64,000 bases of DNA from Cephalotus follicularis (taxonomy: Eukaryota > Streptophyta > Magnoliopsida > Oxalidales > Cephalotaceae), in contig BDDD01001458.1 of the NCBI GenBank assembly GCA_001972305.1, positions 62,001-126,000 on the forward strand, written 5' to 3'. The translations under genes were made by a program, and so were the position numbers. Of the stretch, positions 1 to 64,000 are shown in pieces. Within the stretch, counting starts at the first letter, position 1. Each line of letters starts with the position of its first letter. The notes under the pieces were generated by a model. It searched no databases. It was not told where the DNA came from and saw only the letters and a list, made by a program, of their open reading frames with translations.

Positions 1-411
1 TCAGCTACATCCCTCTTCAGTCCATTCCACCAGAAATTCTGCTTTAAGTCTCTATACATTTTTGTAGAACCCGGATGTATAGAAAATGGAGAACTGTGAG
101 CCTCAGGCAAGACAGCCTCTCTGACATTAGGATCAGCCGGCACACACAACCGACTACCCAGCCATATAACACCATGCTCGTCCACACAAAACTCTGACTG
201 CTTACCCTCATCAACATTCTGGACTAAGTCCCTTAACTTACCATCGTCACTCTGAGCCACCTTAATTCAAGAAACAAGAGTAGGTTCTATATTTATACCA
301 ACCATATACCCTCAAGAACCCCGAACATACAAACTCAAATTCAACCACTCCATATCTGCTATCAACTGTGGCTGAGTAAGCAAAGCCGCTACACTCCCAG
401 AACTCTTCCTA
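1..411 (-). pseudogene. Gypsy A RNase H end and integrase N-terminus (partial)
   Basis: Minus-strand translation gives the RNase H end VADALSRK, a linker, then the integrase zinc-binding region with [14 protein letters not shown] and WWNGLKRDVA, matching the corresponding part of B. The catalytic core lies beyond the window start. The linker contains stop codons in the expected frame, so this copy could not make integrase. The second half of the HHCC motif is not visible. Confidence 0.85.
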
Positions 412-1600
412 CTAAGAGCATCAGCTACCACGTTTGCCTTACCAGGGTGGTACTAAATATTCAGATCATAGTCTTTTAAAAGTTCCAACCACCTTCTCTG
501 ACGCATGTTCAACTCTTTCTCCCTGAATATGTACTTGAAACTCTTATGATCAGTGAAAACATCACAAGTCTCTCCATACAAATAGTGTCTCCGGATTTTT
601 AAAGCAAAAACCACTACTGCTAGCTCAAGATCATGTGTAGGGTCATTCACTTCATAAGGCTTCAACTGTCTATAAGCATATGCTATCAAATGACCATGCT
701 GCATTAGAACACACCCCAAACCCTTCTTGGAAGCATCACTGTAAATCTGGTACCCACCTGACCCAGACGGCAGACGAAGAATAGGTGCAGACACAAGACC
801 ATTCCTCAACTTCTCAAAGCTTGCCTCCCGTTCTTCATTCCATACAAACTTAGCTCCCTTCCTCATAAGCTGAGTCAGTGGCAAGGCTATGGAGGAAAAG
901 CCTTCCACAAACCACTTGTAATATCCAGCCAAACCTAAGAAACTTCTCACTTCTGTCAATGTGGTAGGTCTCAGACATTTGGTAATAGCCTCAACCTTAG
1001 AAGGATCCACACTAATACCTTCCACTGTAACCACGTGACCCAAGAATGCCACATGTTCCAACCAGAACTCACACTTCAAAAACTTTGCGTACAGCTGATT
1101 TTTCCTCAGAATTCCCAGCACTATACGATGTTGCTCTTCATGTTCTTCCCTTGACTTAGAATATACAAGGATATCATCAATAAACACAATCACAAACCGA
1201 TCCAGAAACTCAAGAAATACCCGATTCATCAGATCCATGAAGACTTCCGGTGCTTTCGTAAGTCCGAACGACATCACCAGAAACTCATAATGTCCATACC
1301 GTGTGCGGAAAGCAGTCTTGAGTACATCTTCATCTTTCACCCACAGCTGATGATATCCAGACCTCAAGTCAATCTTAGAAAAATACCGAGCACCTTCGAG
1401 TTGATCGAATAAGTTATAAATCCTAGGCAAAGGGTATTTGTTCCAAACAGTAATCCGATTTAGCTCTCCATAGTCTATGCACAGCCTCATAGAACCATCC
1501 TTCTTTTTCACAAATAGAATCGGAGCTCTCCACGGAGAAACACTCAACCGGATAAAACCCCGATCTAATAACTCTTGCAACTGCTCCTTCAGCTCTTACA
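412..1600 (-). pseudogene. Gypsy A reverse transcriptase and RNase H
   Basis: The longest open stretch of A (about 375 codons, 453-1580). RT motifs in order: [49 protein letters not shown] and the active site [11 protein letters not shown]. The connection domain follows ([17 protein letters not shown]), then RNase H with [10 protein letters not shown], the ELAVVVF segment and [11 protein letters not shown]. The RT and RNase H catalytic acidic residues look intact. A stop precedes the next block ([13 protein letters not shown]) and a TAA lies just before the RT start, so the frame is isolated. Expected role: copying element RNA to cDNA. Confidence 0.9.
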
Positions 1601-2420
1601 AGTCAAGCGGTGCCATCCTATAAGGTGCTTTAGATATAGGTGTCTCCCCAGGAATGAGCTCGATGGTAAACTCCACTTCCCGTTACGGTGGCAATCCCAG
1701 TAACTTATCTGGAAACACATATGAAAATTCTCTAACCACAGGATAGTCCTCAAGGCGAGGTACATCCTTAGAGACATCTTTCACAATAGCTAAGAATCCC
1801 TCAGCACCCTTAGCTACTAATTTCTTAGCTTTCAAAACTAAACTTCATTGGCCGTGAACCCTGATAAATAAAATCAGGTCGATCCACATCTCCAAACAAA
1901 ATCCTCTGAGCGTGACAATCAATCGTAACTCGATGGTGATCAAACCAGTCCATACCAAGAATCATATCAAAATCATGCATATCAATCGGAAGAAGATCCG
2001 CATCATGAATCCGACCATCGAAAACAATAGGGCAAGCACAAAAACACTCATATATCACAACAGATGTTCCCATAGGGGTCGAAAGAACCAGAGTTGGATC
2101 AAGTAACTGTGAAGGCATTCTAAGATGTCTAACAAAAGATCTCGCTACTGCCGAGTGAGTCGATCCAGTATCATATAAAACATAAGCTCTACGATTACCA
2201 ACAGAAATAAAACCCGAAACAGTACCTGGTGCATTAGTAGCTTGATGTGTCGTGATGGCAAAGACTTGACCTCCCATATTGCGTTGCCCAACATCTGCAC
2301 CATTTCCTTTCCTTTCCTTCACACGAGGATCAGGACAATCGTTCACAAAGTGACCCGCCTGTCCACATACAAAACAGGCCCCACTGGCCCTATAATAGGT
2401 TCTGACTGGATGATATCTAC
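1601..2420 (-). pseudogene. Gypsy A zinc knuckle and aspartic protease
   Basis: Minus-strand reading gives a nucleocapsid knuckle CFVCGQAGHFVNDC (intact CX2CX4HX4C) near 2340-2385. The retropepsin-like active site VLYDTGSTHSAVA (D-T-G) and the ILGMDW motif follow, within a 173-codon stretch at 1825-2346. The stretch linking protease to RT (1601-1824) carries a frame change and in-frame TAA codons. The protease would have matured the Gag-Pol polyprotein in the virus-like particle. Confidence 0.85.
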
Positions 2421-3345
2421 CACACGTATCACATCGAGCAATCTGAACATTGGGGTTACCCCCACCACCAGCTCATTGAGCATTCCTCTGATCATTACCT
2501 TGTTGACGCTGTTGTCCTCTGTCCTTATTCTGATTATGATCTTTCTTATGCTGCTTACCATTTCGGCCCCTATTCCATGAACAACTTTGACCCTTATTCT
2601 GCTGTCCCAAATCTTGATCATTTCTATTCCGTTTCTTGTCCCCCTCTTGGCGAGCTTCCTGGAAGTCCAATCTCTCCAGTACAATATTCTTCGCAGCATT
2701 TGCAACTTCGGCTACATTAACAAACCGGGAATTTATTAGCTTACCCCTTAGCTGATAATGCAACTTCCATTTGAACCTCTCAGCTTGCTCCGATGATGAC
2801 CCCGTCGCCGATCCAGTAAACCCAGCCAGTCTAGTGAAACGAGCCAAGAACTCCGTAACTGATTCCCTATCCTTCTGCCTAGTGTTAACAAACTCCCTTG
2901 CATAGGCCTCCTTATAAGTAGTGGGAAAATACTTCTGATAGAAGACTTCACGGAACTCAGACCATATCAGAGCGTCAATATAATTTCCACCCTTAGCCAA
3001 TTTCAACGTCTTCCACCACTTTTGAGCGTCTCCTTCAAGTTTGTAAGCTGACAACCTTACCTTCTGCTGATCATCACATCCCAGCACATAGAAAATCTTT
3101 TCCATGTACGCAATCCAGTGTTCAGCTTCCACAAGTGTCAGAGCCGAACTAAAAGACTGCGACCTCTGCTTATGAAACTACTTAAGCCAAACATAGATAG
3201 GAGTGTCGGTCCTATCCCCAGCTTCCATACCACGTGAACATCTGCCGAAAGATTTTCCTTGGCAACCTGTCCCCTATGGTCTTGCCCCTGATTTTGTTGG
3301 AGCATAACACGGTTCACCTTCTGAGAAACTGCCTGACGTACCAAC
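2421..3345 (-). pseudogene. Gypsy A gag (capsid and nucleocapsid), main part
   Basis: Retrotransposon gag domain recognised from AEHWIAYMEKIF, LEGDAQKWWKTL and FREVFYQKYFPTTYKEAYA, followed by a basic Gln/Asn/Lys-rich tail leading to the zinc knuckle. The parts 3138-3344 and 2473-3132 are in different frames, so a frameshift lies near 3135. The N-terminal codons are displaced to 34659-34741 by insertion of B. Gag would form the particle and bind RNA. Confidence 0.88.
3341..3345. repeat. Target-site duplication of B, left copy (CCAAC)
   Basis: CCAAC directly precedes the B 5' LTR and recurs directly after the B 3' LTR at 34654-34658. It marks a single integration event into the gag of A. Confidence 0.95.
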
Positions 3346-6102
3346 TATAATACCCTGCTTGCCTGTACGTATTTTTCTTACGGGTTTTATCTGTTTTGTT
3401 TATGTATTTGTCCGTTTTATGTTGGGTTTATGTTTTGGGCTGACTGATACCAGCCTTAATTTTTGGGCTTGTTAGTATGGACTTTGCTATTGGGTAAAAT
3501 TAGTCACATTATTAATACTACAAACTAATTTATAAATACATAATTATAATCTTTTAATACAAATTATTTTTAAAATCCCTATTTCTTTTATTTCCATAAT
3601 TCCTTATTTCTTTCCTTCCTTATTTCTTCTTCCTTTCCTATTCTTCCTTCTCCTCTCCCGAATTCTCTTCCTCCCTCATTACTTCCACACGGCAACAATG
3701 TTCTCCTTCCTTATCAACATGATTTTGTCCCATTTGTTTCCTTATCCTTCCCTCAATCCCCTCTTCTTTCCCGTTTGGTCTCCTTTTGTTATATATGTAT
3801 GCCAAAGACATTGTTTCTGCCATATCTCTCTCTTTGCTGTGATCGCTGTCGAATCTGTAGTGTCATTGGGGCTGTGATTTTGGTGTCTTCTTACTCCATT
3901 AGTAAGGTTAGTTCATCAAAGTTCCATTCAGTAAATGTTTTATTGTTAATGGTATAGCACTGTCAAAACTTTGAATGTATATTCTCTTCTTGATTCTGTC
4001 GAACAACTGTGTTCTCCTTCAGTTTGGGTCACCATTGCAGGTTAGTTGTTGTCCTAATGTGATGGTTATGTTGTTAGTTTTATCAAGAATTCATTTTGGC
4101 ATGTATTGGTTGCTAGAGATGGTTTTGTTATGGTTTCGACATTCTTGTTCTTCTGTCAAATAATCCTATGTTAACAGCCATCTGTAGACATCTAGGAAGT
4201 GTTATATAATCTGGCTTTGATGCATGTAATCGTGATAAGTGGACAAAATTGGATTAAGTATTGGTATGCTATGGTTTAAGTCCCTGTCACATTGAAATGA
4301 TTCCCTGTCAACATGTTGCTGTCGAATTTAGTGTTATAACATTGTTTTACATGCCATATAAGGTTGTTTTTAATATTGGTAATCTTCTAGTGTCAAAAAA
4401 TCCGAGTCTTCGCTGTTAAATTGCACAAAATTGCACTGTATTGCTGTTCTGTTACCCAGAGCAGTCGACTGCCCATATGAACAGTCAGCTGTTTAGTTTG
4501 AGTAGTCGACTACCTTGTGCAAACAGTCGACTGTCTTGTGTTGAGTAGTTGGCTGGACCCTTGATTCAGTCGACTGCTTGCATGTCCAGGTTGAGTAGTC
4601 GACTGCCACCCCTTGTATAGTTGACTGGATTCTTGAAACAGTCGGCTGGATTGTCCTGTAAACTTCTGTTTTCATCCGTTTGTTCTTTCGATGATCCGGG
4701 TCTATTCTAAACATCATTATGATTGTGTTTTATGTTCAAAATGAATTTTAGACCCTTATTTGAACATTGTTATGTTGAATAGATTATTGTGATACGTGAA
4801 GCAAATTAAGTTTACCGGATATTCGTAAGTTAATCTGTGATCGCATAAGGTACGGATTTTCATTCCTTGATAAACTCTTACTGATTCTGTTATGTTTTGA
4901 GAATAAATACAGATTCTTTGTTTTGGGTTATTATTCGGTTTTATGAATATGTTTCCTTTTGGTTTATGAACTCCGTTATATTTGGATTTTGAAAATAAAG
5001 TCACTTGATGTTTTATGAGGTAAATATTTCTGACTTTATGAATTCAGTTATGATGTGTTTACGAAATGGTATGCAATCATCTCTTTATTGTGAAATTAAA
5101 TGAGTTGATTTTTCCGATTATGAAAGCATGTGTTTATATCGTTTGAGAACGATTTATGATTATGTTTGGAAAATATTTCTACGTATTTTAAATTGATTTG
5201 ATGAAATCAAGTTTTTGAAATGGTGAAATACTGAGCTTTTTTTAACCACCTGTGGGGGTACCATAGGCATGCTGTGAGCCTGGCACGGGGGCATGACACT
5301 TGCCGTAATGGTGTGATTTGTTTACGACGTCTCTCTGGGATATCCTTGGATAGGATTTGTGATAGAGGCGTATGGATCAATCCTAGTTATATGTTTTGGG
5401 ATATGTTTGGGATATGAGGATTGTAAGTGTAGTGCCGTACACTGCAATTACATTGGCAATGTGGGTGTTGCGAACCCCATGCTACTATGTGTTTCTGATA
5501 TGTTATGGGTTTTTGGTGCTCAGTTATGGAACTTATGTTTTGAAAAGCTTCGTGTATGTTTTGAAAGTTATGGATCCTATGTTTTGGAAAGGTACACTTT
5601 ATGGTTTCAAAGTTATGAACTTGTTTTTATATGTTTTGCCGTGGGCATTCATAAAGTATTGTGAAACTATTTTAATGCTTAAGATTTCAGTTTTAATGTA
5701 CTTTTGAAAATGTTCCTGCTTTAAAATATTGTTTACTGTTTTATATTCTATATCCGTACTGAGGTTTGCTCAGCCCCGTTTTTGTTTCCATGCGACAGGT
5801 TATCAGGAGCAAAGGGGCAATGTGTGATGAGAGTGACTCCCATATGTTTGAGGATCGTCTAGTAGCTGATCCCTTTATGTTTATGTGGTCATAGTGGAAC
5901 CATTTAATAAACAATATGTTCATTTTAATTTATGACTTTTGGGATTATGAATAAGTTTCAGTTATGATAAGTTTCAGTATGTTTTTGATTATGCTTGAAA
6001 CCATCACGTTTTTAATAAAGATGAACGTTTTTGATATGATATGATATGTTAAGTTTCCGTTATATGCACATGTGGCGACTCCCACAGATCGGGGGTGTTA
6101 CA
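3346..6102 (+). repeat. Gypsy B 5' LTR
   Basis: Matches 31857-34653 along its length and ends GGGGGTGTTACA just before the PBS. It starts TATAATACCC where the 3' copy has TGTAATACCC, so the terminal TG has mutated to TA. Length is 2757 bp against 2797 bp for the 3' LTR; the difference comes mainly from a TC microsatellite and an extra motif block in the 3' copy. It holds a TATA-like ATATATGTA near 3791, a CAGTCGACTG cluster at 4461-4650, and long AT-rich stretches. It should act as promoter and polyadenylation region. Confidence 0.95.
4461..4650 (+). repeat. CAGTCGACTG palindrome cluster, B 5' LTR
   Basis: About eight copies of CAGTCGACTG and close variants (CAGTCAGCTG, TAGTCGACTG, CAGTCGGCTG) spaced about 20-35 bp. 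The cluster lies about 0.67 kb downstream of the TATA-like sequence, at LTR positions near 1115-1305. Confidence 0.9.
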
Positions 6103-6107
6103 GTTTA

Positions 6108-6119
6108 TGGTATCAGAGG
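6108..6119 (+). other. Gypsy B primer-binding site
   Basis: TGGTATCAGAGG begins five bases after the LTR end. It matches the plant tRNA-Met primer-binding consensus TGGTATCAGAGC except for the last base. Confidence 0.85.
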
Positions 6120-6271
6120 ATAGGCTTTGTTCCTTAGAAGACCTAACTAGGTTTGACTTGTGAGCTCAGGTAGACTTGGGTTAGGACTGTTATGTTTTGG
6201 CCTTTCTGATATGTTTTCTGTTTTGATTTTGTGTTTCGGTTTGATATCACGTATTTCAGTTTCTTTCGTAG

Positions 6272-7590
6272 ATGGTACGCACAAGAAACACTCCTCAGAG
6301 AACTGCAACAGCTGGGGCTCGAGATGAAGTTAGAAACGAGCCTTCTGTGGAAGAGTTGGTTCGTCAGGCAGTTGCTTAGGAAGTGAATCGTGTTATGCAA
6401 CAACAAAATCGGGAACAAGTTGTTGAGGAGAATGCTCTGGCAGATGTTCAGAGGGATATGGAAACCGGGGATAGGCATGGCACACCTACTCATGTTTGGC
6501 TTGAGCGGTTTCAGAAACAGAGGTCGCAGTCTTTCAGTTCGGCTGTGATACCAGTGGATGCTGAACACTGGATAGCACATATGGAGAAGATTTTTAATGT
6601 TCTGAGGTGTGATGACCAGCAGAAGGTAAGGTTGGCGGCTTACAAACTCGAAGGGGACGCCCAGAAATGGTGGAATACTCTGAATTCGGCTAAGGGTGAA
6701 GGTTATGCAGATGCTTTGTTATGGTCTGAGTTCCGGGAAGTCTTCTATCAGTAGTATTTCCCCACTGCTGATAAGGAGGCTTATGCTAGAGAGTTCGTCA
6801 ACACCAGGCAGAAAGTTGGAGAAACGGTTTCGGAGTTCTTGGCCCGTTTCACCAGATTTGATGGGTTGCTGGATCCGTAGCGGGGTCAGCATCAGAGCAA
6901 GCTGAAAAGTTCAAGTGGAAGCTGCATTACCAGTTTAGAGGAAAGATAATAAACTCCAAGTTTGCGGATGTAGCTGAAGTTGCTAATGCTGCGAAAAACA
7001 TTGAATTGGAGAGATTGGATTTCCAGGCAGCACGCCAGGAAGAGGATAAGAATCGGTATAGGAGTGAACAAGATTCTGGACAGCAGGGCAAGGGTCAAGG
7101 CAGTTCATGGAACAGGGGCAGGGGAGGTAAACAGCATAAGAAGAATCACAACCAGAATAAAGATGGTAATCAACAGCGTCAGCAAGGAAATGATCAGAAG
7201 AATGCACAGGGAGCTGATGGGGGTAACGCCGATGTTCAGATTGCTAGATGTGATGCTTGTGGTAGGTATCATCCAGTCGGTACCTGTTATAAAGTCAGTG
7301 GGGCCTGTTTTGTATGTGGACAGATGGGATACTTCGCGAAGGATTGTCAGGATCCTCGTGCTAAGGAAAGGAAGGGTAATGGTGCGAATGCTGGGCAGCG
7401 CAATGTGGGAGGCCGAGTCTTTGTAATTACGACTCATCAGGCAGCTAATGCTCGAGGTATGGTTTCGGGTTTTATTTCTGTTGGTAATCGTAGAGCTTAT
7501 GTGTTATATGATAGTGGATCGACGCACTCGGTTGTAGCAAGATCTTTTGTTCGGCATCTTGGAATGCCTTCATAGTTGTTTGATCCGGCT
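6272..7590 (+). pseudogene. Gypsy B gag, zinc knuckle and start of protease
   Basis: Begins ATG with MVRTRNTPQRTA, the same start as A. Gag domain motifs: AEHWIAHMEKIF, LEGDAQKWWNTL, WSEFREVFYQ. In-frame stops occur near 6377 (TAG) and at 6752-6754 (TAG), and a frameshift lies between about 6860 and 7000. The nucleocapsid carries CDACGRYHPVGTC and then CFVCGQMGYFAKDC, in which the zinc-binding His of the CCHC motif is replaced by Tyr. The protease start VLYDSGSTHSVVA (D-S-G) follows and ends in a TAG at 7573-7575. The product would assemble the particle; this copy is dead. Confidence 0.92.
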
Positions 7591-8519
7591 TTGGTTCTTT
7601 CTACCCTATGGGGACATCTGTTGTGATATCTGAGTGTTTTTATGCTTGCCCTATTGTTTTTGATGATCGGATTCATGATGCGAATCTTTTTCCTATGGAT
7701 ATGTGTGATTTCGATGTTATTCTGGGGATGGATTGGTTGGAGCACCATCGGGCTATGATTGATTGTCATGCTGAGAGGATTCTGTTCGGAGAAGTGGATC
7801 GACCTGATTTTGTTTATCAGGGTTCGCGACCTATGAAAGATGTTAAGATCATATCTGTTATGAAAGCTCAGAAGTTAGTAGCTAAGGGCGCCGAAGGGTT
7901 TCTAGCTGTTGTGAAGGATGTCTCAAGGGTTGAGCCTCGCCTTGAAGATTATCCTATGGTTAGAGAGTTTTCTGATGTGTTTCTGGAGGAGTTACCGGGT
8001 TTGCCACCGCAACGGGAAGTGGAGTTTACCATTGAACTCATTCCTGGGGCGGCACCTATATCTAAAGCACCTTATAGGATGACACCGCTTGAGTTGCAAG
8101 AGCTGAAAGAGCAGTTGCAAGAGTTGTTAGATCGGGGTTTTATCCGGCCGAGTGTTTCACCGTGGGGAGCTCTGGTTTTGTTTGTGAAGAAGAAAGACGG
8201 ATCTATGAGACTGTGTATTGACTATAGAGAACTAAATCGGATCACTGTTCGTAATAAATACCCTTTGCCTAGGATTGATGACCTATTTTATCAACTCCAA
8301 GGTGCACGGTATTTTTCTAAGATCGATTTGAGGTCTGGATATCATCAGTTACGGATAAAAGATGAGGATGTGCCTAAGACCGCTTTCCGCACACGGTATG
8401 GGCATTATGAATTTCTGGTAATGCCGTTTGGGCTTACGAATGCACTGGCAGTTTTCATGGACCTAATGAATCGGGTTTTTCATGAGTTTTTGGATCGGTT
8501 TGTGATTGTGTTCATCGAT
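7591..8519 (+). pseudogene. Gypsy B protease end and reverse transcriptase, first part
   Basis: Open from 7608: protease ILGMDW segment, linker, then RT motifs [55 protein letters not shown] and VIVFID. The frame is cut by D1 exactly between the two catalytic aspartates of the FIDD active site, and RT resumes at 12904 with DDILVYSKS. The frame shifts between this piece and the gag piece around 7575-7610. Most residues of the RT core are intact here. Confidence 0.93.
8515..8519. repeat. Target-site duplication of D1, left copy (TCGAT)
   Basis: TCGAT precedes the D1 LTR start at 8520 and recurs at 12904-12908 after its 3' LTR. The site falls within the FIDD codons of B RT. Confidence 0.93.
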
Positions 8520-8612
8520 TGTAACGCCCAGGAATTTAATTCCATGTATTATTGTAATCCTCTATGTGCTTTTACCTTGAATTAATAAAGGGGCAAATTT
8601 CTTGATTGATGT
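8520..8612 (+). repeat. D1 5' LTR stub (93 bp)
   Basis: The first 93 bases of the D LTR, starting TGTAACGCCCAGG and ending GATTGATGT, then joined to TGGGGAAGGC of pol with about one base of shared sequence. The same 93-base stub, broken at the same base, forms the 3' end of D2 at 21892-21984. Confidence 0.95.
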
Positions 8613-10191
8613 GGGGAAGGCAAATGTAGTTGCGGACGCCTTGAGCCGCAAGGCTATGATTGCTAGTACAATGGTGTCGCAATGGAAGATGTTAGAAGAC
8701 TTCCAGGAATGGTCCCCATTCAATCAGTCACCGAGGATCTTTCTAGCCGACATGCGGGTAGAACCAGAGCTGATGCCTTACATCAAAGATGCACAACCAC
8801 ATGATCCGGAGTTGCAACGGATTCGGGAGAATCTGGATTCGGAGTCTGATTTTAGAGTGCATGATGATGGTAGTATGAGATATCGGGGACGTGTGTGTCT
8901 CCCGAATGAACCAGAGTTGAAGGGTAGGTTGCTTCACGGGGCTCATAAATCCCTGTACAGTATACATCCTGGTAGCACAAAGATGTATCAAGACATGAGG
9001 AAGTGTTACTGGTGGCCCAGCATGAAGCGGGAGATTGCCGAGTATGTGGCAAAGTGTTTGACTTGCCAAAGAGTCAAGGCTGAGGATCAGAGACCAGCAG
9101 GACTATTGCAGTCATTACCAGTGGCAGAGTGGAAATGGGAACACATCACGATGGACATTGTTTCTGGATTTCCACTGACTAGGCATCGTCATAACGCCTT
9201 GTGGGTTATTGTTGATAGACTCACCAAATCAGCACACTTCTTGCCCACACATGTCACTGACTCAGCGAGCAAGTTGGCTCGACTTTATGTGAAGGAGATT
9301 GTAAGACTGCACGGTGTCCCAGTGAGCATCGTTTGTGATAGAGATTCGATCTTCACTTCCAACTTCTGGAAGAGATTTCAGACAGCCTTCGAAACAAGAT
9401 TGAATCTCAGTCATGCTTTTCACCCTCAGACAGATGGACAATCGGAGCGTACCATCCAAACCTTGGAAGATATGCTTCGGGCTTGTGTGATAGACTTTGG
9501 TGGGACCTGGGAAGACCATATCCCTCTGATCGAGTTTTCGTATAATAACAGCTATCACTCAAGTATCGGTATGGCTCCATACGAGGCACTGTATGGGAGG
9601 AAGTGTAGGTCACCTGTCTGTTGGGACGAGGTCGGTGAACGACCACTGCTTGGGTCGGAGTTGGTGGACGAGACATCGGGGAAAGTCAAGTTCATCAGAG
9701 AGAAGTTGCTAGCGGCACAGAGTCGGCAAAAGAGCTACGTCGACAGTGTAAAGCGAAGGCCTTTAACCTTTAGTGTGGGAGATCACGTGTTTTTTAAAGT
9801 ATCTCCGTGGAAAGGGGTGCAGAGATTTGGGAAGAAGGGTAAGCTAGCGCCACGCTACATTGGTCCTTTCGAGATTCTGGAGAGGGTTGGGGAGGTAGCT
9901 TATCAGCTAGCCTTGCCTCCTGCTTTGTCGAATGTACATGATGTCTTCCATGTATCTATGCTACGAGGTTATATTCGAGATCCATCACATGTCTTAGACC
10001 ATGACTCGGTTACGGTGAGGGATGATCTATCCTGCGAGGAGTCACCCGTGAGAATCCTGGATTGGAAGACACAAGCTCTGAGGAACCGGTCTATCCCAAT
10101 GGTAAAGGTTCAGTGGCAGTTTCATCGACCGGAGGAAGCAACTTGGGAACTTGAGGAGGATATCCGAGAGCATTACCCACATTTGTTTTAG
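8612..10191 (+). CDS. D1 RNase H end, integrase and chromodomain-like tail (partial pol)
   Basis: Open reading frame of about 525 codons, identical in protein to the end of D2 pol. It has the RNase H end VADALSRK, integrase zinc-binding residues in [10 protein letters not shown] and CLTCQRV, and catalytic D in [11 protein letters not shown] in [10 protein letters not shown] and E in [10 protein letters not shown]. It ends with a chromodomain-like segment ([18 protein letters not shown]) typical of Tekay chromoviruses. It lacks its own start, gag and RT, so it is a partial pol. Integrase would insert cDNA and the chromodomain would guide it to chromatin. Confidence 0.9.
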
Positions 10192-10221
10192 TATATGTAA
10201 ATTCGAGGACGAATTTCTTTG

Positions 10222-10233
10222 AAGGAGGGAGGA
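10222..10233 (+). other. D1 polypurine tract
   Basis: AAGGAGGGAGGA lies next to the 3' LTR start and is the expected primer for plus-strand synthesis. The same tract is in D2 at 21879-21890. Confidence 0.8.
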
Positions 10234-10400
10234 TTGTAACGCCCAGGAATTTAATTCCATGTATTATTGTAATCCTCTATGTGCTTTTACCTTGAATTAA
10301 TAAAGGGGCAAATTTCTTGATTGATGTTTTGAATATTCAGTAGACTTAGAACATTTGAAAGTGTGATTCTAAGTATTATTGTGTGGACTTTTGGGCCAGG

Positions 10401-10560
10401 ACAGCCGACTGGTGAAATAAACCAGCCGACTGTTGCACTAAAGGGGGAGGCAGTAGACTGGCGTGAGGAACCAGCCGACTGACCATTGTCGTAACACTTG
10501 GCACAGACTGTCAGTATAGGCAGTCGACTACCAGGGAATGGCAGTCGAATGGATCGTGCC
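10401..10560 (+). repeat. CAGTCGACTG cluster 1, D1 3' LTR
   Basis: Copies such as CAGCCGACTG, CAGTAGACTG and CAGTCGACTA spaced about 20-40 bp. They lie 220-375 bp upstream of the TATA-like sequence at 10776. Confidence 0.88.
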
Positions 10561-10775
10561 CTGTTTTATCTGCATGTGACGAGATCACATGCAGCTCTTG
10601 GGGAAATCATTTGCAGGCGCCCTCTGGTCATGAAGAGGACGTGTTGATCATGCACACCACGCCAGGACCTGCAAAAACAGAAGGAAAGAAAAGAAATGAC
10701 AAGTGTGTGTGTGCATGCAAGTGTTGTGAGAGAAAGGAGCTTTCAAGACATGCAAAGGAATGGTGAGGGAGGAAC

Positions 10776-10785
10776 TGCATAAATG
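10776..10785 (+). promoter_or_regulatory. Candidate TATA box, D1 3' LTR
   Basis: TGCATAAATG followed by a C/T-rich stretch and a purine-rich leader. The same region in related LTRs carries TGTATAAAAA (E), TGCATAAAAT (J) and GATAAAAAC (I), each upstream of a similar CCATTGTTGA-type leader in most copies. The D2 copy is at 15084-15093. Confidence 0.5.
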
Positions 10786-11385
10786 ACCTCTGACTTCATC
10801 CCTCTCTCACCCTACAATCTGTGAAGAAAGAACAGAAAAGATAGAGAACCAAAACAGTAGAGATTGAAGGAAAAAATAGAGAGAAAGTGAGAGATCCTCC
10901 ATTGTTGAAGCTTGGAGCTCGGGTTGGAGTTGCTGGGCTGTTGTTGGAGCTGCTGGAAAGCTCAAGAACTCTGGGAAGGAGACATAAAGAGGTGGACCTC
11001 CGATTTCTAACTTGAAATCAAAGGTAGGGGTAGTTGTAGAAAGCTTTAAGCATGCACTTTGAGTTTAAGTGGAAATGAGATTATAAATGAATGGTACTGT
11101 TGTTTTAGCAGTAGGTTTCAGTGTTGATAATGTTATGGTTATTGTTGACTATAATCTAGCATGTTTACTGAACCTTGAATGGAGAATTGAAATGGTTTTC
11201 ATGCAATGCCATAATTGGGATATCTTTTGATTTATGATACAAACAGTGAATAATGCATGAACTGAGTTGTGTTTAGGCCAATGTATGTTTATTGGTGCTA
11301 TACTGATGAATGAATGCTTGTGGAAAAGTCCCAATAGAGTGTAAAACGGATTTAGCAGTGAATTATTGTCACTGTCCAGCCCAGA

Positions 11386-11605
11386 AAAGCCGACTGCTCA
11401 GAGAAGCAGTCGACTGACAGAGCTTTAAGTCGACTGGAATGTAATACCAGTCGACTATGCATGCGATAATTACCCATAACAGTCAACAATAAAAGGAATG
11501 AAGTCGACTGCATGGCATTCGTGATGAACAAGTAGACTGCCTGGGGATGGCAGTCGACCGCCTAGGAAATCCAGCCGACTGTTAAGAGAAAACAGCCGGC
11601 TGTTA
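11386..11605 (+). repeat. CAGTCGACTG cluster 2, D1 3' LTR
   Basis: About nine variants including AGCCGACTGC, CAGTCGACTG, CAGTCGACCG and CAGCCGGCTG, at LTR positions about 1150-1370, downstream of the TATA-like box. Confidence 0.9.
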
Positions 11606-12169
11606 CTGAAGAAACTGAACTGATGGAGGAAGGGATAAGCTTAAGCTAATTACCAACAACCCTAGGTGCATTCTGAGCATATGTTTGCATTTTTACGGTG
11701 AATTGCATTATGGTTGATTGTGAATATGTTAACCATTTTGAAAAGCTAGCATGATTATTTTAATCATTGTTGCGAAAATATATATTTGTCAAAATATATG
11801 AATTTATATATTTTCAAAATTGTGGGAAAGTATTCCCAAATACGGAGAACTGTTAAAGGATTTACTATGAAATCCAAAAGTATTGTTTTAAGTTTATAAC
11901 TTATTTCAACTTGTGAACGGAGTAATATATTTAAATACATATATTTGGTCAAGTGAATATGCTTTATTGCTTGACTTGTATTGTGCTTGAAATACGGAGA
12001 CTGTTGGGTTAGCCGTCGTGCTAAACAACTTACGGAGGACTTGCTTCAAAAACCGTTCGCAAACGGGATGGGGTAAGAGTGCATGACGTTGGGGCCAGGA
12101 GGTGGCGACGGTTATTGCGACTTGTTTGTCTGGTTCCTTTTGGAACGTACTTATTGCTTGTGTTGATAC

Positions 12170-12380
12170 AAATTACGGAGTTATTTTGTACGGTGAACAT
12201 GCATATTTTTATACATGTATTTACGGAGTTATTTTGTACGGTGATCATGCATATATTTTTATATATGTATTTACGGAGTTATTTTATACGGTGAACATGC
12301 ACATATTTTTATATATGTATTTACGGAGTTATTTTGTACGGTGAACTTACATATATTTTTATATATGTATATACGGAATT
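12170..12380 (+). repeat. 50-bp tandem repeat, D1 3' LTR
   Basis: Four copies and a partial fifth of a unit beginning TTACGGAGTTATTTTGTACG and ending in an AT-rich ATATATGTAT. Apparent small reading frames here are products of the repeat. Confidence 0.9.
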
Positions 12381-12903
12381 ATATCGTGAAAAAATACATG
12401 TCATGCTACATCATTACGCATTCATTCATGATACGCATTACCTTGACCTTAAACTGTAATTCATAAACTTTTCTACTTAGCCGAGTGAGGACAAAGGCTA
12501 ACCCCTACTGTAACAGATTGATGGAGTGGACATGTTGTGGAGCATGCTTGAAGGCTCAAAGAGAAGACTGTGTAGTTTCTCTTATTTCATGTACTGGTTA
12601 TGAAACAATGACTTGTATTTCGGATTAATGTAACTTGGATTATTATTGTTATCTCGTTACTGTATTTTTATCATGCTCCGTTTATGGGCGATCGACTTTA
12701 TGTTGTTGGTTTTATATATGAACCTTGTTGGGCACCGCGTAGTATGGGATGCGTGGTGCGTATTTAAATTCGGCTCATTTATGATTTTGCTTCCGCTATC
12801 AAGGTTTTTTATTTATCGGTATTTTTGCATGAGCTGAATTGTCCTGTGTTGATTGCCTTACCACTTTATATGTTGTCTTTAAAATGGGATACGGGGTGTG
12901 ACA

Positions 12904-13250
12904 TCGATGATATCCTTGTGTATTCGAAATCGAAGGAAGAACATGAAGATCAACTTCGTATAGTGCTTGGTATTCTGAGGAAGAATCAGCTATACACAAA
13001 GTTTTTGAAATGTGAGTTCTTGTTGGAACATGTGGCATTTTTAGGCCATGTGGTTACAGCGGAAGGGATTACTGTGGATCCTGCTAAGGTTGAAGCTATA
13101 CTAAATGGCCGAGACCTACTACAGTATCAGAGGTTAGGAGCTTCTTGGGTTTAGCTGGTTACTATAGGCGGTTCGTGGAAGGCTTCTCGTACATAGCCTT
13201 GCCACTGACTCAGCTTATGAGGAAGGGAGCGAAATTTGTGTGGAATGATG
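12904..13250 (+). pseudogene. Gypsy B reverse transcriptase, second part
   Basis: Resumes with the TCGAT duplication and reads [16 protein letters not shown], then the thumb and connection region with [14 protein letters not shown] frameshift near 13110 changes the frame before the region related to [11 protein letters not shown]. The stretch ends in KGAKFVWND where copia C is inserted, and continues at 29822. It includes the duplicated bases at both borders (TCGAT 12904-12908, TGATG 13246-13250). Confidence 0.9.
13246..13250. repeat. Target-site duplication of copia C, left copy (TGATG)
   Basis: TGATG occurs here and at 29817-29821. Between them lies the whole of copia C and its nested insertions. 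Confidence 0.93.
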
Positions 13251-14542
13251 TGATGGATTCAGATATACCGAGTCTAGTGCCAAAATGGACTCAGGTGTAA
13301 AGGGTGTAGAATAAAACTTTAAATATACAATCATGCAGCGGAAGAACACCCAATAAAACATAAACCATTCCATTATGACACGTCCACAGATCACATGGAT
13401 CACCACAACATCAACAGAATTGAATTAGTGTCACCATTGCAAAACAATGGTGGCACACAAGCATGGCATAAGGAAGAAGGACCAAGAATTTATACCAGTG
13501 GGTGTTGGCTCCTTCGTTCTTAGCCGCTACAAGCTTGAGTAGAATCCCTTTGATCTTCTCCAAGACTCAGAAACAACAAGTAATCCAACCAGCAAAAATG
13601 AAAGTGCTTGAACTCACTCTCTCACTCACCTAGCTTAGAGAAGGAGTATTGATTATGACCAATGAAGTCAATAATCAATCCACCCTAGATAAGCCTTTGC
13701 TTGGTGTTTATCAGAAGAAGGTACACACACTCGCAGAGAAGAACTCGAGGTCAATTGCCCAGCAAAAATGTCTTAACCTCTTTCTTCCATTTTCTTCAGA
13801 AATACTTATAACCAGCCTCCAATTCTCTCTCCCAATCTCCCATTCACTTAGGATCATGGCCTTCACTCCCTGGGAGTCCGAAGCCATGATTCCCACGTTT
13901 TTAAAACGTGTAGATACAAAAGAAACCGGCTAAGGATGTGAGAGAGGTAGTGCCCACGAAGTGAGATCGTGCACTGGTTGCACGTTCTGCTCAAAGACGT
14001 CGACTCCTTTCAAAAAGACGTCGACGCCTTTGCAACGTGGCACTAAAGCACATCGATGTTTTCTAAAAGACATCGACGTCTTTATCAGGGAAAAGCATCC
14101 ACGTCTTTCTAAAAGACATCAACGCCTTTTGGCCAGTCAAGCATAAAGAGTCTAACTCTTGTACCCTTCAAATATTGGTTAAGTAAGATCAAGCATAAGT
14201 GTTTCCACAAAGTGCAAAATCCACATAACCGATATTTTATACCAAGACTTAATATGTCCAACATATTAAAGATCTAATCATTATAAGGCAGGGACCCTTT
14301 AAAAAATCTTGGTTATCAGAGAGGTGTTCATAAATTATCGAAATACCCATCGGGTCCGGTTTAGCCATTCTAAATGATCCCAGACCATTTAAATGCTCTC
14401 GGAATAATATCTAATATTATCCAGATGGAAAAATTTAATCTAATTAATTTTTCCATAATTTATTACACACCTCATTAACCCTAGATTTTCTAAGTCGTCA
14501 GTTCATGTGTACTATAATCCCTTGTCATACTTGGCCCCCGAT
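13251..14542 (-). repeat. Copia C 3' LTR, truncated
   Basis: Matches 27659-28949 of the 5' LTR with scattered differences. It begins TGATGGATTCAG (LTR end on the minus strand) and is cut by D2 at CCCGAT. The remaining roughly 870 bp of this LTR are absent from the window. It contains a GACGTCGACG cluster at 13993-14130 and a TATA-like TTATAAGTA at 13803-13813 (minus). Confidence 0.93.
13993..14130 (-). repeat. GACGTCGACGTC cluster, C 3' LTR
   Basis: Six or so copies of AAAGACGTCGACTCCTTT, GACATCGACGTCTTT and related forms, 180-330 bp upstream (minus strand) of the TATA-like sequence at 13803-13813. Confidence 0.88.
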
Positions 14543-14708
14543 TGTAACGCCCAGGAATTTAATTCCATGTATTATTGTAATCCTCTATGTGCTTTTACCT
14601 TGAATTAATAAAGGGGCAAATTTCTTGATTGATGTTTTGAATATTCAGTAGACTTAGAACATTTGAAAGTGTGATTCTAAGTATTATTGTGTGGACTTTT
14701 GGGCCAGG

Positions 14709-14868
14709 ACAGCCGACTGGTGAAATAAACCAGCCGACTGTTGCACTAAAGGGGGAGGCAGTAGACTGGCGTGAGGAACCAGCCGACTGACCATTGTCGT
14801 AACACTTGGCACAGACTGTCAGTATAGGCAGTCGACTACCAGGGAATGGCAGTCGAATGGATCGTGCC
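14709..14868 (+). repeat. CAGTCGACTG cluster 1, D2 5' LTR
   Basis: Same copies and spacing as D1 10401-10560; upstream of the TATA-like box at 15084. Confidence 0.88.
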
Positions 14869-15693
14869 CTGTTTTATCTGCATGTGACGAGATCACATGC
14901 AGCTCTTGGGGAAATCATTTGCAGGCGCCCTCTGGTCATGAAGAGGACGTGTTGATCATGCACACCACGCCAGGACCTGCAAAAACAGAAGGAAAGAAAA
15001 GAAATGACAAGTGTGTGTGTGCATGCAAGTGTTGTGAGAGAAAGGAGCTTTCAAGACATGCAAAGGAATGGTGAGGGAGGAACTGCATAAATGACCTCTG
15101 ACTTCATCCCTCTCTCACCCTACAATCTGTGAAGAAAGAACAGAAAAGATAGAGAACCAAAACAGTAGAGATTGAAGGAAAAAATAGAGAGAAAGTGAGA
15201 GATCCTCCATTGTTGAAGCTTGGAGCTCGGGTTGGAGTTGCTGGGCTGTTGTTGGAGCTGCTGGAAAGCTCAAGAACTCTGGGAAGGAGACATAAAGAGG
15301 TGGACCTCCGATTTCTAACTTGAAATCAAAGGTAGGGGTAGTTGTAGAAAGCTTTAAGCATGCACTTTGAGTTTAAGTGGAAATGAGATTATAAATGAAT
15401 GGTACTGTTGTTTTAGCAGTAGGTTTCAGTGTTGATAATGTTATGGTTATTGTTGACTATAATCTAGCATGTTTACTGAACCTTGAATGGAGAATTGAAA
15501 TGGTTTTCATGCAATGCCATAATTGGGATATCTTTTGATTTATGATACAAACAGTGAATAATGCATGAACTGAGTTGTGTTTAGGCCAATGTATGTTTAT
15601 TGGTGCTATACTGATGAATGAATGCTTGTGGAAAAGTCCCAATAGAGTGTAAAACGGATTTAGCAGTGAATTATTGTCACTGTCCAGCCCAGA

Positions 15694-15913
15694 AAAGCCG
15701 ACTGCTCAGAGAAGCAGTCGACTGACAGAGCTTTAAGTCGACTGGAATGTAATACCAGTCGACTATGCATGCGATAATTACCCATAACAGTCAACAATAA
15801 AAGGAATGAAGTCGACTGCATGGCATTCGTGATGAACAAGTAGACTGCCTGGGGATGGCAGTCGACCGCCTAGGAAATCCAGCCGACTGTTAAGAGAAAA
15901 CAGCCGGCTGTTA
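15694..15913 (+). repeat. CAGTCGACTG cluster 2, D2 5' LTR
   Basis: Same as D1 11386-11605; lies in the part of the LTR downstream of the TATA-like box, ending with CAGCCGGCTG. Confidence 0.88.
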
Positions 15914-16477
15914 CTGAAGAAACTGAACTGATGGAGGAAGGGATAAGCTTAAGCTAATTACCAACAACCCTAGGTGCATTCTGAGCATATGTTTGCATTT
16001 TTACGGTGAATTGCATTATGGTTGATTGTGAATATGTTAACCATTTTGAAAAGCTAGCATGATTATTTTAATCATTGTTGCGAAAATATATATTTGTCAA
16101 AATATATGAATTTATATATTTTCAAAATTGTGGGAAAGTATTCCCAAATACGGAGAACTGTTAAAGGATTTACTATGAAATCCAAAAGTATTGTTTTAAG
16201 TTTATAACTTATTTCAACTTGTGAACGGAGTAATATATTTAAATACATATATTTGGTCAAGTGAATATGCTTTATTGCTTGACTTGTATTGTGCTTGAAA
16301 TACGGAGACTGTTGGGTTAGCCGTCGTGCTAAACAACTTACGGAGGACTTGCTTCAAAAACCGTTCGCAAACGGGATGGGGTAAGAGTGCATGACGTTGG
16401 GGCCAGGAGGTGGCGACGGTTATTGCGACTTGTTTGTCTGGTTCCTTTTGGAACGTACTTATTGCTTGTGTTGATAC

Positions 16478-16688
16478 AAATTACGGAGTTATTTTGTACG
16501 GTGAACATGCATATTTTTATACATGTATTTACGGAGTTATTTTGTACGGTGATCATGCATATATTTTTATATATGTATTTACGGAGTTATTTTATACGGT
16601 GAACATGCACATATTTTTATATATGTATTTACGGAGTTATTTTGTACGGTGAACTTACATATATTTTTATATATGTATATACGGAATT
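16478..16688 (+). repeat. 50-bp tandem repeat, D2 5' LTR
   Basis: Four full copies of the TTACGGAGTTATTTTGTACG unit, as in the D1 LTR. Confidence 0.9.
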
Positions 16689-17215
16689 ATATCGTGAAAA
16701 ATTACATGTCATGCTACATCATTACGCATTCATTCATGATACGCATTACCTTGACCTTAAACTGTAATTCATAAACTTTTCTACTTAGCCGAGTGAGGAC
16801 AAATGCTAACCCCTACTGTAACAGATTGATGGAGTGGACATGTTGTGGAGCATGCTTGAAGGCTCAAAGAGAAGACCGTGTAGTTTCTCTTATTTCATGT
16901 ACTGGTTATGAAACAATGACTTGTATTTCGGATTAATGTAACTTGGATTATTATTGTTATCTCGTTACTGTATTTTTATCACGCTCCGTTTATGGGCGAT
17001 CGACTTTATGTTGTCGGTTTTATATATGAACCTTGTTGGGCACCGCGTAGTATGGGATGCGTGGTGCGTATTTAAATTCGGCTCATTTATGATTTTGCTT
17101 CCGCTATCAAGGTTTTTTATTTATCGGTATTTTTTCATGAGCTGAATTGTCCTGTGTTGATTGCCTTACCACTTTATATGTTGTCTTTAAAACAGGAAAC
17201 GGGGTGTGACAACAG

Positions 17216-17227
17216 TGGTATCAGAGC
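17216..17227 (+). other. D2 primer-binding site
   Basis: TGGTATCAGAGC, four bases after the LTR end; exact match to the plant initiator tRNA-Met primer-binding consensus. Confidence 0.92.
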
Positions 17228-17300
17228 ATATATCCATTATATGCTTAGCTTGGATAAGTTCCTTGGCAATTAATGAATGGTTTCCTTGAGATGACTACTA

Positions 17301-20300
17301 ATGACATCTTTTCCATATACTACTGGAGCCACTACCCCTGAGGAAGCGGATGTGATGCGAGGAGTAAATGTTCCCCAGGACGAGAGAGATCCGATGGTTC
17401 GCATTGCGGATTACTTCCAACAGCAGATGGCATTTAATATGGCCAACGCGGAGGAAATGCGCCGGAATTATGCGCAGGCACAGCCACGACACCGGGCTCC
17501 TGACCATTGCCCGGGAGAGGATGGCCACCACTTCGGGAGGGACATTGAGAAATTTATGAGACAAAATCCACCTAGCTTCCGGGGTGAACTTGATGCTACG
17601 ATTGCTGAAAGATGGCTTCAAGACTTAGAAAGGATTTTTGAAGTAATGGACTGTACCGACACTCAGAAATTGAAGTTTGTCGTGTACCGTCTATGGGGAG
17701 AGGCCACTCACTGGTGGGAGATGGTCAAAGCAAGGTGGGAGTCAGTGGGGCTCGATGCTACATGGGAGAGATTCCAGACAGAGTTCCTCGATTCCTATGT
17801 ACCCCAGATTGAGCAGGAACGGAGGGAGACGGAGCTTCTTGAGTTACGCCAGGGGGAGATGACCTTGGCTGAGTACCAAGCCAGGTTCATGGAGCTAGCC
17901 AGACATTCACCTTATCTGGTGGCAGATGAAGGGAAAAAGATACGGAGGTTTCTGAAGGGGCTGCGACCGGATCTTCGGTCGAGGATTAGGGCTATGGAGC
18001 TGGGTACGTTTTCGGAGGTCGCTCAAAAGGCGAGGCTGCTGGAGAGCATATCCAGTGAGGACAGAGCAGAGAGGGCTAGAACACAACAGAATAAATAGAG
18101 CCCGACAAGACCAGCTTCTTCGAAATGGAAAGACGGTGGTTCTCCGACCAAATCATCGAAGAACAGATCTGGACAGGCTGCCACACAGAGTACTCCTAGT
18201 CAGGGGAGTAATGAGGGAACTGGAGCTTGTTATCACTGTGGTCGTAAGGGCCACTTGCAGAAGGATTGCTGGAGGATGGACGGACTGTGTTTGAGATGTG
18301 GGGCATCTGGCCACTCGGTGAGAGATTGCCCGAAGAGTCAGCCTACAGCACCTACGGGACCAGCCAGTAGCAGCGGAGCCGCAGCGGGGCCTTCACAGCG
18401 AAGGGATACTGGCAAGGGCATTGCGAAAGGTAGAGTTTTTACCCTTTCACAGACAGAGGTTCCGGAGTCTACCTCGGTTGTTGGAGGTACACTGTATATT
18501 TATGGTTTTGCTGCTAGAGTGTTGATGGACCCTGGGGCATCACATTCTTTCATATCATCACATTTTGCATCATGTTTAGATGTAACGCCAGACTCTATGC
18601 CATATACCTTGGATGTGAGTACACCTACCGGAGTTTCCATGTATACAGATACTGTGTATAGGTGTTGCGAGATGTCCATAGCGGATGTTGTATTGTACGG
18701 AGACCTAATTGTGTTACCCATTCATGACTTAGATGTCATCTTGGGGATGGATTGGCTGTCAGCGCATCATGCTAACATGGACTGCTACAGCAAGACTGTT
18801 GAATTTCGTCTGCCCAATGGTACCGCTTTCCAGTTCAAGGGAGACAAGGGGTTTTCTACACCGATTGTATCCTTCATCCGTGCGTCGAGGTATCTCGAGA
18901 GGGGATGCGAAGGATATCTTGCTTATGTGATTGACCGGAGGAAGGAGAAGGGACTGAGTATTGAGGAAATTCCTGTTGCAAGTGAATTTCTGGATGTTTT
19001 TCCTGCAGATCTAGAGTCATTACCACCAAGGAGGAATATGGAGTTCGTCATCGATCTTGTACCAGGTACAGCTCCTATTTCTAAAACACCTCATAGAATG
19101 GCTCCTGCAGAGTTGAAGGAACTGAAATTACAGTTGCAAGATCTAATCGATAAAGGTTTCATTCGACCTAGTGTTTCCCCGTGGGGTGCACCTGTGCTGT
19201 TTGTGAAGAAGAAAGATGGATCGATGAGACTTTGTATCGATTACCGGATGTTGAACAAGGCAACGATTAAGAACAAGTATCCTCTACCCCACATTGAGGA
19301 GTTGTTCGACCAGTTACAAGGAGCGAGAGTGTTCTCGAAGCTTGACTTGAGGTCAGGTTATCACCAGTTGCGGGTAAGGGAAGGAGATATCGAGAAAACC
19401 GCCTTCCAGACAAGATACGGTCACTATGAGTTCCTGGTGATGCCCTTTGGTGTCACTAATGCACCGGCTGCGTTCATGTCTTTAATGAACGATGTGTTTC
19501 GACCGTACTTGGACCAGTTTGTCGTTGTGTTTATTGACGACGTGCTAGTATACTCGAGGAGTGAGGAGGAGCATGCTTTCCATTTGAGGTTGGTTTTGCA
19601 GATTCTCCGAGAGCAGCAATTGTACGCCAAATTCAGTAAGTGCGAGTTTTGGCTTGACCATGTGATCTTTCTTGGTCATATAGTATCCGGAGAGGGCTTG
19701 GCGGTGGATCCGTCGAAGACAGAGGTGGTATGGGATTGGCCGCAACCAAGGAATGTGACTGAGGTACGCAGTTTTCTTGGGTTGGCAGGTTACTACAGGA
19801 GGTTCATCCAGAACTTCTCGAGGATTGCCGTACCATTGACAAAGCTGACACAAAAGAAGACTTTGTTCATATGGGACGAGGACTGTGAGAACAGCTTCCG
19901 AGAACTGAGGGACCGATTGAGTTCCGCTCGTATCTTGGCATTACCTGAGGGTAATGAGGACTTTGAAGTTTATAGCGATGCATCGGGTAAAGGCTTGGGC
20001 TGCGTGTTGATGCGGCGAGGGAAGGTGATTGATTATGCTTCTAGGAAGCTGAAGCCGTATGAAGAAAACTACCCGACTCATGACCTTGAGCTTGCAGCGA
20101 TTATCTTCGCCTTCCAGAAGTGGAGACACTATCTCTATGGGGCGCAGTTTGAGATCTTTACGGAGCACAAAAGTTTGAGGTACCTGTTCTGTCAGGACAC
20201 ACTGAATAAGAGGCAGCGCAGGTGGGTAGAGTTCTTTAACGACTACGACTGCAGTATCAAGTACCATCTGGGGAAGGCAAATGTAGTTGCGGACGCCTTG

Positions 20301-21848
20301 AGCCGCAAGGCTATGATTGCTAGTACAATGGTGTCGCAATGGAAGATGTTAGAAGACTTCCAGGAATGGTCCCCATTCAATCAGTCACCGAGGATCTTTC
20401 TAGCCGACATGCGGGTAGAACCAGAGCTGATGCCTTACATCAAAGATGCACAACCACATGATCCGGAGTTGCAACGGATTCGGGAGAATCTGGATTCGGA
20501 GTCTGATTTTAGAGTGCATGATGATGGTAGTATGAGATATCGGGGACGTGTGTGTCTCCCGAATGAACCAGAGTTGAAGGGTAGGTTGCTTCACGGGGCT
20601 CATAAATCCCTGTACAGTATACATCCTGGTAGCACAAAGATGTATCAAGACATGAGGAAGTGTTACTGGTGGCCCAGCATGAAGCGGGAGATTGCCGAGT
20701 ATGTGGCAAAGTGTTTGACTTGCCAAAGAGTCAAGGCTGAGGATCAGAGACCAGCAGGACTATTGCAGTCATTACCAGTGGCAGAGTGGAAATGGGAACA
20801 CATCACGATGGACATTGTTTCTGGATTTCCACTGACTAGGCATCGTCATAACGCCTTGTGGGTTATTGTTGATAGACTCACCAAATCAGCACACTTCTTG
20901 CCCACACATGTCACTGACTCAGCGAGCAAGTTGGCTCGACTTTATGTGAAGGAGATTGTAAGACTGCACGGTGTCCCAGTGAGCATCGTTTGTGATAGAG
21001 ATTCGATCTTCACTTCCAACTTCTGGAAGAGATTTCAGACAGCCTTCGAAACAAGATTGAATCTCAGTCATGCTTTTCACCCTCAGACAGATGGACAATC
21101 GGAGCGTACCATCCAAACCTTGGAAGATATGCTTCGGGCTTGTGTGATAGACTTTGGTGGGACCTGGGAAGACCATATCCCTCTGATCGAGTTTTCGTAT
21201 AATAACAGCTATCACTCAAGTATCGGTATGGCTCCATACGAGGCACTGTATGGGAGGAAGTGTAGGTCACCTGTCTGTTGGGACGAGGTCGGTGAACGAC
21301 CACTGCTTGGGTCGGAGTTGGTGGACGAGACATCGGGGAAAGTCAAGTTCATCAGAGAGAAGTTGCTAGCGGCACAGAGTCGGCAAAAGAGCTACGTCGA
21401 CAGTGTAAAGCGAAGGCCTTTAACCTTTAGTGTGGGAGATCACGTGTTTTTTAAAGTATCTCCGTGGAAAGGGGTGCAGAGATTTGGGAAGAAGGGTAAG
21501 CTAGCGCCACGCTACATTGGTCCTTTCGAGATTCTGGAGAGGGTTGGGGAGGTAGCTTATCAGCTAGCCTTGCCTCCTGCTTTGTCGAATGTACATGATG
21601 TCTTCCATGTATCTATGCTACGAGGTTATATTCGAGATCCATCACATGTCTTAGACCATGACTCGGTTACGGTGAGGGATGATCTATCCTGCGAGGAGTC
21701 ACCCGTGAGAATCCTGGATTGGAAGACACAAGCTCTGAGGAACCGGTCTATCCCAATGGTAAAGGTTCAGTGGCAGTTTCATCGACCGGAGGAAGCAACT
21801 TGGGAACTTGAGGAGGATATCCGAGAGCATTACCCACATTTGTTTTAG
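17301..21848 (+). CDS. D2 Gag-Pol polyprotein with one in-frame UAG
   Basis: One frame of about 1515 codons starting [12 protein letters not shown]. Gag (17301-18098) has [20 protein letters not shown] and the [17 protein letters not shown] and [14 protein letters not shown] motifs. A TAG at 18096-18098 then interrupts the frame, which continues unchanged. Two intact zinc knuckles follow, [14 protein letters not shown] and [14 protein letters not shown], then protease ([20 protein letters not shown]) and RT ([24 protein letters not shown]). RNase H shows [10 protein letters not shown], with [11 protein letters not shown] where Asp is usual in TDHKSL. Integrase has its HHCC and DD35E residues, and the end is chromodomain-like. 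Because the TAG lies before the knuckles, Gag alone would lack its nucleocapsid. The codons just downstream of the stop code for a basic Ser/Lys-rich linker. Confidence 0.95.
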
Positions 21849-21878
21849 TATATGTAAATTCGAGGACGAATTTCTTTG

Positions 21879-21890
21879 AAGGAGGGAGGA
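21879..21890 (+). other. D2 polypurine tract
   Basis: AAGGAGGGAGGA one base before the 3' LTR stub. Confidence 0.8.
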
Positions 21891-21891
21891 T

Positions 21892-21984
21892 TGTAACGCC
21901 CAGGAATTTAATTCCATGTATTATTGTAATCCTCTATGTGCTTTTACCTTGAATTAATAAAGGGGCAAATTTCTTGATTGATGT
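21892..21984 (+). repeat. D2 3' LTR stub (93 bp)
   Basis: TGTAACGCCCAGG to GATTGATGT, then an abrupt change to copia C integrase. It breaks at the same base as the D1 5' stub. The remaining 2576 bases of the LTR are absent. Confidence 0.95.
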
Positions 21985-22678
21985 CGCATCACTAAGATGA
22001 CCAAGTCTACAATGCCAGGTATAGGTTTTATTTAACTCAGTTTCTCTTTGTCTTTTATTATTGTTACTTTGCTCAATGGACAAGATATTGGATTGTGAAG
22101 TATTTAAGACATATATTCCATTGTCAATAATACCATTACAAACATAAACATTGTTAGAATATATAAGACATCCAATGTCTTGGAACCTAAGCTCCAAGCC
22201 CAAATTACATAAGTGAGAAACACTCACAATGTTCCGAACAATATTCATAACATAATAACAAGGATCCAATGTCAAAATAAAATTATTACACAATCTAATA
22301 TCATAAACACCAACAGCTTGAGCAATGATCCTAGATCCATCGCCAAGCCTTAAGTCCAGGTCTCCTGCTCCAAGCTTTCTAACTTTTCTTAGTCCCTGCA
22401 ATGAATTGCAAAGGTTAGTTCCACATCCAGTATCTAATACCCATGAAGAACTACTATTCAAAGCTAGGTTAAGTTCAAGCATGAACATACCTGATGTACT
22501 CGCACCATGCGGGTTATCAGCAGAGACTGCAGCAACAGCAACACGACAATCCTTTTTCCAGTGCCCGGTCTTACCGCACTGGAACAAGCACCTTCAGCAG
22601 CTAACTTCTTCATCCGATCTTTGGCAACACCCCCAGTAGCTCCAAGCTTCCCCTTCTTCTTCTTTTGTTTCTTCTTAC
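21985..22678 (-). pseudogene. Copia C zinc knuckle, protease and start of integrase
   Basis: Minus-strand reading: a Lys-rich linker, a knuckle-like segment ending in CGKTGHWKKDC, protease WVLDTGCGTNLCNSL (D-T-G), then the GAG-pre-integrase segment with TYTWHCRLGHLSDA, where the frame breaks at the D2 stub. The linker and the knuckle are in different frames; an extra base near 22585 changes the first Cys spacing from CX2C to CX3C. The left part of integrase, RT and RNase H are gone. The upstream gag part resumes beyond solo LTR E at 25593. Confidence 0.88.
22674..22678. repeat. Target-site duplication of solo LTR E, left copy (CTTAC)
   Basis: CTTAC here and at 25593-25597 flank LTR E exactly. 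Confidence 0.95.
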
Positions 22679-23405
22679 TGTCACACCCCGTTTTCCAACC
22701 TAATAGACAACATATAAAGTGGTTAGCAATCAACATAATCCAGCTCATGTGAAAATACCAATAATTTAAAACCTTCGATAGCGGAAGCAATAACATAAAT
22801 GAGCCGAATGTAAAAACACATCACGCATCCCATACTACGTGATGCCCGATAGCCCAAACGTAACTGTTGATCACCCAAAACGGAGCGTGAAATAATACAT
22901 CAGCATGAGATAACAAATACCATTTGTTACAAAATCCGAATAACATGATAAAAGTTCAATAACCGAAATACATAAACAAGAAGATAACAAGTCTTCTCTT
23001 TAAATCTCTGTGCATGCTCCATGTCAAGACCACTCCTTCAATCTGTTACAGTAGGGGTTAGCCTTTGTCCTCACTCGGCTAAGTGAATAAACCCATAAAA
23101 TACAGTTCGAGTCATAAGATAAAGAGTATCATAAATGGATGCATAATGATGAGTCATGACATGTTATTTTTACAGTAAAAATACCTCAGTATGTACATAT
23201 AAAAATATATGTATGCTCACAGTACAAGTATAACTCATAAGTTATATCAACACAAGCAGTAATTATGTTCCCAAAAAGAACTAGACAAACCAGTCGTCAT
23301 GACCGTCGCCACCTCCTGGCCCCAACGTCATGTACTCTTACTCCGTCCCACGGTTTTGGAGCAAGTCCTCAGTAAGTTGTTTAGCGTGGCGACTAAACCA
23401 ACAGA

Positions 23406-23588
23406 AGGTTACTAGCACAGTGGCTAAGTAATCAACAGGTTATTAGCACGGTGGCTAATAATCAACAGGTTATTAGCACGGTGGCTAATAATCAACAGGT
23501 TATTAGCACGGTGGCTAATAATCAACAGGTTATTAGCACGATGGCTAATAATCAACAGGTTATTAGCTCGATGGCCAATAATCAACAA
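23406..23588. repeat. 30-bp tandem repeat in LTR E
   Basis: About six copies of a unit reading TTATTAGCACGGTGGCTAAT followed by AATCAACAGG. It makes a ten-residue periodic open frame on each strand that is not a gene. Confidence 0.92.
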
Positions 23589-23696
23589 GCACAAGCATTT
23601 CACAGTACAAGTCAAGCAATTACATATAATTACTTGATCCAATATATTTGTTCAAAATATACTTTTCGTTCACAGGTTGTAATAAGTCATAAACTT

Positions 23697-23960
23697 AAAA
23701 CAAAACATTTCTCTCGTCATTGGAAATACTTCCCCAATCATTTCGAAAATATATACATTCATAATTTATACATTTTCGCAATTTCATTTGGTTTCATAAT
23801 CAAACCTTTAAAACATTTCTCCGTCATTGGAAATACTTCCCCAATCATTTTGAAAACATATCCAATTATACATTTTCGCAAAATACTTTGGTTTCATAAT
23901 CAACCCTTTAAAACATTTCTCAGCCCTTGGAAATACTTCCCCAGTTATTTTGAAAATATA
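23697..23960. repeat. Roughly 110-bp repeat in LTR E
   Basis: Three imperfect copies sharing AAACATTTCTC, TTGGAAATACTTCCCCA and TTTTGAAAA separated by AT-rich sequence. Confidence 0.8.
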
Positions 23961-24172
23961 TAAATTCATGTAATGACAATTATACATTTTCGTATAAAAT
24001 TATTATTCAATCATGCAAGCCTTTCAAAATGGTTATCACTCTTTGGAAATCAACCATAATGTATATCACAGTAATAATGCACTCATATACTCAGAATACA
24101 TCTAAGATCGTTTCTAGGGTCGTTTCGGGTCTAACGGGTCCCATTTGAGCGAAATTCTACTGATCAGGGGAA

Positions 24173-24518
24173 AGGCGTCGATGCCCATCCGAAAGGAGTC
24201 GACGTCTTTATCATACCAGGGAGTATCAACACGCGAGTCTTGGTTTGGGAAGGTGAAATCCGACCTATTAACCCCTCATGAAATCGAATATCACTCTCAA
24301 AACGTGTAAGGGATGCTACTGGTTAACAGCAACATATCCAGAATATCAAACTGAAATCAAACAGGTGATTCCCAAGTGGCTAAAATGGCCATCTGAAACG
24401 AATATTACAGTTCAACAATTTCCCAGAAAAGGCATCGATGTCTTTTATCAAAGCATCGATGTATTTCACATTTTCACACGAAGGCATCGACGTCATTTTC
24501 ATAGGCGTCGATGTCTTT
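24173..24518 (-). repeat. GACGTCGACGTC cluster 2, LTR E
   Basis: Copies such as AAGGCGTCGATGCC, GGAGTCGACGTCTTT, AAGGCATCGATGTCTTTT and GGCGTCGATGTCTTT, at LTR positions about 1075-1420, downstream of the TATA-like box. Confidence 0.88.
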
Positions 24519-24961
24519 ACAACCCAGAACGTCATTTCCACAATCTTAACACACCAAGTCATTAAAAAATCCATCCTTTACACAACAGATTCACGTATTC
24601 ATGTAAACTTACATGCATGATCAACTCAGTGTATCACAGTAACACTACAACAAGTCCAGAATCTCAATTCAATCATTAACATGCAATTCACCTTGCTATT
24701 CATTAACTTCGAACTCAAAATGCATCTATAAATCCATCACTTTTCCCTACCTTATTGTTCCAAGTTAGGAACCAGAAAGTCCACCTCTTTAAGCTCCTAA
24801 GTTCTGGCTTCCAGCAGCTCCAAGGTTCCTCAGCAACTGCCACCCACGAGCTCCAATATTCCAGCTTATTCCAAGCTCAACAATGGCACACACACACACT
24901 GTTTTATTCTCTCTCTTCCTTCTGGTGTTATTAAACGAGAGAGATAAGTGGGGAAGGTTGT

Positions 24962-24970
24962 TTTTATACA
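24962..24970 (-). promoter_or_regulatory. Candidate TATA box, LTR E
   Basis: Minus strand TGTATAAAAA, followed by a CT-rich stretch and a purine-rich leader. It sits between the two palindrome clusters, at LTR position about 625. Confidence 0.5.
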
Positions 24971-25264
24971 GATGGCTCCTACCCAAACTCCTTTTTCTGC
25001 CATTTAACAGGCCCCCTCGTGCTCTCTCCCACTTCCGTGTTTTCTGCATTTCTTTTTGTTTTCTAATCTTCCTTTTGCAGGTTGCATGTTAGGATGGCAT
25101 AATTTCTTGCATGTTCCATGTGAGGGTAGGTTTTAGTGCTCCTGGTCAGTACACCAACATGCTCAACACGTCGAAACGCACTTGAAAAGGCATTAGGTAA
25201 AGCCTCTAAACAATTCCCCATGCATGTTACTCTGCCAGCGAAAAAGCTTGACAGACGTTCCTAC

Positions 25265-25425
25265 AAAGGCGTCGACGTCTTTCCTTAGACGTCGATGTCT
25301 TTTCCAATTTTGTAAGAAGGTGTCGATGCCTTCACAAAATGTCGACGCGTATGCTTATGCATTCACGTGTACCCTGGTTCACAAAGGCGTCGATGTCTTT
25401 TCCAAAGACGTCGATGTCTTTATCC
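25265..25425 (-). repeat. GACGTCGACGTC cluster 1, LTR E
   Basis: Copies such as AAAGGCGTCGACGTCTTT, AGACGTCGATGTCTTTT and AAAGACGTCGATGTCTTT, 300-460 bp upstream of the TATA-like box. Confidence 0.9.
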
Positions 25426-25592
25426 CAATACATCGCCGTTTCAAGCTTTAACATACTCATTCCATTCCCAAGTCCATAAATAGGGTTTGCAAGCACCCCT
25501 TTGAGTTCAAAAACTCAACATTCTCATTAATCAAGTTAAATGATTACATCATAATTTGAATTATTACATCATGAAAAATACCGGGCGTTACA

Positions 25593-26312
25593 CTTACCCT
25601 TGCCTTTTGCGTTGACAGGCATGAGTACGCCCTTCCCTTTACAGGAAGACGAGGCACTGCCCTTTCCTTGGGCAGACCTAGAAGGAAGAAGTAGGGAGCG
25701 GGTCTTTGACTTTCCAGAGTCAAAGTCAGCCTCTGCCGTCCTCAACATAGAAACTAACTCAGATAGAGTTACCTCTATCTTCTTCATGTGAAAGTTCACC
25801 AAGAACTGGGAGAACGACTTAGGAAGGGACGTCAAAATAAGATCCACATATAGATCATGGTCCATGACAAAACCTAATCGAGCCAGCTGCTCAATCATGT
25901 CTATCATCTTCAATCCATGCTCATGGACTGAAGCTCCCTCTTGCATCTGAGCCTTAAAGAGTTTGCGGGATAGATTGAACCTTTGAGTCCTAGACTCAGC
26001 TCCATACATCTCCTGAAGGTGGAGTAGTATAGCAGATAAGGTCTCAATCTTCTCATTCTGACGCTGAAGCTCAGGTGCCATCCCTAGAAGGGCAAGACAT
26101 CTAGCCTGCTCGTCATCCTCTAGCCACTTGGCTAGTCGCTCACTCTCTTCGGGCGTCGGATCTTCACCCAGTGAAGGAGGCCCCCCAGTCATCACATAGG
26201 CCATTTTATTGGCCGTAAGGACGATCTTGAGGTTGCGGTGTCAATCGTTGAAGTTGGGCAACTCTAGTTTGTTTGTCTCAAGTATACGGGACATTGCATT
26301 TGATAAAGCCAT
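25593..26312 (-). pseudogene. Copia C gag
   Basis: Starts at the ATG read on the minus strand from 26312 (MALSNAMSRILETNKLE). The body contains WLEDDEQARCLALLGM, LLHLQEMYGAESRTQRFNL, VHEHGLKMIDMIEQLARLG and LVSMLRTAEADFDSGKSKT, then a basic Gly/Lys/Ser tail. This is the UBN2-type gag of Ty1/copia elements. A TGA at 26241-26243 replaces an expected tryptophan codon early in the domain. It is closely related to the gag of copia F, so C and F are one lineage. Its 3' end is displaced by solo LTR E. Confidence 0.9.
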
Positions 26313-27646
26313 TCTAGCAACCTAGATAAGGAAATATAAGCATGAGTTAGCATTTATTCCAATTTTAATATATGACAACCATAACACTTGGTCTCTAGTG
26401 CTTATGATCCCTCCCACTATTCTAATCATATCCCATACCCCCATATGGAATTCGAGAAGTCCAACTTCCTAGTGGGGATTGAAATCCATTGCAATCACAT
26501 TATAGCCTCAGCTAGGGCATGACAAACTATAATATATCCAATGGGTAGGCTTTCTTGCCAATTTGTATCTAATACAAGATCCAATCATAGTATTCGGCCT
26601 TAGATTCAATATGGCCTTAGCTAGGGCATGACAAACCATCAGAATCTTGATAAGTCCAGTACCCACAATTTTCATTGGAATGCACTAGTTTTAACACCCA
26701 CACGTAGGCGTGTCCAAGTGCTAAAACATAGCCACCCTTTGCGGTGCCCAACACCGACGTTGACATAATCTTATTACAGACCTTTAAAGATAATAAATAA
26801 ATTAAAATCCATCCACACTTAGAAAACGATAAACTAGGTCAAAGTCCTTTTCGGGCCATCCATTGTGCTTAAGATCTATATTATATCCAATATAATAAAA
26901 CCTCAAAATAAACAAATACCATATATGATAACCAATTACACAATTTAATTCAATGATTGTTAATTGACCAAACTCCCACTAAATCAAGAAATGATTTTTA
27001 ATCTTCCAAGTGCCAAAATGTTATAAAATCCAATTTTATACAAAAAACAGTTTTTTTTTTTATAAAAGACGTCGACGCCTTAGAAAAGGCATCGACGTGT
27101 TTTCTGGAAAAACATGAACAAGGCGTCGATGCAAAAACAGAGCATCAACACGTTTCACATGTACAGTTGAAAAAGGCGTCGACGTCCAAAAAATAACATC
27201 GACGCGTTTCACAAAATTTGATCCAGACATCGACGTCTATAACGAACGTCGACGTCTTTACTGGGAATTTGACATGACATCGACTTCTTACCAAAGACGT
27301 CGACGTCTTTTCTGGGAATTTGACATGACATCGACGTCTTACCAAAAACATCGATGTCTTTAGTCCCCTGGGCATTTTCTGCATTTCGAAAAATACTGAA
27401 TTCAATGGTTTAGACTTTGGTATACCATTCTGGCATTGCAAAATGCACTATGCATGTTCCAAACTTAATTCTAAACACATTTAAACAACATTCCTAGCAC
27501 AAAAACACAATGAAATCCAATTTCATGCAATTTTCATTAAGGCACTTAGAAAATTTAGTTTGATCACAAAAACACATCCAATGATTAAACTATTAATCAG
27601 TACATCATCTAAGGCATACATATTCAATTAAGGATGATGTGGGACG
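26313..27646 (-). other. Copia C untranslated leader
   Basis: About 1.3 kb between PBS and gag with no credible reading frame. It holds a palindrome cluster at 27062-27362 and a poly-T run at 27050. Copia F has a leader of similar length once solo LTR I is removed. Confidence 0.8.
27062..27362 (-). repeat. GACGTCGACGTC cluster in copia C leader
   Basis: About ten copies, among them AAAGACGTCGACGCCTT, AAAGGCGTCGACGTCC, GACATCGACGTCT, AAAGACGTCGACGTCTTT and AACATCGATGTCTTT. A 46-bp block with GGGAATTTGACATGACATCG is present twice. The cluster lies in transcribed sequence outside the LTR. Confidence 0.92.
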
Positions 27647-27658
27647 CTCTGATACCAC
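27647..27658 (-). other. Copia C primer-binding site
   Basis: Minus strand TGGTATCAGAGC immediately next to the LTR end; initiator tRNA-Met type. Confidence 0.9.
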
Positions 27659-29816
27659 TGATGGATTCAGATATACCGAGTCCGGTGCCAAAATGGACTT
27701 AGGTGTAAAGGGTGTAGAATAAAACTTTAAATATACAATCATGCAGCGGAAGAACACCCAATAAAACATAAACCATTCCATTATGACATGTCCACAGACC
27801 ACATGGATCACCACAACATCAATAGAATTGAATTAGTGTCACCATTGCAAAACAATGGTGGCACACAAGCATGGCATAAGGAAGAAGGACCAAGAATTTA
27901 TACCAGTGGGTGTTGGCTCCTTCGTTCTTTGCCGCTACAAGCTTGAGTAGAATCCCTTTGATCTTCTCCAAGCCTCAGAAACACCAAGTAATCCAGCCAG
28001 CAAAAATGAAAGTGCTTGAACTCACTCTCTCACTCACTTAGCTTAGAGAAGGAGTATTGATGATGACCAATGAAGTCAATAATAAATCCATCCTAGATAA
28101 GCCTTTGCTTGGTGTTTATCAGATGAAGGTACACACACTCGCAGAGAAGAACTCGAGGTCAATTGCCCAGCAAAAATGTCTCAACCTCTTTCTTCCATTT
28201 TCTACAGAAATACTTATAACCAGCCTCCAATTCTCTCTCCCAATCTCCCATTCACTTAGGATCATGGCCTTCACTCCCTGAGAGTCCGAAGCCATGATTC
28301 CCACATTTCTAAAACATGTAGAATCAAAAGAAATTGGCTAAGGATGTGAGAGAGGTAGTGCCCACGAAGTGAGATCGTGCATTGCTTGCACGTTCTACTC
28401 AAAGACGTCGACTCATTTCAAAAAGACGTCGACGCCTTTGCAACGTGGCACTAAAGCACATCGATGCTTTCTAAATGACATCGACGCCTTTATCAGGGAA
28501 AAGCATCGACGTCTTTCTAAAAGACATCAACGCCTTTTGGCCAGTCGAGCATAAAGAGTCTAACTCTTGTACCCTTCAAATATTGGTGAAGTAAGATCAA
28601 GCATAAGTGTTTCCACAAAGTGCAAAATCCACATAACCGATATTTTACACCAAGACTTAATATGTCAAACATATTAAAGATCTAATCATTATAAGGCAGG
28701 GACCCTTTAAAAATCTTGGTTATTAGAGAGGTGTTCATAAATTACTGAAATACCCCTCGGGTCCGGTTTAGCCATTTTAAATGATCCCAGACCATTTAAA
28801 TTCTCTCGGAATAATATCTAATATTATCCAGATGGAAAAATTTAATCTAATTAATTTTTCCATAATTTATTACACACCTCAATAACCCTAGATTTTCTAA
28901 GTCGTCAGTTCACGTGTACTATAATCCCTTGTCATACTTGGCCCCGATTGAGGTCTAGGGTAAGGCTATGTGTCAACCCTAGATAGTACCTCAATGGCTA
29001 ACATATCTGATCATTACTAGAACCTTTGATAACCTCCCCAGAAATCTAATTTCCAGTCTACCTTAACCTTGGCCAAGGATTTCTTAAGTCCAAAGTATAA
29101 TCAGACAATAATAGGGCCGATCACCTTTGCTCAGGTGTGACAATCCCTTATTGCGCACTCACTTATATTCGTATAGATTCGATCATACCCAAAGACCACC
29201 CGATTTCCAGCGCTGCGCAAGGACTGGGTAAGGTGGAGATCAAAGCATAACCGTCTCCATACAATATTGAGTAGTCGCTCAGGTCTAAGGATCAGATGAG
29301 TTAAAGAACTCGCTAAGTGATAATCACTTATACACAACCGCAACCAGCAGGAATCACTACTGACACGAGAATAGCGACTCTCCAAACAGTGTCTCCTACG
29401 CGGGTCCTGTTCAGTGTACACGCTCCCAGCGCGTACCCCGTATTTGCCCTAGTGTCCAACATAGATGGTAGTGAGAGAATCCACCCCCCGATTCCATGAG
29501 CAGGCAACATACGCGCAAGTCTATCCGGTTCACTAATGCCCACAAAGTGAACCTATGGCTTGGAACAAGTTTGACACAAGGAATAAGGTAACCAATCTCA
29601 CAGCCTCCATGCTAGGCATCCAACCTTATGTCAGGGCATCACAAGTGTAAGCAGGTAAATACTAAACTACTTCAATTAAGTGATAAAACACAAGTGATAT
29701 AGCCATAACAAAATTAGCATGCATCAAATATTTATACAAGAATAAGGTAGTTCCATACATGGTAAGATATAATATGACAACCCATCTAATGGGTTGTCGG
29801 GTCACTATATCTAACA
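27659..29816 (-). repeat. Copia C 5' LTR
   Basis: 2158 bp. On the minus strand it begins TGTTAGATATAG (29816) and ends CTGAATCCATCA. The TGATG duplication follows at 29817. It contains a TATA-like TTATAAGTA at 28211-28221 and a palindrome cluster at 28397-28540. The region 28950-29816 is similar in plan to 43810-44720 of the copia F LTR, including GAGTGCRCAATA and GGGATYGTCACACC. Confidence 0.93.
28397..28540 (-). repeat. GACGTCGACGTC cluster, C 5' LTR
   Basis: Six copies such as AAAGACGTCGACTCATTT, AAAGACGTCGACGCCTTT and GCATCGACGTCTTT, 180-330 bp upstream of the TATA-like sequence. Confidence 0.9.
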
Positions 29817-29821
29817 TGATG

Positions 29822-31803
29822 AATGGGAGGCAAGCTTCGAGAAACTGAAGAACGGTCTTGTGTCTGCACCGATTCTTCTTTTACCATCTAGGTCAGGAGG
29901 ATACCAGATTTATAGTGATGTTTCTAAAAAGGGTTTGGGTTGTGTTCTGATGCAGCATGGTCATGGGATAGCATATGCTTCGAGACAGTTGAAACCTTAC
30001 GAGTTGAATTACCCTACACATGATCTCGAGTTGGCGGCAGTTGTGTTTGCAATGAAGATTTGGAGGCACTACTTGTATGGAGAAACTTGTGACGTCTTTA
30101 CCGATCATAAGAGTCTCAAGTACATCTTCACGCAAAAGGAGTTGAATATGCGTCAGAGACGTTGGTTAGAGCTTTTGAAGGATTATGATCTGAATATCCA
30201 GTACCACCCTGGCAAAGCAAACGTGGTAGCTGATGCTCTGAGTAGGAAGAGTTCTGGGAGTGTGGTGGCTTTTGTTACTTAGTCGCATTTGATAGCAGAT
30301 ATGGAGCGATTGGATTTGAATATGTTTGTTCGGGGTTCAGATGGATATATGGCTGGCATGTGTATGGAGCCTACCCTTATATCTTGAATTAAGGCAGCTC
30401 AGAGTGATGACGGTGAGCTTTGGGCCTTGGTTCAAAAAGTTAAAAAGGGTAAACAGTCAGAGTTCTGTGTGGATGAGTATGGAGTGATCTGGTTGGGCAG
30501 TCGGTTGTGTGTTCCGGCAGATACTTCTATCAGAGATGCTATCTTATCTAAAGCACATAGCTCTCCGTTCTCTATACATCCGGGTTCTATAAAAATGTAT
30601 AGAGACTTAAAGGAAAATTTCTTGTGGAGCGAAATGAAGAGGGATGTAGCAGAGTTTGTCGGGAAGTGTTTGGTCTGTCAACAGGTCAAGATCAAACACC
30701 AGCGTGTTAGTGGTTTGTTACAGCCCTTGGAAGTTCTAGTATGGAAATGGGAGAGTATTGCGATGAATTTTGTTACACGTTTGCCGAGAACTAACAGGAG
30801 AAACGATGCTATTTGGGTTGTTGTGGATCGGTTGACCAAATCAGCTCACTTCTTGGCAATCCGAGAGGATTTTTCTGTGGACCGCTTGGCGGAAGTTTTC
30901 CAGCGGGAGATTGTGAGACTACATGGGACTCCTGTATCTATTGTTTCGGATAGGGATCCCCGTTTCACTTCACGGTTTTGGAAGGGATTTCAGAAATCTT
31001 GGGGTATTAGGCTAAATTTCAGTACAACTTTCCATCCACAGACAGATGGACATACAGAGAGGACCATTCAGACCTTAGATGATATGTTGAGGTCTTGTGC
31101 TTTGGAATGGACTGGGAGCTGGGACGAGTATTTGAGCCTAGTGGAGTATGCCTACAATAACAGTTGGCAAGCTAGTATTCGTATGGCTCCGTTTGAAGCT
31201 CTTTATGGGAGGAAATGTCGAGCTCCAACATGCTGGGATGAAGTCGGAGCAAGAATTATAGAGGGGCCAGAGCTAGTACGAATTACTACTGAGAAAGTGG
31301 CTATAGCAAGGGAGAGGTTGAAGACAACTCAATCTCGACAGAAAAGTTATGCTGATAAACATCAGAAGGATTTGGAGTTCAAAGTGGGTGAACATGTGTT
31401 CTTAAAAGTTTCACCTTGGAAGGGCGTCCGACAATTTGGGCTGAAGGGAAAGTTGAGTCCTTGGTTTATAGGACTGTTTGAAGTTCTGGAGAGGGTTGGC
31501 GCAGTTGCGTATCGGTTAGCTTTGCCTCCACAGTTATCTCATGTCCATAATGTGTTCCATGTGTCCTTGTTGAGGGGTTATCAGTATCATCCTCTACACG
31601 TGGTCCACTATCCTTTGGACAGCATTCGGGAGGATTTATCTTATGATGAGGAGGCGGAGGCTATTCTGGATCGACAGGAACGGGTTACGCGTAGCAAGAC
31701 CGTTCCGTTTATGAAGGTGTTATGGAGGAACCATCTCGAACGTGAGGCTAATTGGGAGATGGAGGCGCACATTTGGGAACGATACCCTCGTTTGTTCGTG
31801 TAA
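29822..31803 (+). pseudogene. Gypsy B RNase H, integrase and chromodomain-like tail
   Basis: Continues B after copia [16 protein letters not shown], RNase H with [10 protein letters not shown] (Ala replaced by Val), [11 protein letters not shown] and [12 protein letters not shown] at 30280-30282 and a TGA near 30386 break the linker. Integrase (30427-31803, about 458 codons) has zinc-binding SIHPGS and CLVCQQV, second Asp in VSDRDPRFTS and Glu in TDGHTERTIQ. The first catalytic Asp is changed: WESIAMNFVTRLP has Asn where IAMDFV or ITMDIV is expected. It ends with the chromodomain-like VLWRNHLEREANWEMEA. This integrase is predicted inactive. Confidence 0.93.
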
Positions 31804-31844
31804 GGTATGTGTATGTTAAGATTTTGGGACGAAATCTTCTTTTT

Positions 31845-31856
31845 AGGGGGGATGGA
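31845..31856 (+). other. Gypsy B polypurine tract
   Basis: AGGGGGGATGGA directly before the 3' LTR. Confidence 0.75.
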
Positions 31857-32329
31857 TGTAATACCCTGCTTGCCTGTACGTATTTTTCTTACGGGTTTTA
31901 TCTGTTTCGTTTATGTATTTGTCCGTTTTATGTTGGGTTTATGTTTTTGGGCTGACTGATACCAGCCTTAATTTTTGGGCTTGTTAGTATGGACTTTGTT
32001 ATTGGGTAAAATTAGTCACATTATTATTACTACAAACTAATTTATAAATACATAATTATAATCTTTTAATACAAATTATTTTTAAAATCCCTATTTCTTT
32101 TATTTCCAAAATTCCTTATTTCTTTCCTTCCTTATTTCTTCTTCCTTTCCTATTCTTCCTTCTCCTCTCCCGAATTCTCTTCCTCCCTCATTACTTCCAC
32201 ACGACAACAATCTTCTCATTCCTTATCAACATGATTTTGTCCCATTTGTTTCCTTATCCTTCCCTCAATACCCTCTTCTTTCCCGTCTGGTCTCCTTTTG
32301 CTATATATGTATGCCAAAGACATTGTTTC

Positions 32330-32334
<5 letters not shown>

Positions 32335-32363
<29 letters not shown>
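32335..32363. repeat. TC microsatellite in B 3' LTR
   Basis: About 13 TC units where the 5' LTR (near 3823-3833) has only about five. Confidence 0.9.
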
Positions 32364-32367
<4 letters not shown>

Positions 32368-32992
32368 TGTGATCACTGCCGAATCTGTAGTGTCATTGGG
32401 GCTGTGATTTTGGTGTCTTCTTACTCCATTAGTAAGGTTAGTTCATCAAAGTTCCATTCAGTAAATGTTTTATTGTTAATGGTATAGCACTGTCAAAACT
32501 TTGAATGTATATTCTCTTCTTGATTCTGTCGAACAGCTGTGTTCTCCTTCAGTTTGGGTCACCATTGCAGGTTAGTTGTTGTCCTAATGTGATGGTTGTG
32601 TTGTTAGTTTTATCAAGAATTCGTTTTGGCATGTATTGGTTGCTAGAGATGGTTTTGTTATGGTTTCAGCATTCTTGTTCTTCTGTCAAATAATCCTGTG
32701 TTAGCAGCCATCTGTAGACATCGAGGAAGTGTTATATAATCTGGCTTTGATGCATGTAATCGTGATAAGTGGACAGAATTGGATTAAGTATTGGTATGCT
32801 ATGGTTTAAGTCCCTGTCACATTGAAATGATGCTCTGTCAACATGTTGCTGTCGAATTCAGTGTTATAACATTGTTTTACATGACATATAAGGTTGTTTT
32901 TAATTTTGGTAATCTTCTAGTGTCAAAAAATCCGAGTCTTGGCTGTTAAATTGCACAAAATTGCACTGTATTGCTGTTTTGTTACCCAGAGC

Positions 32993-33200
32993 AGTCGACT
33001 GCCCATACGAACAGTCGGTTGTCTAGTTTGAGTAGTCGACTGCCTTGTGCAAACAGTCGACTGTCTTGTGTTGAGTAGTCGGCTGGACCCCTGATTCAGT
33101 CGACTGCTTGCATGTCCAGGTTGAGTAGTCGACTGGACCTGTTGTGTAGTCGACTGCCACCCCTTGTATAGTCGACTGGATTCTTGAAACAGTCGGCTGG
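32993..33200 (+). repeat. CAGTCGACTG cluster, B 3' LTR
   Basis: About ten variants of CAGTCGACTG; one more repeat block than the 5' LTR cluster. Confidence 0.9.
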
Positions 33201-34653
33201 ATTGTCCTGTAAACTTCTGTTTTCATCCGTTTGTTCTTCCGATGATCCGGGTCTATTCTAAACATCATTATGATTCTGTTTTATGTTCAAAATGAATTTT
33301 AGACCCTTATTTGAAAATTGTTATGTTGAATAGATTATTGTGCTACGTGAAGCAAATTAAGTTTACCGGATATTCGTAAGTTAATCTGTGATCGCATAAG
33401 GTACGGATTTTCGTTCCTTGATAAACTCTTACTGATTCAGTTCTGTTTTGAGAATAAATACAGATTCTTTGTTTTGGGTTATTATTCGGTTTTATGAATA
33501 TGTTCCCTTTTGGTTTATGAACTCTGTTATATTTGGATTTTGAAAATAAAGTCACTTGATATTTTATGAGGTAAATATTTCAGACTTTATGAATTCAGTT
33601 GTGATGTGTTTACGAAATGTTATGCAATCATCTCTTTATTGTGAAATTAAATGAGTTGATTTTTCTGATTATGAAAGCATGTGTTTATATCGTTTAAGAA
33701 CGATTTATGATTATGTTTGGAAAATATTTCTATGTATTTTAAATTGATTTGATGAAATCAATTTTTTGAAATGGTGAAATACTGAGCTTTTTTAAACCAC
33801 CTATGGGGGTACCATAGGCATGCTGTGAGCCTGGCACGGGGGCATGACACTTTCCGTAACGGTGTGATTTTTTTACGGCGTCTCTCTGAGATATCCTTGG
33901 ATAGGATTTGTGATAAAGGCGTATGGATCGATCCTAGTTATATGTTTTGGGATATGTTTGGGATATGGGGATTGTATGTGTAGTGCCGTACACTGCAATT
34001 CCATTGGCAATGTGGGTGTCGTGAACCCCTTGCTACTATGTGTTTCTGATATGTTATGGGTTTTTGGTGCTCAGTTATGGAACTTATGTTTTGAAAAGTT
34101 TTGTGTATGTTTTGAACGTTATGGATCCTATGTTTTGGAAATGTACACTTTATGGTTTCAAAGTTATGAACTTGTTTTTATATGTTTTGCCGTGGGCATT
34201 TATAAAGTATGGTTAAACTATTTTATTGCTTAAGATTTCAGTTTTAATGTACTTTTGGAAATCTTCCTGCTTTAAAATATTGTTTACTGTTTTATATTCT
34301 ATTTCCGTACTGAGGTTTGCTCAGCCGCGTTTTTGTTTCCATGCGGCGGGTTATCAGGAGCAAAGGGGCAATGTGTGATGAGAGTGATTCCCATATGTCT
34401 GAGGATCGTCTAGTAGCTGATCCCTTTATGTTTATGTGGTCATAGTGGAACCATTTAATAAACAATATGTTCATTTTAATTTATGACTTTTTGGATTATG
34501 AATAAGTTTCAGTTATGATCAGTTTCAGTATGTTTTTGATTATGCTTTAAACCATCACATTTTTAATAAATATGAACGTTTTTGTTATGATATGATATGT
34601 TAAGTTTCCGTTATATGCACCTGTGGCGACTCCCACAGATCAGGGGTGTTACA

Positions 34654-34658
34654 CCAAC
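34654..34658. repeat. Target-site duplication of B, right copy (CCAAC)
   Basis: Identical to 3341-3345. Confidence 0.95.
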
Positions 34659-34741
34659 TCTTCCACAGAAGGCTCATTTCTGACTTCTTCCCGAGCCTCA
34701 GCTGGTGCAGTTCTCTGAGGAGTGTTCCTTGTACGTACCAT
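34659..34741 (-). pseudogene. Gypsy A gag, N-terminal part
   Basis: Minus-strand reading from the ATG at 34741 gives MVRTRNTPQRTAPAEAREE, the same start as B gag. It is cut by B after about 27 codons and continues at 3345 downward. Confidence 0.9.
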
Positions 34742-34888
34742 CTACGAAAAATACCGAAACATAAAATATCAAAAACAAACATAAACCAAAACATAAGACA
34801 TATTGAAAAGACCAAAATAACCCTAACCCAAGTCTACCTAATCTCACAGGTCAAACCTATTTAGGTCTTCTAAGGAACAAAACCTATC

Positions 34889-34900
34889 TCGCTGATACCA
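34889..34900 (-). other. Gypsy A primer-binding site
   Basis: Minus strand TGGTATCAGCGA, beginning five bases inside the LTR end at 34906. It matches the tRNA-Met type at nine to ten positions; the end of the site is diverged. Confidence 0.7.
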
Positions 34901-34905
34901 TAGAT

Positions 34906-37584
34906 TGTAACACCCCCGAAAGGTGGGAGCCCTTACAGGACAAACAACATATCTTATCAAAACATAGAAGAATTTAAAGCCCAATTTTATTAAAAACGTG
35001 ATGGTCTTAAACATAAACTGACAGTATAACTGAAGCTAAACATAGTCTAAAAGCTTAAACATAAACCAAGAGTCATAAACTGAAACCATCATATTGTTCA
35101 TAAAACAGGTCCTAACATGACCATAAGACATCATAGCATAGTAGGATCAATCTCCTAGATGATCCTCAACTTAGGTGAACACTCTCATCACACATTGCCC
35201 CGGTGCTCCTGATAACCTGCCTCATGGAAAGCAAAACGCGGCTGAGCAAACCTCAGTACGAATATATAATGTAAAAACCGTAAATGATAATTTACAAGCA
35301 GTAAGATTTCAAAAGTTAACTCGAAACAGAAATCTTAAGCAATAAATAAGTTTAACATTCTTTATAAAATTGCCTCAGCAGTTCGTATAAACCAAAACCA
35401 TAACTTCCAAAAACATAAGCATACCTTTCAGAACATATGGTTCCATAACTGAGCATCATAACATATCACATATCAGAAACACATAGAAGCAAGGGATTCG
35501 CGACATCCACATTGCCAAATAGAATAGAAGTGTACGGCACTACACAAACAATTTCCATATCATAACATATCACATAACATATAACTAGGATCGATCCATA
35601 CGCTTCTATCACAAATCCTATCCTAGGATATCACAGAGAGGCGCCGTAAACTAATCACACCGTTACGGAAAGTGTCATGTCCCCCTGCCAGGCCTACGAC
35701 ATGCCTATAGTACGCCCCATAGGTGGGTACAAAAAGCTCAGTACTACACCACTTCAAAACATTGATTTTATCATAATCAATTTAAAACACATAAGAAACG
35801 GTTTTCCAAAACATATTTATAAATCGTTGTCAAACTATGTAAGCACATGCTTTCATAAACGGAAAAATCAACTCATTTAATTTCACAATAAAGAGGTGAT
35901 TTCGTAACACATCGTAAACATTCTGAATTTATAAAGTCAGAATATTTAACTCATAAAATATCAAGTGACTTTCTCTTCAAAATCCAAAACATAACAGAGT
36001 CATAAACCGAAAGGGACATATTCATAAAAATGGATTTATTTCGAATAAATCAGATGTCCAAGAAGAGAATTATCCGTACCTTATGCGATCACAGAATATC
36101 TTACGAATAGACTGATTAATTCCAACTGTCCCACATAGCACAATAATCTATATAATATATAAAATATTCATATAAGAATCTAAAAATCATTGTGGGCATA
36201 AATAAGAATTATAACAGTGTTTTAAAACAGACTCAGATTCAATGGACGGACAAACGGATAAGAAAATATGGAACAGGAAATTACTGGACAATCCAGCTGA
36301 CTGATACATGACTCCAGTCGACTGTACAAAGGGTGGCAGTCGACTGTACATCGTAGACAGCCGACTACACAAACTGGAGTGCAGCTAGTCGACTGTGATA
36401 GAGGTCCAGTCGACTGTGCAAGACAAAATAGCCGACTGATTCACAAGGAAGCCAACTACTCAAGGAAAAATAGTCGACTGTTCATATTGGCAGCCGACTG
36501 TCCTGGGTGACAGAAAACAAGAATATGACAGTTATATGCAATTTTGCTCTAAAAACTTTGATTCCACAATACCAGTGTACTAAAAACAGTTAAAAGGACT
36601 CTATATGGTATTTAAAACAGTAACATAACACTGAATTTAAAAGAGGTACTCAACAGTGACCATCTTAAAGTGAGTGATGAACTCAAACCATTTCATACAT
36701 ATGCATAATCAAATTTTCTGTCCAAAAACCACTGTCCTTATTCAAAACTGGATTTACACAACTTTATTAAGATGTTTAAAGGCTTGCTAATAGACTCATA
36801 AACAATTGACAGAACATAAAAAGGCAGGAACCCAAAACCAAATTCTAATACCAATGTAGACATGCAAAACGGATTTAAAACAATACTAAAGAGAATAACC
36901 ATCACAGCAAAGCAATAGGCTAACTTGCAATGGCGACAAAAGCTGTAGGATAACACAGAATTCTCAAGGCTTAAACCCGGTTGTTTCACAGAAACCAAAA
37001 GGAGAGAAAACATACGAGTTCAAGGATTGCCAAAGCCATACATAACAAAATAAAACCATTCCTAAACTGATCCAGAAAGAACAAACCTGACTTGATGATC
37101 CAATTACACAGAGAGTAGAACGAATTCTCACTTGCAGGTTCGGCTATAACCCAGCAAAAGAGAAGAGAATGGTGCAACACAATGAACAATGGCATACTTA
37201 AATGGAAAAGAGAAAGCAGTTTCGGCTAGGATAAGGAAACAAAATCTGATTAGATAAGAAAAAAGAGAGAAAAATCAGGAGATGGAACTGGAAGTTGGAG
37301 TGATTTCAGATGAGGGAGTTAAGAAAGGGAGAAGGAAATGGGATGGAGAGAGAGAAAAGAGAGAAATAAAAGAAACTAATTCAAAAATAAAAGATTTGAT
37401 TATTTACTAAATTAATTAAAACTGTTTTGCAATAAAATAACTTAAACATAACCCTTACCAAAACACATACCAACATACTCAAGGTCACAGCTAGTATCAG
37501 TCAGCCCAACATAAAGTAGACAGGCTACAAAGCAAAACAGGTTAAAAGTCTAAAATTATGCACACGGACAAACAGGGTATTACA
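34906..37584 (-). repeat. Gypsy A 5' LTR
   Basis: 2679 bp on the minus strand, starting TGTAATACCCTG (37584) and ending GGGGGTGTTACA (34906). Same family as the B LTRs but more diverged. A CAGTCGACTG cluster lies at 36290-36505. It faces the B 3' LTR tail to tail across 252 bp. Confidence 0.93.
36290..36505 (-). repeat. CAGTCGACTG cluster, A LTR
   Basis: About nine variants (CAGTCGACTG, CAGCCGACTA, TAGTCGACTG, CAGCTGACTG) at LTR positions about 1080-1295, the same place as in the B LTRs. Confidence 0.9.
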
Positions 37585-37589
37585 TCCAT
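37585..37589. repeat. Right flank of gypsy A, putative TSD copy (TCCAT)
   Basis: The five bases after the A LTR. The partner copy would be outside the window, so this is not confirmed. Confidence 0.4.
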
Positions 37590-38760
37590 GGTACCGAGCT
37601 TTCCTCGGGCATGTGTCCGAGGAGCATGCTTGTAAGACACCGATCACTATTCTGCATTCACCCTGAGCATGCGACGTCAGGTGCATCGTACTCTCCACAG
37701 TGTGAACTTAATGCACCCAAGCATGCACTGGAGCCAAGGTCTCCTCTGTGAGCGCCAATGGTGCCAAGCATGCAATGTATGGCGTCAAGATCTCCTCTGC
37801 ATGTGTCCTCAGCGTGCAATGCCGTTTCCAGAGCTCCCCACTATCCTCTGCAAAATGACTGTGGTGTCAAGGATGCACTTCTTTGTGAGAGATGACGTCC
37901 AAGCTCTCTACCCATGCACCCGAGCATGCAACGCACACCAAGCGCGTTCCTCTGCCATATGCCCGTGGAGCGATAGATGTGAGCTCTCCTTGCATGCGAG
38001 CTCTCCTTTTCCAGGCGCATGTATATGCAACGCAGGTGAGCTCTCCTCTACCAGGCGAGCTCTCCTCTGCATGCCCAATACCCATGCATCCTCTGCATGC
38101 CCAATACTCGAGTTCTTCTCTGCCATAGTATCTGTGCATTCCCATAAGACGCTTAAGTACCTCATGAGTCTGAGGACACACCTGAGGATGCACCAGTACA
38201 TGGCGTTCATGTAATGCCATGATTGAGCTCTCCAATGGCATCCATGTGCCAACATGCTGAGCTCCCCATTTCCATACACCAGAGGAGCCATCCACCGAGG
38301 ATCCATGCACCGAGGTCCTACGTATCTGAGCTCTTCATATACCGAGCTCTCCACTATCCCATTCATGCCTGATGTAGACGTCATGAGCATGCGTCCATTG
38401 CTTTCCATGCATGCCGAGCTCTCCACATCGTAAGCGTGCAGTGCCGAACTCTCCTCTGGTAACGTTGAGCTTTCCCTCCTCTGTATGCCATAATGTCGAG
38501 TAGGGTCCAGAGCATGCATCCCATGCATGCCATGGTGCCGAGCATCCTCTATAGATGCACCCTGAAGCATGCGACAGTGAACGCCCAAACTCCCCATCCT
38601 CTGCCATGAGCATGCGTCTAGTGCATGTAAGCATAGCTTTCGCACGGTACTCTTATATGCATCTAGAACATGCAATATATAAGCACCGAACAGTGCCCCT
38701 ACATGGTGCCTAGCATGCACTCATGCATGCATGATGCTCTGAGTGCCCGGGTGCGTAATA
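37590..38760. repeat. Degenerate array rich in GAGCTC, GCATGC and CTCCTCTGC
   Basis: About 1.1 kb of GC-richer sequence with dozens of irregularly spaced copies of GAGCTCTCC, TCCTCTGCATGC and GAGCATGC-like blocks. Both hexamer cores are palindromes. Overlapping open frames exist on both strands (37669-38214 plus; 37908-38720 minus) but have no recognisable domain and reflect the lack of stops in the repeat. No unit length is constant by eye. Origin unknown. Confidence 0.75.
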
Positions 38761-39052
38761 GCACTGTCCTCTAAAGCGAAATCAATATATATATATAAGC
38801 TAATAGCATTTTAAGCAAAGATAAATAACAGATAAAGGGATAAAGTAAAGCAAAAAATTAAAGAAGAAAGTAGAAGCAGATATAATCTCAAACAAAGACT
38901 GGAATTTAAATACAGAATTGAAATACTAATTATAGTGGCTGTAAGTATATAAATGAATTAAAATTACTGGGGACCAGATAACTGGAATGATTTACTGAAA
39001 TAAAGTAAATTAATTGAGAGCAAATGATATGAAGAAGTGAAATGGAAAAGGT
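38761..39052. other. AT-rich spacer
   Basis: AT-rich sequence with a short TA run at 38788. I see no gene or recognisable element. Confidence 0.6.
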
Positions 39053-39335
39053 TCCACACTGGCAGGACGCTGTCCTATGTAGATGGACATTTTCAAATGC
39101 TGAATGTAAATTGTATTAATTTAAATGAAAAGACACCACACTGGAGGACGCAGTCCTATATAGATGGGTCTTTTCAGTACTGAAAGTAAATGACTGAATT
39201 TAAAATTTAAGCCACCACTCTGTCAGGCGGTACAACCGTCCTTATCGATGGGTCTTAAACAAAACAAAATAAAATACTTAAATTAACTTTCTCCACACTG
39301 TCAGACGGATTAACCGATCATGTCGATGGACAAGT
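39053..39335. repeat. Four degenerate roughly 80-bp repeats with hairpin potential
   Basis: Four blocks near 39053, 39129, 39209 and 39290, each with CCACACTG or similar, a short inverted pair such as AGGACGCTGTCCT or GGCGGTACAACCGTCC, and GATGGRC or GATGGGTCTT. The stems change in sequence but keep pairing potential. Confidence 0.75.
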
Positions 39336-39348
39336 TAAAATTTTATTT

Positions 39349-39575
39349 AATGAATAGTGAAAACGCAATGAATAGTGAATAGTAAACTCAATGAATGGTG
39401 AATAGTAAACTCAATGAATAGTGATCATAATAGTGAAAACTCAATGAATAGTGATCATAATAGTGAAAACTCAATGAATAGTAAATAGTAAACTCAATGA
39501 ATAGTGATCATAATAGTGAAAACTCAATGAATAGTGATCATAATAGTGAAAACTCAATGAATAGTAATCATAATC
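39349..39575. repeat. 30-bp tandem array
   Basis: Multiple copies of a unit around ACTCAATGAATAGTGATCAT plus AATAGTGAAA, some shortened to CAATGAATAGTGAATAGTAAA. Confidence 0.9.
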
Positions 39576-40000
39576 GTAGAATAATACTTACTTGAAAATT
39601 GATTGCATAAACTATGTACAAAACTTACTTGAAAAAACACTTACATAGAAACCGGAGTATGTACAGACTTACTTGAAATGGTTACCGGATCTTATGCCGG
39701 TATGCTTACAATACTTCAATACTGGTGGAGGGTTACAAGACTCAAGTGTTTACACTTAGACTCTAAGTGTTTACAACTAGAGAGAAAGGTTTTGGGGAAT
39801 TGGTTGGAGAATTGAAAGACTTGTGAAAAGGGTTTGAGAGAATTGTTTGTTGAAAGAAAGTGCTTCTTGAAAATTTGCTTGATTGAATATGTGAATGAGG
39901 CTTCTTTATATAGGCCTTCGTGAGTGGAGTTTGATGTAATGGATGATGTCATCTTCGGTGAGTGGAATTAATATTCTTCAAAGTTTGTTGAAATGGAGTT
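39576..40000 (-). promoter_or_regulatory. Minus-strand promoter and leader (K), LTR or pararetrovirus-like
   Basis: On the minus strand: GATGACATCATC (39942-39953, as-1-like TGACATCA), then CTATATAAAG (39904-39913), then a C/A-rich leader with repeated short words such as CAAGTAAG and TAAGTGTAAACACTT. This order resembles plant LTR promoters and the promoter and leader of plant pararetroviruses. No matching coding sequence is nearby, so the element type is unresolved. Confidence 0.4.
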
Positions 40001-40343
40001 GCTGTAGCTTGCTTTTACTGTTGTTGAATAGTTTCTTGCCTTCTGAGTGTTTTGACAATTCTATCGCAATTTATACTGATTTCTTCTTGTGATTGGTCTT
40101 CTCTTCAAAGTGGAATCCTTTTATCTTATCCATTGATTAAGGGTTCTATTTTCTGAGAGTGTTTTGCGATAGTCAGTGTTTTCGATCATTTCTGCGTCCG
40201 AGGACAAGTAGCCAGGGATGCATCAGTGCAACGCACCGCTGACCATATACATGCGTCTGATCTCATTCTCGTATGCGTCCAGTGCATACCTCCTGATGCA
40301 TGGCACGCATCACAATATTTTGCTTGAAATCGACTCTGCCCAG

Positions 40344-40690
40344 CAAAGACATCGATCCCCAGCCCCTGGACATCGATGTATTTTGCTTGAAATGCAGCAT
40401 CGTTGATTTCTGCAGCAAAGACATTGATGTCTTTCAAAGACATCGACGTCTTTGCCCAGGATTTCTCTTCTTTGAAGAAGAATCGATGCTGAACATCGAT
40501 GCGCATTTCCAGGACATTTTTGATGAAACACGTCGATGCCTTTATCCAAGGACATCGACGTCCTTAAGCTAGAACTCTATACAAATAGAGAAAGACATCG
40601 ATATCCTTCAAAGATATCGATGTCCTTCTACAGTTTTAAAGAAATACCCTAAAAGGCATCGATGTCTTCGGCCAAAGACATCGACGCCTG
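40344..40690 (+). repeat. GACATCGATGTC cluster, LTR L
   Basis: About ten copies such as AAAGACATCGACGTCTTT, GGACATCGACGTCCTT, GATATCGATGTCCTT and AAGGCATCGATGTCTT. Many outer CG pairs are changed to CA or TG. Confidence 0.9.
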
Positions 40691-41177
40691 CAAGGCTGAA
40701 TGGAATTTTAACTATTTTAAAGCTGATTTTCAACTCCTTTTCACATTGTCGCTTGACTGGAGCCTAACTTGAGGTATTCAAGCATTTGAAATACAGTTTT
40801 CAAAGATTGAATTGATAAATTGACAGGGTGACAGCTTGAGCCATATGCGACGATCCAGTGACTTTCACCAATCAGATAGATACTTCTCTTTATCTCGTTG
40901 GTTTGATTGTCACCATCTATTGGCTACTAACTGGTTGATTGATTGAGCCATAAGTGTTGTGAGTCTAAGTTCGGAACGTTGGATGCTCATTCCCATTTCT
41001 CCATTAGACATCACCACTTATCGGCATTTGTACTGATAGATTGATTGATTGTATTGTATGAATCTTATAGAGTGACCTTATGATTCATATCGGCATATTA
41101 GGCTGTCGACTCTGTCCACCTATTTCGTCGATCTTCTCATTTATTGTATTGACTGCTCCCTTACGATCGTATTTACC

Positions 41178-41335
41178 GATTGATGCTCCTGGAGGGTTGT
41201 AGCTCTCTAACGGTTTAGTAGCTCCCCCATGGCTGTAGCACATCGATATTGTTACTGACTGACGATTGATGCTCCCGGAGGGCTGTAGCTCCCTAACGGT
41301 TTAGTAGCTTCCCCATGGCTGTAGCTCATCGAGAC
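41178..41335. repeat. Two-copy repeat in LTR L (about 90 bp)
   Basis: GATTGATGCTCCTGGAGGG with CTAACGGTTTAGTAGCT and CCATGGCTGTAGC occurs twice, about 90 bp apart. Confidence 0.9.
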
Positions 41336-42147
41336 CGTATTGACCAACCATAGACTGGAAGATCTATGAGTTTTAGACCTAATCAGTCTGAGAACAGTAG
41401 ATAGATCTCCCACGTTCTTTGAAGGACTACCTTCCGTGGGATTGATCATTACTATTGATTGACATTGTACTGTCCTGAGGTCGCATGCTCTATAAGATAT
41501 GATTGATTGGATGTTTGATACACCACCACTAAGTGTCTACTATTGATTGATTGTTATAGATCCTATCCATATGCTATGTTATGGGCCAGTGTCATACGAA
41601 GAGTCAGATCACCAATTGTATACATGCATTTGCCATATCATGAATTGTATTGTACACTGCACAATTATATTGTATAAATTGTCACCGATATTGCACATTG
41701 AACATGCATACATGCTGTATGGAGTTTCTGCTTAGCCTTGTGGCTAACCCCATCCTTCGGGGTGGGGCTGTGTTGTACTTTTATGTGCGGCATAGGTAGG
41801 GCAGCAGGTAGCAGCGGACAGAAGGATTGAAGTTCAACGCGACCTCAAGATAGTTTAGATGTGACAGAGCTGTCTTACAGATCGTACCGATGAGACTGAA
41901 GACAAGTGTTGTATGGAAAATGTATAAAATGAAATGACTGGAATTGTTTTGTAACCGGATACGTTTGTATTGAAATGACTGGTATTGTACTCTACTGTAT
42001 CACGTGAGTGGATTATTGCATTGTATCTTCCGCATATTATAAAGTTTTAAGTTTTTATGTATTTTTAATTGTTAGTCCCAACCATTGTATTGTATATTGG
42101 ATTAAGAGGAATACCATGTGTCCATCCTCCGGGCGCGGGGTGTTATA

Positions 42148-42922
42148 ATTGGACACAGCCCGTGCTCAACTCGAGGAGGTGCTCAGGGCATAAGAATCTA
42201 TCATCGCTGAGAAGAGTCAGGCTCTCAAGGACCTGGCAGTAGAGAAGATGACCATACAGGCTGCAATTCACCACAACATCATGCTCGAGGAGAAGTTGAT
42301 GGCTTATAGTGAGAAGATTGCAAAGTTTCATGAGCTTGAGGATGTTCAGACCACAACGGCGGTGGAAAGAGCCATTTTGGACTTCAAGGCTTCCTCGGAG
42401 TTCTGAGATTCTCAGGCCAAAGCATTGGAGGACTTCAGAGCTTCCTCAAAATTTCAGGATGCTATGACCAAGGTTGTGGACGACTTCAAGGCCTCTTGTG
42501 ATTTTAACAAGGAGGTCCTTAAGGAGTCCTCGGCCCTTTATCGTCAGGGGTTTTACACCTGCCTAAACATGGTCGGATGTCATCCGGAGCTTTTGTTGGA
42601 CTTCATTATTTGTGGTCCTTTTGTGACTGGGTACGACTTCTTTCTTGATGGTGTTGATGATGCAGAGGAAGAAGCTCTTTGGGCCTACGACGAGGAGCAA
42701 GGTCATGGTCAGGATCCTGAGTAGTTACCTGAGGGTCATGATATGGTTCCATTCATTGATCCTGCCGAGGAGCCTAACCTTGAGCCTTTGGCTGTGGAAC
42801 CTTTTTCTCTTCTTGTTGTCGAGGATCCTTCTCTTGATCCCATGGCTGTGGATCCTCCTGTTGAACCTGTGACCGAGGGTCCTCCTATTGTACATGACAT
42901 CCCCTCAGGGGATGAAAGTTAG
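42148..42922 (+). pseudogene. Decayed coiled-coil reading frame of unknown element
   Basis: One plus-strand frame with stops at 42191-42193 (TAA), 42404-42406 (TGA) and 42722-42724 (TAG), ending at 42920-42922. The first part is a Glu/Lys/Ala-rich likely coiled coil (SIIAEKSQALKDLAVEK), then repeated DFKASS-type segments, then YRQGFYTCLNMVGCHPELLLDFI, and an acidic Pro-rich tail with repeated DP and EP pairs. It resembles in style the C-terminal part of plant proteins annotated as putative gypsy-type transposase, but this is a weak impression. The upstream part is missing, probably displaced by LTR L. Confidence 0.5.
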
Positions 42923-43807
42923 AGTAGATTTTTCTTTCTTTCTTTTGCCTTGTAATTTTACTTCAGCAATGTAACATTTTCATGATCAAAGAAATACAAA
43001 GCTTTTGCATCTTAGATTTTTTTATATGCTTTGCTTTGTATGCTCGGGCTCCATTCGAATACTTACGATTCCCTTAGGATAATTTAACATAAGTAACAGA
43101 ACCTGACTTGTGCTCCATTTGAGCATTGTTGTTCCCCTTAGGAACTTTAGCATAGTCTAACTTATAGACTTTTTACATTGTGGTCTTACATTTTTCAGAC
43201 CTAATTACCCAAACTTTCTAGTCCCCTTAGGACACTTTGTTTAAAAAGCGCTTAGGAAAAGAGACTTAATCTTTATGAGTTCTAAAGTGTTCGTAGACCA
43301 AGTTTTTGGTCTGCTCGGACAAGTTCTTACGGAGCTACCCAGCAGGATCTCGTCTGGTTGGGCATTCCCCGACCAGGTCGTATGAGCTTGCAGTCCTCAT
43401 AGGGACACTTGTTTCAAAGTGCTTAGTCCAACAAACTTGATCGTTGCAAGTTCTTATGGATTCGCCTCTTAAGACACGATATTAATCTGGTTGGACAAGT
43501 TCATATGGTGTTGCCGACTAGCGTTTGCTCCCTTGGGAGTCTTATTGCTTCCATAGAAGTCTTTTTAACTTTTCTCCCTTAGGAGACTTTTGTGGATGAA
43601 CTTTTAGGTGCTCCTCGGATTGGAGTCTTTAGCGCTCCTCGGAAGGTGTCTTTAGTGCTCATCGGGAGGAGTCTTTAGCGCTCCTAGGGAGGACTTTTAG
43701 TGATTTGAGACCTCGGTCTATTCGAGACTTTAGTCTGTATTTTCTTTACTCCCATAGGAGTTTTATGTCTTCGTAAGACTTGGAGAGCTCGGGACTTGTA
43801 TCAAGAC
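42923..43807. other. Non-coding stretch with short degenerate repeats
   Basis: No gene seen. Short words such as CCCCTTAGGA, GTCTTTAGCGCTCCT and CTCCTCGGA recur at 43570-43700. It could be the 3' untranslated or LTR part of the element that owned the coiled-coil frame. Confidence 0.5.
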
Positions 43808-45123
43808 TGTTGGATTAGGGGTGTCCCTGTATGCCACGATATGGCTCGTTTGTATATAAACACTCTTGATGTAATACAATTATGAATTCCTTTTATATTC
43901 TATGTGCATTTATATATATATTGGCAAGGCTATGTGGCTCATCCCAACCAACCAAAAGGAACATACTAATTATACTTAATTAACTGTATGCCATAATAGC
44001 GTCCTGTCACGTTCAAAGGATTGGATCTCTTGCCGAGAGGGCTATGAGAATGAGATCCTTATTCCCTGTGACAAATGTTCCAAGTCATAGGTTCACTTTC
44101 TTAAGGGCCATTGATAAACCGTGAAGACTTGTCACATAAAGCTTGCTCCCGGTTTAGCAGTGGAGATTGGTTATCTCGTAGCCAATTAGGCTTACCCCTA
44201 AAGCTGAACGTGAGGTGTATGGTAGAGTGCATGATACTGGACAGACCCACCAATAGGAAACCTATTTGGATAGTAAATACCTAATATCAATAGGATTCCT
44301 ATGGTCTCGGTAGTGTATAGTCTATGGTGACTAGTAGGTCTATAGCATGCGTTGTCTCCTTTGACTTGAGCGGCTGGCATGCATTGTGTGGTAACTACTC
44401 GACTTTGATTTCCGCCTTCCCCAGCACTAGCCAGGTGCTGGCAAAAGGGTTGTCTTTGGATCTTGTGGGAGCTGCATTGAGATGTATGGGCGAGTGCACA
44501 ATAGGGGATCGTCACACCCGGGCTGAGGGTGATCGACTCTATTTGTCTATGTACGTTGCAGACTTAAAAGTCCTGATCAGGCATAGGTGGACCGAGAACG
44601 AGAGGTTCCCACGGGAGGTCTACCGATAGTCTCAGTGCGATCATAGATTCATAGCTATCACAACACTAATCGGGGTGACATTCATCCAAACCCTAGGCTG
44701 TGATCGGAGCCACATATGACGAGGGAAATATGACACATATGCCAATGACTGGATAAAGCAAATGGCTATTTGGACCATGATTGATAGATGTGGTAATACA
44801 CTGATCCGGGGGGTGACTAGCGCTCACACCGGGGGTGCTCTGATAATCGGTGTACTATTAGAGTACTCGTACCATATGACGGGGTGCACTGGGAATTTAT
44901 CATCATACCATAGAACGACATGCTTTCGGGTCCTGCCTGACTTTGAACAGGTTGATATGTGGTAGGACAGATATCATTTAATGAAAGGACAACATCTTGG
45001 AAGATGTTGTTTGGCTAGTGAATATTTCATTTGCATGGATTTGGGTTCGTGCAATGCCACGATGAAATATTCCATGCGAAGGCTTATTTTGAAATAGAAG
45101 AGATTGCTATTTTCTTTGTCTTG

Positions 45124-45128
45124 GGCAT
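45124..45128. repeat. Target-site duplication of G, left copy (GGCAT)
   Basis: GGCAT here and GGCGT at 48445-48449; one transition, consistent with CpG decay after insertion. Confidence 0.75.
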
Positions 45129-47142
45129 TGTAACACCCCCGGTTCGAGATCAGGATATTAGCCCCATTCCGAGTCGGGTTGTCACACAAAACTGAACTAA
45201 CAGAAACATGTCAAAATATCTTAATCTTTATCTTTAGCTAAGTCATCAAAAATCATAGTAAAGTCTCCAATTTAAGCAGATAAAATGAATTTTAGGTACA
45301 AAATCAAATTTAATTTCCAAGTTAATACGTGATGTTGTAAACATATTCTGATAACACAACATAATCTGAAAATCATAGTCTGATAAACATAACATTTCTA
45401 AAAGAATTAAACTCTAAGAAATCCTCAAACCATAGGCGTCTCTCTCATCACACTTGCCCATGCTGCCCCTGAATACCTGACGCATGAAAAACAATCACGC
45501 GGTTGAGCAAACCTCAGTACGGATATAGAAACATAAAACAGTTTACGAACAAAGCAGTTACAGTACGAAACAAAACGGTTACGAAACAAAACAAAACAGT
45601 TACGAAACAGATTTTGAACTAAACAGTTTACGAAATGAAACAATATTCAAAACAAAACAGTTTGTAAAACGAAACAGTATTTGAAACAAAACAGTTTTTG
45701 AATCTTTAAAAAAAAAAAGAATAGAACAATTCATAATAATCCAAATTATGCAATTGAAAATGGTATTCATGCAAAACCTATACATATATAAATAGATTCA
45801 CAAATCAGCACAAAATGAAAATATATCAAAGCATATCAGTTTTCAAACTTTTCCAAATCCATGTTTTATACTAAGAGATGCAATAATGGTTTAAATACAT
45901 GCATATATGCAAGGGGTTTGCAAAGCCCACATGCTCTGACGGAATGACGTGTACGGCACTACACAATCAATCCTCAGAATCTGTATCTGATAATAACTAG
46001 AGTCGACTCATACACCTCAGTTGGCCATATCCTATCACAAGATATTAAGAGACGCCGTAGACTAATCACACCGCTACGGAAGTGTCATGTCCCCGTGCCA
46101 GGCCCACGACATGCCTATGGTACCTCCATAGTTAGGAAACAAATATTTTCAGTATTTCAAAAATAATGAATTTATCGAAAATCATTTCTAAATATTGGTT
46201 TACTTCAAAACCAATTCAAAACATATCAGATAAAAAAAAATCAGCATACTTTCATAATTAAAAATTATGCTCTGTATCATAAAAATTAGCATACTTTCGT
46301 AAATGAAAATCATGCTCATAACAGAATTTATAAAATCACTAATATTCAACTTTACTCAAAAAAATAATAAAACCAATTTTGTTCAAATCATATCAAAACG
46401 AAGAATCCGTACGAAAAACATATATGAAATCATTTCAATAAAACCCCAAGGAATAAACCCAAAACGAAGAAATTCGGGCATTTTCACAGTCAGAAATCAA
46501 CTCATTTAACAAAATATATGATCATGCAAATTTTCGTAAACACATAACTGAATTTACAAAGTCAAAAATATTTATTTTCATAAAAATATTTAAAGCTGGC
46601 TTTATTTTCAAAATCCGTAGCATAACGAAGTTCATAAAATCGAAGGAATATCGAAGAACGAAAAATCCGTACGTAATCATTAAAAACAAAAGGAATATCA
46701 AAGAACGAATTTTCCGTACATATTCAAAATAAAACATAATTTAGTTCAACAAAATCAACTGAATTTATACTCTAACAAAATCCAATAGAGAGTATTAAAG
46801 AGCAGAATATCCGTACAATATCCCAAAAATAAAAACTGAATTTATTTCAATAAAATCAGATGTCCAAGAAGAGAATTATCCATACTTATTTTACAAAAAT
46901 AAGACTGTAATTTATTCTTTGACAAAATCAACAGGAGGGTATCAAAGAAAGAGTTATCCGTACCTTAGCTGCTCAAACCTAAACGAACACAGAATGAATC
47001 TAAAGCACTCTTGGAATCACCGTAAACTCCAACACAATTGTTATCAAAACCTATACGGACCAATCCAAACATTACCATAACATATAAACACAAAATAACA
47101 AATCAGCCAAAGAAAGGGTTGACATTTTGGACAAAGGTGTCG

Positions 47143-47400
47143 ATGTGCATGTCAAAAGCGGTGAGTCTTAATTAGAGGCGTCAACGATTTCAATGTATGA
47201 AAGACCAAGTCGCTTAGCAAGCGTCGACACAAATGTAGCATTAACCAGAGAAAGGCGTCGACGCTCAAAGAAACGCGTCGAGGTTTTAGGTATAAGTGTC
47301 GATGGGTAACAAAACAGTCGACGCTTACAACCCATGCATGTGTTTTAAAACCATTTTATACACACAAGCGTTGACACTTATGATTGGCGTTGACGCTTTA
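47143..47400 (-). repeat. GTCGAC motif cluster 2, LTR G
   Basis: Degenerate copies (AAGGTGTCGATGTG, AAGGCGTCGACGCTC, AAGTGTCGATGG, GCGTTGACGCTTTA) at LTR positions about 1045-1300. Confidence 0.75.
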
Positions 47401-48151
47401 CGTCGAAAATGTGAAAATACAGTATTGAACTAGTTGAAAACAATGATCAAAACCAAATTCTCTTAATCACAAGTCATAAATAACAATATGCAGACTCTGA
47501 AACATGGTTTATAAGTTTGTAAATATCAGTATATCAATGCATGATCATATACAACATACAAGTTACATATATTAACAACTTTAACAAAAAAAATTCTGAT
47601 ATATTAGCAGTTTGAAAAATCATAAATTATAATCCAATATTCTTTTCATAAATCATAAAACGGTGATATGCATATGATTAAACATGACCTTTATGACTAC
47701 TGTATACCAGTATAACAGTTTAAACATATAGGTACATGGACATATGACTGAAAATGGCAGCAAAATATACTTCTTAAAATAGGTTCTAAAATCATGATCA
47801 AAACAATTTCTAGCATGATTTTGGTTCAAACTAATGATTGATAACGAATATACATAGTAAAAGCTACAACTTCCATTCAGAAAGTACCTTCAAAATTTCG
47901 TGCAAAACATGAAGAAAATAATAGTAAGTGGTTGTTTGTAGTTTGCAAAAGTGTGCAGGTGATGGAATAATGCAGTGATGTGCTTTTAAAGAATGAAATC
48001 ATGTATTTGATGACAAAAATCGGTAGTTTAAAACATTCCAAAAGAGTAGAAAACGCGTCAAGCATAATAGGAAAATCAGATAACCCAAACATGGAAAGAA
48101 TCTCTCTTTCCAAAACAAGCCACCGTCCAAAACAGATATAGAAAGACGACT

Positions 48152-48306
48152 AAAGCGTCGACAGTAAGACGAAAGCTTCGATGCTTAAGTCTGTTTATGC
48201 AAAAGGCGTCGACGTTTATGAAACACCTCGACGGTTTTACACCTTTACAAAACGATAAGATCACAACGCTAAAGAGTCGACCTTAGGAAGAAGGCGTAGA
48301 CGCTTA
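48152..48306 (-). repeat. GTCGAC motif cluster 1, LTR G
   Basis: AAAGCGTCGACAGT, AAAGGCGTCGACGTTT, CACCTCGACGG and AAAGAGTCGACC at LTR positions about 140-290. A weak TATA-like TTTAAAAGC lies at 47982-47991 between the clusters. Confidence 0.75.
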
Positions 48307-48444
48307 ACGCCCATAATAAAACAAAATTGAGTTTTCAAAGACAAAATTCAAATGGTCCAAATACACATAACATAAAACATATAGCATCCGACAAAAACGT
48401 AACATACGATGTTAAACATACGGGCAATGAACTGGGTTATTACA

Positions 48445-48790
48445 GGCGTCGACGCCTTTGTTGTGCATTGACGCCAATGTCCAGTTGAGTTACTAGGCGT
48501 TCACGCAAAGGGATTGCGTTAACACTGGAAAAACTAGTAGCTTTACACGTCCATGTCAAGAGGGCATCACGTCGAAGTCTAAACTAGAAAGTCTGCTGGG
48601 CATTAACTCTATGGAGAGCATTGCCTTAACACTGAAAAAATTAGGGGCTTTGCGCGTTAACGCCATGGGGTTTTGGCATTGACACGAAGACAAATGACAC
48701 TATGCACCTGTCTCATATTATATCTGGCATTGATGCCGTTTTGTAATGTGAGACACGTACACGTCAACGCCTTGCGTACACGTTGACGCC
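48445..48790 (+). repeat. GCGTCGACGC / GCGTTAACGC cluster, copia F LTR
   Basis: GGCGTCGACGCC, GCATTGACGCC, GCGTTAACGCC, ACGTCAACGCC and ACGTTGACGCC, directly upstream of the candidate promoter at 48811. One more copy, ACGCGTCGACGTC, lies at about 48904. Confidence 0.8.
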
Positions 48791-48810
48791 ATGAGGAGAG
48801 AGAAAGTCAA

Positions 48811-48822
48811 CACTATAAATAG
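48811..48822 (+). promoter_or_regulatory. Candidate TATA box, copia F LTR
   Basis: CACTATAAATAG, about 40 bp upstream of a CT-rich CTTTCTCTCTCTCC tract of the kind found near plant transcription starts. Confidence 0.6.
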
Positions 48823-49386
48823 TTTTAGAGAAACTTGCCGAACACAATTGGACTATTTCTTTCTCTCTCTCCCCTCCCGTGCAATCTCTTCTACTTGCTC
48901 TCGTACGCGTCGACGTCTGTGTCCCCTGGTGTATTAAAGCAGCCATTTTCAAGCCTCCTTTCACCACTCAAATGTCATTATAGGTGGAGATAACTTACAC
49001 ACTGCTTCTTATCTTTACCTAGAGTGATTTAGACTAGGTTAAACACCTTGGCTTTTCCCATACGTGGCCTGTGGAGAGCTTGGAGCTTTTGGAAAAAAGA
49101 GTAGAGGGGGATATCTTGAAGGAAGGAGTCTTCACCTCATGTAAGAATCCGTTTCTTCCTTCTCTGGTGGCGCCATGGCGGTGGGTCTTGATTTGGGTGT
49201 GCGAACCCTTGCCAAAACCTTCATGGTTGTCTTGTGTTGCTTTGTTTATCATCTCTTATGGTTAGGGATGATGTGGGTGAGGGTTGAATGGGCTATAGCT
49301 AGAGTTTTGTGTGTTTTCCTTGTGAGCCATAATCAGTGTCCCTTTTTAGGGTTTATGGCAACCCTAGCTTTATCAACCCGTTGTGC

Positions 49387-49391
49387 CCAAT
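49387..49391. repeat. Target-site duplication of H, left copy (CCAAT)
   Basis: CCAAT here and at 52693-52697. Confidence 0.93.
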
Positions 49392-52300
49392 TGTAATATC
49401 CCGTTTTTCCGTATAGAATTTTCGGGCCTTTCGATATGTTTCATGTGGGCTGTCGATTTTTTTCCGGTTTGTGGACTACCCATTTTCGGTTTGTTTTGCT
49501 CCTGGTTTGGCTATGCGGGTTTTAACCTTATCCTAGTGCGTTTTTAATAACAAGAGTATGCATATTTTGGCTTTTATTTATTTGTTAAAACCCAATTTCA
49601 ATAATTAAAAAAAAAATCAAAAGCCCTATTTTATATTAAATTTCTCTTTTCTCTCCACACACTCTATCTCCTCGCCACCCTCTCTCCCATTCTCTCTCCC
49701 CACTCAGCGTCTGCCATCGGCGTCGGTACCGATAAGACACCGGCGAAGGCACCGGTCGAACCCCCATGATCTCCTTAGTCCATCGGACCCAATCCCCGCA
49801 CCGGACAACGGCCCCTTCGGCGTGCGCGATGTCTTCTCTCTCCCGCATCTGTTTGGCATCGATTCTCCCACTCCGGTGATCATCACGACAAGACAATCAC
49901 ATATTCGACATCCTGGTGTCGAGATGAAGCGAACCCAACCAGCCCCGACCCTTGGCGACTCCGGAAAAGCAGATCGATGGCAAAGTCAACTGTGGTCAAA
50001 TGTGTTTGTTCCGGCCAAATGCTGCAACGTTGTGGCAAACGCGCCCCAGATATGTGATCCTCGACCTCCAACGCTTCAGATTTGCCCTTTTCAGCGTCTG
50101 ACCAGCAACGCGTGACAGACACGTGCCGGCAAGCGACGACGCGTGAGCCAACGCGTGGCAGTCTCTGACGACACGTTTTGGACAGTTTCAGACTCCATTC
50201 CTCGCATAGGTGTGATCTGCTCTGTTTCCGTGGCATGATTCTGGCTTTGTTATCTGTTCCGTCTGCTTTTGGTAAATTTTGAACCGTACTCCGTTAAATT
50301 CTGTTTTTGGTTGAATTATGTATTTCTGTAATCGTTTTGCGATATTATGAGTTGAACCGGTTTTATGATTCAAAATTGAATCACTTGGACGACCGCTTCA
50401 ATTTGGTGAATTCAAAATTATGTTTAGATATGGTTTCTGCATATTGGACGTTTTAAACCTATCATTATCTTTTATGGTCATGATCAATGTATAATGACCC
50501 ATGAGTTGAGGTATGATTTTATTTGAAGTCCTTATGAGAACGATTTTATTTCTGTTAGATATTTGCAACAACCAAGGAGCGGTCTAGAAAAGTATCGATA
50601 TATATATTCTTGAGGTTATTTTTGGTGATTGCATGAGGTACGGATTTTTCGTTTCTTGATACCCTCATATTGTTTTTATTAGAGTAAAAAGTTAATTTTA
50701 CTTTTATGAATAAAGCACGGATTCTCTTTCCTTGATATCTCCTTCGGTATTGTTGAGATAAATTCAATTTTGTTTTAGTAAATGAAGTACGGATCTTCGT
50801 TTCTCGATACACTCTCATTGAATTTATTAGAGTATAAATTCAGTTTGTACAGATTATTCTTTCGTTCTTGGATACTCCCTTCGATTTTATTTGAATAAAG
50901 TCAATTTTACTGTTTAATGATTATGTACGGATAACTCTTTCTTTGATACCCTCCCTTGTTGGTTTTATTAATATGAGGGTTACTTTGCTTAAGAAAAAAG
51001 TACGGATGTCCTTCTTTCTTGGCTATCTTTCTGATTTTATTTGAGGTAATTTCAGATTCTGTATTTGGTATGGGTCTCCTTTCTTGGTTATCATCGATCG
51101 GTTTTTGATTGAATAAAACCTGTTTTATTGTCTAATGGATATGTACTGATTTCTATCTTTCTTTGGCTATCTGGTTTTATCGAACTAAAATCAGTTTATT
51201 TTTATGCTATGTTCCTTCGTTTTATGAATTGGATTATATTTAGGATATAAAGTTGGTTTTTGACATTTTATGAATTTAAACGTTCCTGACTTTATTTTTA
51301 TGCCATGATACGTTATAATATGTTATGAAATGATCATCTCTTTATCACGAAAAATAAATGAGTTGATGTTTTGACTATGGAATGTATGTTATGATATTAT
51401 TGTGAACGACTTTCAAATATGTTTGTGAAAACATATCTATGTGTTTTTAATTGATTTTGATAAATTGATGTTTTCTAAATGATTGAATACTGAGTATTGT
51501 ACCCATCTATAGGGCGTACCATAGGCATATCGTAGGCTTGGCACGAGGACATGACACTTCCGTAGCGGTGTGATTAGTCTATGGCGTCTCTGAATGTTAT
51601 GAATAAATCCCATGAGGTGGATTTATGGATCCGCTATGTATGATAAAGGTGTATGAATCGATTCCAGTATATGGATATGTGATATGAATTGATATGTGAG
51701 AATTGACTTGTGTAGTACCGTACACTTCAATTCTACTTGTCATGTGGAATTAGCTACTCCCTTGCTATATATGTTTCAATATGTGATACGTTATGTGGCT
51801 CAGTATGGAACTTATGTTTTGAAAGGTTTCGTGTATGTTTCAAAAGTTATGGATTTGATTTTTATGAAAGTTCATGTGTGACTTCAAAGAATGTTTAAAT
51901 TGATATATGGCTTAAGATTTCTGTTTGGAGTTAACTTTGAAATCTTACTGCTTTCAAATTACCGTTTATCGTTTAATGTTTTGTTTTGTTCTGAAATCTG
52001 TTTGTTTTGTACTATTCAGGATCTGTTTTCTTTAGTTCCGTAAATTTTTCTTTTCTGTTTCGTAAAGTGTTTCGTTTCGTAAAATGTTTGTATCGTATAG
52101 TGTTTGTTTCAGATATATTGTTTTGTTTCGGATACTGTTTCGTTTTGTAAATTGTCTTGTTTCCGATACGGTTTTGTTACGTATTGTTTTGTTCGTAAAC
52201 CGTTATGTTTCAATTCGTATCTATTTTGATTCGTAATTATGTTGTTTCGTAATTGATTTGTTTCTTAAACTGTTCGTAAACTGTTTTATGATTCTATATC

Positions 52301-52692
52301 CGTACTGAGGTTTGCTCAGCCGCGTTTTTGTTACTCCATGAGGCAGGTTTTCAGGTGCAGCATGGGCATGTGTGATGAGAGGAACACCTTTGACATGAGC
52401 ATTTCTTAGGAGATGATTCTTTTAGTAATGTAATTATGTGATTTTCAGACTTTGATTTTCGGACTATGTTATCAGATTGTGTTTAGACCATCACATGTTA
52501 ATTTGGAGATTTAAATTTCTTGTAGGCAGTATTTGATTTTGAACTCGAGTTTTTCAATTGTTAGTATATTCAAAGGAGTATTATGTTAATTTGGATTAAG
52601 ATTAAGATTTTTGACATGTTTTTAGCTCTGTTTTGTGTGACACACCGATCCTGAATCGGGAGTGATCCCGGTTCCGAATCGAGGGTGTTACA
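49392..52692 (+). mobile_element. Solo LTR H (gypsy)
   Basis: 3301 bp, starting TGTAATATCCCG and ending CGAGGGTGTTACA with perfect CCAAT duplications. Same family as G. It lacks clear GTCGAC clusters; around 50100-50200 it has GACGACGCGTGAGC and ACGCGTGGCAG instead. It contains roughly 65-bp degenerate repeats with TACGGAT and CTTGGATACTC from 50615 to 51130, and a T-rich tract with repeated TGTTTCGTA at 52030-52290. Confidence 0.93.
50615..51130. repeat. Degenerate roughly 65-bp repeats in LTR H
   Basis: About seven units sharing GTACGGAT, TTCTTTCTTGRTA and a TTTATT-rich segment. Counterparts occur in LTR G. Confidence 0.75.
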
Positions 52693-52895
52693 CCAATCTT
52701 GGTATTTAGTTTCAGTTTTATTGGATGTTGATTAGATGTTCCTTGGCATTTATTGGGACCTTTTGGACTTAGACCAGGGCATCCCATTGCTTGGGGATTA
52801 ACCAATTGAGGGAATTGTAAAGTTAATCAGCTATAAACCCATAAGTTCGAATTGTAAAGTCTTCCACTGCGCTCGGGCCGAGCGTTCCCAACAAG

Positions 52896-52907
52896 TGGTA
52901 TCAGAGC
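52896..52907 (+). other. Copia F primer-binding site
   Basis: TGGTATCAGAGC two bases after the LTR end CCCAACA; initiator tRNA-Met type. Confidence 0.93.
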
Positions 52908-53933
52908 GAGCTAATCGACTACAATCAGAGCTCAATTTGATGTTTGGTGGATGGTTGATGACATATGTGTTTGACTGATTTGAGTATTCCTAATTTTAGT
53001 GGGAGTTGCTTGTTGGTTAGGCTGATGAAATCGATGAACCATCGAATGCCAAATTGTTACGTGTTTATTCAATTATATATCGGTTTTATTTTTTAATTTC
53101 TTATGCATGCTGGTAGACCTGGGATTGCACCTAGCTTTGTGTTTCCTTGTGTGTTTGATTTAATTGCTTTGTTACTTTCATGGAATTCAATCGGTCTGTA
53201 ATAAGGCTACCTGCGTGCGCCATATTTTTTTTCTTGTTCTTTTTCTTAGAGTAGAATTCTATTCTCCCTCTATTCTATTTTTCTTTCATTTAATTGTACA
53301 TATGACTGTAAATTGAAGAAAGGAGATTAATGAAGAATGAAGAGAAGATCAAGAAGATTTCAAGACCTATTGAAGGCCATGTATGTGTGGTAGCAATTGT
53401 AATAGAGTTAATTAAATTAGTTCACCTAGGGAGACCTAGTGGTCACATTGGCTCGCGTGATCACTTATAGCTTTAGTCCCTTGTCATGCCACTTTTAGAA
53501 TGCATGAGATGGATGTTTTTTCTTTAACAATCCAAACACGTCCAAGTATGTTAAGCTGTCCAAATGGATTGGAAGATTAAATTTAATCTAAAATGGCTTT
53601 GGTAATTTGTAAAATTTAAGAGACGAAATCCCTCCAACTTGCAAATAATAAGTTCATAAGCGGTAGGGCATATGGCTGCCCTATCGTTGGCCTTCCACAA
53701 TCATCGTTGAATGGTGTGGACATATTGGGGATGTCACTATGACAGCAGAGGTCCTCCGTATGACCATTTCTATTCAATTTCAGTGTGAGGTACACTGGAA
53801 GTAAATGACTTTGTTTTGGCATCAGGACAAGGACTCGTGTGGGTGTTTTCAAACAAGTTTATTTCTTTGAGGGTTGCGGGTTTGACTTATACCGGAATCA
53901 TATGGTTTACACAATGACAGTTGGGACCATATG
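52908..53933 (+). other. Copia F leader, first part
   Basis: Untranslated sequence between PBS and gag; the second part is 56872-57193 after solo LTR I. I see no gene. Confidence 0.7.
53929..53933. repeat. Target-site duplication of I, left copy (ATATG)
   Basis: ATATG here and at 56867-56871. Confidence 0.95.
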
Positions 53934-54067
53934 TGTAACGCCCGTGATTTTTGTTAAGGTGTAATATTTCATTTTTAAATGTAATTTTATACGTGGAATT
54001 AATGAGAATTGTGTTTTTCCCCTTGGTGTGTTGAAACTTGCAAGAAAAAGTGTGTTAGTGTGCTTTT

Positions 54068-54210
54068 GGTGCAGGGGGCAGCCGACTGCCACAGGGAGGC
54101 AACCGACTGGACTCCCCTAGTGAAGGTGGCAGCCAGCTGCTGTGAGGAAACAGTGGCTGTTTTGAGTGTCGGCAGAAACAGTCGACTGCCAAGCCATGGC
54201 AGCCGACTGC
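54068..54210 (+). repeat. CAGTCGACTG cluster 1, LTR I
   Basis: Five copies (CAGCCGACTG three ways, CAACCGACTG, CAGTCGACTG), 100-240 bp upstream of the TATA-like box. Confidence 0.9.
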
Positions 54211-54738
54211 CATGCACCAGACAGCCACGTGCTGTCAGCCTTTAAGTGATGAAAAGTGGGTGTTTTGGCATTTGTGGGATATGGCAGATAGAGGGGGCCG
54301 AGTTTCCTTGATAAAAACACAACTTCCTCTCCTCGATCTCCATCTTCCTTTGTGATTCAAGTGTGTTTGAAGGTAAGTTTGAGAGTGAAAGTGTGTGTTT
54401 GTTGGGGACATACGGAGCTTGGTGTTGAACCGTGGCTTGGAGGCTCGGACCAGTGGAGGAGCCGGACCCGTGGAAAGCTGCTGGACGCGTTTGGGAGTGC
54501 AAGGACCTCGGATCTAGGTCTTAAAGAGGTGGATTGCAACTCCTAACTTGGAGTTCTAAGGTAGGGGAAAGCTATATTTGTGATTCAAAGTCATTTATAA
54601 TCATGTTATGAGTGAAGTGCATGTGTTATATTGTGATAGAAGCCTGAATATGTGTTGTGGTGATAGTGTTTTATGGTTGGTTTGGTTTAAATGTGGATTG
54701 AAGTGAGTGTTTGCTGCTGTTTTTGGGCACTGCCCGTA

Positions 54739-55212
54739 GGGGCAGTCGACTATCCAGGGAGGACAGCCGACTGTCCAAGGCTGGTAGTCGACTGTTCGTG
54801 AGGAAAAGCCGACTGTCCAAGGAGAACAGCCGACTGGGCATTGGAGCCAGTGGACTGTTTGTGCCTGGAATTGCAGGTTTCTTCCTGTTGTTTGTATAGT
54901 CGACTGCCAGAGGAAGGCAACCGACTGTGGGTGGTGCAACCGACTTTTTTGGGTAACAGCCGACTGTCCACGTGTCACCCTACCAGATATGCTGGTACAG
55001 GTGGCAGCAAAGAAAGTGTATTGTGTTGGACCAGCCGACTACCTGGAGAGGGCAGCCGACTGCTAAGTGGGGGACAGCTGACTACCAAGGAGGGCAGCCG
55101 ACTGTTGGCATGGGACAGCTGACTGCCAAGGAGGGCAGCCGACTGTTGGTAAAGGGACAACCTCTATTGAAGGAGAACAGCCGACTGTCAGTGAGAAACA
55201 GCTGACTGGTTG
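54739..55212 (+). repeat. CAGTCGACTG cluster 2, LTR I
   Basis: About 18 copies by my reading: CAGTCGACTA, CAGCCGACTG, TAGTCGACTG, CAACCGACTG, CAGCTGACTG, often followed by YCCAAGGAG or TTGG. Motifs occur about every 20 bp in 54740-54850. Confidence 0.92.
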
Positions 55213-55909
55213 GGACCGTTTTGCATTGTGAGCATATGTATGCATCTTGTATCGTGTTAAATTGTATTTCCAGTTGGTTATTGAGGATTGTGAAACGTTT
55301 TACCCCTTTTTGGAAGTGCAAATGTGATTTACACAAATCATTACTTTATGTGAAATGTACGTTTTGTGATATATATATATTCCCAAAAGGATTGTGAAAA
55401 TGTGTTTGGTTAATGGTTTATTAAAATCATTAGTTGTTTGGAAAATGGTTTCCAAAAGGATTGTGAAAATGTGTTTGGTTAATGGTTTTCAAGAGGATTG
55501 CGAAACTGATGTACAAGTACGTATTTTGAGGTATTTGAATGTAGTTCAAATAACCGGGTTTTACTAAAGTGTATTGTTACAAGTATTTGATACTTGAGTT
55601 TGGGAAAATGATCGTTATATATATATTTTGACAAATATATATGTTGCAAGTATTTATATCTATAAATTACTTGAAATGTTTAAAGAGAAATGTATTGTTG
55701 CAAGTATTTTATGAATCGTAACTTACTTGGGAAATGAAGTGTTATATATATGTTTTGACAAATATATATATGTCGGAAGTATTTATACTTTAAACGTTTT
55801 GGAAACGGATTGAAATGTTTTGAACGAGATGTATTGACCAAGTATTTATTTTATAAACTACTTGAGTGGTATTGTGGGTGCTATGTTTGCACTGTTATTG
55901 TGACTATGT

Positions 55910-56120
55910 TGAGTGTTGGTACTTAGCCGTCGCGCTAGTATCGTTATCGTGATTGATTGTTGTTACTTAGCCGCCATGCTAGTAACGTGGATGATAATGT
56001 ATTCATTGTGTTTGAGTGTTGCCGTTAGCGGGGTAATTGTTGGTACTTAGCCGCTGTGCTAGTGTCGTGAGTGTTGCCGTTAGCGGGGAAGTGTTGGTAC
56101 TCGCCGCCGTGCTTGTATCG
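55910..56120. repeat. TTGGTACTTAGCCG repeats in LTR I
   Basis: Four copies of TTGGTACTTAGCCGYCGYGCTAGT-like sequence (one reads TACTCGCCGCC) and two copies of GTTGCCGTTAGCGGGG. Confidence 0.85.
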
Positions 56121-57193
56121 TAGTGTGTTCCGAGTGTTGTCCATGCCGTCGTGCCTATGAAGGGAACAATTGTTTGCTATTGAGTGTATTGATTGTCTGC
56201 CTTGACATGCCTGATTATTGTCCTTTGGGACGTGGCTGATCGTTATTGTGGAGTGATGGGTCCTTAGAGACCTGAGATTTTGTTGGCCGTTGTGCCGTTG
56301 TGATATTGTGAACCGTGTAGTGTGGTGATGTATTGTGACACTGTGGCCTGCGACCGTGTGGTCGTGGCATATATATATATGCATCGAGATATAGTATGTA
56401 CTGCATCATTGTGCATTCATATCATGACATGTTTTATCCTTGACCCTGGATCGCTTATATGGTTTTACCGAGTGAGGACAAAGGCTAACCCCCTACAACT
56501 GCAGTGTGTTTCAGGTTGATGCAGCCGTGGGTTGCTGTTGGGCTCCGAGGAGCAATGTGGAGTTTTATGATGTTTACTTTGAGAAATGTTTATGGAATAT
56601 TGTAATAAATGAATGGTTGTAATAAATGAATCGTGGTATTGATGGTTTTTGTTCATGCTCCGTTTGAGGGCAGTTAACCGTGATTATGTTTACTGTTGCA
56701 GCATGTATTATGGGATGCATGTTGCGTTATGATTCGGCTTATTTTTATGCTTCCGCAGGTTGTTAATGGATATGGAAAGTTTTAATTTTATGGTATTTTT
56801 GCATAAGCCGGATTTATATGTTAATTGCCACCACTTTAATATGTTGTTGTGAAACGGGGTGTGACAATATGGGCCGGGAGGTTGAATCTTGTATCGGATC
56901 TTACATATGGGAGAGAGGTCCTAATGTAAATTGGTACTCGTACCTCCTTATTCAGGTATTATGGTTTGTATGGCGAAAGTCAAGGCCATGGCATTGTGGA
57001 TAGATTCCGATCCCCACTAGGAAGCGAGAGGCTTCCCGAATTCCACATGGGGGTGTGGGATACGATTAGAATAGTGGGAGGAACCATAATTTCTAAAGAC
57101 CAAGTATTATGGCAATAATGTAATTGGAATGATATGCTAATAGACTCACTTTTGTTTCCTCTTATATAGGTTGTGTTCACCATATTCTGCAAT

Positions 57194-57985
57194 ATGTCTG
57201 TTGGCTCAGCACTATCACACGTACTTGAAACAAACAAGCTCACAGGTCCTAATTTCTTGGACTGGCAGCACAATCTGCTCTTGGCACTCACGAGCATGAA
57301 GCTTGCTCATGTCATGACTGAGAGCCCCCATAGACTGGGAGCCAACCCGTCAGAAGAGCAAAAGGCCAAGAGGGCCAAATGGTTAGATGAGGACGAGCAA
57401 GCTCGTTGCCTAGGAATTTCGGGTATGGTCCTAGAATTGCAGAGACAATACGAGAAGCTTGATACCCTATGAGCCATACTTCTCCATCTTCAGGAGTTGT
57501 ATGGATCTCGGTCGAGGACCGAGAGGTTAAACTTGTCCCATCAGCTCTTCTGCACGATGATGGCCGAGGGATCTTCAGTCCACACACATGGATTGAAGAT
57601 GATAGATCATGTTGAGCAGCTGGCTCGACTTGACCTTACCATGGACAATGATTTCTACATTGACCTTGTTCTATGTTCCCACTCTGGGTCATACTCCCAG
57701 TTCATCACAAATTTCCACATGAACAAGGTGGATACTAATCTACCTGAACTTGTGGAAATGCTTCGTACGACCGAAGTAGACATGGGCCATGGTAGGTCCA
57801 AGTCTGATGTGATGCCTCTTCCATCTACTTCTTCCCGGACAGCCCATGGTAAGGGCGGATCAAGAGGATCCAATTCCAAGGGCAAGGCACCCATGAAACC
57901 TAAAAGGAAGAAGAAGTACGAAGGGAGACGACCAGCTGCGCCGGCGGGTCTAGTGGTTGGGGGATTAGTTCTAGATATGATCTAG
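57194..57985 (+). pseudogene. Copia F gag
   Basis: Starts MSVGSALSHVLETNKLTG. The UBN2-type gag has FLDWQHNLLLALTSMK, WLDEDEQARCLGISGM, LLHLQELYGSRSRTERLNL, VHTHGLKMIDHVEQLARL and LVEMLRTTEVD, ending in a basic tail (KPKRKKKYEGRR). In-frame TGA at 57470-57472 and TAG at 57983-57985. It is similar residue for residue to copia C gag over most of its length. It would form the particle shell. Confidence 0.93.
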
Positions 57986-58225
57986 CAGCTGCAGGATGAT
58001 GACTGCTACTTCTATTATGGGAAGCATGGACATTGGAGATCACAGTGCAGTGAGTTCCAAAAGTCCAAATCAGAAGGTGCGTCAGGGTCAGGTACTTTCA
58101 TGATTGAGCTTTTGCTAGCTACCAATGGTAGTTCAACTTGGGTTTTGGATTCGGGTTGTGGTACTAACATTTGTAACTCTTTGCAGGGGCTAAGAGGAGC
58201 TAGACAGCTGAGATAGGCTGAAGCT
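57986..58225 (+). pseudogene. Copia F zinc knuckle and protease
   Basis: Same frame as gag: CYFYYGKHGHWRSQC is a CCHC knuckle in which the second Cys is Tyr. The protease active site WVLDSGCGTNICNSL (D-S-G) follows. A TAG at 58214-58216 ends the stretch. Confidence 0.85.
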
Positions 58226-59233
58226 TTGGACTTGCGTCTAGGTGATGGATCGAGGATTCACACCACAACAATAGGTGTTTTTGAATTGTCTTTTTGTAAT
58301 GGCCATGTAATTAAACTTGATCCTTTTTATTTTGTAAAGATCTTGGTTAGAAATGTTGTATCGATTTCTTATTTGTATAAGATGGGCATGGAACTCACTT
58401 TTTCTACATATGGCTGTAGACTTATACTTAACAATATTCTTTTATGTGATGGACACATTGACAATGGGATCTATGTTTTAAATACTAGTGCACAAATGGC
58501 TTTAACAATTCAAACTGGAACAAGCACTAAAAGACAACGAGAGATAAATGATGTAAACCCTTCATACATATGGCATTGTAGATTAGGTCATCCTAGTCTG
58601 GGTAGACTAACACACTTGGTTAAGGATGGTCTTTTAGACATCCAGGACGTGGAGTCCTTTCCAGAGTGTGAGCCATGTCTTATTGGCAAGATGACCAAAT
58701 CACCATTCTCCGGGGTAGGAGAAAGGGATGTGGACATACTGGCTCTTGTCCACACCGACGACTGCGGATCTATGTCGGTCAATGCTAGTGGAGGTTTTCC
58801 GTACATCATCACCTTCATCGATGACTTGTCTCGGTACGGTTACGTGTTTCTAATGAAACACAAGTCTGAGGCCTTTGAGAGGTTTAAAGAATTCAGACTA
58901 GAAGTAGAAAAGCAAATGGGTAAACCCATTAAGATCCTCCAGTCAGATCGAGGTGGAGAATACCTATCTGCTGAATTCCTGGGTTATCTGAGGGATAACG
59001 GAATTCTCTCTCAATGGACACCTCCAGGAACACCACATCATAATGGTGTGTGCGAACGGAGGAATCGGACTTTGATGAACATGGTCCGGTCCATGATGTC
59101 TTTTGTGGATCTTCCGATATCATTCTAGGGTTATGCACTACACGCGGCGGTGTACATCCTAAACCGGATTCCTTCAAAATCCGTCCCCTCCACTCCGTAT
59201 GAGGTGTACAAAGGGTGAAAACCCAGCCTAAAC
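58226..59233 (+). pseudogene. Copia F integrase, first part
   Basis: GAG-pre-integrase segment YIWHCRLGHPSLGRLTHL with the zinc-binding H and C residues (ECEPCLIGKMT), then core with Asp in HTDDCGSMSV, Asp in LQSDRGGEY and Glu in GVCERRNRTL. A TAG at 59126-59128 and a TGA at 59216-59218 follow. It is interrupted by solo LTR J at 59234 and continues at 62076 with NHLRVWGCPAYVRR. Confidence 0.92.
59229..59233. repeat. Target-site duplication of J, left copy (TAAAC)
   Basis: TAAAC here and at 62076-62080. Confidence 0.95.
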
Positions 59234-60553
59234 TGTCACACCCCGTTTACGATAAACGCAGCATTAAAGCGGTAAAGGCAATTAACACAACATACAGCTC
59301 ATGTAAAACCGTGAAATTTAAAACTTAAACCTTAACAAGGTACAAACAGTTGCGGAAGCACAAAACCATAAGCAGTAAACCGTAACGTGTGTCCCATACC
59401 ACACGCTACTCCAGTACAAATCGTTAAGCTAATCGCCCATAAAAACGGAGCGTGAAATACAGTACAAGTTTAAATTCCTTTAAGAACAGAATCAAAATAA
59501 CAGTACAACTTAAAAGCATAACCACAACAGGTTTGATGCACAACAGGAGAAGTAAAATAAAGAAAGCAACAACTGGATCTTCGCCCATGTCCGTCTAGCC
59601 AATCCACGCATCAATCTGAAAAGTAGGGGGTTAGCCGTTGTCCTCACTTGGCTAAAGCATAACAGCAGCTCAAGATTAAAATCAGTGCATGTCATGACAT
59701 GAATGCATAAATGATGCAGTACAGTGGAGACCCAGTTTATACATATATGAAAATACGTATATCAGTACAGTAAAATATCAGTGTTACATATATATAAGAA
59801 ATATATGTATACAATAACAGTGCAGTAGTAACCCGGCCAGGGCTACGTCAACAATCACAGTAATGTCCGTAAAGGACCAGTAAACAGTACAATACAGTAT
59901 GTCCGCATAGGACCACAACAGTCAGGATGTCCACATAGGACTACAACAGGCAGTATGTGTAACAACGCCAACTCCTGGCCCCACGCTACACTCCCACTCC
60001 GGCCCCTACATCAGGCAACCGAGCGAGACAACAGTACAGTGAGTTACCCAGCCATACTCCTGGCCCCTGGGTCAACCCTCCACTAGTCGGCGCTGGCAGT
60101 CTCCGCCATGCAACTAGTGGTTCAAGCACAATCACATAGCAATTCACAGAGCAACCAATGAATTCAGGCAGTACAGTACAGTAATCAGTAGTGATCGATT
60201 TGATCCACATCAGTCAAGTTATTTTCAAAATGTTTACAAAAGTGACACATTTGAAAATAGGTATTTTCTGTAGAAAATATCAGTAAACAGTTTCAGTAGT
60301 GTAAATCATTATCGGTTCGGTTGAAATTTCTTTATTTGGTCAATACATACTTTTGTACCCAAAATATCTTATTCCAAACACATGTATATATTTCTAAAGT
60401 GTTAAATCATTAGAAATTGTAATCAACACATAAACAGTACACAATCAGGCAGTAAACAGTACATATGCAATGCATACATATGCTCAAATGCACCCAAATA
60501 GGAATTGGGATCGTTTCGTATCATCCGAAGAAGAAAACAACAAACAGTAGAAA

Positions 60554-60906
60554 AGACATCGACGTCTTTCCCAAAGACGTCGATGTCTTCGAGTCATGCG
60601 TCGAAATCCAGGTCCTCAGTGTCAGCTTGTTCTTCTACAGAAGGAACCTTAAACGACAGCGTATCATCGAAAAGGCGTCGATGTCTAACTAAAAGGAGTC
60701 GATGCCTTTTTCAACAAAACCCAGGTAAGCAGCCTGAGTGTCGACGTCTTCCCAAGGACATCGATCTCTCTCGGTCAGTGTCGAGGTAAAACAAGAAAGA
60801 CGTCGATGTTATTATAAAGGAGTCGACGTTTTAGGGTCTGGGTCCTTAAAACGACAGTGTATTACATAAAGGAGTCGATGTTATTCTAAAAGAAGTCGAC
60901 GTCATT
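60554..60906 (-). repeat. GACGTCGACGTC cluster 2, LTR J
   Basis: About ten copies (AAAGACATCGACGTCTTT, AAAGACGTCGATGTCTT, AAAGGCGTCGATGTC, AAGGAGTCGACGTTTT) at LTR positions about 1170-1520. Confidence 0.9.
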
Positions 60907-61384
60907 TCCAACAGTGTCGTCTTCCACCCCACAACTTATAAAACAGTAACTTTATCATTCCACAATCATGCATAACCACAGGTAAACATGGTAAGAAACC
61001 CACATGCAGATACTTAACACATACCTAACATGTCATGGCATCAAACCAGTAACCAAAACAGTTCAAGAATCATGCATAAAATACACTCAAAGTCATAGAC
61101 TAAGCATGGATAATAACTTGAGATACAGTCATGGCTTTCCCCTACCTTTTGTTCCAAGTTAGGAACAGGAAGGTCCACCTCTTTTCGTTTCCAACAGGTC
61201 ACAGAAGCTCCAAGATCCTTCCCGTTGCTGCACCAGTGGTTCCAAGCTCCAAACTCCAAGCTCCAAGCTCAACAATGGTGGAAATGTTTTCTCTCCTTTA
61301 ATTTCTGATTTCTAATAATCACAGTGTCTCTCTCAGGTGTATGGTTCTTTCCCAAACAGTAGCCGAAGGTAAGGGGGTGAGGGA

Positions 61385-61396
61385 TGTATTTTATGC
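61385..61396 (-). promoter_or_regulatory. Candidate TATA box, LTR J
   Basis: Minus strand TGCATAAAATAC, between the two clusters, at LTR position about 685. Confidence 0.5.
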
Positions 61397-61737
61397 ACTC
61401 TTCTTTCTTTCTTTTGTGTTTTGCAGGCCACATGCATGTAGGGCACACCCACCTTCTGCATGCAGTCACTGCGTTGGTTTTTCTCCCTCCTTCATGCCAG
61501 ACAGTGCCCTTCCCTTCTATCCATCCATTGCATGTCCACTTGTTCCATTTCTCTTGCATGCCTTGCATGTCCATCCATACAAGTCACACTTGCTCACAAC
61601 TTCTGTCATGCAGGTTAGGGGGTAGGGTGCATGCCCAACACGTCCCAAGCCATGCCCCAAGGCGTCTGCAAAAGCCCCATCTCGATTCTCCCCTCGCACG
61701 TTTTTGTTAGCAGAGTAACATGCACGGCATTCGTAGA

Positions 61738-61893
61738 TAAGGCGTCGACGTCTTTCTAGAAGACGTCGATGTCTTTAATCAAAACCACCAAGAACGTCGA
61801 TGCCTTCGTCCAGGTCGATGTGCGTGGGCATGCAGCTTCGTGCGCTGTTTGCCACAAAGGCGTCGACGCGATCCAAAAAGGCGTCGACGTGTT
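61738..61893 (-). repeat. GACGTCGACGTC cluster 1, LTR J
   Basis: AAGGCGTCGACGTCTTT, AAGACGTCGATGTCTTT, AACGTCGATGCCTT and AAAGGCGTCGACGYG copies, 340-500 bp upstream of the TATA-like box. Confidence 0.9.
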
Positions 61894-62075
61894 TTCCTCA
61901 GAACAACGTCGTTTAAGCCCTTGAACATTCTTTTAATATTTAACACTACAATTCAACATTATGGAGATAGGAAAACATCACCAAATTGAAAAAAAATCCA
62001 TCTTTTTATTAATTCCACAATTTAAGAGTACAAATACTTGTGAAATAATAATACATGGGAATCTCGGGCGTTACA

Positions 62076-62461
62076 TAAACCATTTGAGGGTTTGGGGCTG
62101 TCCAGCTTATGTTAGAAGGGTGGAACCATCTACGCTGGAGGCACGAGCGGGTCGTTGCCGATTTGTGGGATATCCTAAGGAGAGCGTAGGATATTACTTT
62201 TACGATCCCAGCGAATGACAGACTTTCGTCTCACGAACTGCCAAATTCCTAGAGAAGGAATACTTGCTTGTAGGGAGCAGTGGGAGCAAGGTGGAACTGA
62301 GAGAGTTATCACTTGGTGAAAGCCCACATGATGAGGAGGAATTAGAGGTTCAACCCTCTACAGACACAGTTGGGGAGGGTTCCCAACCTGAGAGTGGATC
62401 TCAGTTAGGCGCACCTTTAATGAGGAGATTAGACAGAGTTCCAGTACCTCCTAAGAGATAG
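62076..62461 (+). pseudogene. Copia F integrase end and linker
   Basis: NHLRVWGCPAYVRRVEPS, then GRCRFVGYPKESVGYYFYDPSE with a TGA at 62216-62218, then an acidic linker (ELSLGESPHDEEELEVQPST) ending in TAG at 62459-62461. The linker between integrase and RT is poorly conserved in the family. Confidence 0.85.
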
Positions 62462-63200
62462 GGATTTCTCATTGGGGGCACTGAGGAACTCAATGACATC
62501 GATGATGATGAGCCTGTCAGCTACGAGGAGGCAGTGAAGAGGACTGAATCAGGGGCATGGCTAGAGGCCATAAAATGCGAGATGGACTCAATGGACGCCA
62601 ATCAAGTATGGAACTTGGTCGATGCACTTGAGGGTATTAACCCTATTGCTTGCAAATGGATCTTCAAGAGGAAGATTGGCGCTGATGCTAAGATAGAGAC
62701 TTACAAAGCGTGATTGGTTGTGAAATGGTATAGGCAAAGACACGGAGTTGACTATCGAAACTTTCTCTCCAGTCGCTATGCTTAAGTCCATATGGATATT
62801 GCTTGCTATTGCTGCTCATTACGACTATGAGATATGGCAAATGGATGTCAAGACAAAGTTCTTGAACAGATTTCTTGAAAAGGACATTTACATGTCCCAA
62901 CCAGAGGGGTTTACATCCATGGAGCATCCACAGATAGTGTGTAAGCTCCTAAGGTCTATCTACGGCCTTAAGCAAGCATCCCGTAGCTGGAACATCCATT
63001 TTGACGAGACCGTTAAGACTTTTGGTATCATCAAAGACGTAGATGAGCCTTGTGTTTACTGGAAACAGGATGACGCGAATATCACATTCTTGGAACTATA
63101 CGTGGACGACATACTAATCATAGGGAATGATATGGGTATGTTACAGTCCGTGAAAGTATGGTTATCCAAGAACTTCTTCATGTATTGGGTATAAAGATCT
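62462..63200 (+). pseudogene. Copia F reverse transcriptase
   Basis: Motifs in order: SYEEAVKRTESGAWLEAI, NPIACKWIFKRKIG, then after a stop and a frameshift near 62715-62756, ETFSPVAMLKSIWILLAI, YEIWQMDVKTKFLN, IYMSQPEGFTS, LRSIYGLKQASRSWN and the active site LYVDDILIIGND. An internal deletion near 63180 joins NFFM to YWV and changes frame before LGIKIYRDRS. Active-site residues remain, but the frame is broken. Confidence 0.92.
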
Positions 63201-64000
63201 ATAGAGATAGATCTAATAGGTTGTTGGGACTCTCCCAAAGCCAGTACATCAGGAAGGTGCTGAAACGGTATGGCCTTGAGAATTCCAAGTGGGGCCTTCT
63301 TCTGATTGGCCAGGGAATTCACCTCTCTAAGAGGATGTCTCCACAGACAAATGAGGAGAGGATTCGCATGAGTAGGTAGCCATAAGCTTTGGAAGTTGGC
63401 TCCATCATGTACGCCATGCTGCGACTAGACATGATGTTGCATATGCCTTGGGTTTGGCTAGTAGATTTCAGTCTGATCCTGGTGAGAAACATTGGGAGGT
63501 AGTCAAGGGGGTACTCAAATACCTGAGAAGGACTCAAGACACCTTCTTGGTTTATGGAGGAGACAGTGAATTGAAATTGGAGGGCTTTACTGACTGTAGT
63601 TTCCATAGTGATCCGGATGATCACAAATCCGTGTCGGGATATGTCTTTATCCTGAAAGGAAGTGCTGTGAGCTGGAGGAGTTCTAAGCAAGAGACTACTG
63701 CTGACTCAACGACTAAAGCGGAATATGTTGCAGCCTCAGATGCCGCTAAGGAAGCTATTTGGACGTGAAAGTTCATTGCTGAACTTGATGTGCTTCCTAC
63801 CATTGCACGTCCAGTTGTGGTATACCGTCACAACAATGGGGCTGTTGCATAAACAAAAGAACCTTGGTCTCATCATTGCTCTAAGCACATATAGTGACAG
63901 TATCACCTGATTAGAGAAATCATCGACATAGGAGACATTACCCTAGATATAGTTGCCACGGAGGCAAACTTTGCAGACCCACTGACCAAGGCCTTGAGCA
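63201..64000 (+). pseudogene. Copia F RT thumb and RNase H (runs off window)
   Basis: LGLSQSQYIRKVLKRYGLENSK, a stop near 63377, a one-base deletion near 63423, then ASRFQSDPGEKHWEVVKGVLKYLRRT, FTDCSFHSDPDDHKSVSGY, SWRSSKQETTADSTTKAEY and NFADPLTKAL at the window end. RNase H residues D, E and D are recognisable. Stops also occur after LFGRES-equivalent sequence (63766-63768) and near 63850. Confidence 0.88.

Follow-up and report, generated by a model that had tools for sequence, protein, structure and literature searches.

Several stress-responsive plant LTR promoters, those of Rider, ONSEN, Tnt1 (with its BII boxes) and Tto1, are described as carrying short factor-binding motifs (PMC6762207, PMC3316501); in tomato Rider, a CBF site is placed in U3 (PMC6762207). 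The hexamer GTCGAC is listed as a low-temperature site of HvCBF2, CRTDREHVCBF2 (PMC4553201), and the broader RYCGAC is catalogued as CBFHV (PMC7570135). In a different type of system, the targets of VANC proteins are reported as dense noncoding motifs of one orientation, which grow by tandem repetition and change version (PMC5735166; PMC10398659). The window analysed here, a 64-kb stretch of DNA, contains arrays of GTCGAC-related sites in the LTRs of both gypsy and copia retrotransposons. We read these, with a probability of about 0.52, as putative U3 enhancers, whose sites would be bound by a protein of defined sequence specificity, probably a host transcription factor. Among the open-licence papers listed, judged by title or the start of the abstract, no description of such arrays was found; GTCGAC palindromes in LTR retrotransposons gave no match there, and none of the matches listed for CAGTCGACTG was, by title, on plant LTRs.

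Abundance, versions and placement of the sites

GTCGAC was found 62 times in the window, as compared to 6.7 occurrences expected under an order-1 Markov model or 8.0 under order-2, and 58 of the 62 fell within clusters. This enrichment confirms the first-pass annotation, which had reported clusters of GTCGAC-centred palindromes in LTRs. CAGTCGACTG was present in 12 exact copies (0.03 expected), and when up to one mismatch was allowed it yielded 57 matches, against 0-3 in each of five dinucleotide shuffles. In the comparison with shuffled controls proposed by that annotation, run here within the window, LTRs were far above the shuffles: type A sites number 10 in E (8 pairs at 19-22 bp), 9 in G (6 pairs), 15 in D2 (8 pairs) and 22 in J (14 pairs), and 60 shuffles of each of the four never gave more than three type A sites or a single pair at this distance.

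Three site versions were distinguished: YAGYCGACTR (type A; arrays were scored as YAGYCGRCTR), AAAGRCRTCGAYGYCTTT, and a looser third version, GGCGTYRACGCC (GCGTYRACGC-like), carried by LTR I and by the inferred LTR of copia F. Of the 18-mer AAAGACGTCGACGTCTTT there is a single perfect copy, and the remaining type C sites were accepted at one to five mismatches to it. The two versions originally described both exist, the third being additional; the notion of one family was too simple, given three versions and two cluster pairs within copia elements that sit in gypsy insertions. Type A sites depart from strict symmetry: read on one strand per array, position 4 is split between C and T (32:31), and position 7 is almost always A (60 of 63 sites); the strict-palindrome reading was dropped after these polarity counts.

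Type A arrays were located on the forward strand in gypsy LTRs B (5', 3346-6102; array 4462..4648) and E (3', 31857-34653; array 32992..33199), which are the two LTRs of one insertion (TSD CCAAC, 95% identity). LTRs D1 (10235-12903) and D2 (14543-17211), 99.5% identical, each carry a proximal and a distal array on the same strand (10402..10551 and 11387..11602 in D1; 14710..14859 and 15695..15910 in D2), as does the solo gypsy LTR J (53934-56866, TSD ATATG; 54079..54209 and 54743..55208). The array of the gypsy 5' LTR G (34906-37584) is on the reverse strand (36294..36500). An LTR A had also been named as a cluster bearer; the LTR adjoining element A belongs to B, and the element's own 5' LTR is G, leaving no separate LTR A.

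Type C arrays lie on the reverse strand in the solo gypsy LTRs K (22679-25592, TSD CTTAC; distal array 24171..24518, proximal 25265..25421), inside copia C, and L (59234-62075, TSD TAAAC; distal 60552..60906, proximal 61738..61894), inside copia F. On the same strand they occur in the copia C 3' LTR (13251-14543, cut by gypsy D2; 13993..14129), in the copia C 5' LTR (27659-28950 or beyond; 28401..28537), and, with a 51-bp tandem unit, in the copia C leader between the PBS (27646) and gag (26240), at 27065..27361. One more, given no strand, occupies 40417..40691, in sequence that the LTR search did not assign to an LTR.

Third-version arrays are found on the reverse strand in gypsy LTR I (45129-48444, TSD GGCAT/GGCGT; distal array 47137..47397, start-proximal 48155..48303), and on the forward strand in the inferred copia F 5' LTR (48445..48790), directly 5' of a TATA box, CTATAAATAG (48813..48822, forward strand, read from the sequence). 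Between 48442 and 48930 there are 12 third-version sites, 11 of them in the array and the twelfth (48907) downstream of the TATA box; shuffles gave a mean of 0.7 and a maximum of 3. Arrays sit within LTRs of defined boundaries, and a clear downstream TATA box was seen only in the inferred copia F LTR; downstream of the arrays of gypsy LTRs B and E no TATAWAW was present. An array is not essential to an LTR, as LTR N (49392-52692) has none.

Spacing, conservation and tandem growth

Neighbouring sites were 19-22 bp apart in 57 of 88 cases, with a mode of 21. With duplicate LTRs masked, CGACTG formed 16 pairs at 19-22 bp, the most of all hexamers, the best hexamer outside the motif reaching 7. 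The remaining 31 spacings showed a poor fit to a period of 10.5 bp (R 0.33), the best fit lying at approximately 11.5, and helical phasing is for this reason only suggestive.

The arrays of E and G are in register at ten site positions, with steps of 20, 21, 21, 22, 21, 29, 21, 22 and 21 bp in E and 20, 22, 20, 22, 21, 28, 21, 22 and 21 bp in G, the decayed third G site having been placed by hand from the E-G alignment. The two LTRs differ at 16 of 100 motif positions. Linkers differ more often, at 33 of 106 positions (Fisher p 0.014), and so does the sequence outside the arrays, at 723 of 2401 (p 0.002); at motif positions 2, 3, 4 and 9, chosen after the counts were seen, none of 40 differed. 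Between B and E, motifs were unprotected (5 changes in 90 positions vs 89 in 2667 elsewhere), as is expected once a copy is inert. The contrast between the B-E and E-G comparisons was not significant in a McDonald-Kreitman-type table (p 0.07).

Tandem Repeats Finder reported units of 19-22, 41 and 51 bp, and one 21-bp unit, present in E and absent from B, has been gained or lost between these two LTRs; from both observations, a repeat process is judged to contribute to the arrays as well. The linkers within the E, G and J arrays also resemble one another more than shuffled ones do. All three features would be expected if the arrays were functionless 21-bp tandem repeats, produced by slippage in replication or reverse transcription, with the palindrome itself promoting duplication. 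We consider this explanation unlikely: in D1 the likeness of the linkers shows no excess over shuffled sequence (0.259 vs 0.263) and yet the motifs persist, the motif bases shared by E and G are conserved above the linkers, and similar arrays occur in copia C without shared flanks.

Under the preferred reading of the arrays as protein-binding enhancers, they would lie in the upstream half of the LTR (U3) and enhance transcription of the element. Each site would span approximately 10-18 bp, and a step of about 21 bp, equal to two helical turns, would allow bound proteins to face the same way and cooperate. Whole units would be gained and lost by tandem duplication, and selection on active copies would preserve the core. 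An enhancer that works in either orientation would also tolerate the strand difference observed, RYCGAC reading antisense in E and G but sense in D and J and, for the most part, in K and L. Protein binding, enhancer action, cooperation and the host origin of the factor are all inferred. In D2, stop-to-stop frames of at least 200 aa comprise gag and pol only, plus a copia frame overlapping the D2 edge, and the binder is on this account probably not encoded by D. Against this reading, tandem duplication alone already yields a 21-bp step.

Arrays common to gypsy and copia elements

The arrays in the copia C LTR and leader match gypsy LTRs solely inside the array, the flanks having no detectable likeness, and this array-only match supports the sharing between gypsy and copia claimed at the outset. 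The first-pass annotation had also considered that the copia clusters might be inserted pieces of gypsy LTR. This holds for two array pairs, one within copia C (24.2-25.4 kb) and one within copia F (60.5-61.9 kb), which lie in the solo gypsy LTRs K and L, respectively. For the copia arrays at large, such an origin is highly improbable: nothing marks the copia C arrays as gypsy insertions, because their match to gypsy LTRs ends at the array, and the copia C leader (~1.4 kb) equals in length the copia F leader minus the solo LTR J.

Among gypsy LTRs, the 3' halves group D with K as sisters (quartet sites 72:15:7), yet the two carry different versions, type A in D and type C in K, at similar slots, an argument that rests on four LTRs. 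The module history is not clear-cut, as D also aligns with L in mid-LTR (63-65%); the 5' halves of D, J, K and L are too divergent for a tree, and the multiple alignment did not align the J and D1 arrays. Of the three causes originally offered, a bound factor fits best, in view of the E-G core conservation, and a repeat process has a share in it; horizontal copying fared less evenly, with exchange of U3 modules indicated among gypsy LTRs (D vs K) and none indicated between gypsy and copia. In the mechanism proposed here, gypsy subfamilies would exchange U3 modules bearing different site versions, and the copia arrays, lacking shared flanks, may represent either convergence on the same factor or an old transfer.

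Candidate binding proteins and known systems

In a narrower form of the preferred reading, the factor would be an AP2 protein of the CBF/DREB type. Sites of types A and C would then be directional RYCGAC sites, and the elements would respond to cold or drought; we give this form a low probability. With one LTR of each duplicate pair (B/E, copia C) omitted and the D2 arrays unused, RYCGAC was present on at least one strand in 47 of the 59 sites of type A and in 39 of the 48 of type C. Sites with RYCGAC on one strand only agreed in direction within an array in 25 of 25 type A and 23 of 26 type C cases, a single site of opposite polarity occurring in each of three type C arrays (K distal, L distal and 40.4 kb). 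Shared polarity can also result from tandem duplication, however, and most third-version sites lack RYCGAC, those of copia F, with cores GTTAAC, GTTGAC and GTCAAC, not fitting such a factor. A CBF/DREB protein binds as a monomer, for which the symmetric outer flanks (CAG..CTG, AAAGRC..GYCTTT) are unexpected. In PMC6762207, tomato Rider is described as uninduced by cold despite its CBF site.

The palindromes could also act in the element RNA, as hairpins or duplexes affecting dimerisation, packaging or small RNAs. Neighbouring sites are mutually complementary, and many asymmetries are G-T compatible on one strand. This compatibility falls on the sense strand in E, G and copia C and on the antisense strand in D, J and, for the most part, K and L; hence neither transcript strand is consistently favoured by selection. 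A lone type A site gives only a 3-bp stem, and a role at this level is very doubtful.

Alternatively, the arrays may be target tracts of a sequence-specific anti-silencing protein, of the kind that VANC represents on VANDAL transposons, with dense tandem motifs recruiting a remover of silent marks and motif versions tracking change in the protein. The arrays are tandem-grown and of one orientation, bar one reversed site in each of three type C arrays, and the version difference between the sister LTRs would suit this scenario too. D2, the one nearly complete element, has however no extra long frame (short or spliced genes could escape), and both motif and element class differ from VANDAL; we regard the explanation as quite unlikely. 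A broader proposal, again of low probability, invokes a single family of rapidly evolving dimeric DNA-binding proteins, encoded by the host or by elements, that would recognise several palindrome versions across the genome; unrelated gypsy and copia lineages would carry spaced arrays independently and, through exchange of U3, change the version while the LTR slot stays fixed. If true, this dimeric-protein "palindrome code" would be a way of activating LTR retrotransposons, or of lifting their silencing, in a sequence-specific manner, and a counterpart to VANC.

Searches were also made beyond the window. In viral contigs, 16 loci with type A pairs were taken as chance (eight with at most two GTCGAC; eight with 3-11, a G+C of 0.54-0.71 and at most three type A-like sites each), the type C pattern gave 0 loci, and integrase relatives yielded no arrays. 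A repeat-peptide query for open frames across type C arrays (589 candidates) produced no match at E 10. Of nine matches in a gag search, five were from Cephalotus follicularis, at 86-94% over 13-30% of the query, and four from Cuscuta europaea (32-36%), and the plant may on this basis be close to Cephalotus; the 120 matches listed by an integrase search of at most 8000 candidates added nothing to this placement.

The arrays bear on the question of how unrelated retrotransposons come under the same host signals: the same site syntax recurs in gypsy and copia elements that share a genome, in copies both older and recent, with versions that differ between sister LTRs. With them one can test if many families answer to a single factor and if LTRs trade U3 modules, and they provide a defined probe for fishing out the factor.

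Compared to the described systems, the arrays share with VANC/VANDAL of Arabidopsis the dense, same-orientation noncoding motifs, growth by tandem duplication and change of motif version (PMC5735166); here, in contrast, the elements are LTR retrotransposons, the motif is a different, near-palindromic one, and no anti-silencing gene was seen among D2 frames of at least 200 aa. With the CRT/DRE sites of PLACE (CBFHV, RYCGAC; CRTDREHVCBF2, GTCGAC) they have in common RYCGAC, which most sites of types A and C contain as a directional core, and differ in their additional symmetric flanks, their spaced arrays and a third version devoid of this core. In Rider, ONSEN, Tnt1 and Tto1, short LTR-promoter motifs place a retrotransposon under a host factor, as the arrays would do here; the present arrays differ in having up to 22 sites per LTR, a 21-bp step and three related versions, in gypsy and copia elements of a single genome.

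Site versions, counts and spacing

All results are drawn from one 64-kb window holding about a dozen LTRs, several of them related. GTCGAC was observed 62 times against 6.7-8.0 expected, CAGTCGACTG 12 times against 0.03, and CGTCGACG 14 times against 0.13-0.16. Fifty-eight of the 62 GTCGAC copies lie inside arrays, the limits of which were set after the sites had been seen; the remaining four are at 9739, 21396, 41105 and 46002. The array site occurs in three forms: type A (YAGYCGACTR) in gypsy LTRs B, E, G, D1, D2 and J; type C (AAAGRCRTCGAYGYCTTT) in the LTRs and leader of copia C, in gypsy LTRs K and L, and at 40.4 kb; and a looser third version, GGCGTYRACGCC, in the upstream part of gypsy LTR I (11 sites, shuffle mean 0.8) and in the copia F LTR piece (12 sites, shuffle mean 0.7). 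LTR N, which has no array, contained no type A site, one type C-like site and two resembling the third version (1.2 by chance), and no type C sites were found in the portion of the copia F leader preceding solo LTR J.

Spacings of up to 120 bp between neighbouring sites were collected from 14 arrays, each duplicated LTR being represented by one copy, with at most two mismatches allowed for type A and five for type C. The range 19-22 bp accounted for 57 of 88 spacings (type A 35/49, type C 22/39); steps that also recurred were 28-29 bp for type A and 31 and 52 bp for type C. After masking of duplicate LTRs, the top hexamer was CGACTG, forming 16 pairs at 19-22 bp against 7 for the best non-motif hexamer. 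A 10.5-bp periodicity fitted weakly once the 19-22 bp peak was left out. Tandem Repeats Finder reported units of 21 and 41 bp in J, one of 51 bp in the leader of copia C, and units of 19-22 bp in portions of E, K, copia C and the 40.4-kb array; a 21-bp unit is present in E and absent from B, the other LTR of the same insertion. The likeness among linkers was reached by 0/500 shuffles in E, 3/500 in G and 0/500 in J; D1 linkers were not more alike than shuffled ones (304/500). Tandem repeats with no relation to the palindromes occur in the 3' halves of D1 (50 bp, 4.2 copies, 12173-12382) and K (30 bp, 6 copies, 23406-23587), and a nested tandem repeat of 30-83 bp lies at 39351-39578, near the type C array at 40.4 kb, which is assigned to no LTR.

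Elements carrying the arrays

The window is plant DNA made up mostly of nested LTR retrotransposons, whose order was worked out with target-site duplications (TSDs) taken from the sequence. Pfam identified gypsy-type gag, protease, reverse transcriptase, RNase H and integrase, a weak chromodomain match (20.9 bits, cut-off 25.1), and copia-type gag and integrase; the nearest gag matches are pieces from Cephalotus follicularis. Gypsy A/G (minus strand; 5' LTR G at 34906-37584, gag-pol from 3177 to 1) is split by gypsy B/E (plus strand; LTRs 3346-6102 and 31857-34653; TSD CCAAC). The latter contains gypsy D1 (8520-12903; TSD TCGAT) and copia C (minus strand, from 13251), which in turn contains solo gypsy LTR K (22679-25592; TSD CTTAC) and is interrupted by gypsy D2 (14543-21984). 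D1 and D2 have an odd breakpoint in common at LTR base 96, joining the internal region in D1 and copia C in D2; their 1719-bp copies (8609-10327 and 20266-21984) are 99.94% identical and their LTRs 99.5%, and a recent rearrangement, gene conversion or an assembly artefact are the alternatives. A 270-aa open frame without a Pfam match (minus strand, 37908-38720) lies outside the assigned elements.

The inferred copia F (primer-binding site 52896, gag 57272) contains LTR I (45129-48444) and solo LTRs N (49392-52692; TSD CCAAT), J (53934-56866; TSD ATATG) and L (59234-62075; TSD TAAAC). Since its 3' LTR falls outside the window, the copia F LTR was inferred from the primer-binding site and remnants between insertions. 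The array in this LTR stops about 20 bp upstream of CTATAAATAG, with one further site downstream, at 48907. LTR I (TSD GGCAT/GGCGT) was inserted beside or within a GGCGTCGACGCC site of the copia F LTR (48445-48456). Leaving its own copies aside, the copia C LTR matches other window sequence only through its array (matches of at least 60 bp).

Version differences among gypsy LTRs

LTRs D, J, K and L form one family (ends TGTAACGCCC and GGGGTGTGACA), each with two arrays, about 150-340 and roughly 800-1520 from the LTR start. Arrays are type A in D and J and type C in K and L, despite D and K being sisters in the 3' half (of the quartet sites in 751 columns, 72 favour this grouping, 15 and 7 the other two). 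D and K align in pieces of 67-81% from about 55 bp past the distal array to the LTR end, and over only 69 bp ahead of it; K and L align in two 5'-half stretches at about 62%. We read this as U3 modules (the upstream part of the LTR) having probably been exchanged, the border lying close to the distal array. Counter to a simple module history, however, D also aligns with L mid-LTR (63-65%) and with J across the proximal array (60%). Likeness between I and N is restricted to the 3' part; the words CGCGTG and CAACGC recur weakly in N at about 50.1 kb.

Polarity, conservation and candidate factors

Each type A array has a strand on which C or T occupies position 4, while position 7 is almost always A. 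Sites were compared with RYCGAC after two duplicates, LTR B and the 3' LTR of copia C, had been dropped; D1 was included, D2 was not. Among 59 type A sites, 25 matched on a single strand, 22 were palindromic in this core and 12 matched on neither; for 48 type C sites the numbers were 26, 13 and 9. All 25 single-strand type A matches point in their array's common direction, as do 23 of the 26 of type C (the distal arrays of K and L and the 40.4-kb array each hold one exception), giving p values of 0.00001 and 0.004 if flips are independent, an assumption broken by tandem duplication. In ten site pairs between E and G, the wobble position changed six times and its mirror position never (p 0.011). 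The unit is therefore directional, and the palindrome is partly due to the base occupying the wobble position.

E and G differ at 16/100 motif positions (mask being the union of both LTRs' sites; the ten register-set pairs likewise yield 16/100), 33/106 linker positions and 723/2401 of the remainder. Between B and E, 5/90 motif positions and 89/2667 others have changed. Set side by side, the two pairs suggest that selection acts between lineages and not on inserted copies, but p is 0.07 for the combined table.

The reading we favour is that the arrays are putative binding sites for a host factor and would serve as a U3 enhancer. DREB proteins bind DNA as monomers. For types A and C, the AP2-type CBF/DREB factors are a real lead, RYCGAC being catalogued as their site (PMC7570135) and GTCGAC as that of HvCBF2 (PMC4553201), but neither the third version nor the symmetric flanks of the sites fit. 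Less probably, the arrays could be acted on by VANC-like anti-silencing proteins, such as those acting on VANDAL transposons. The array logic is equal to that of VANC targets as described in PMC5735166 and PMC10398659, but no corresponding anti-silencing gene was seen among the D2 reading frames of 200 aa or more.
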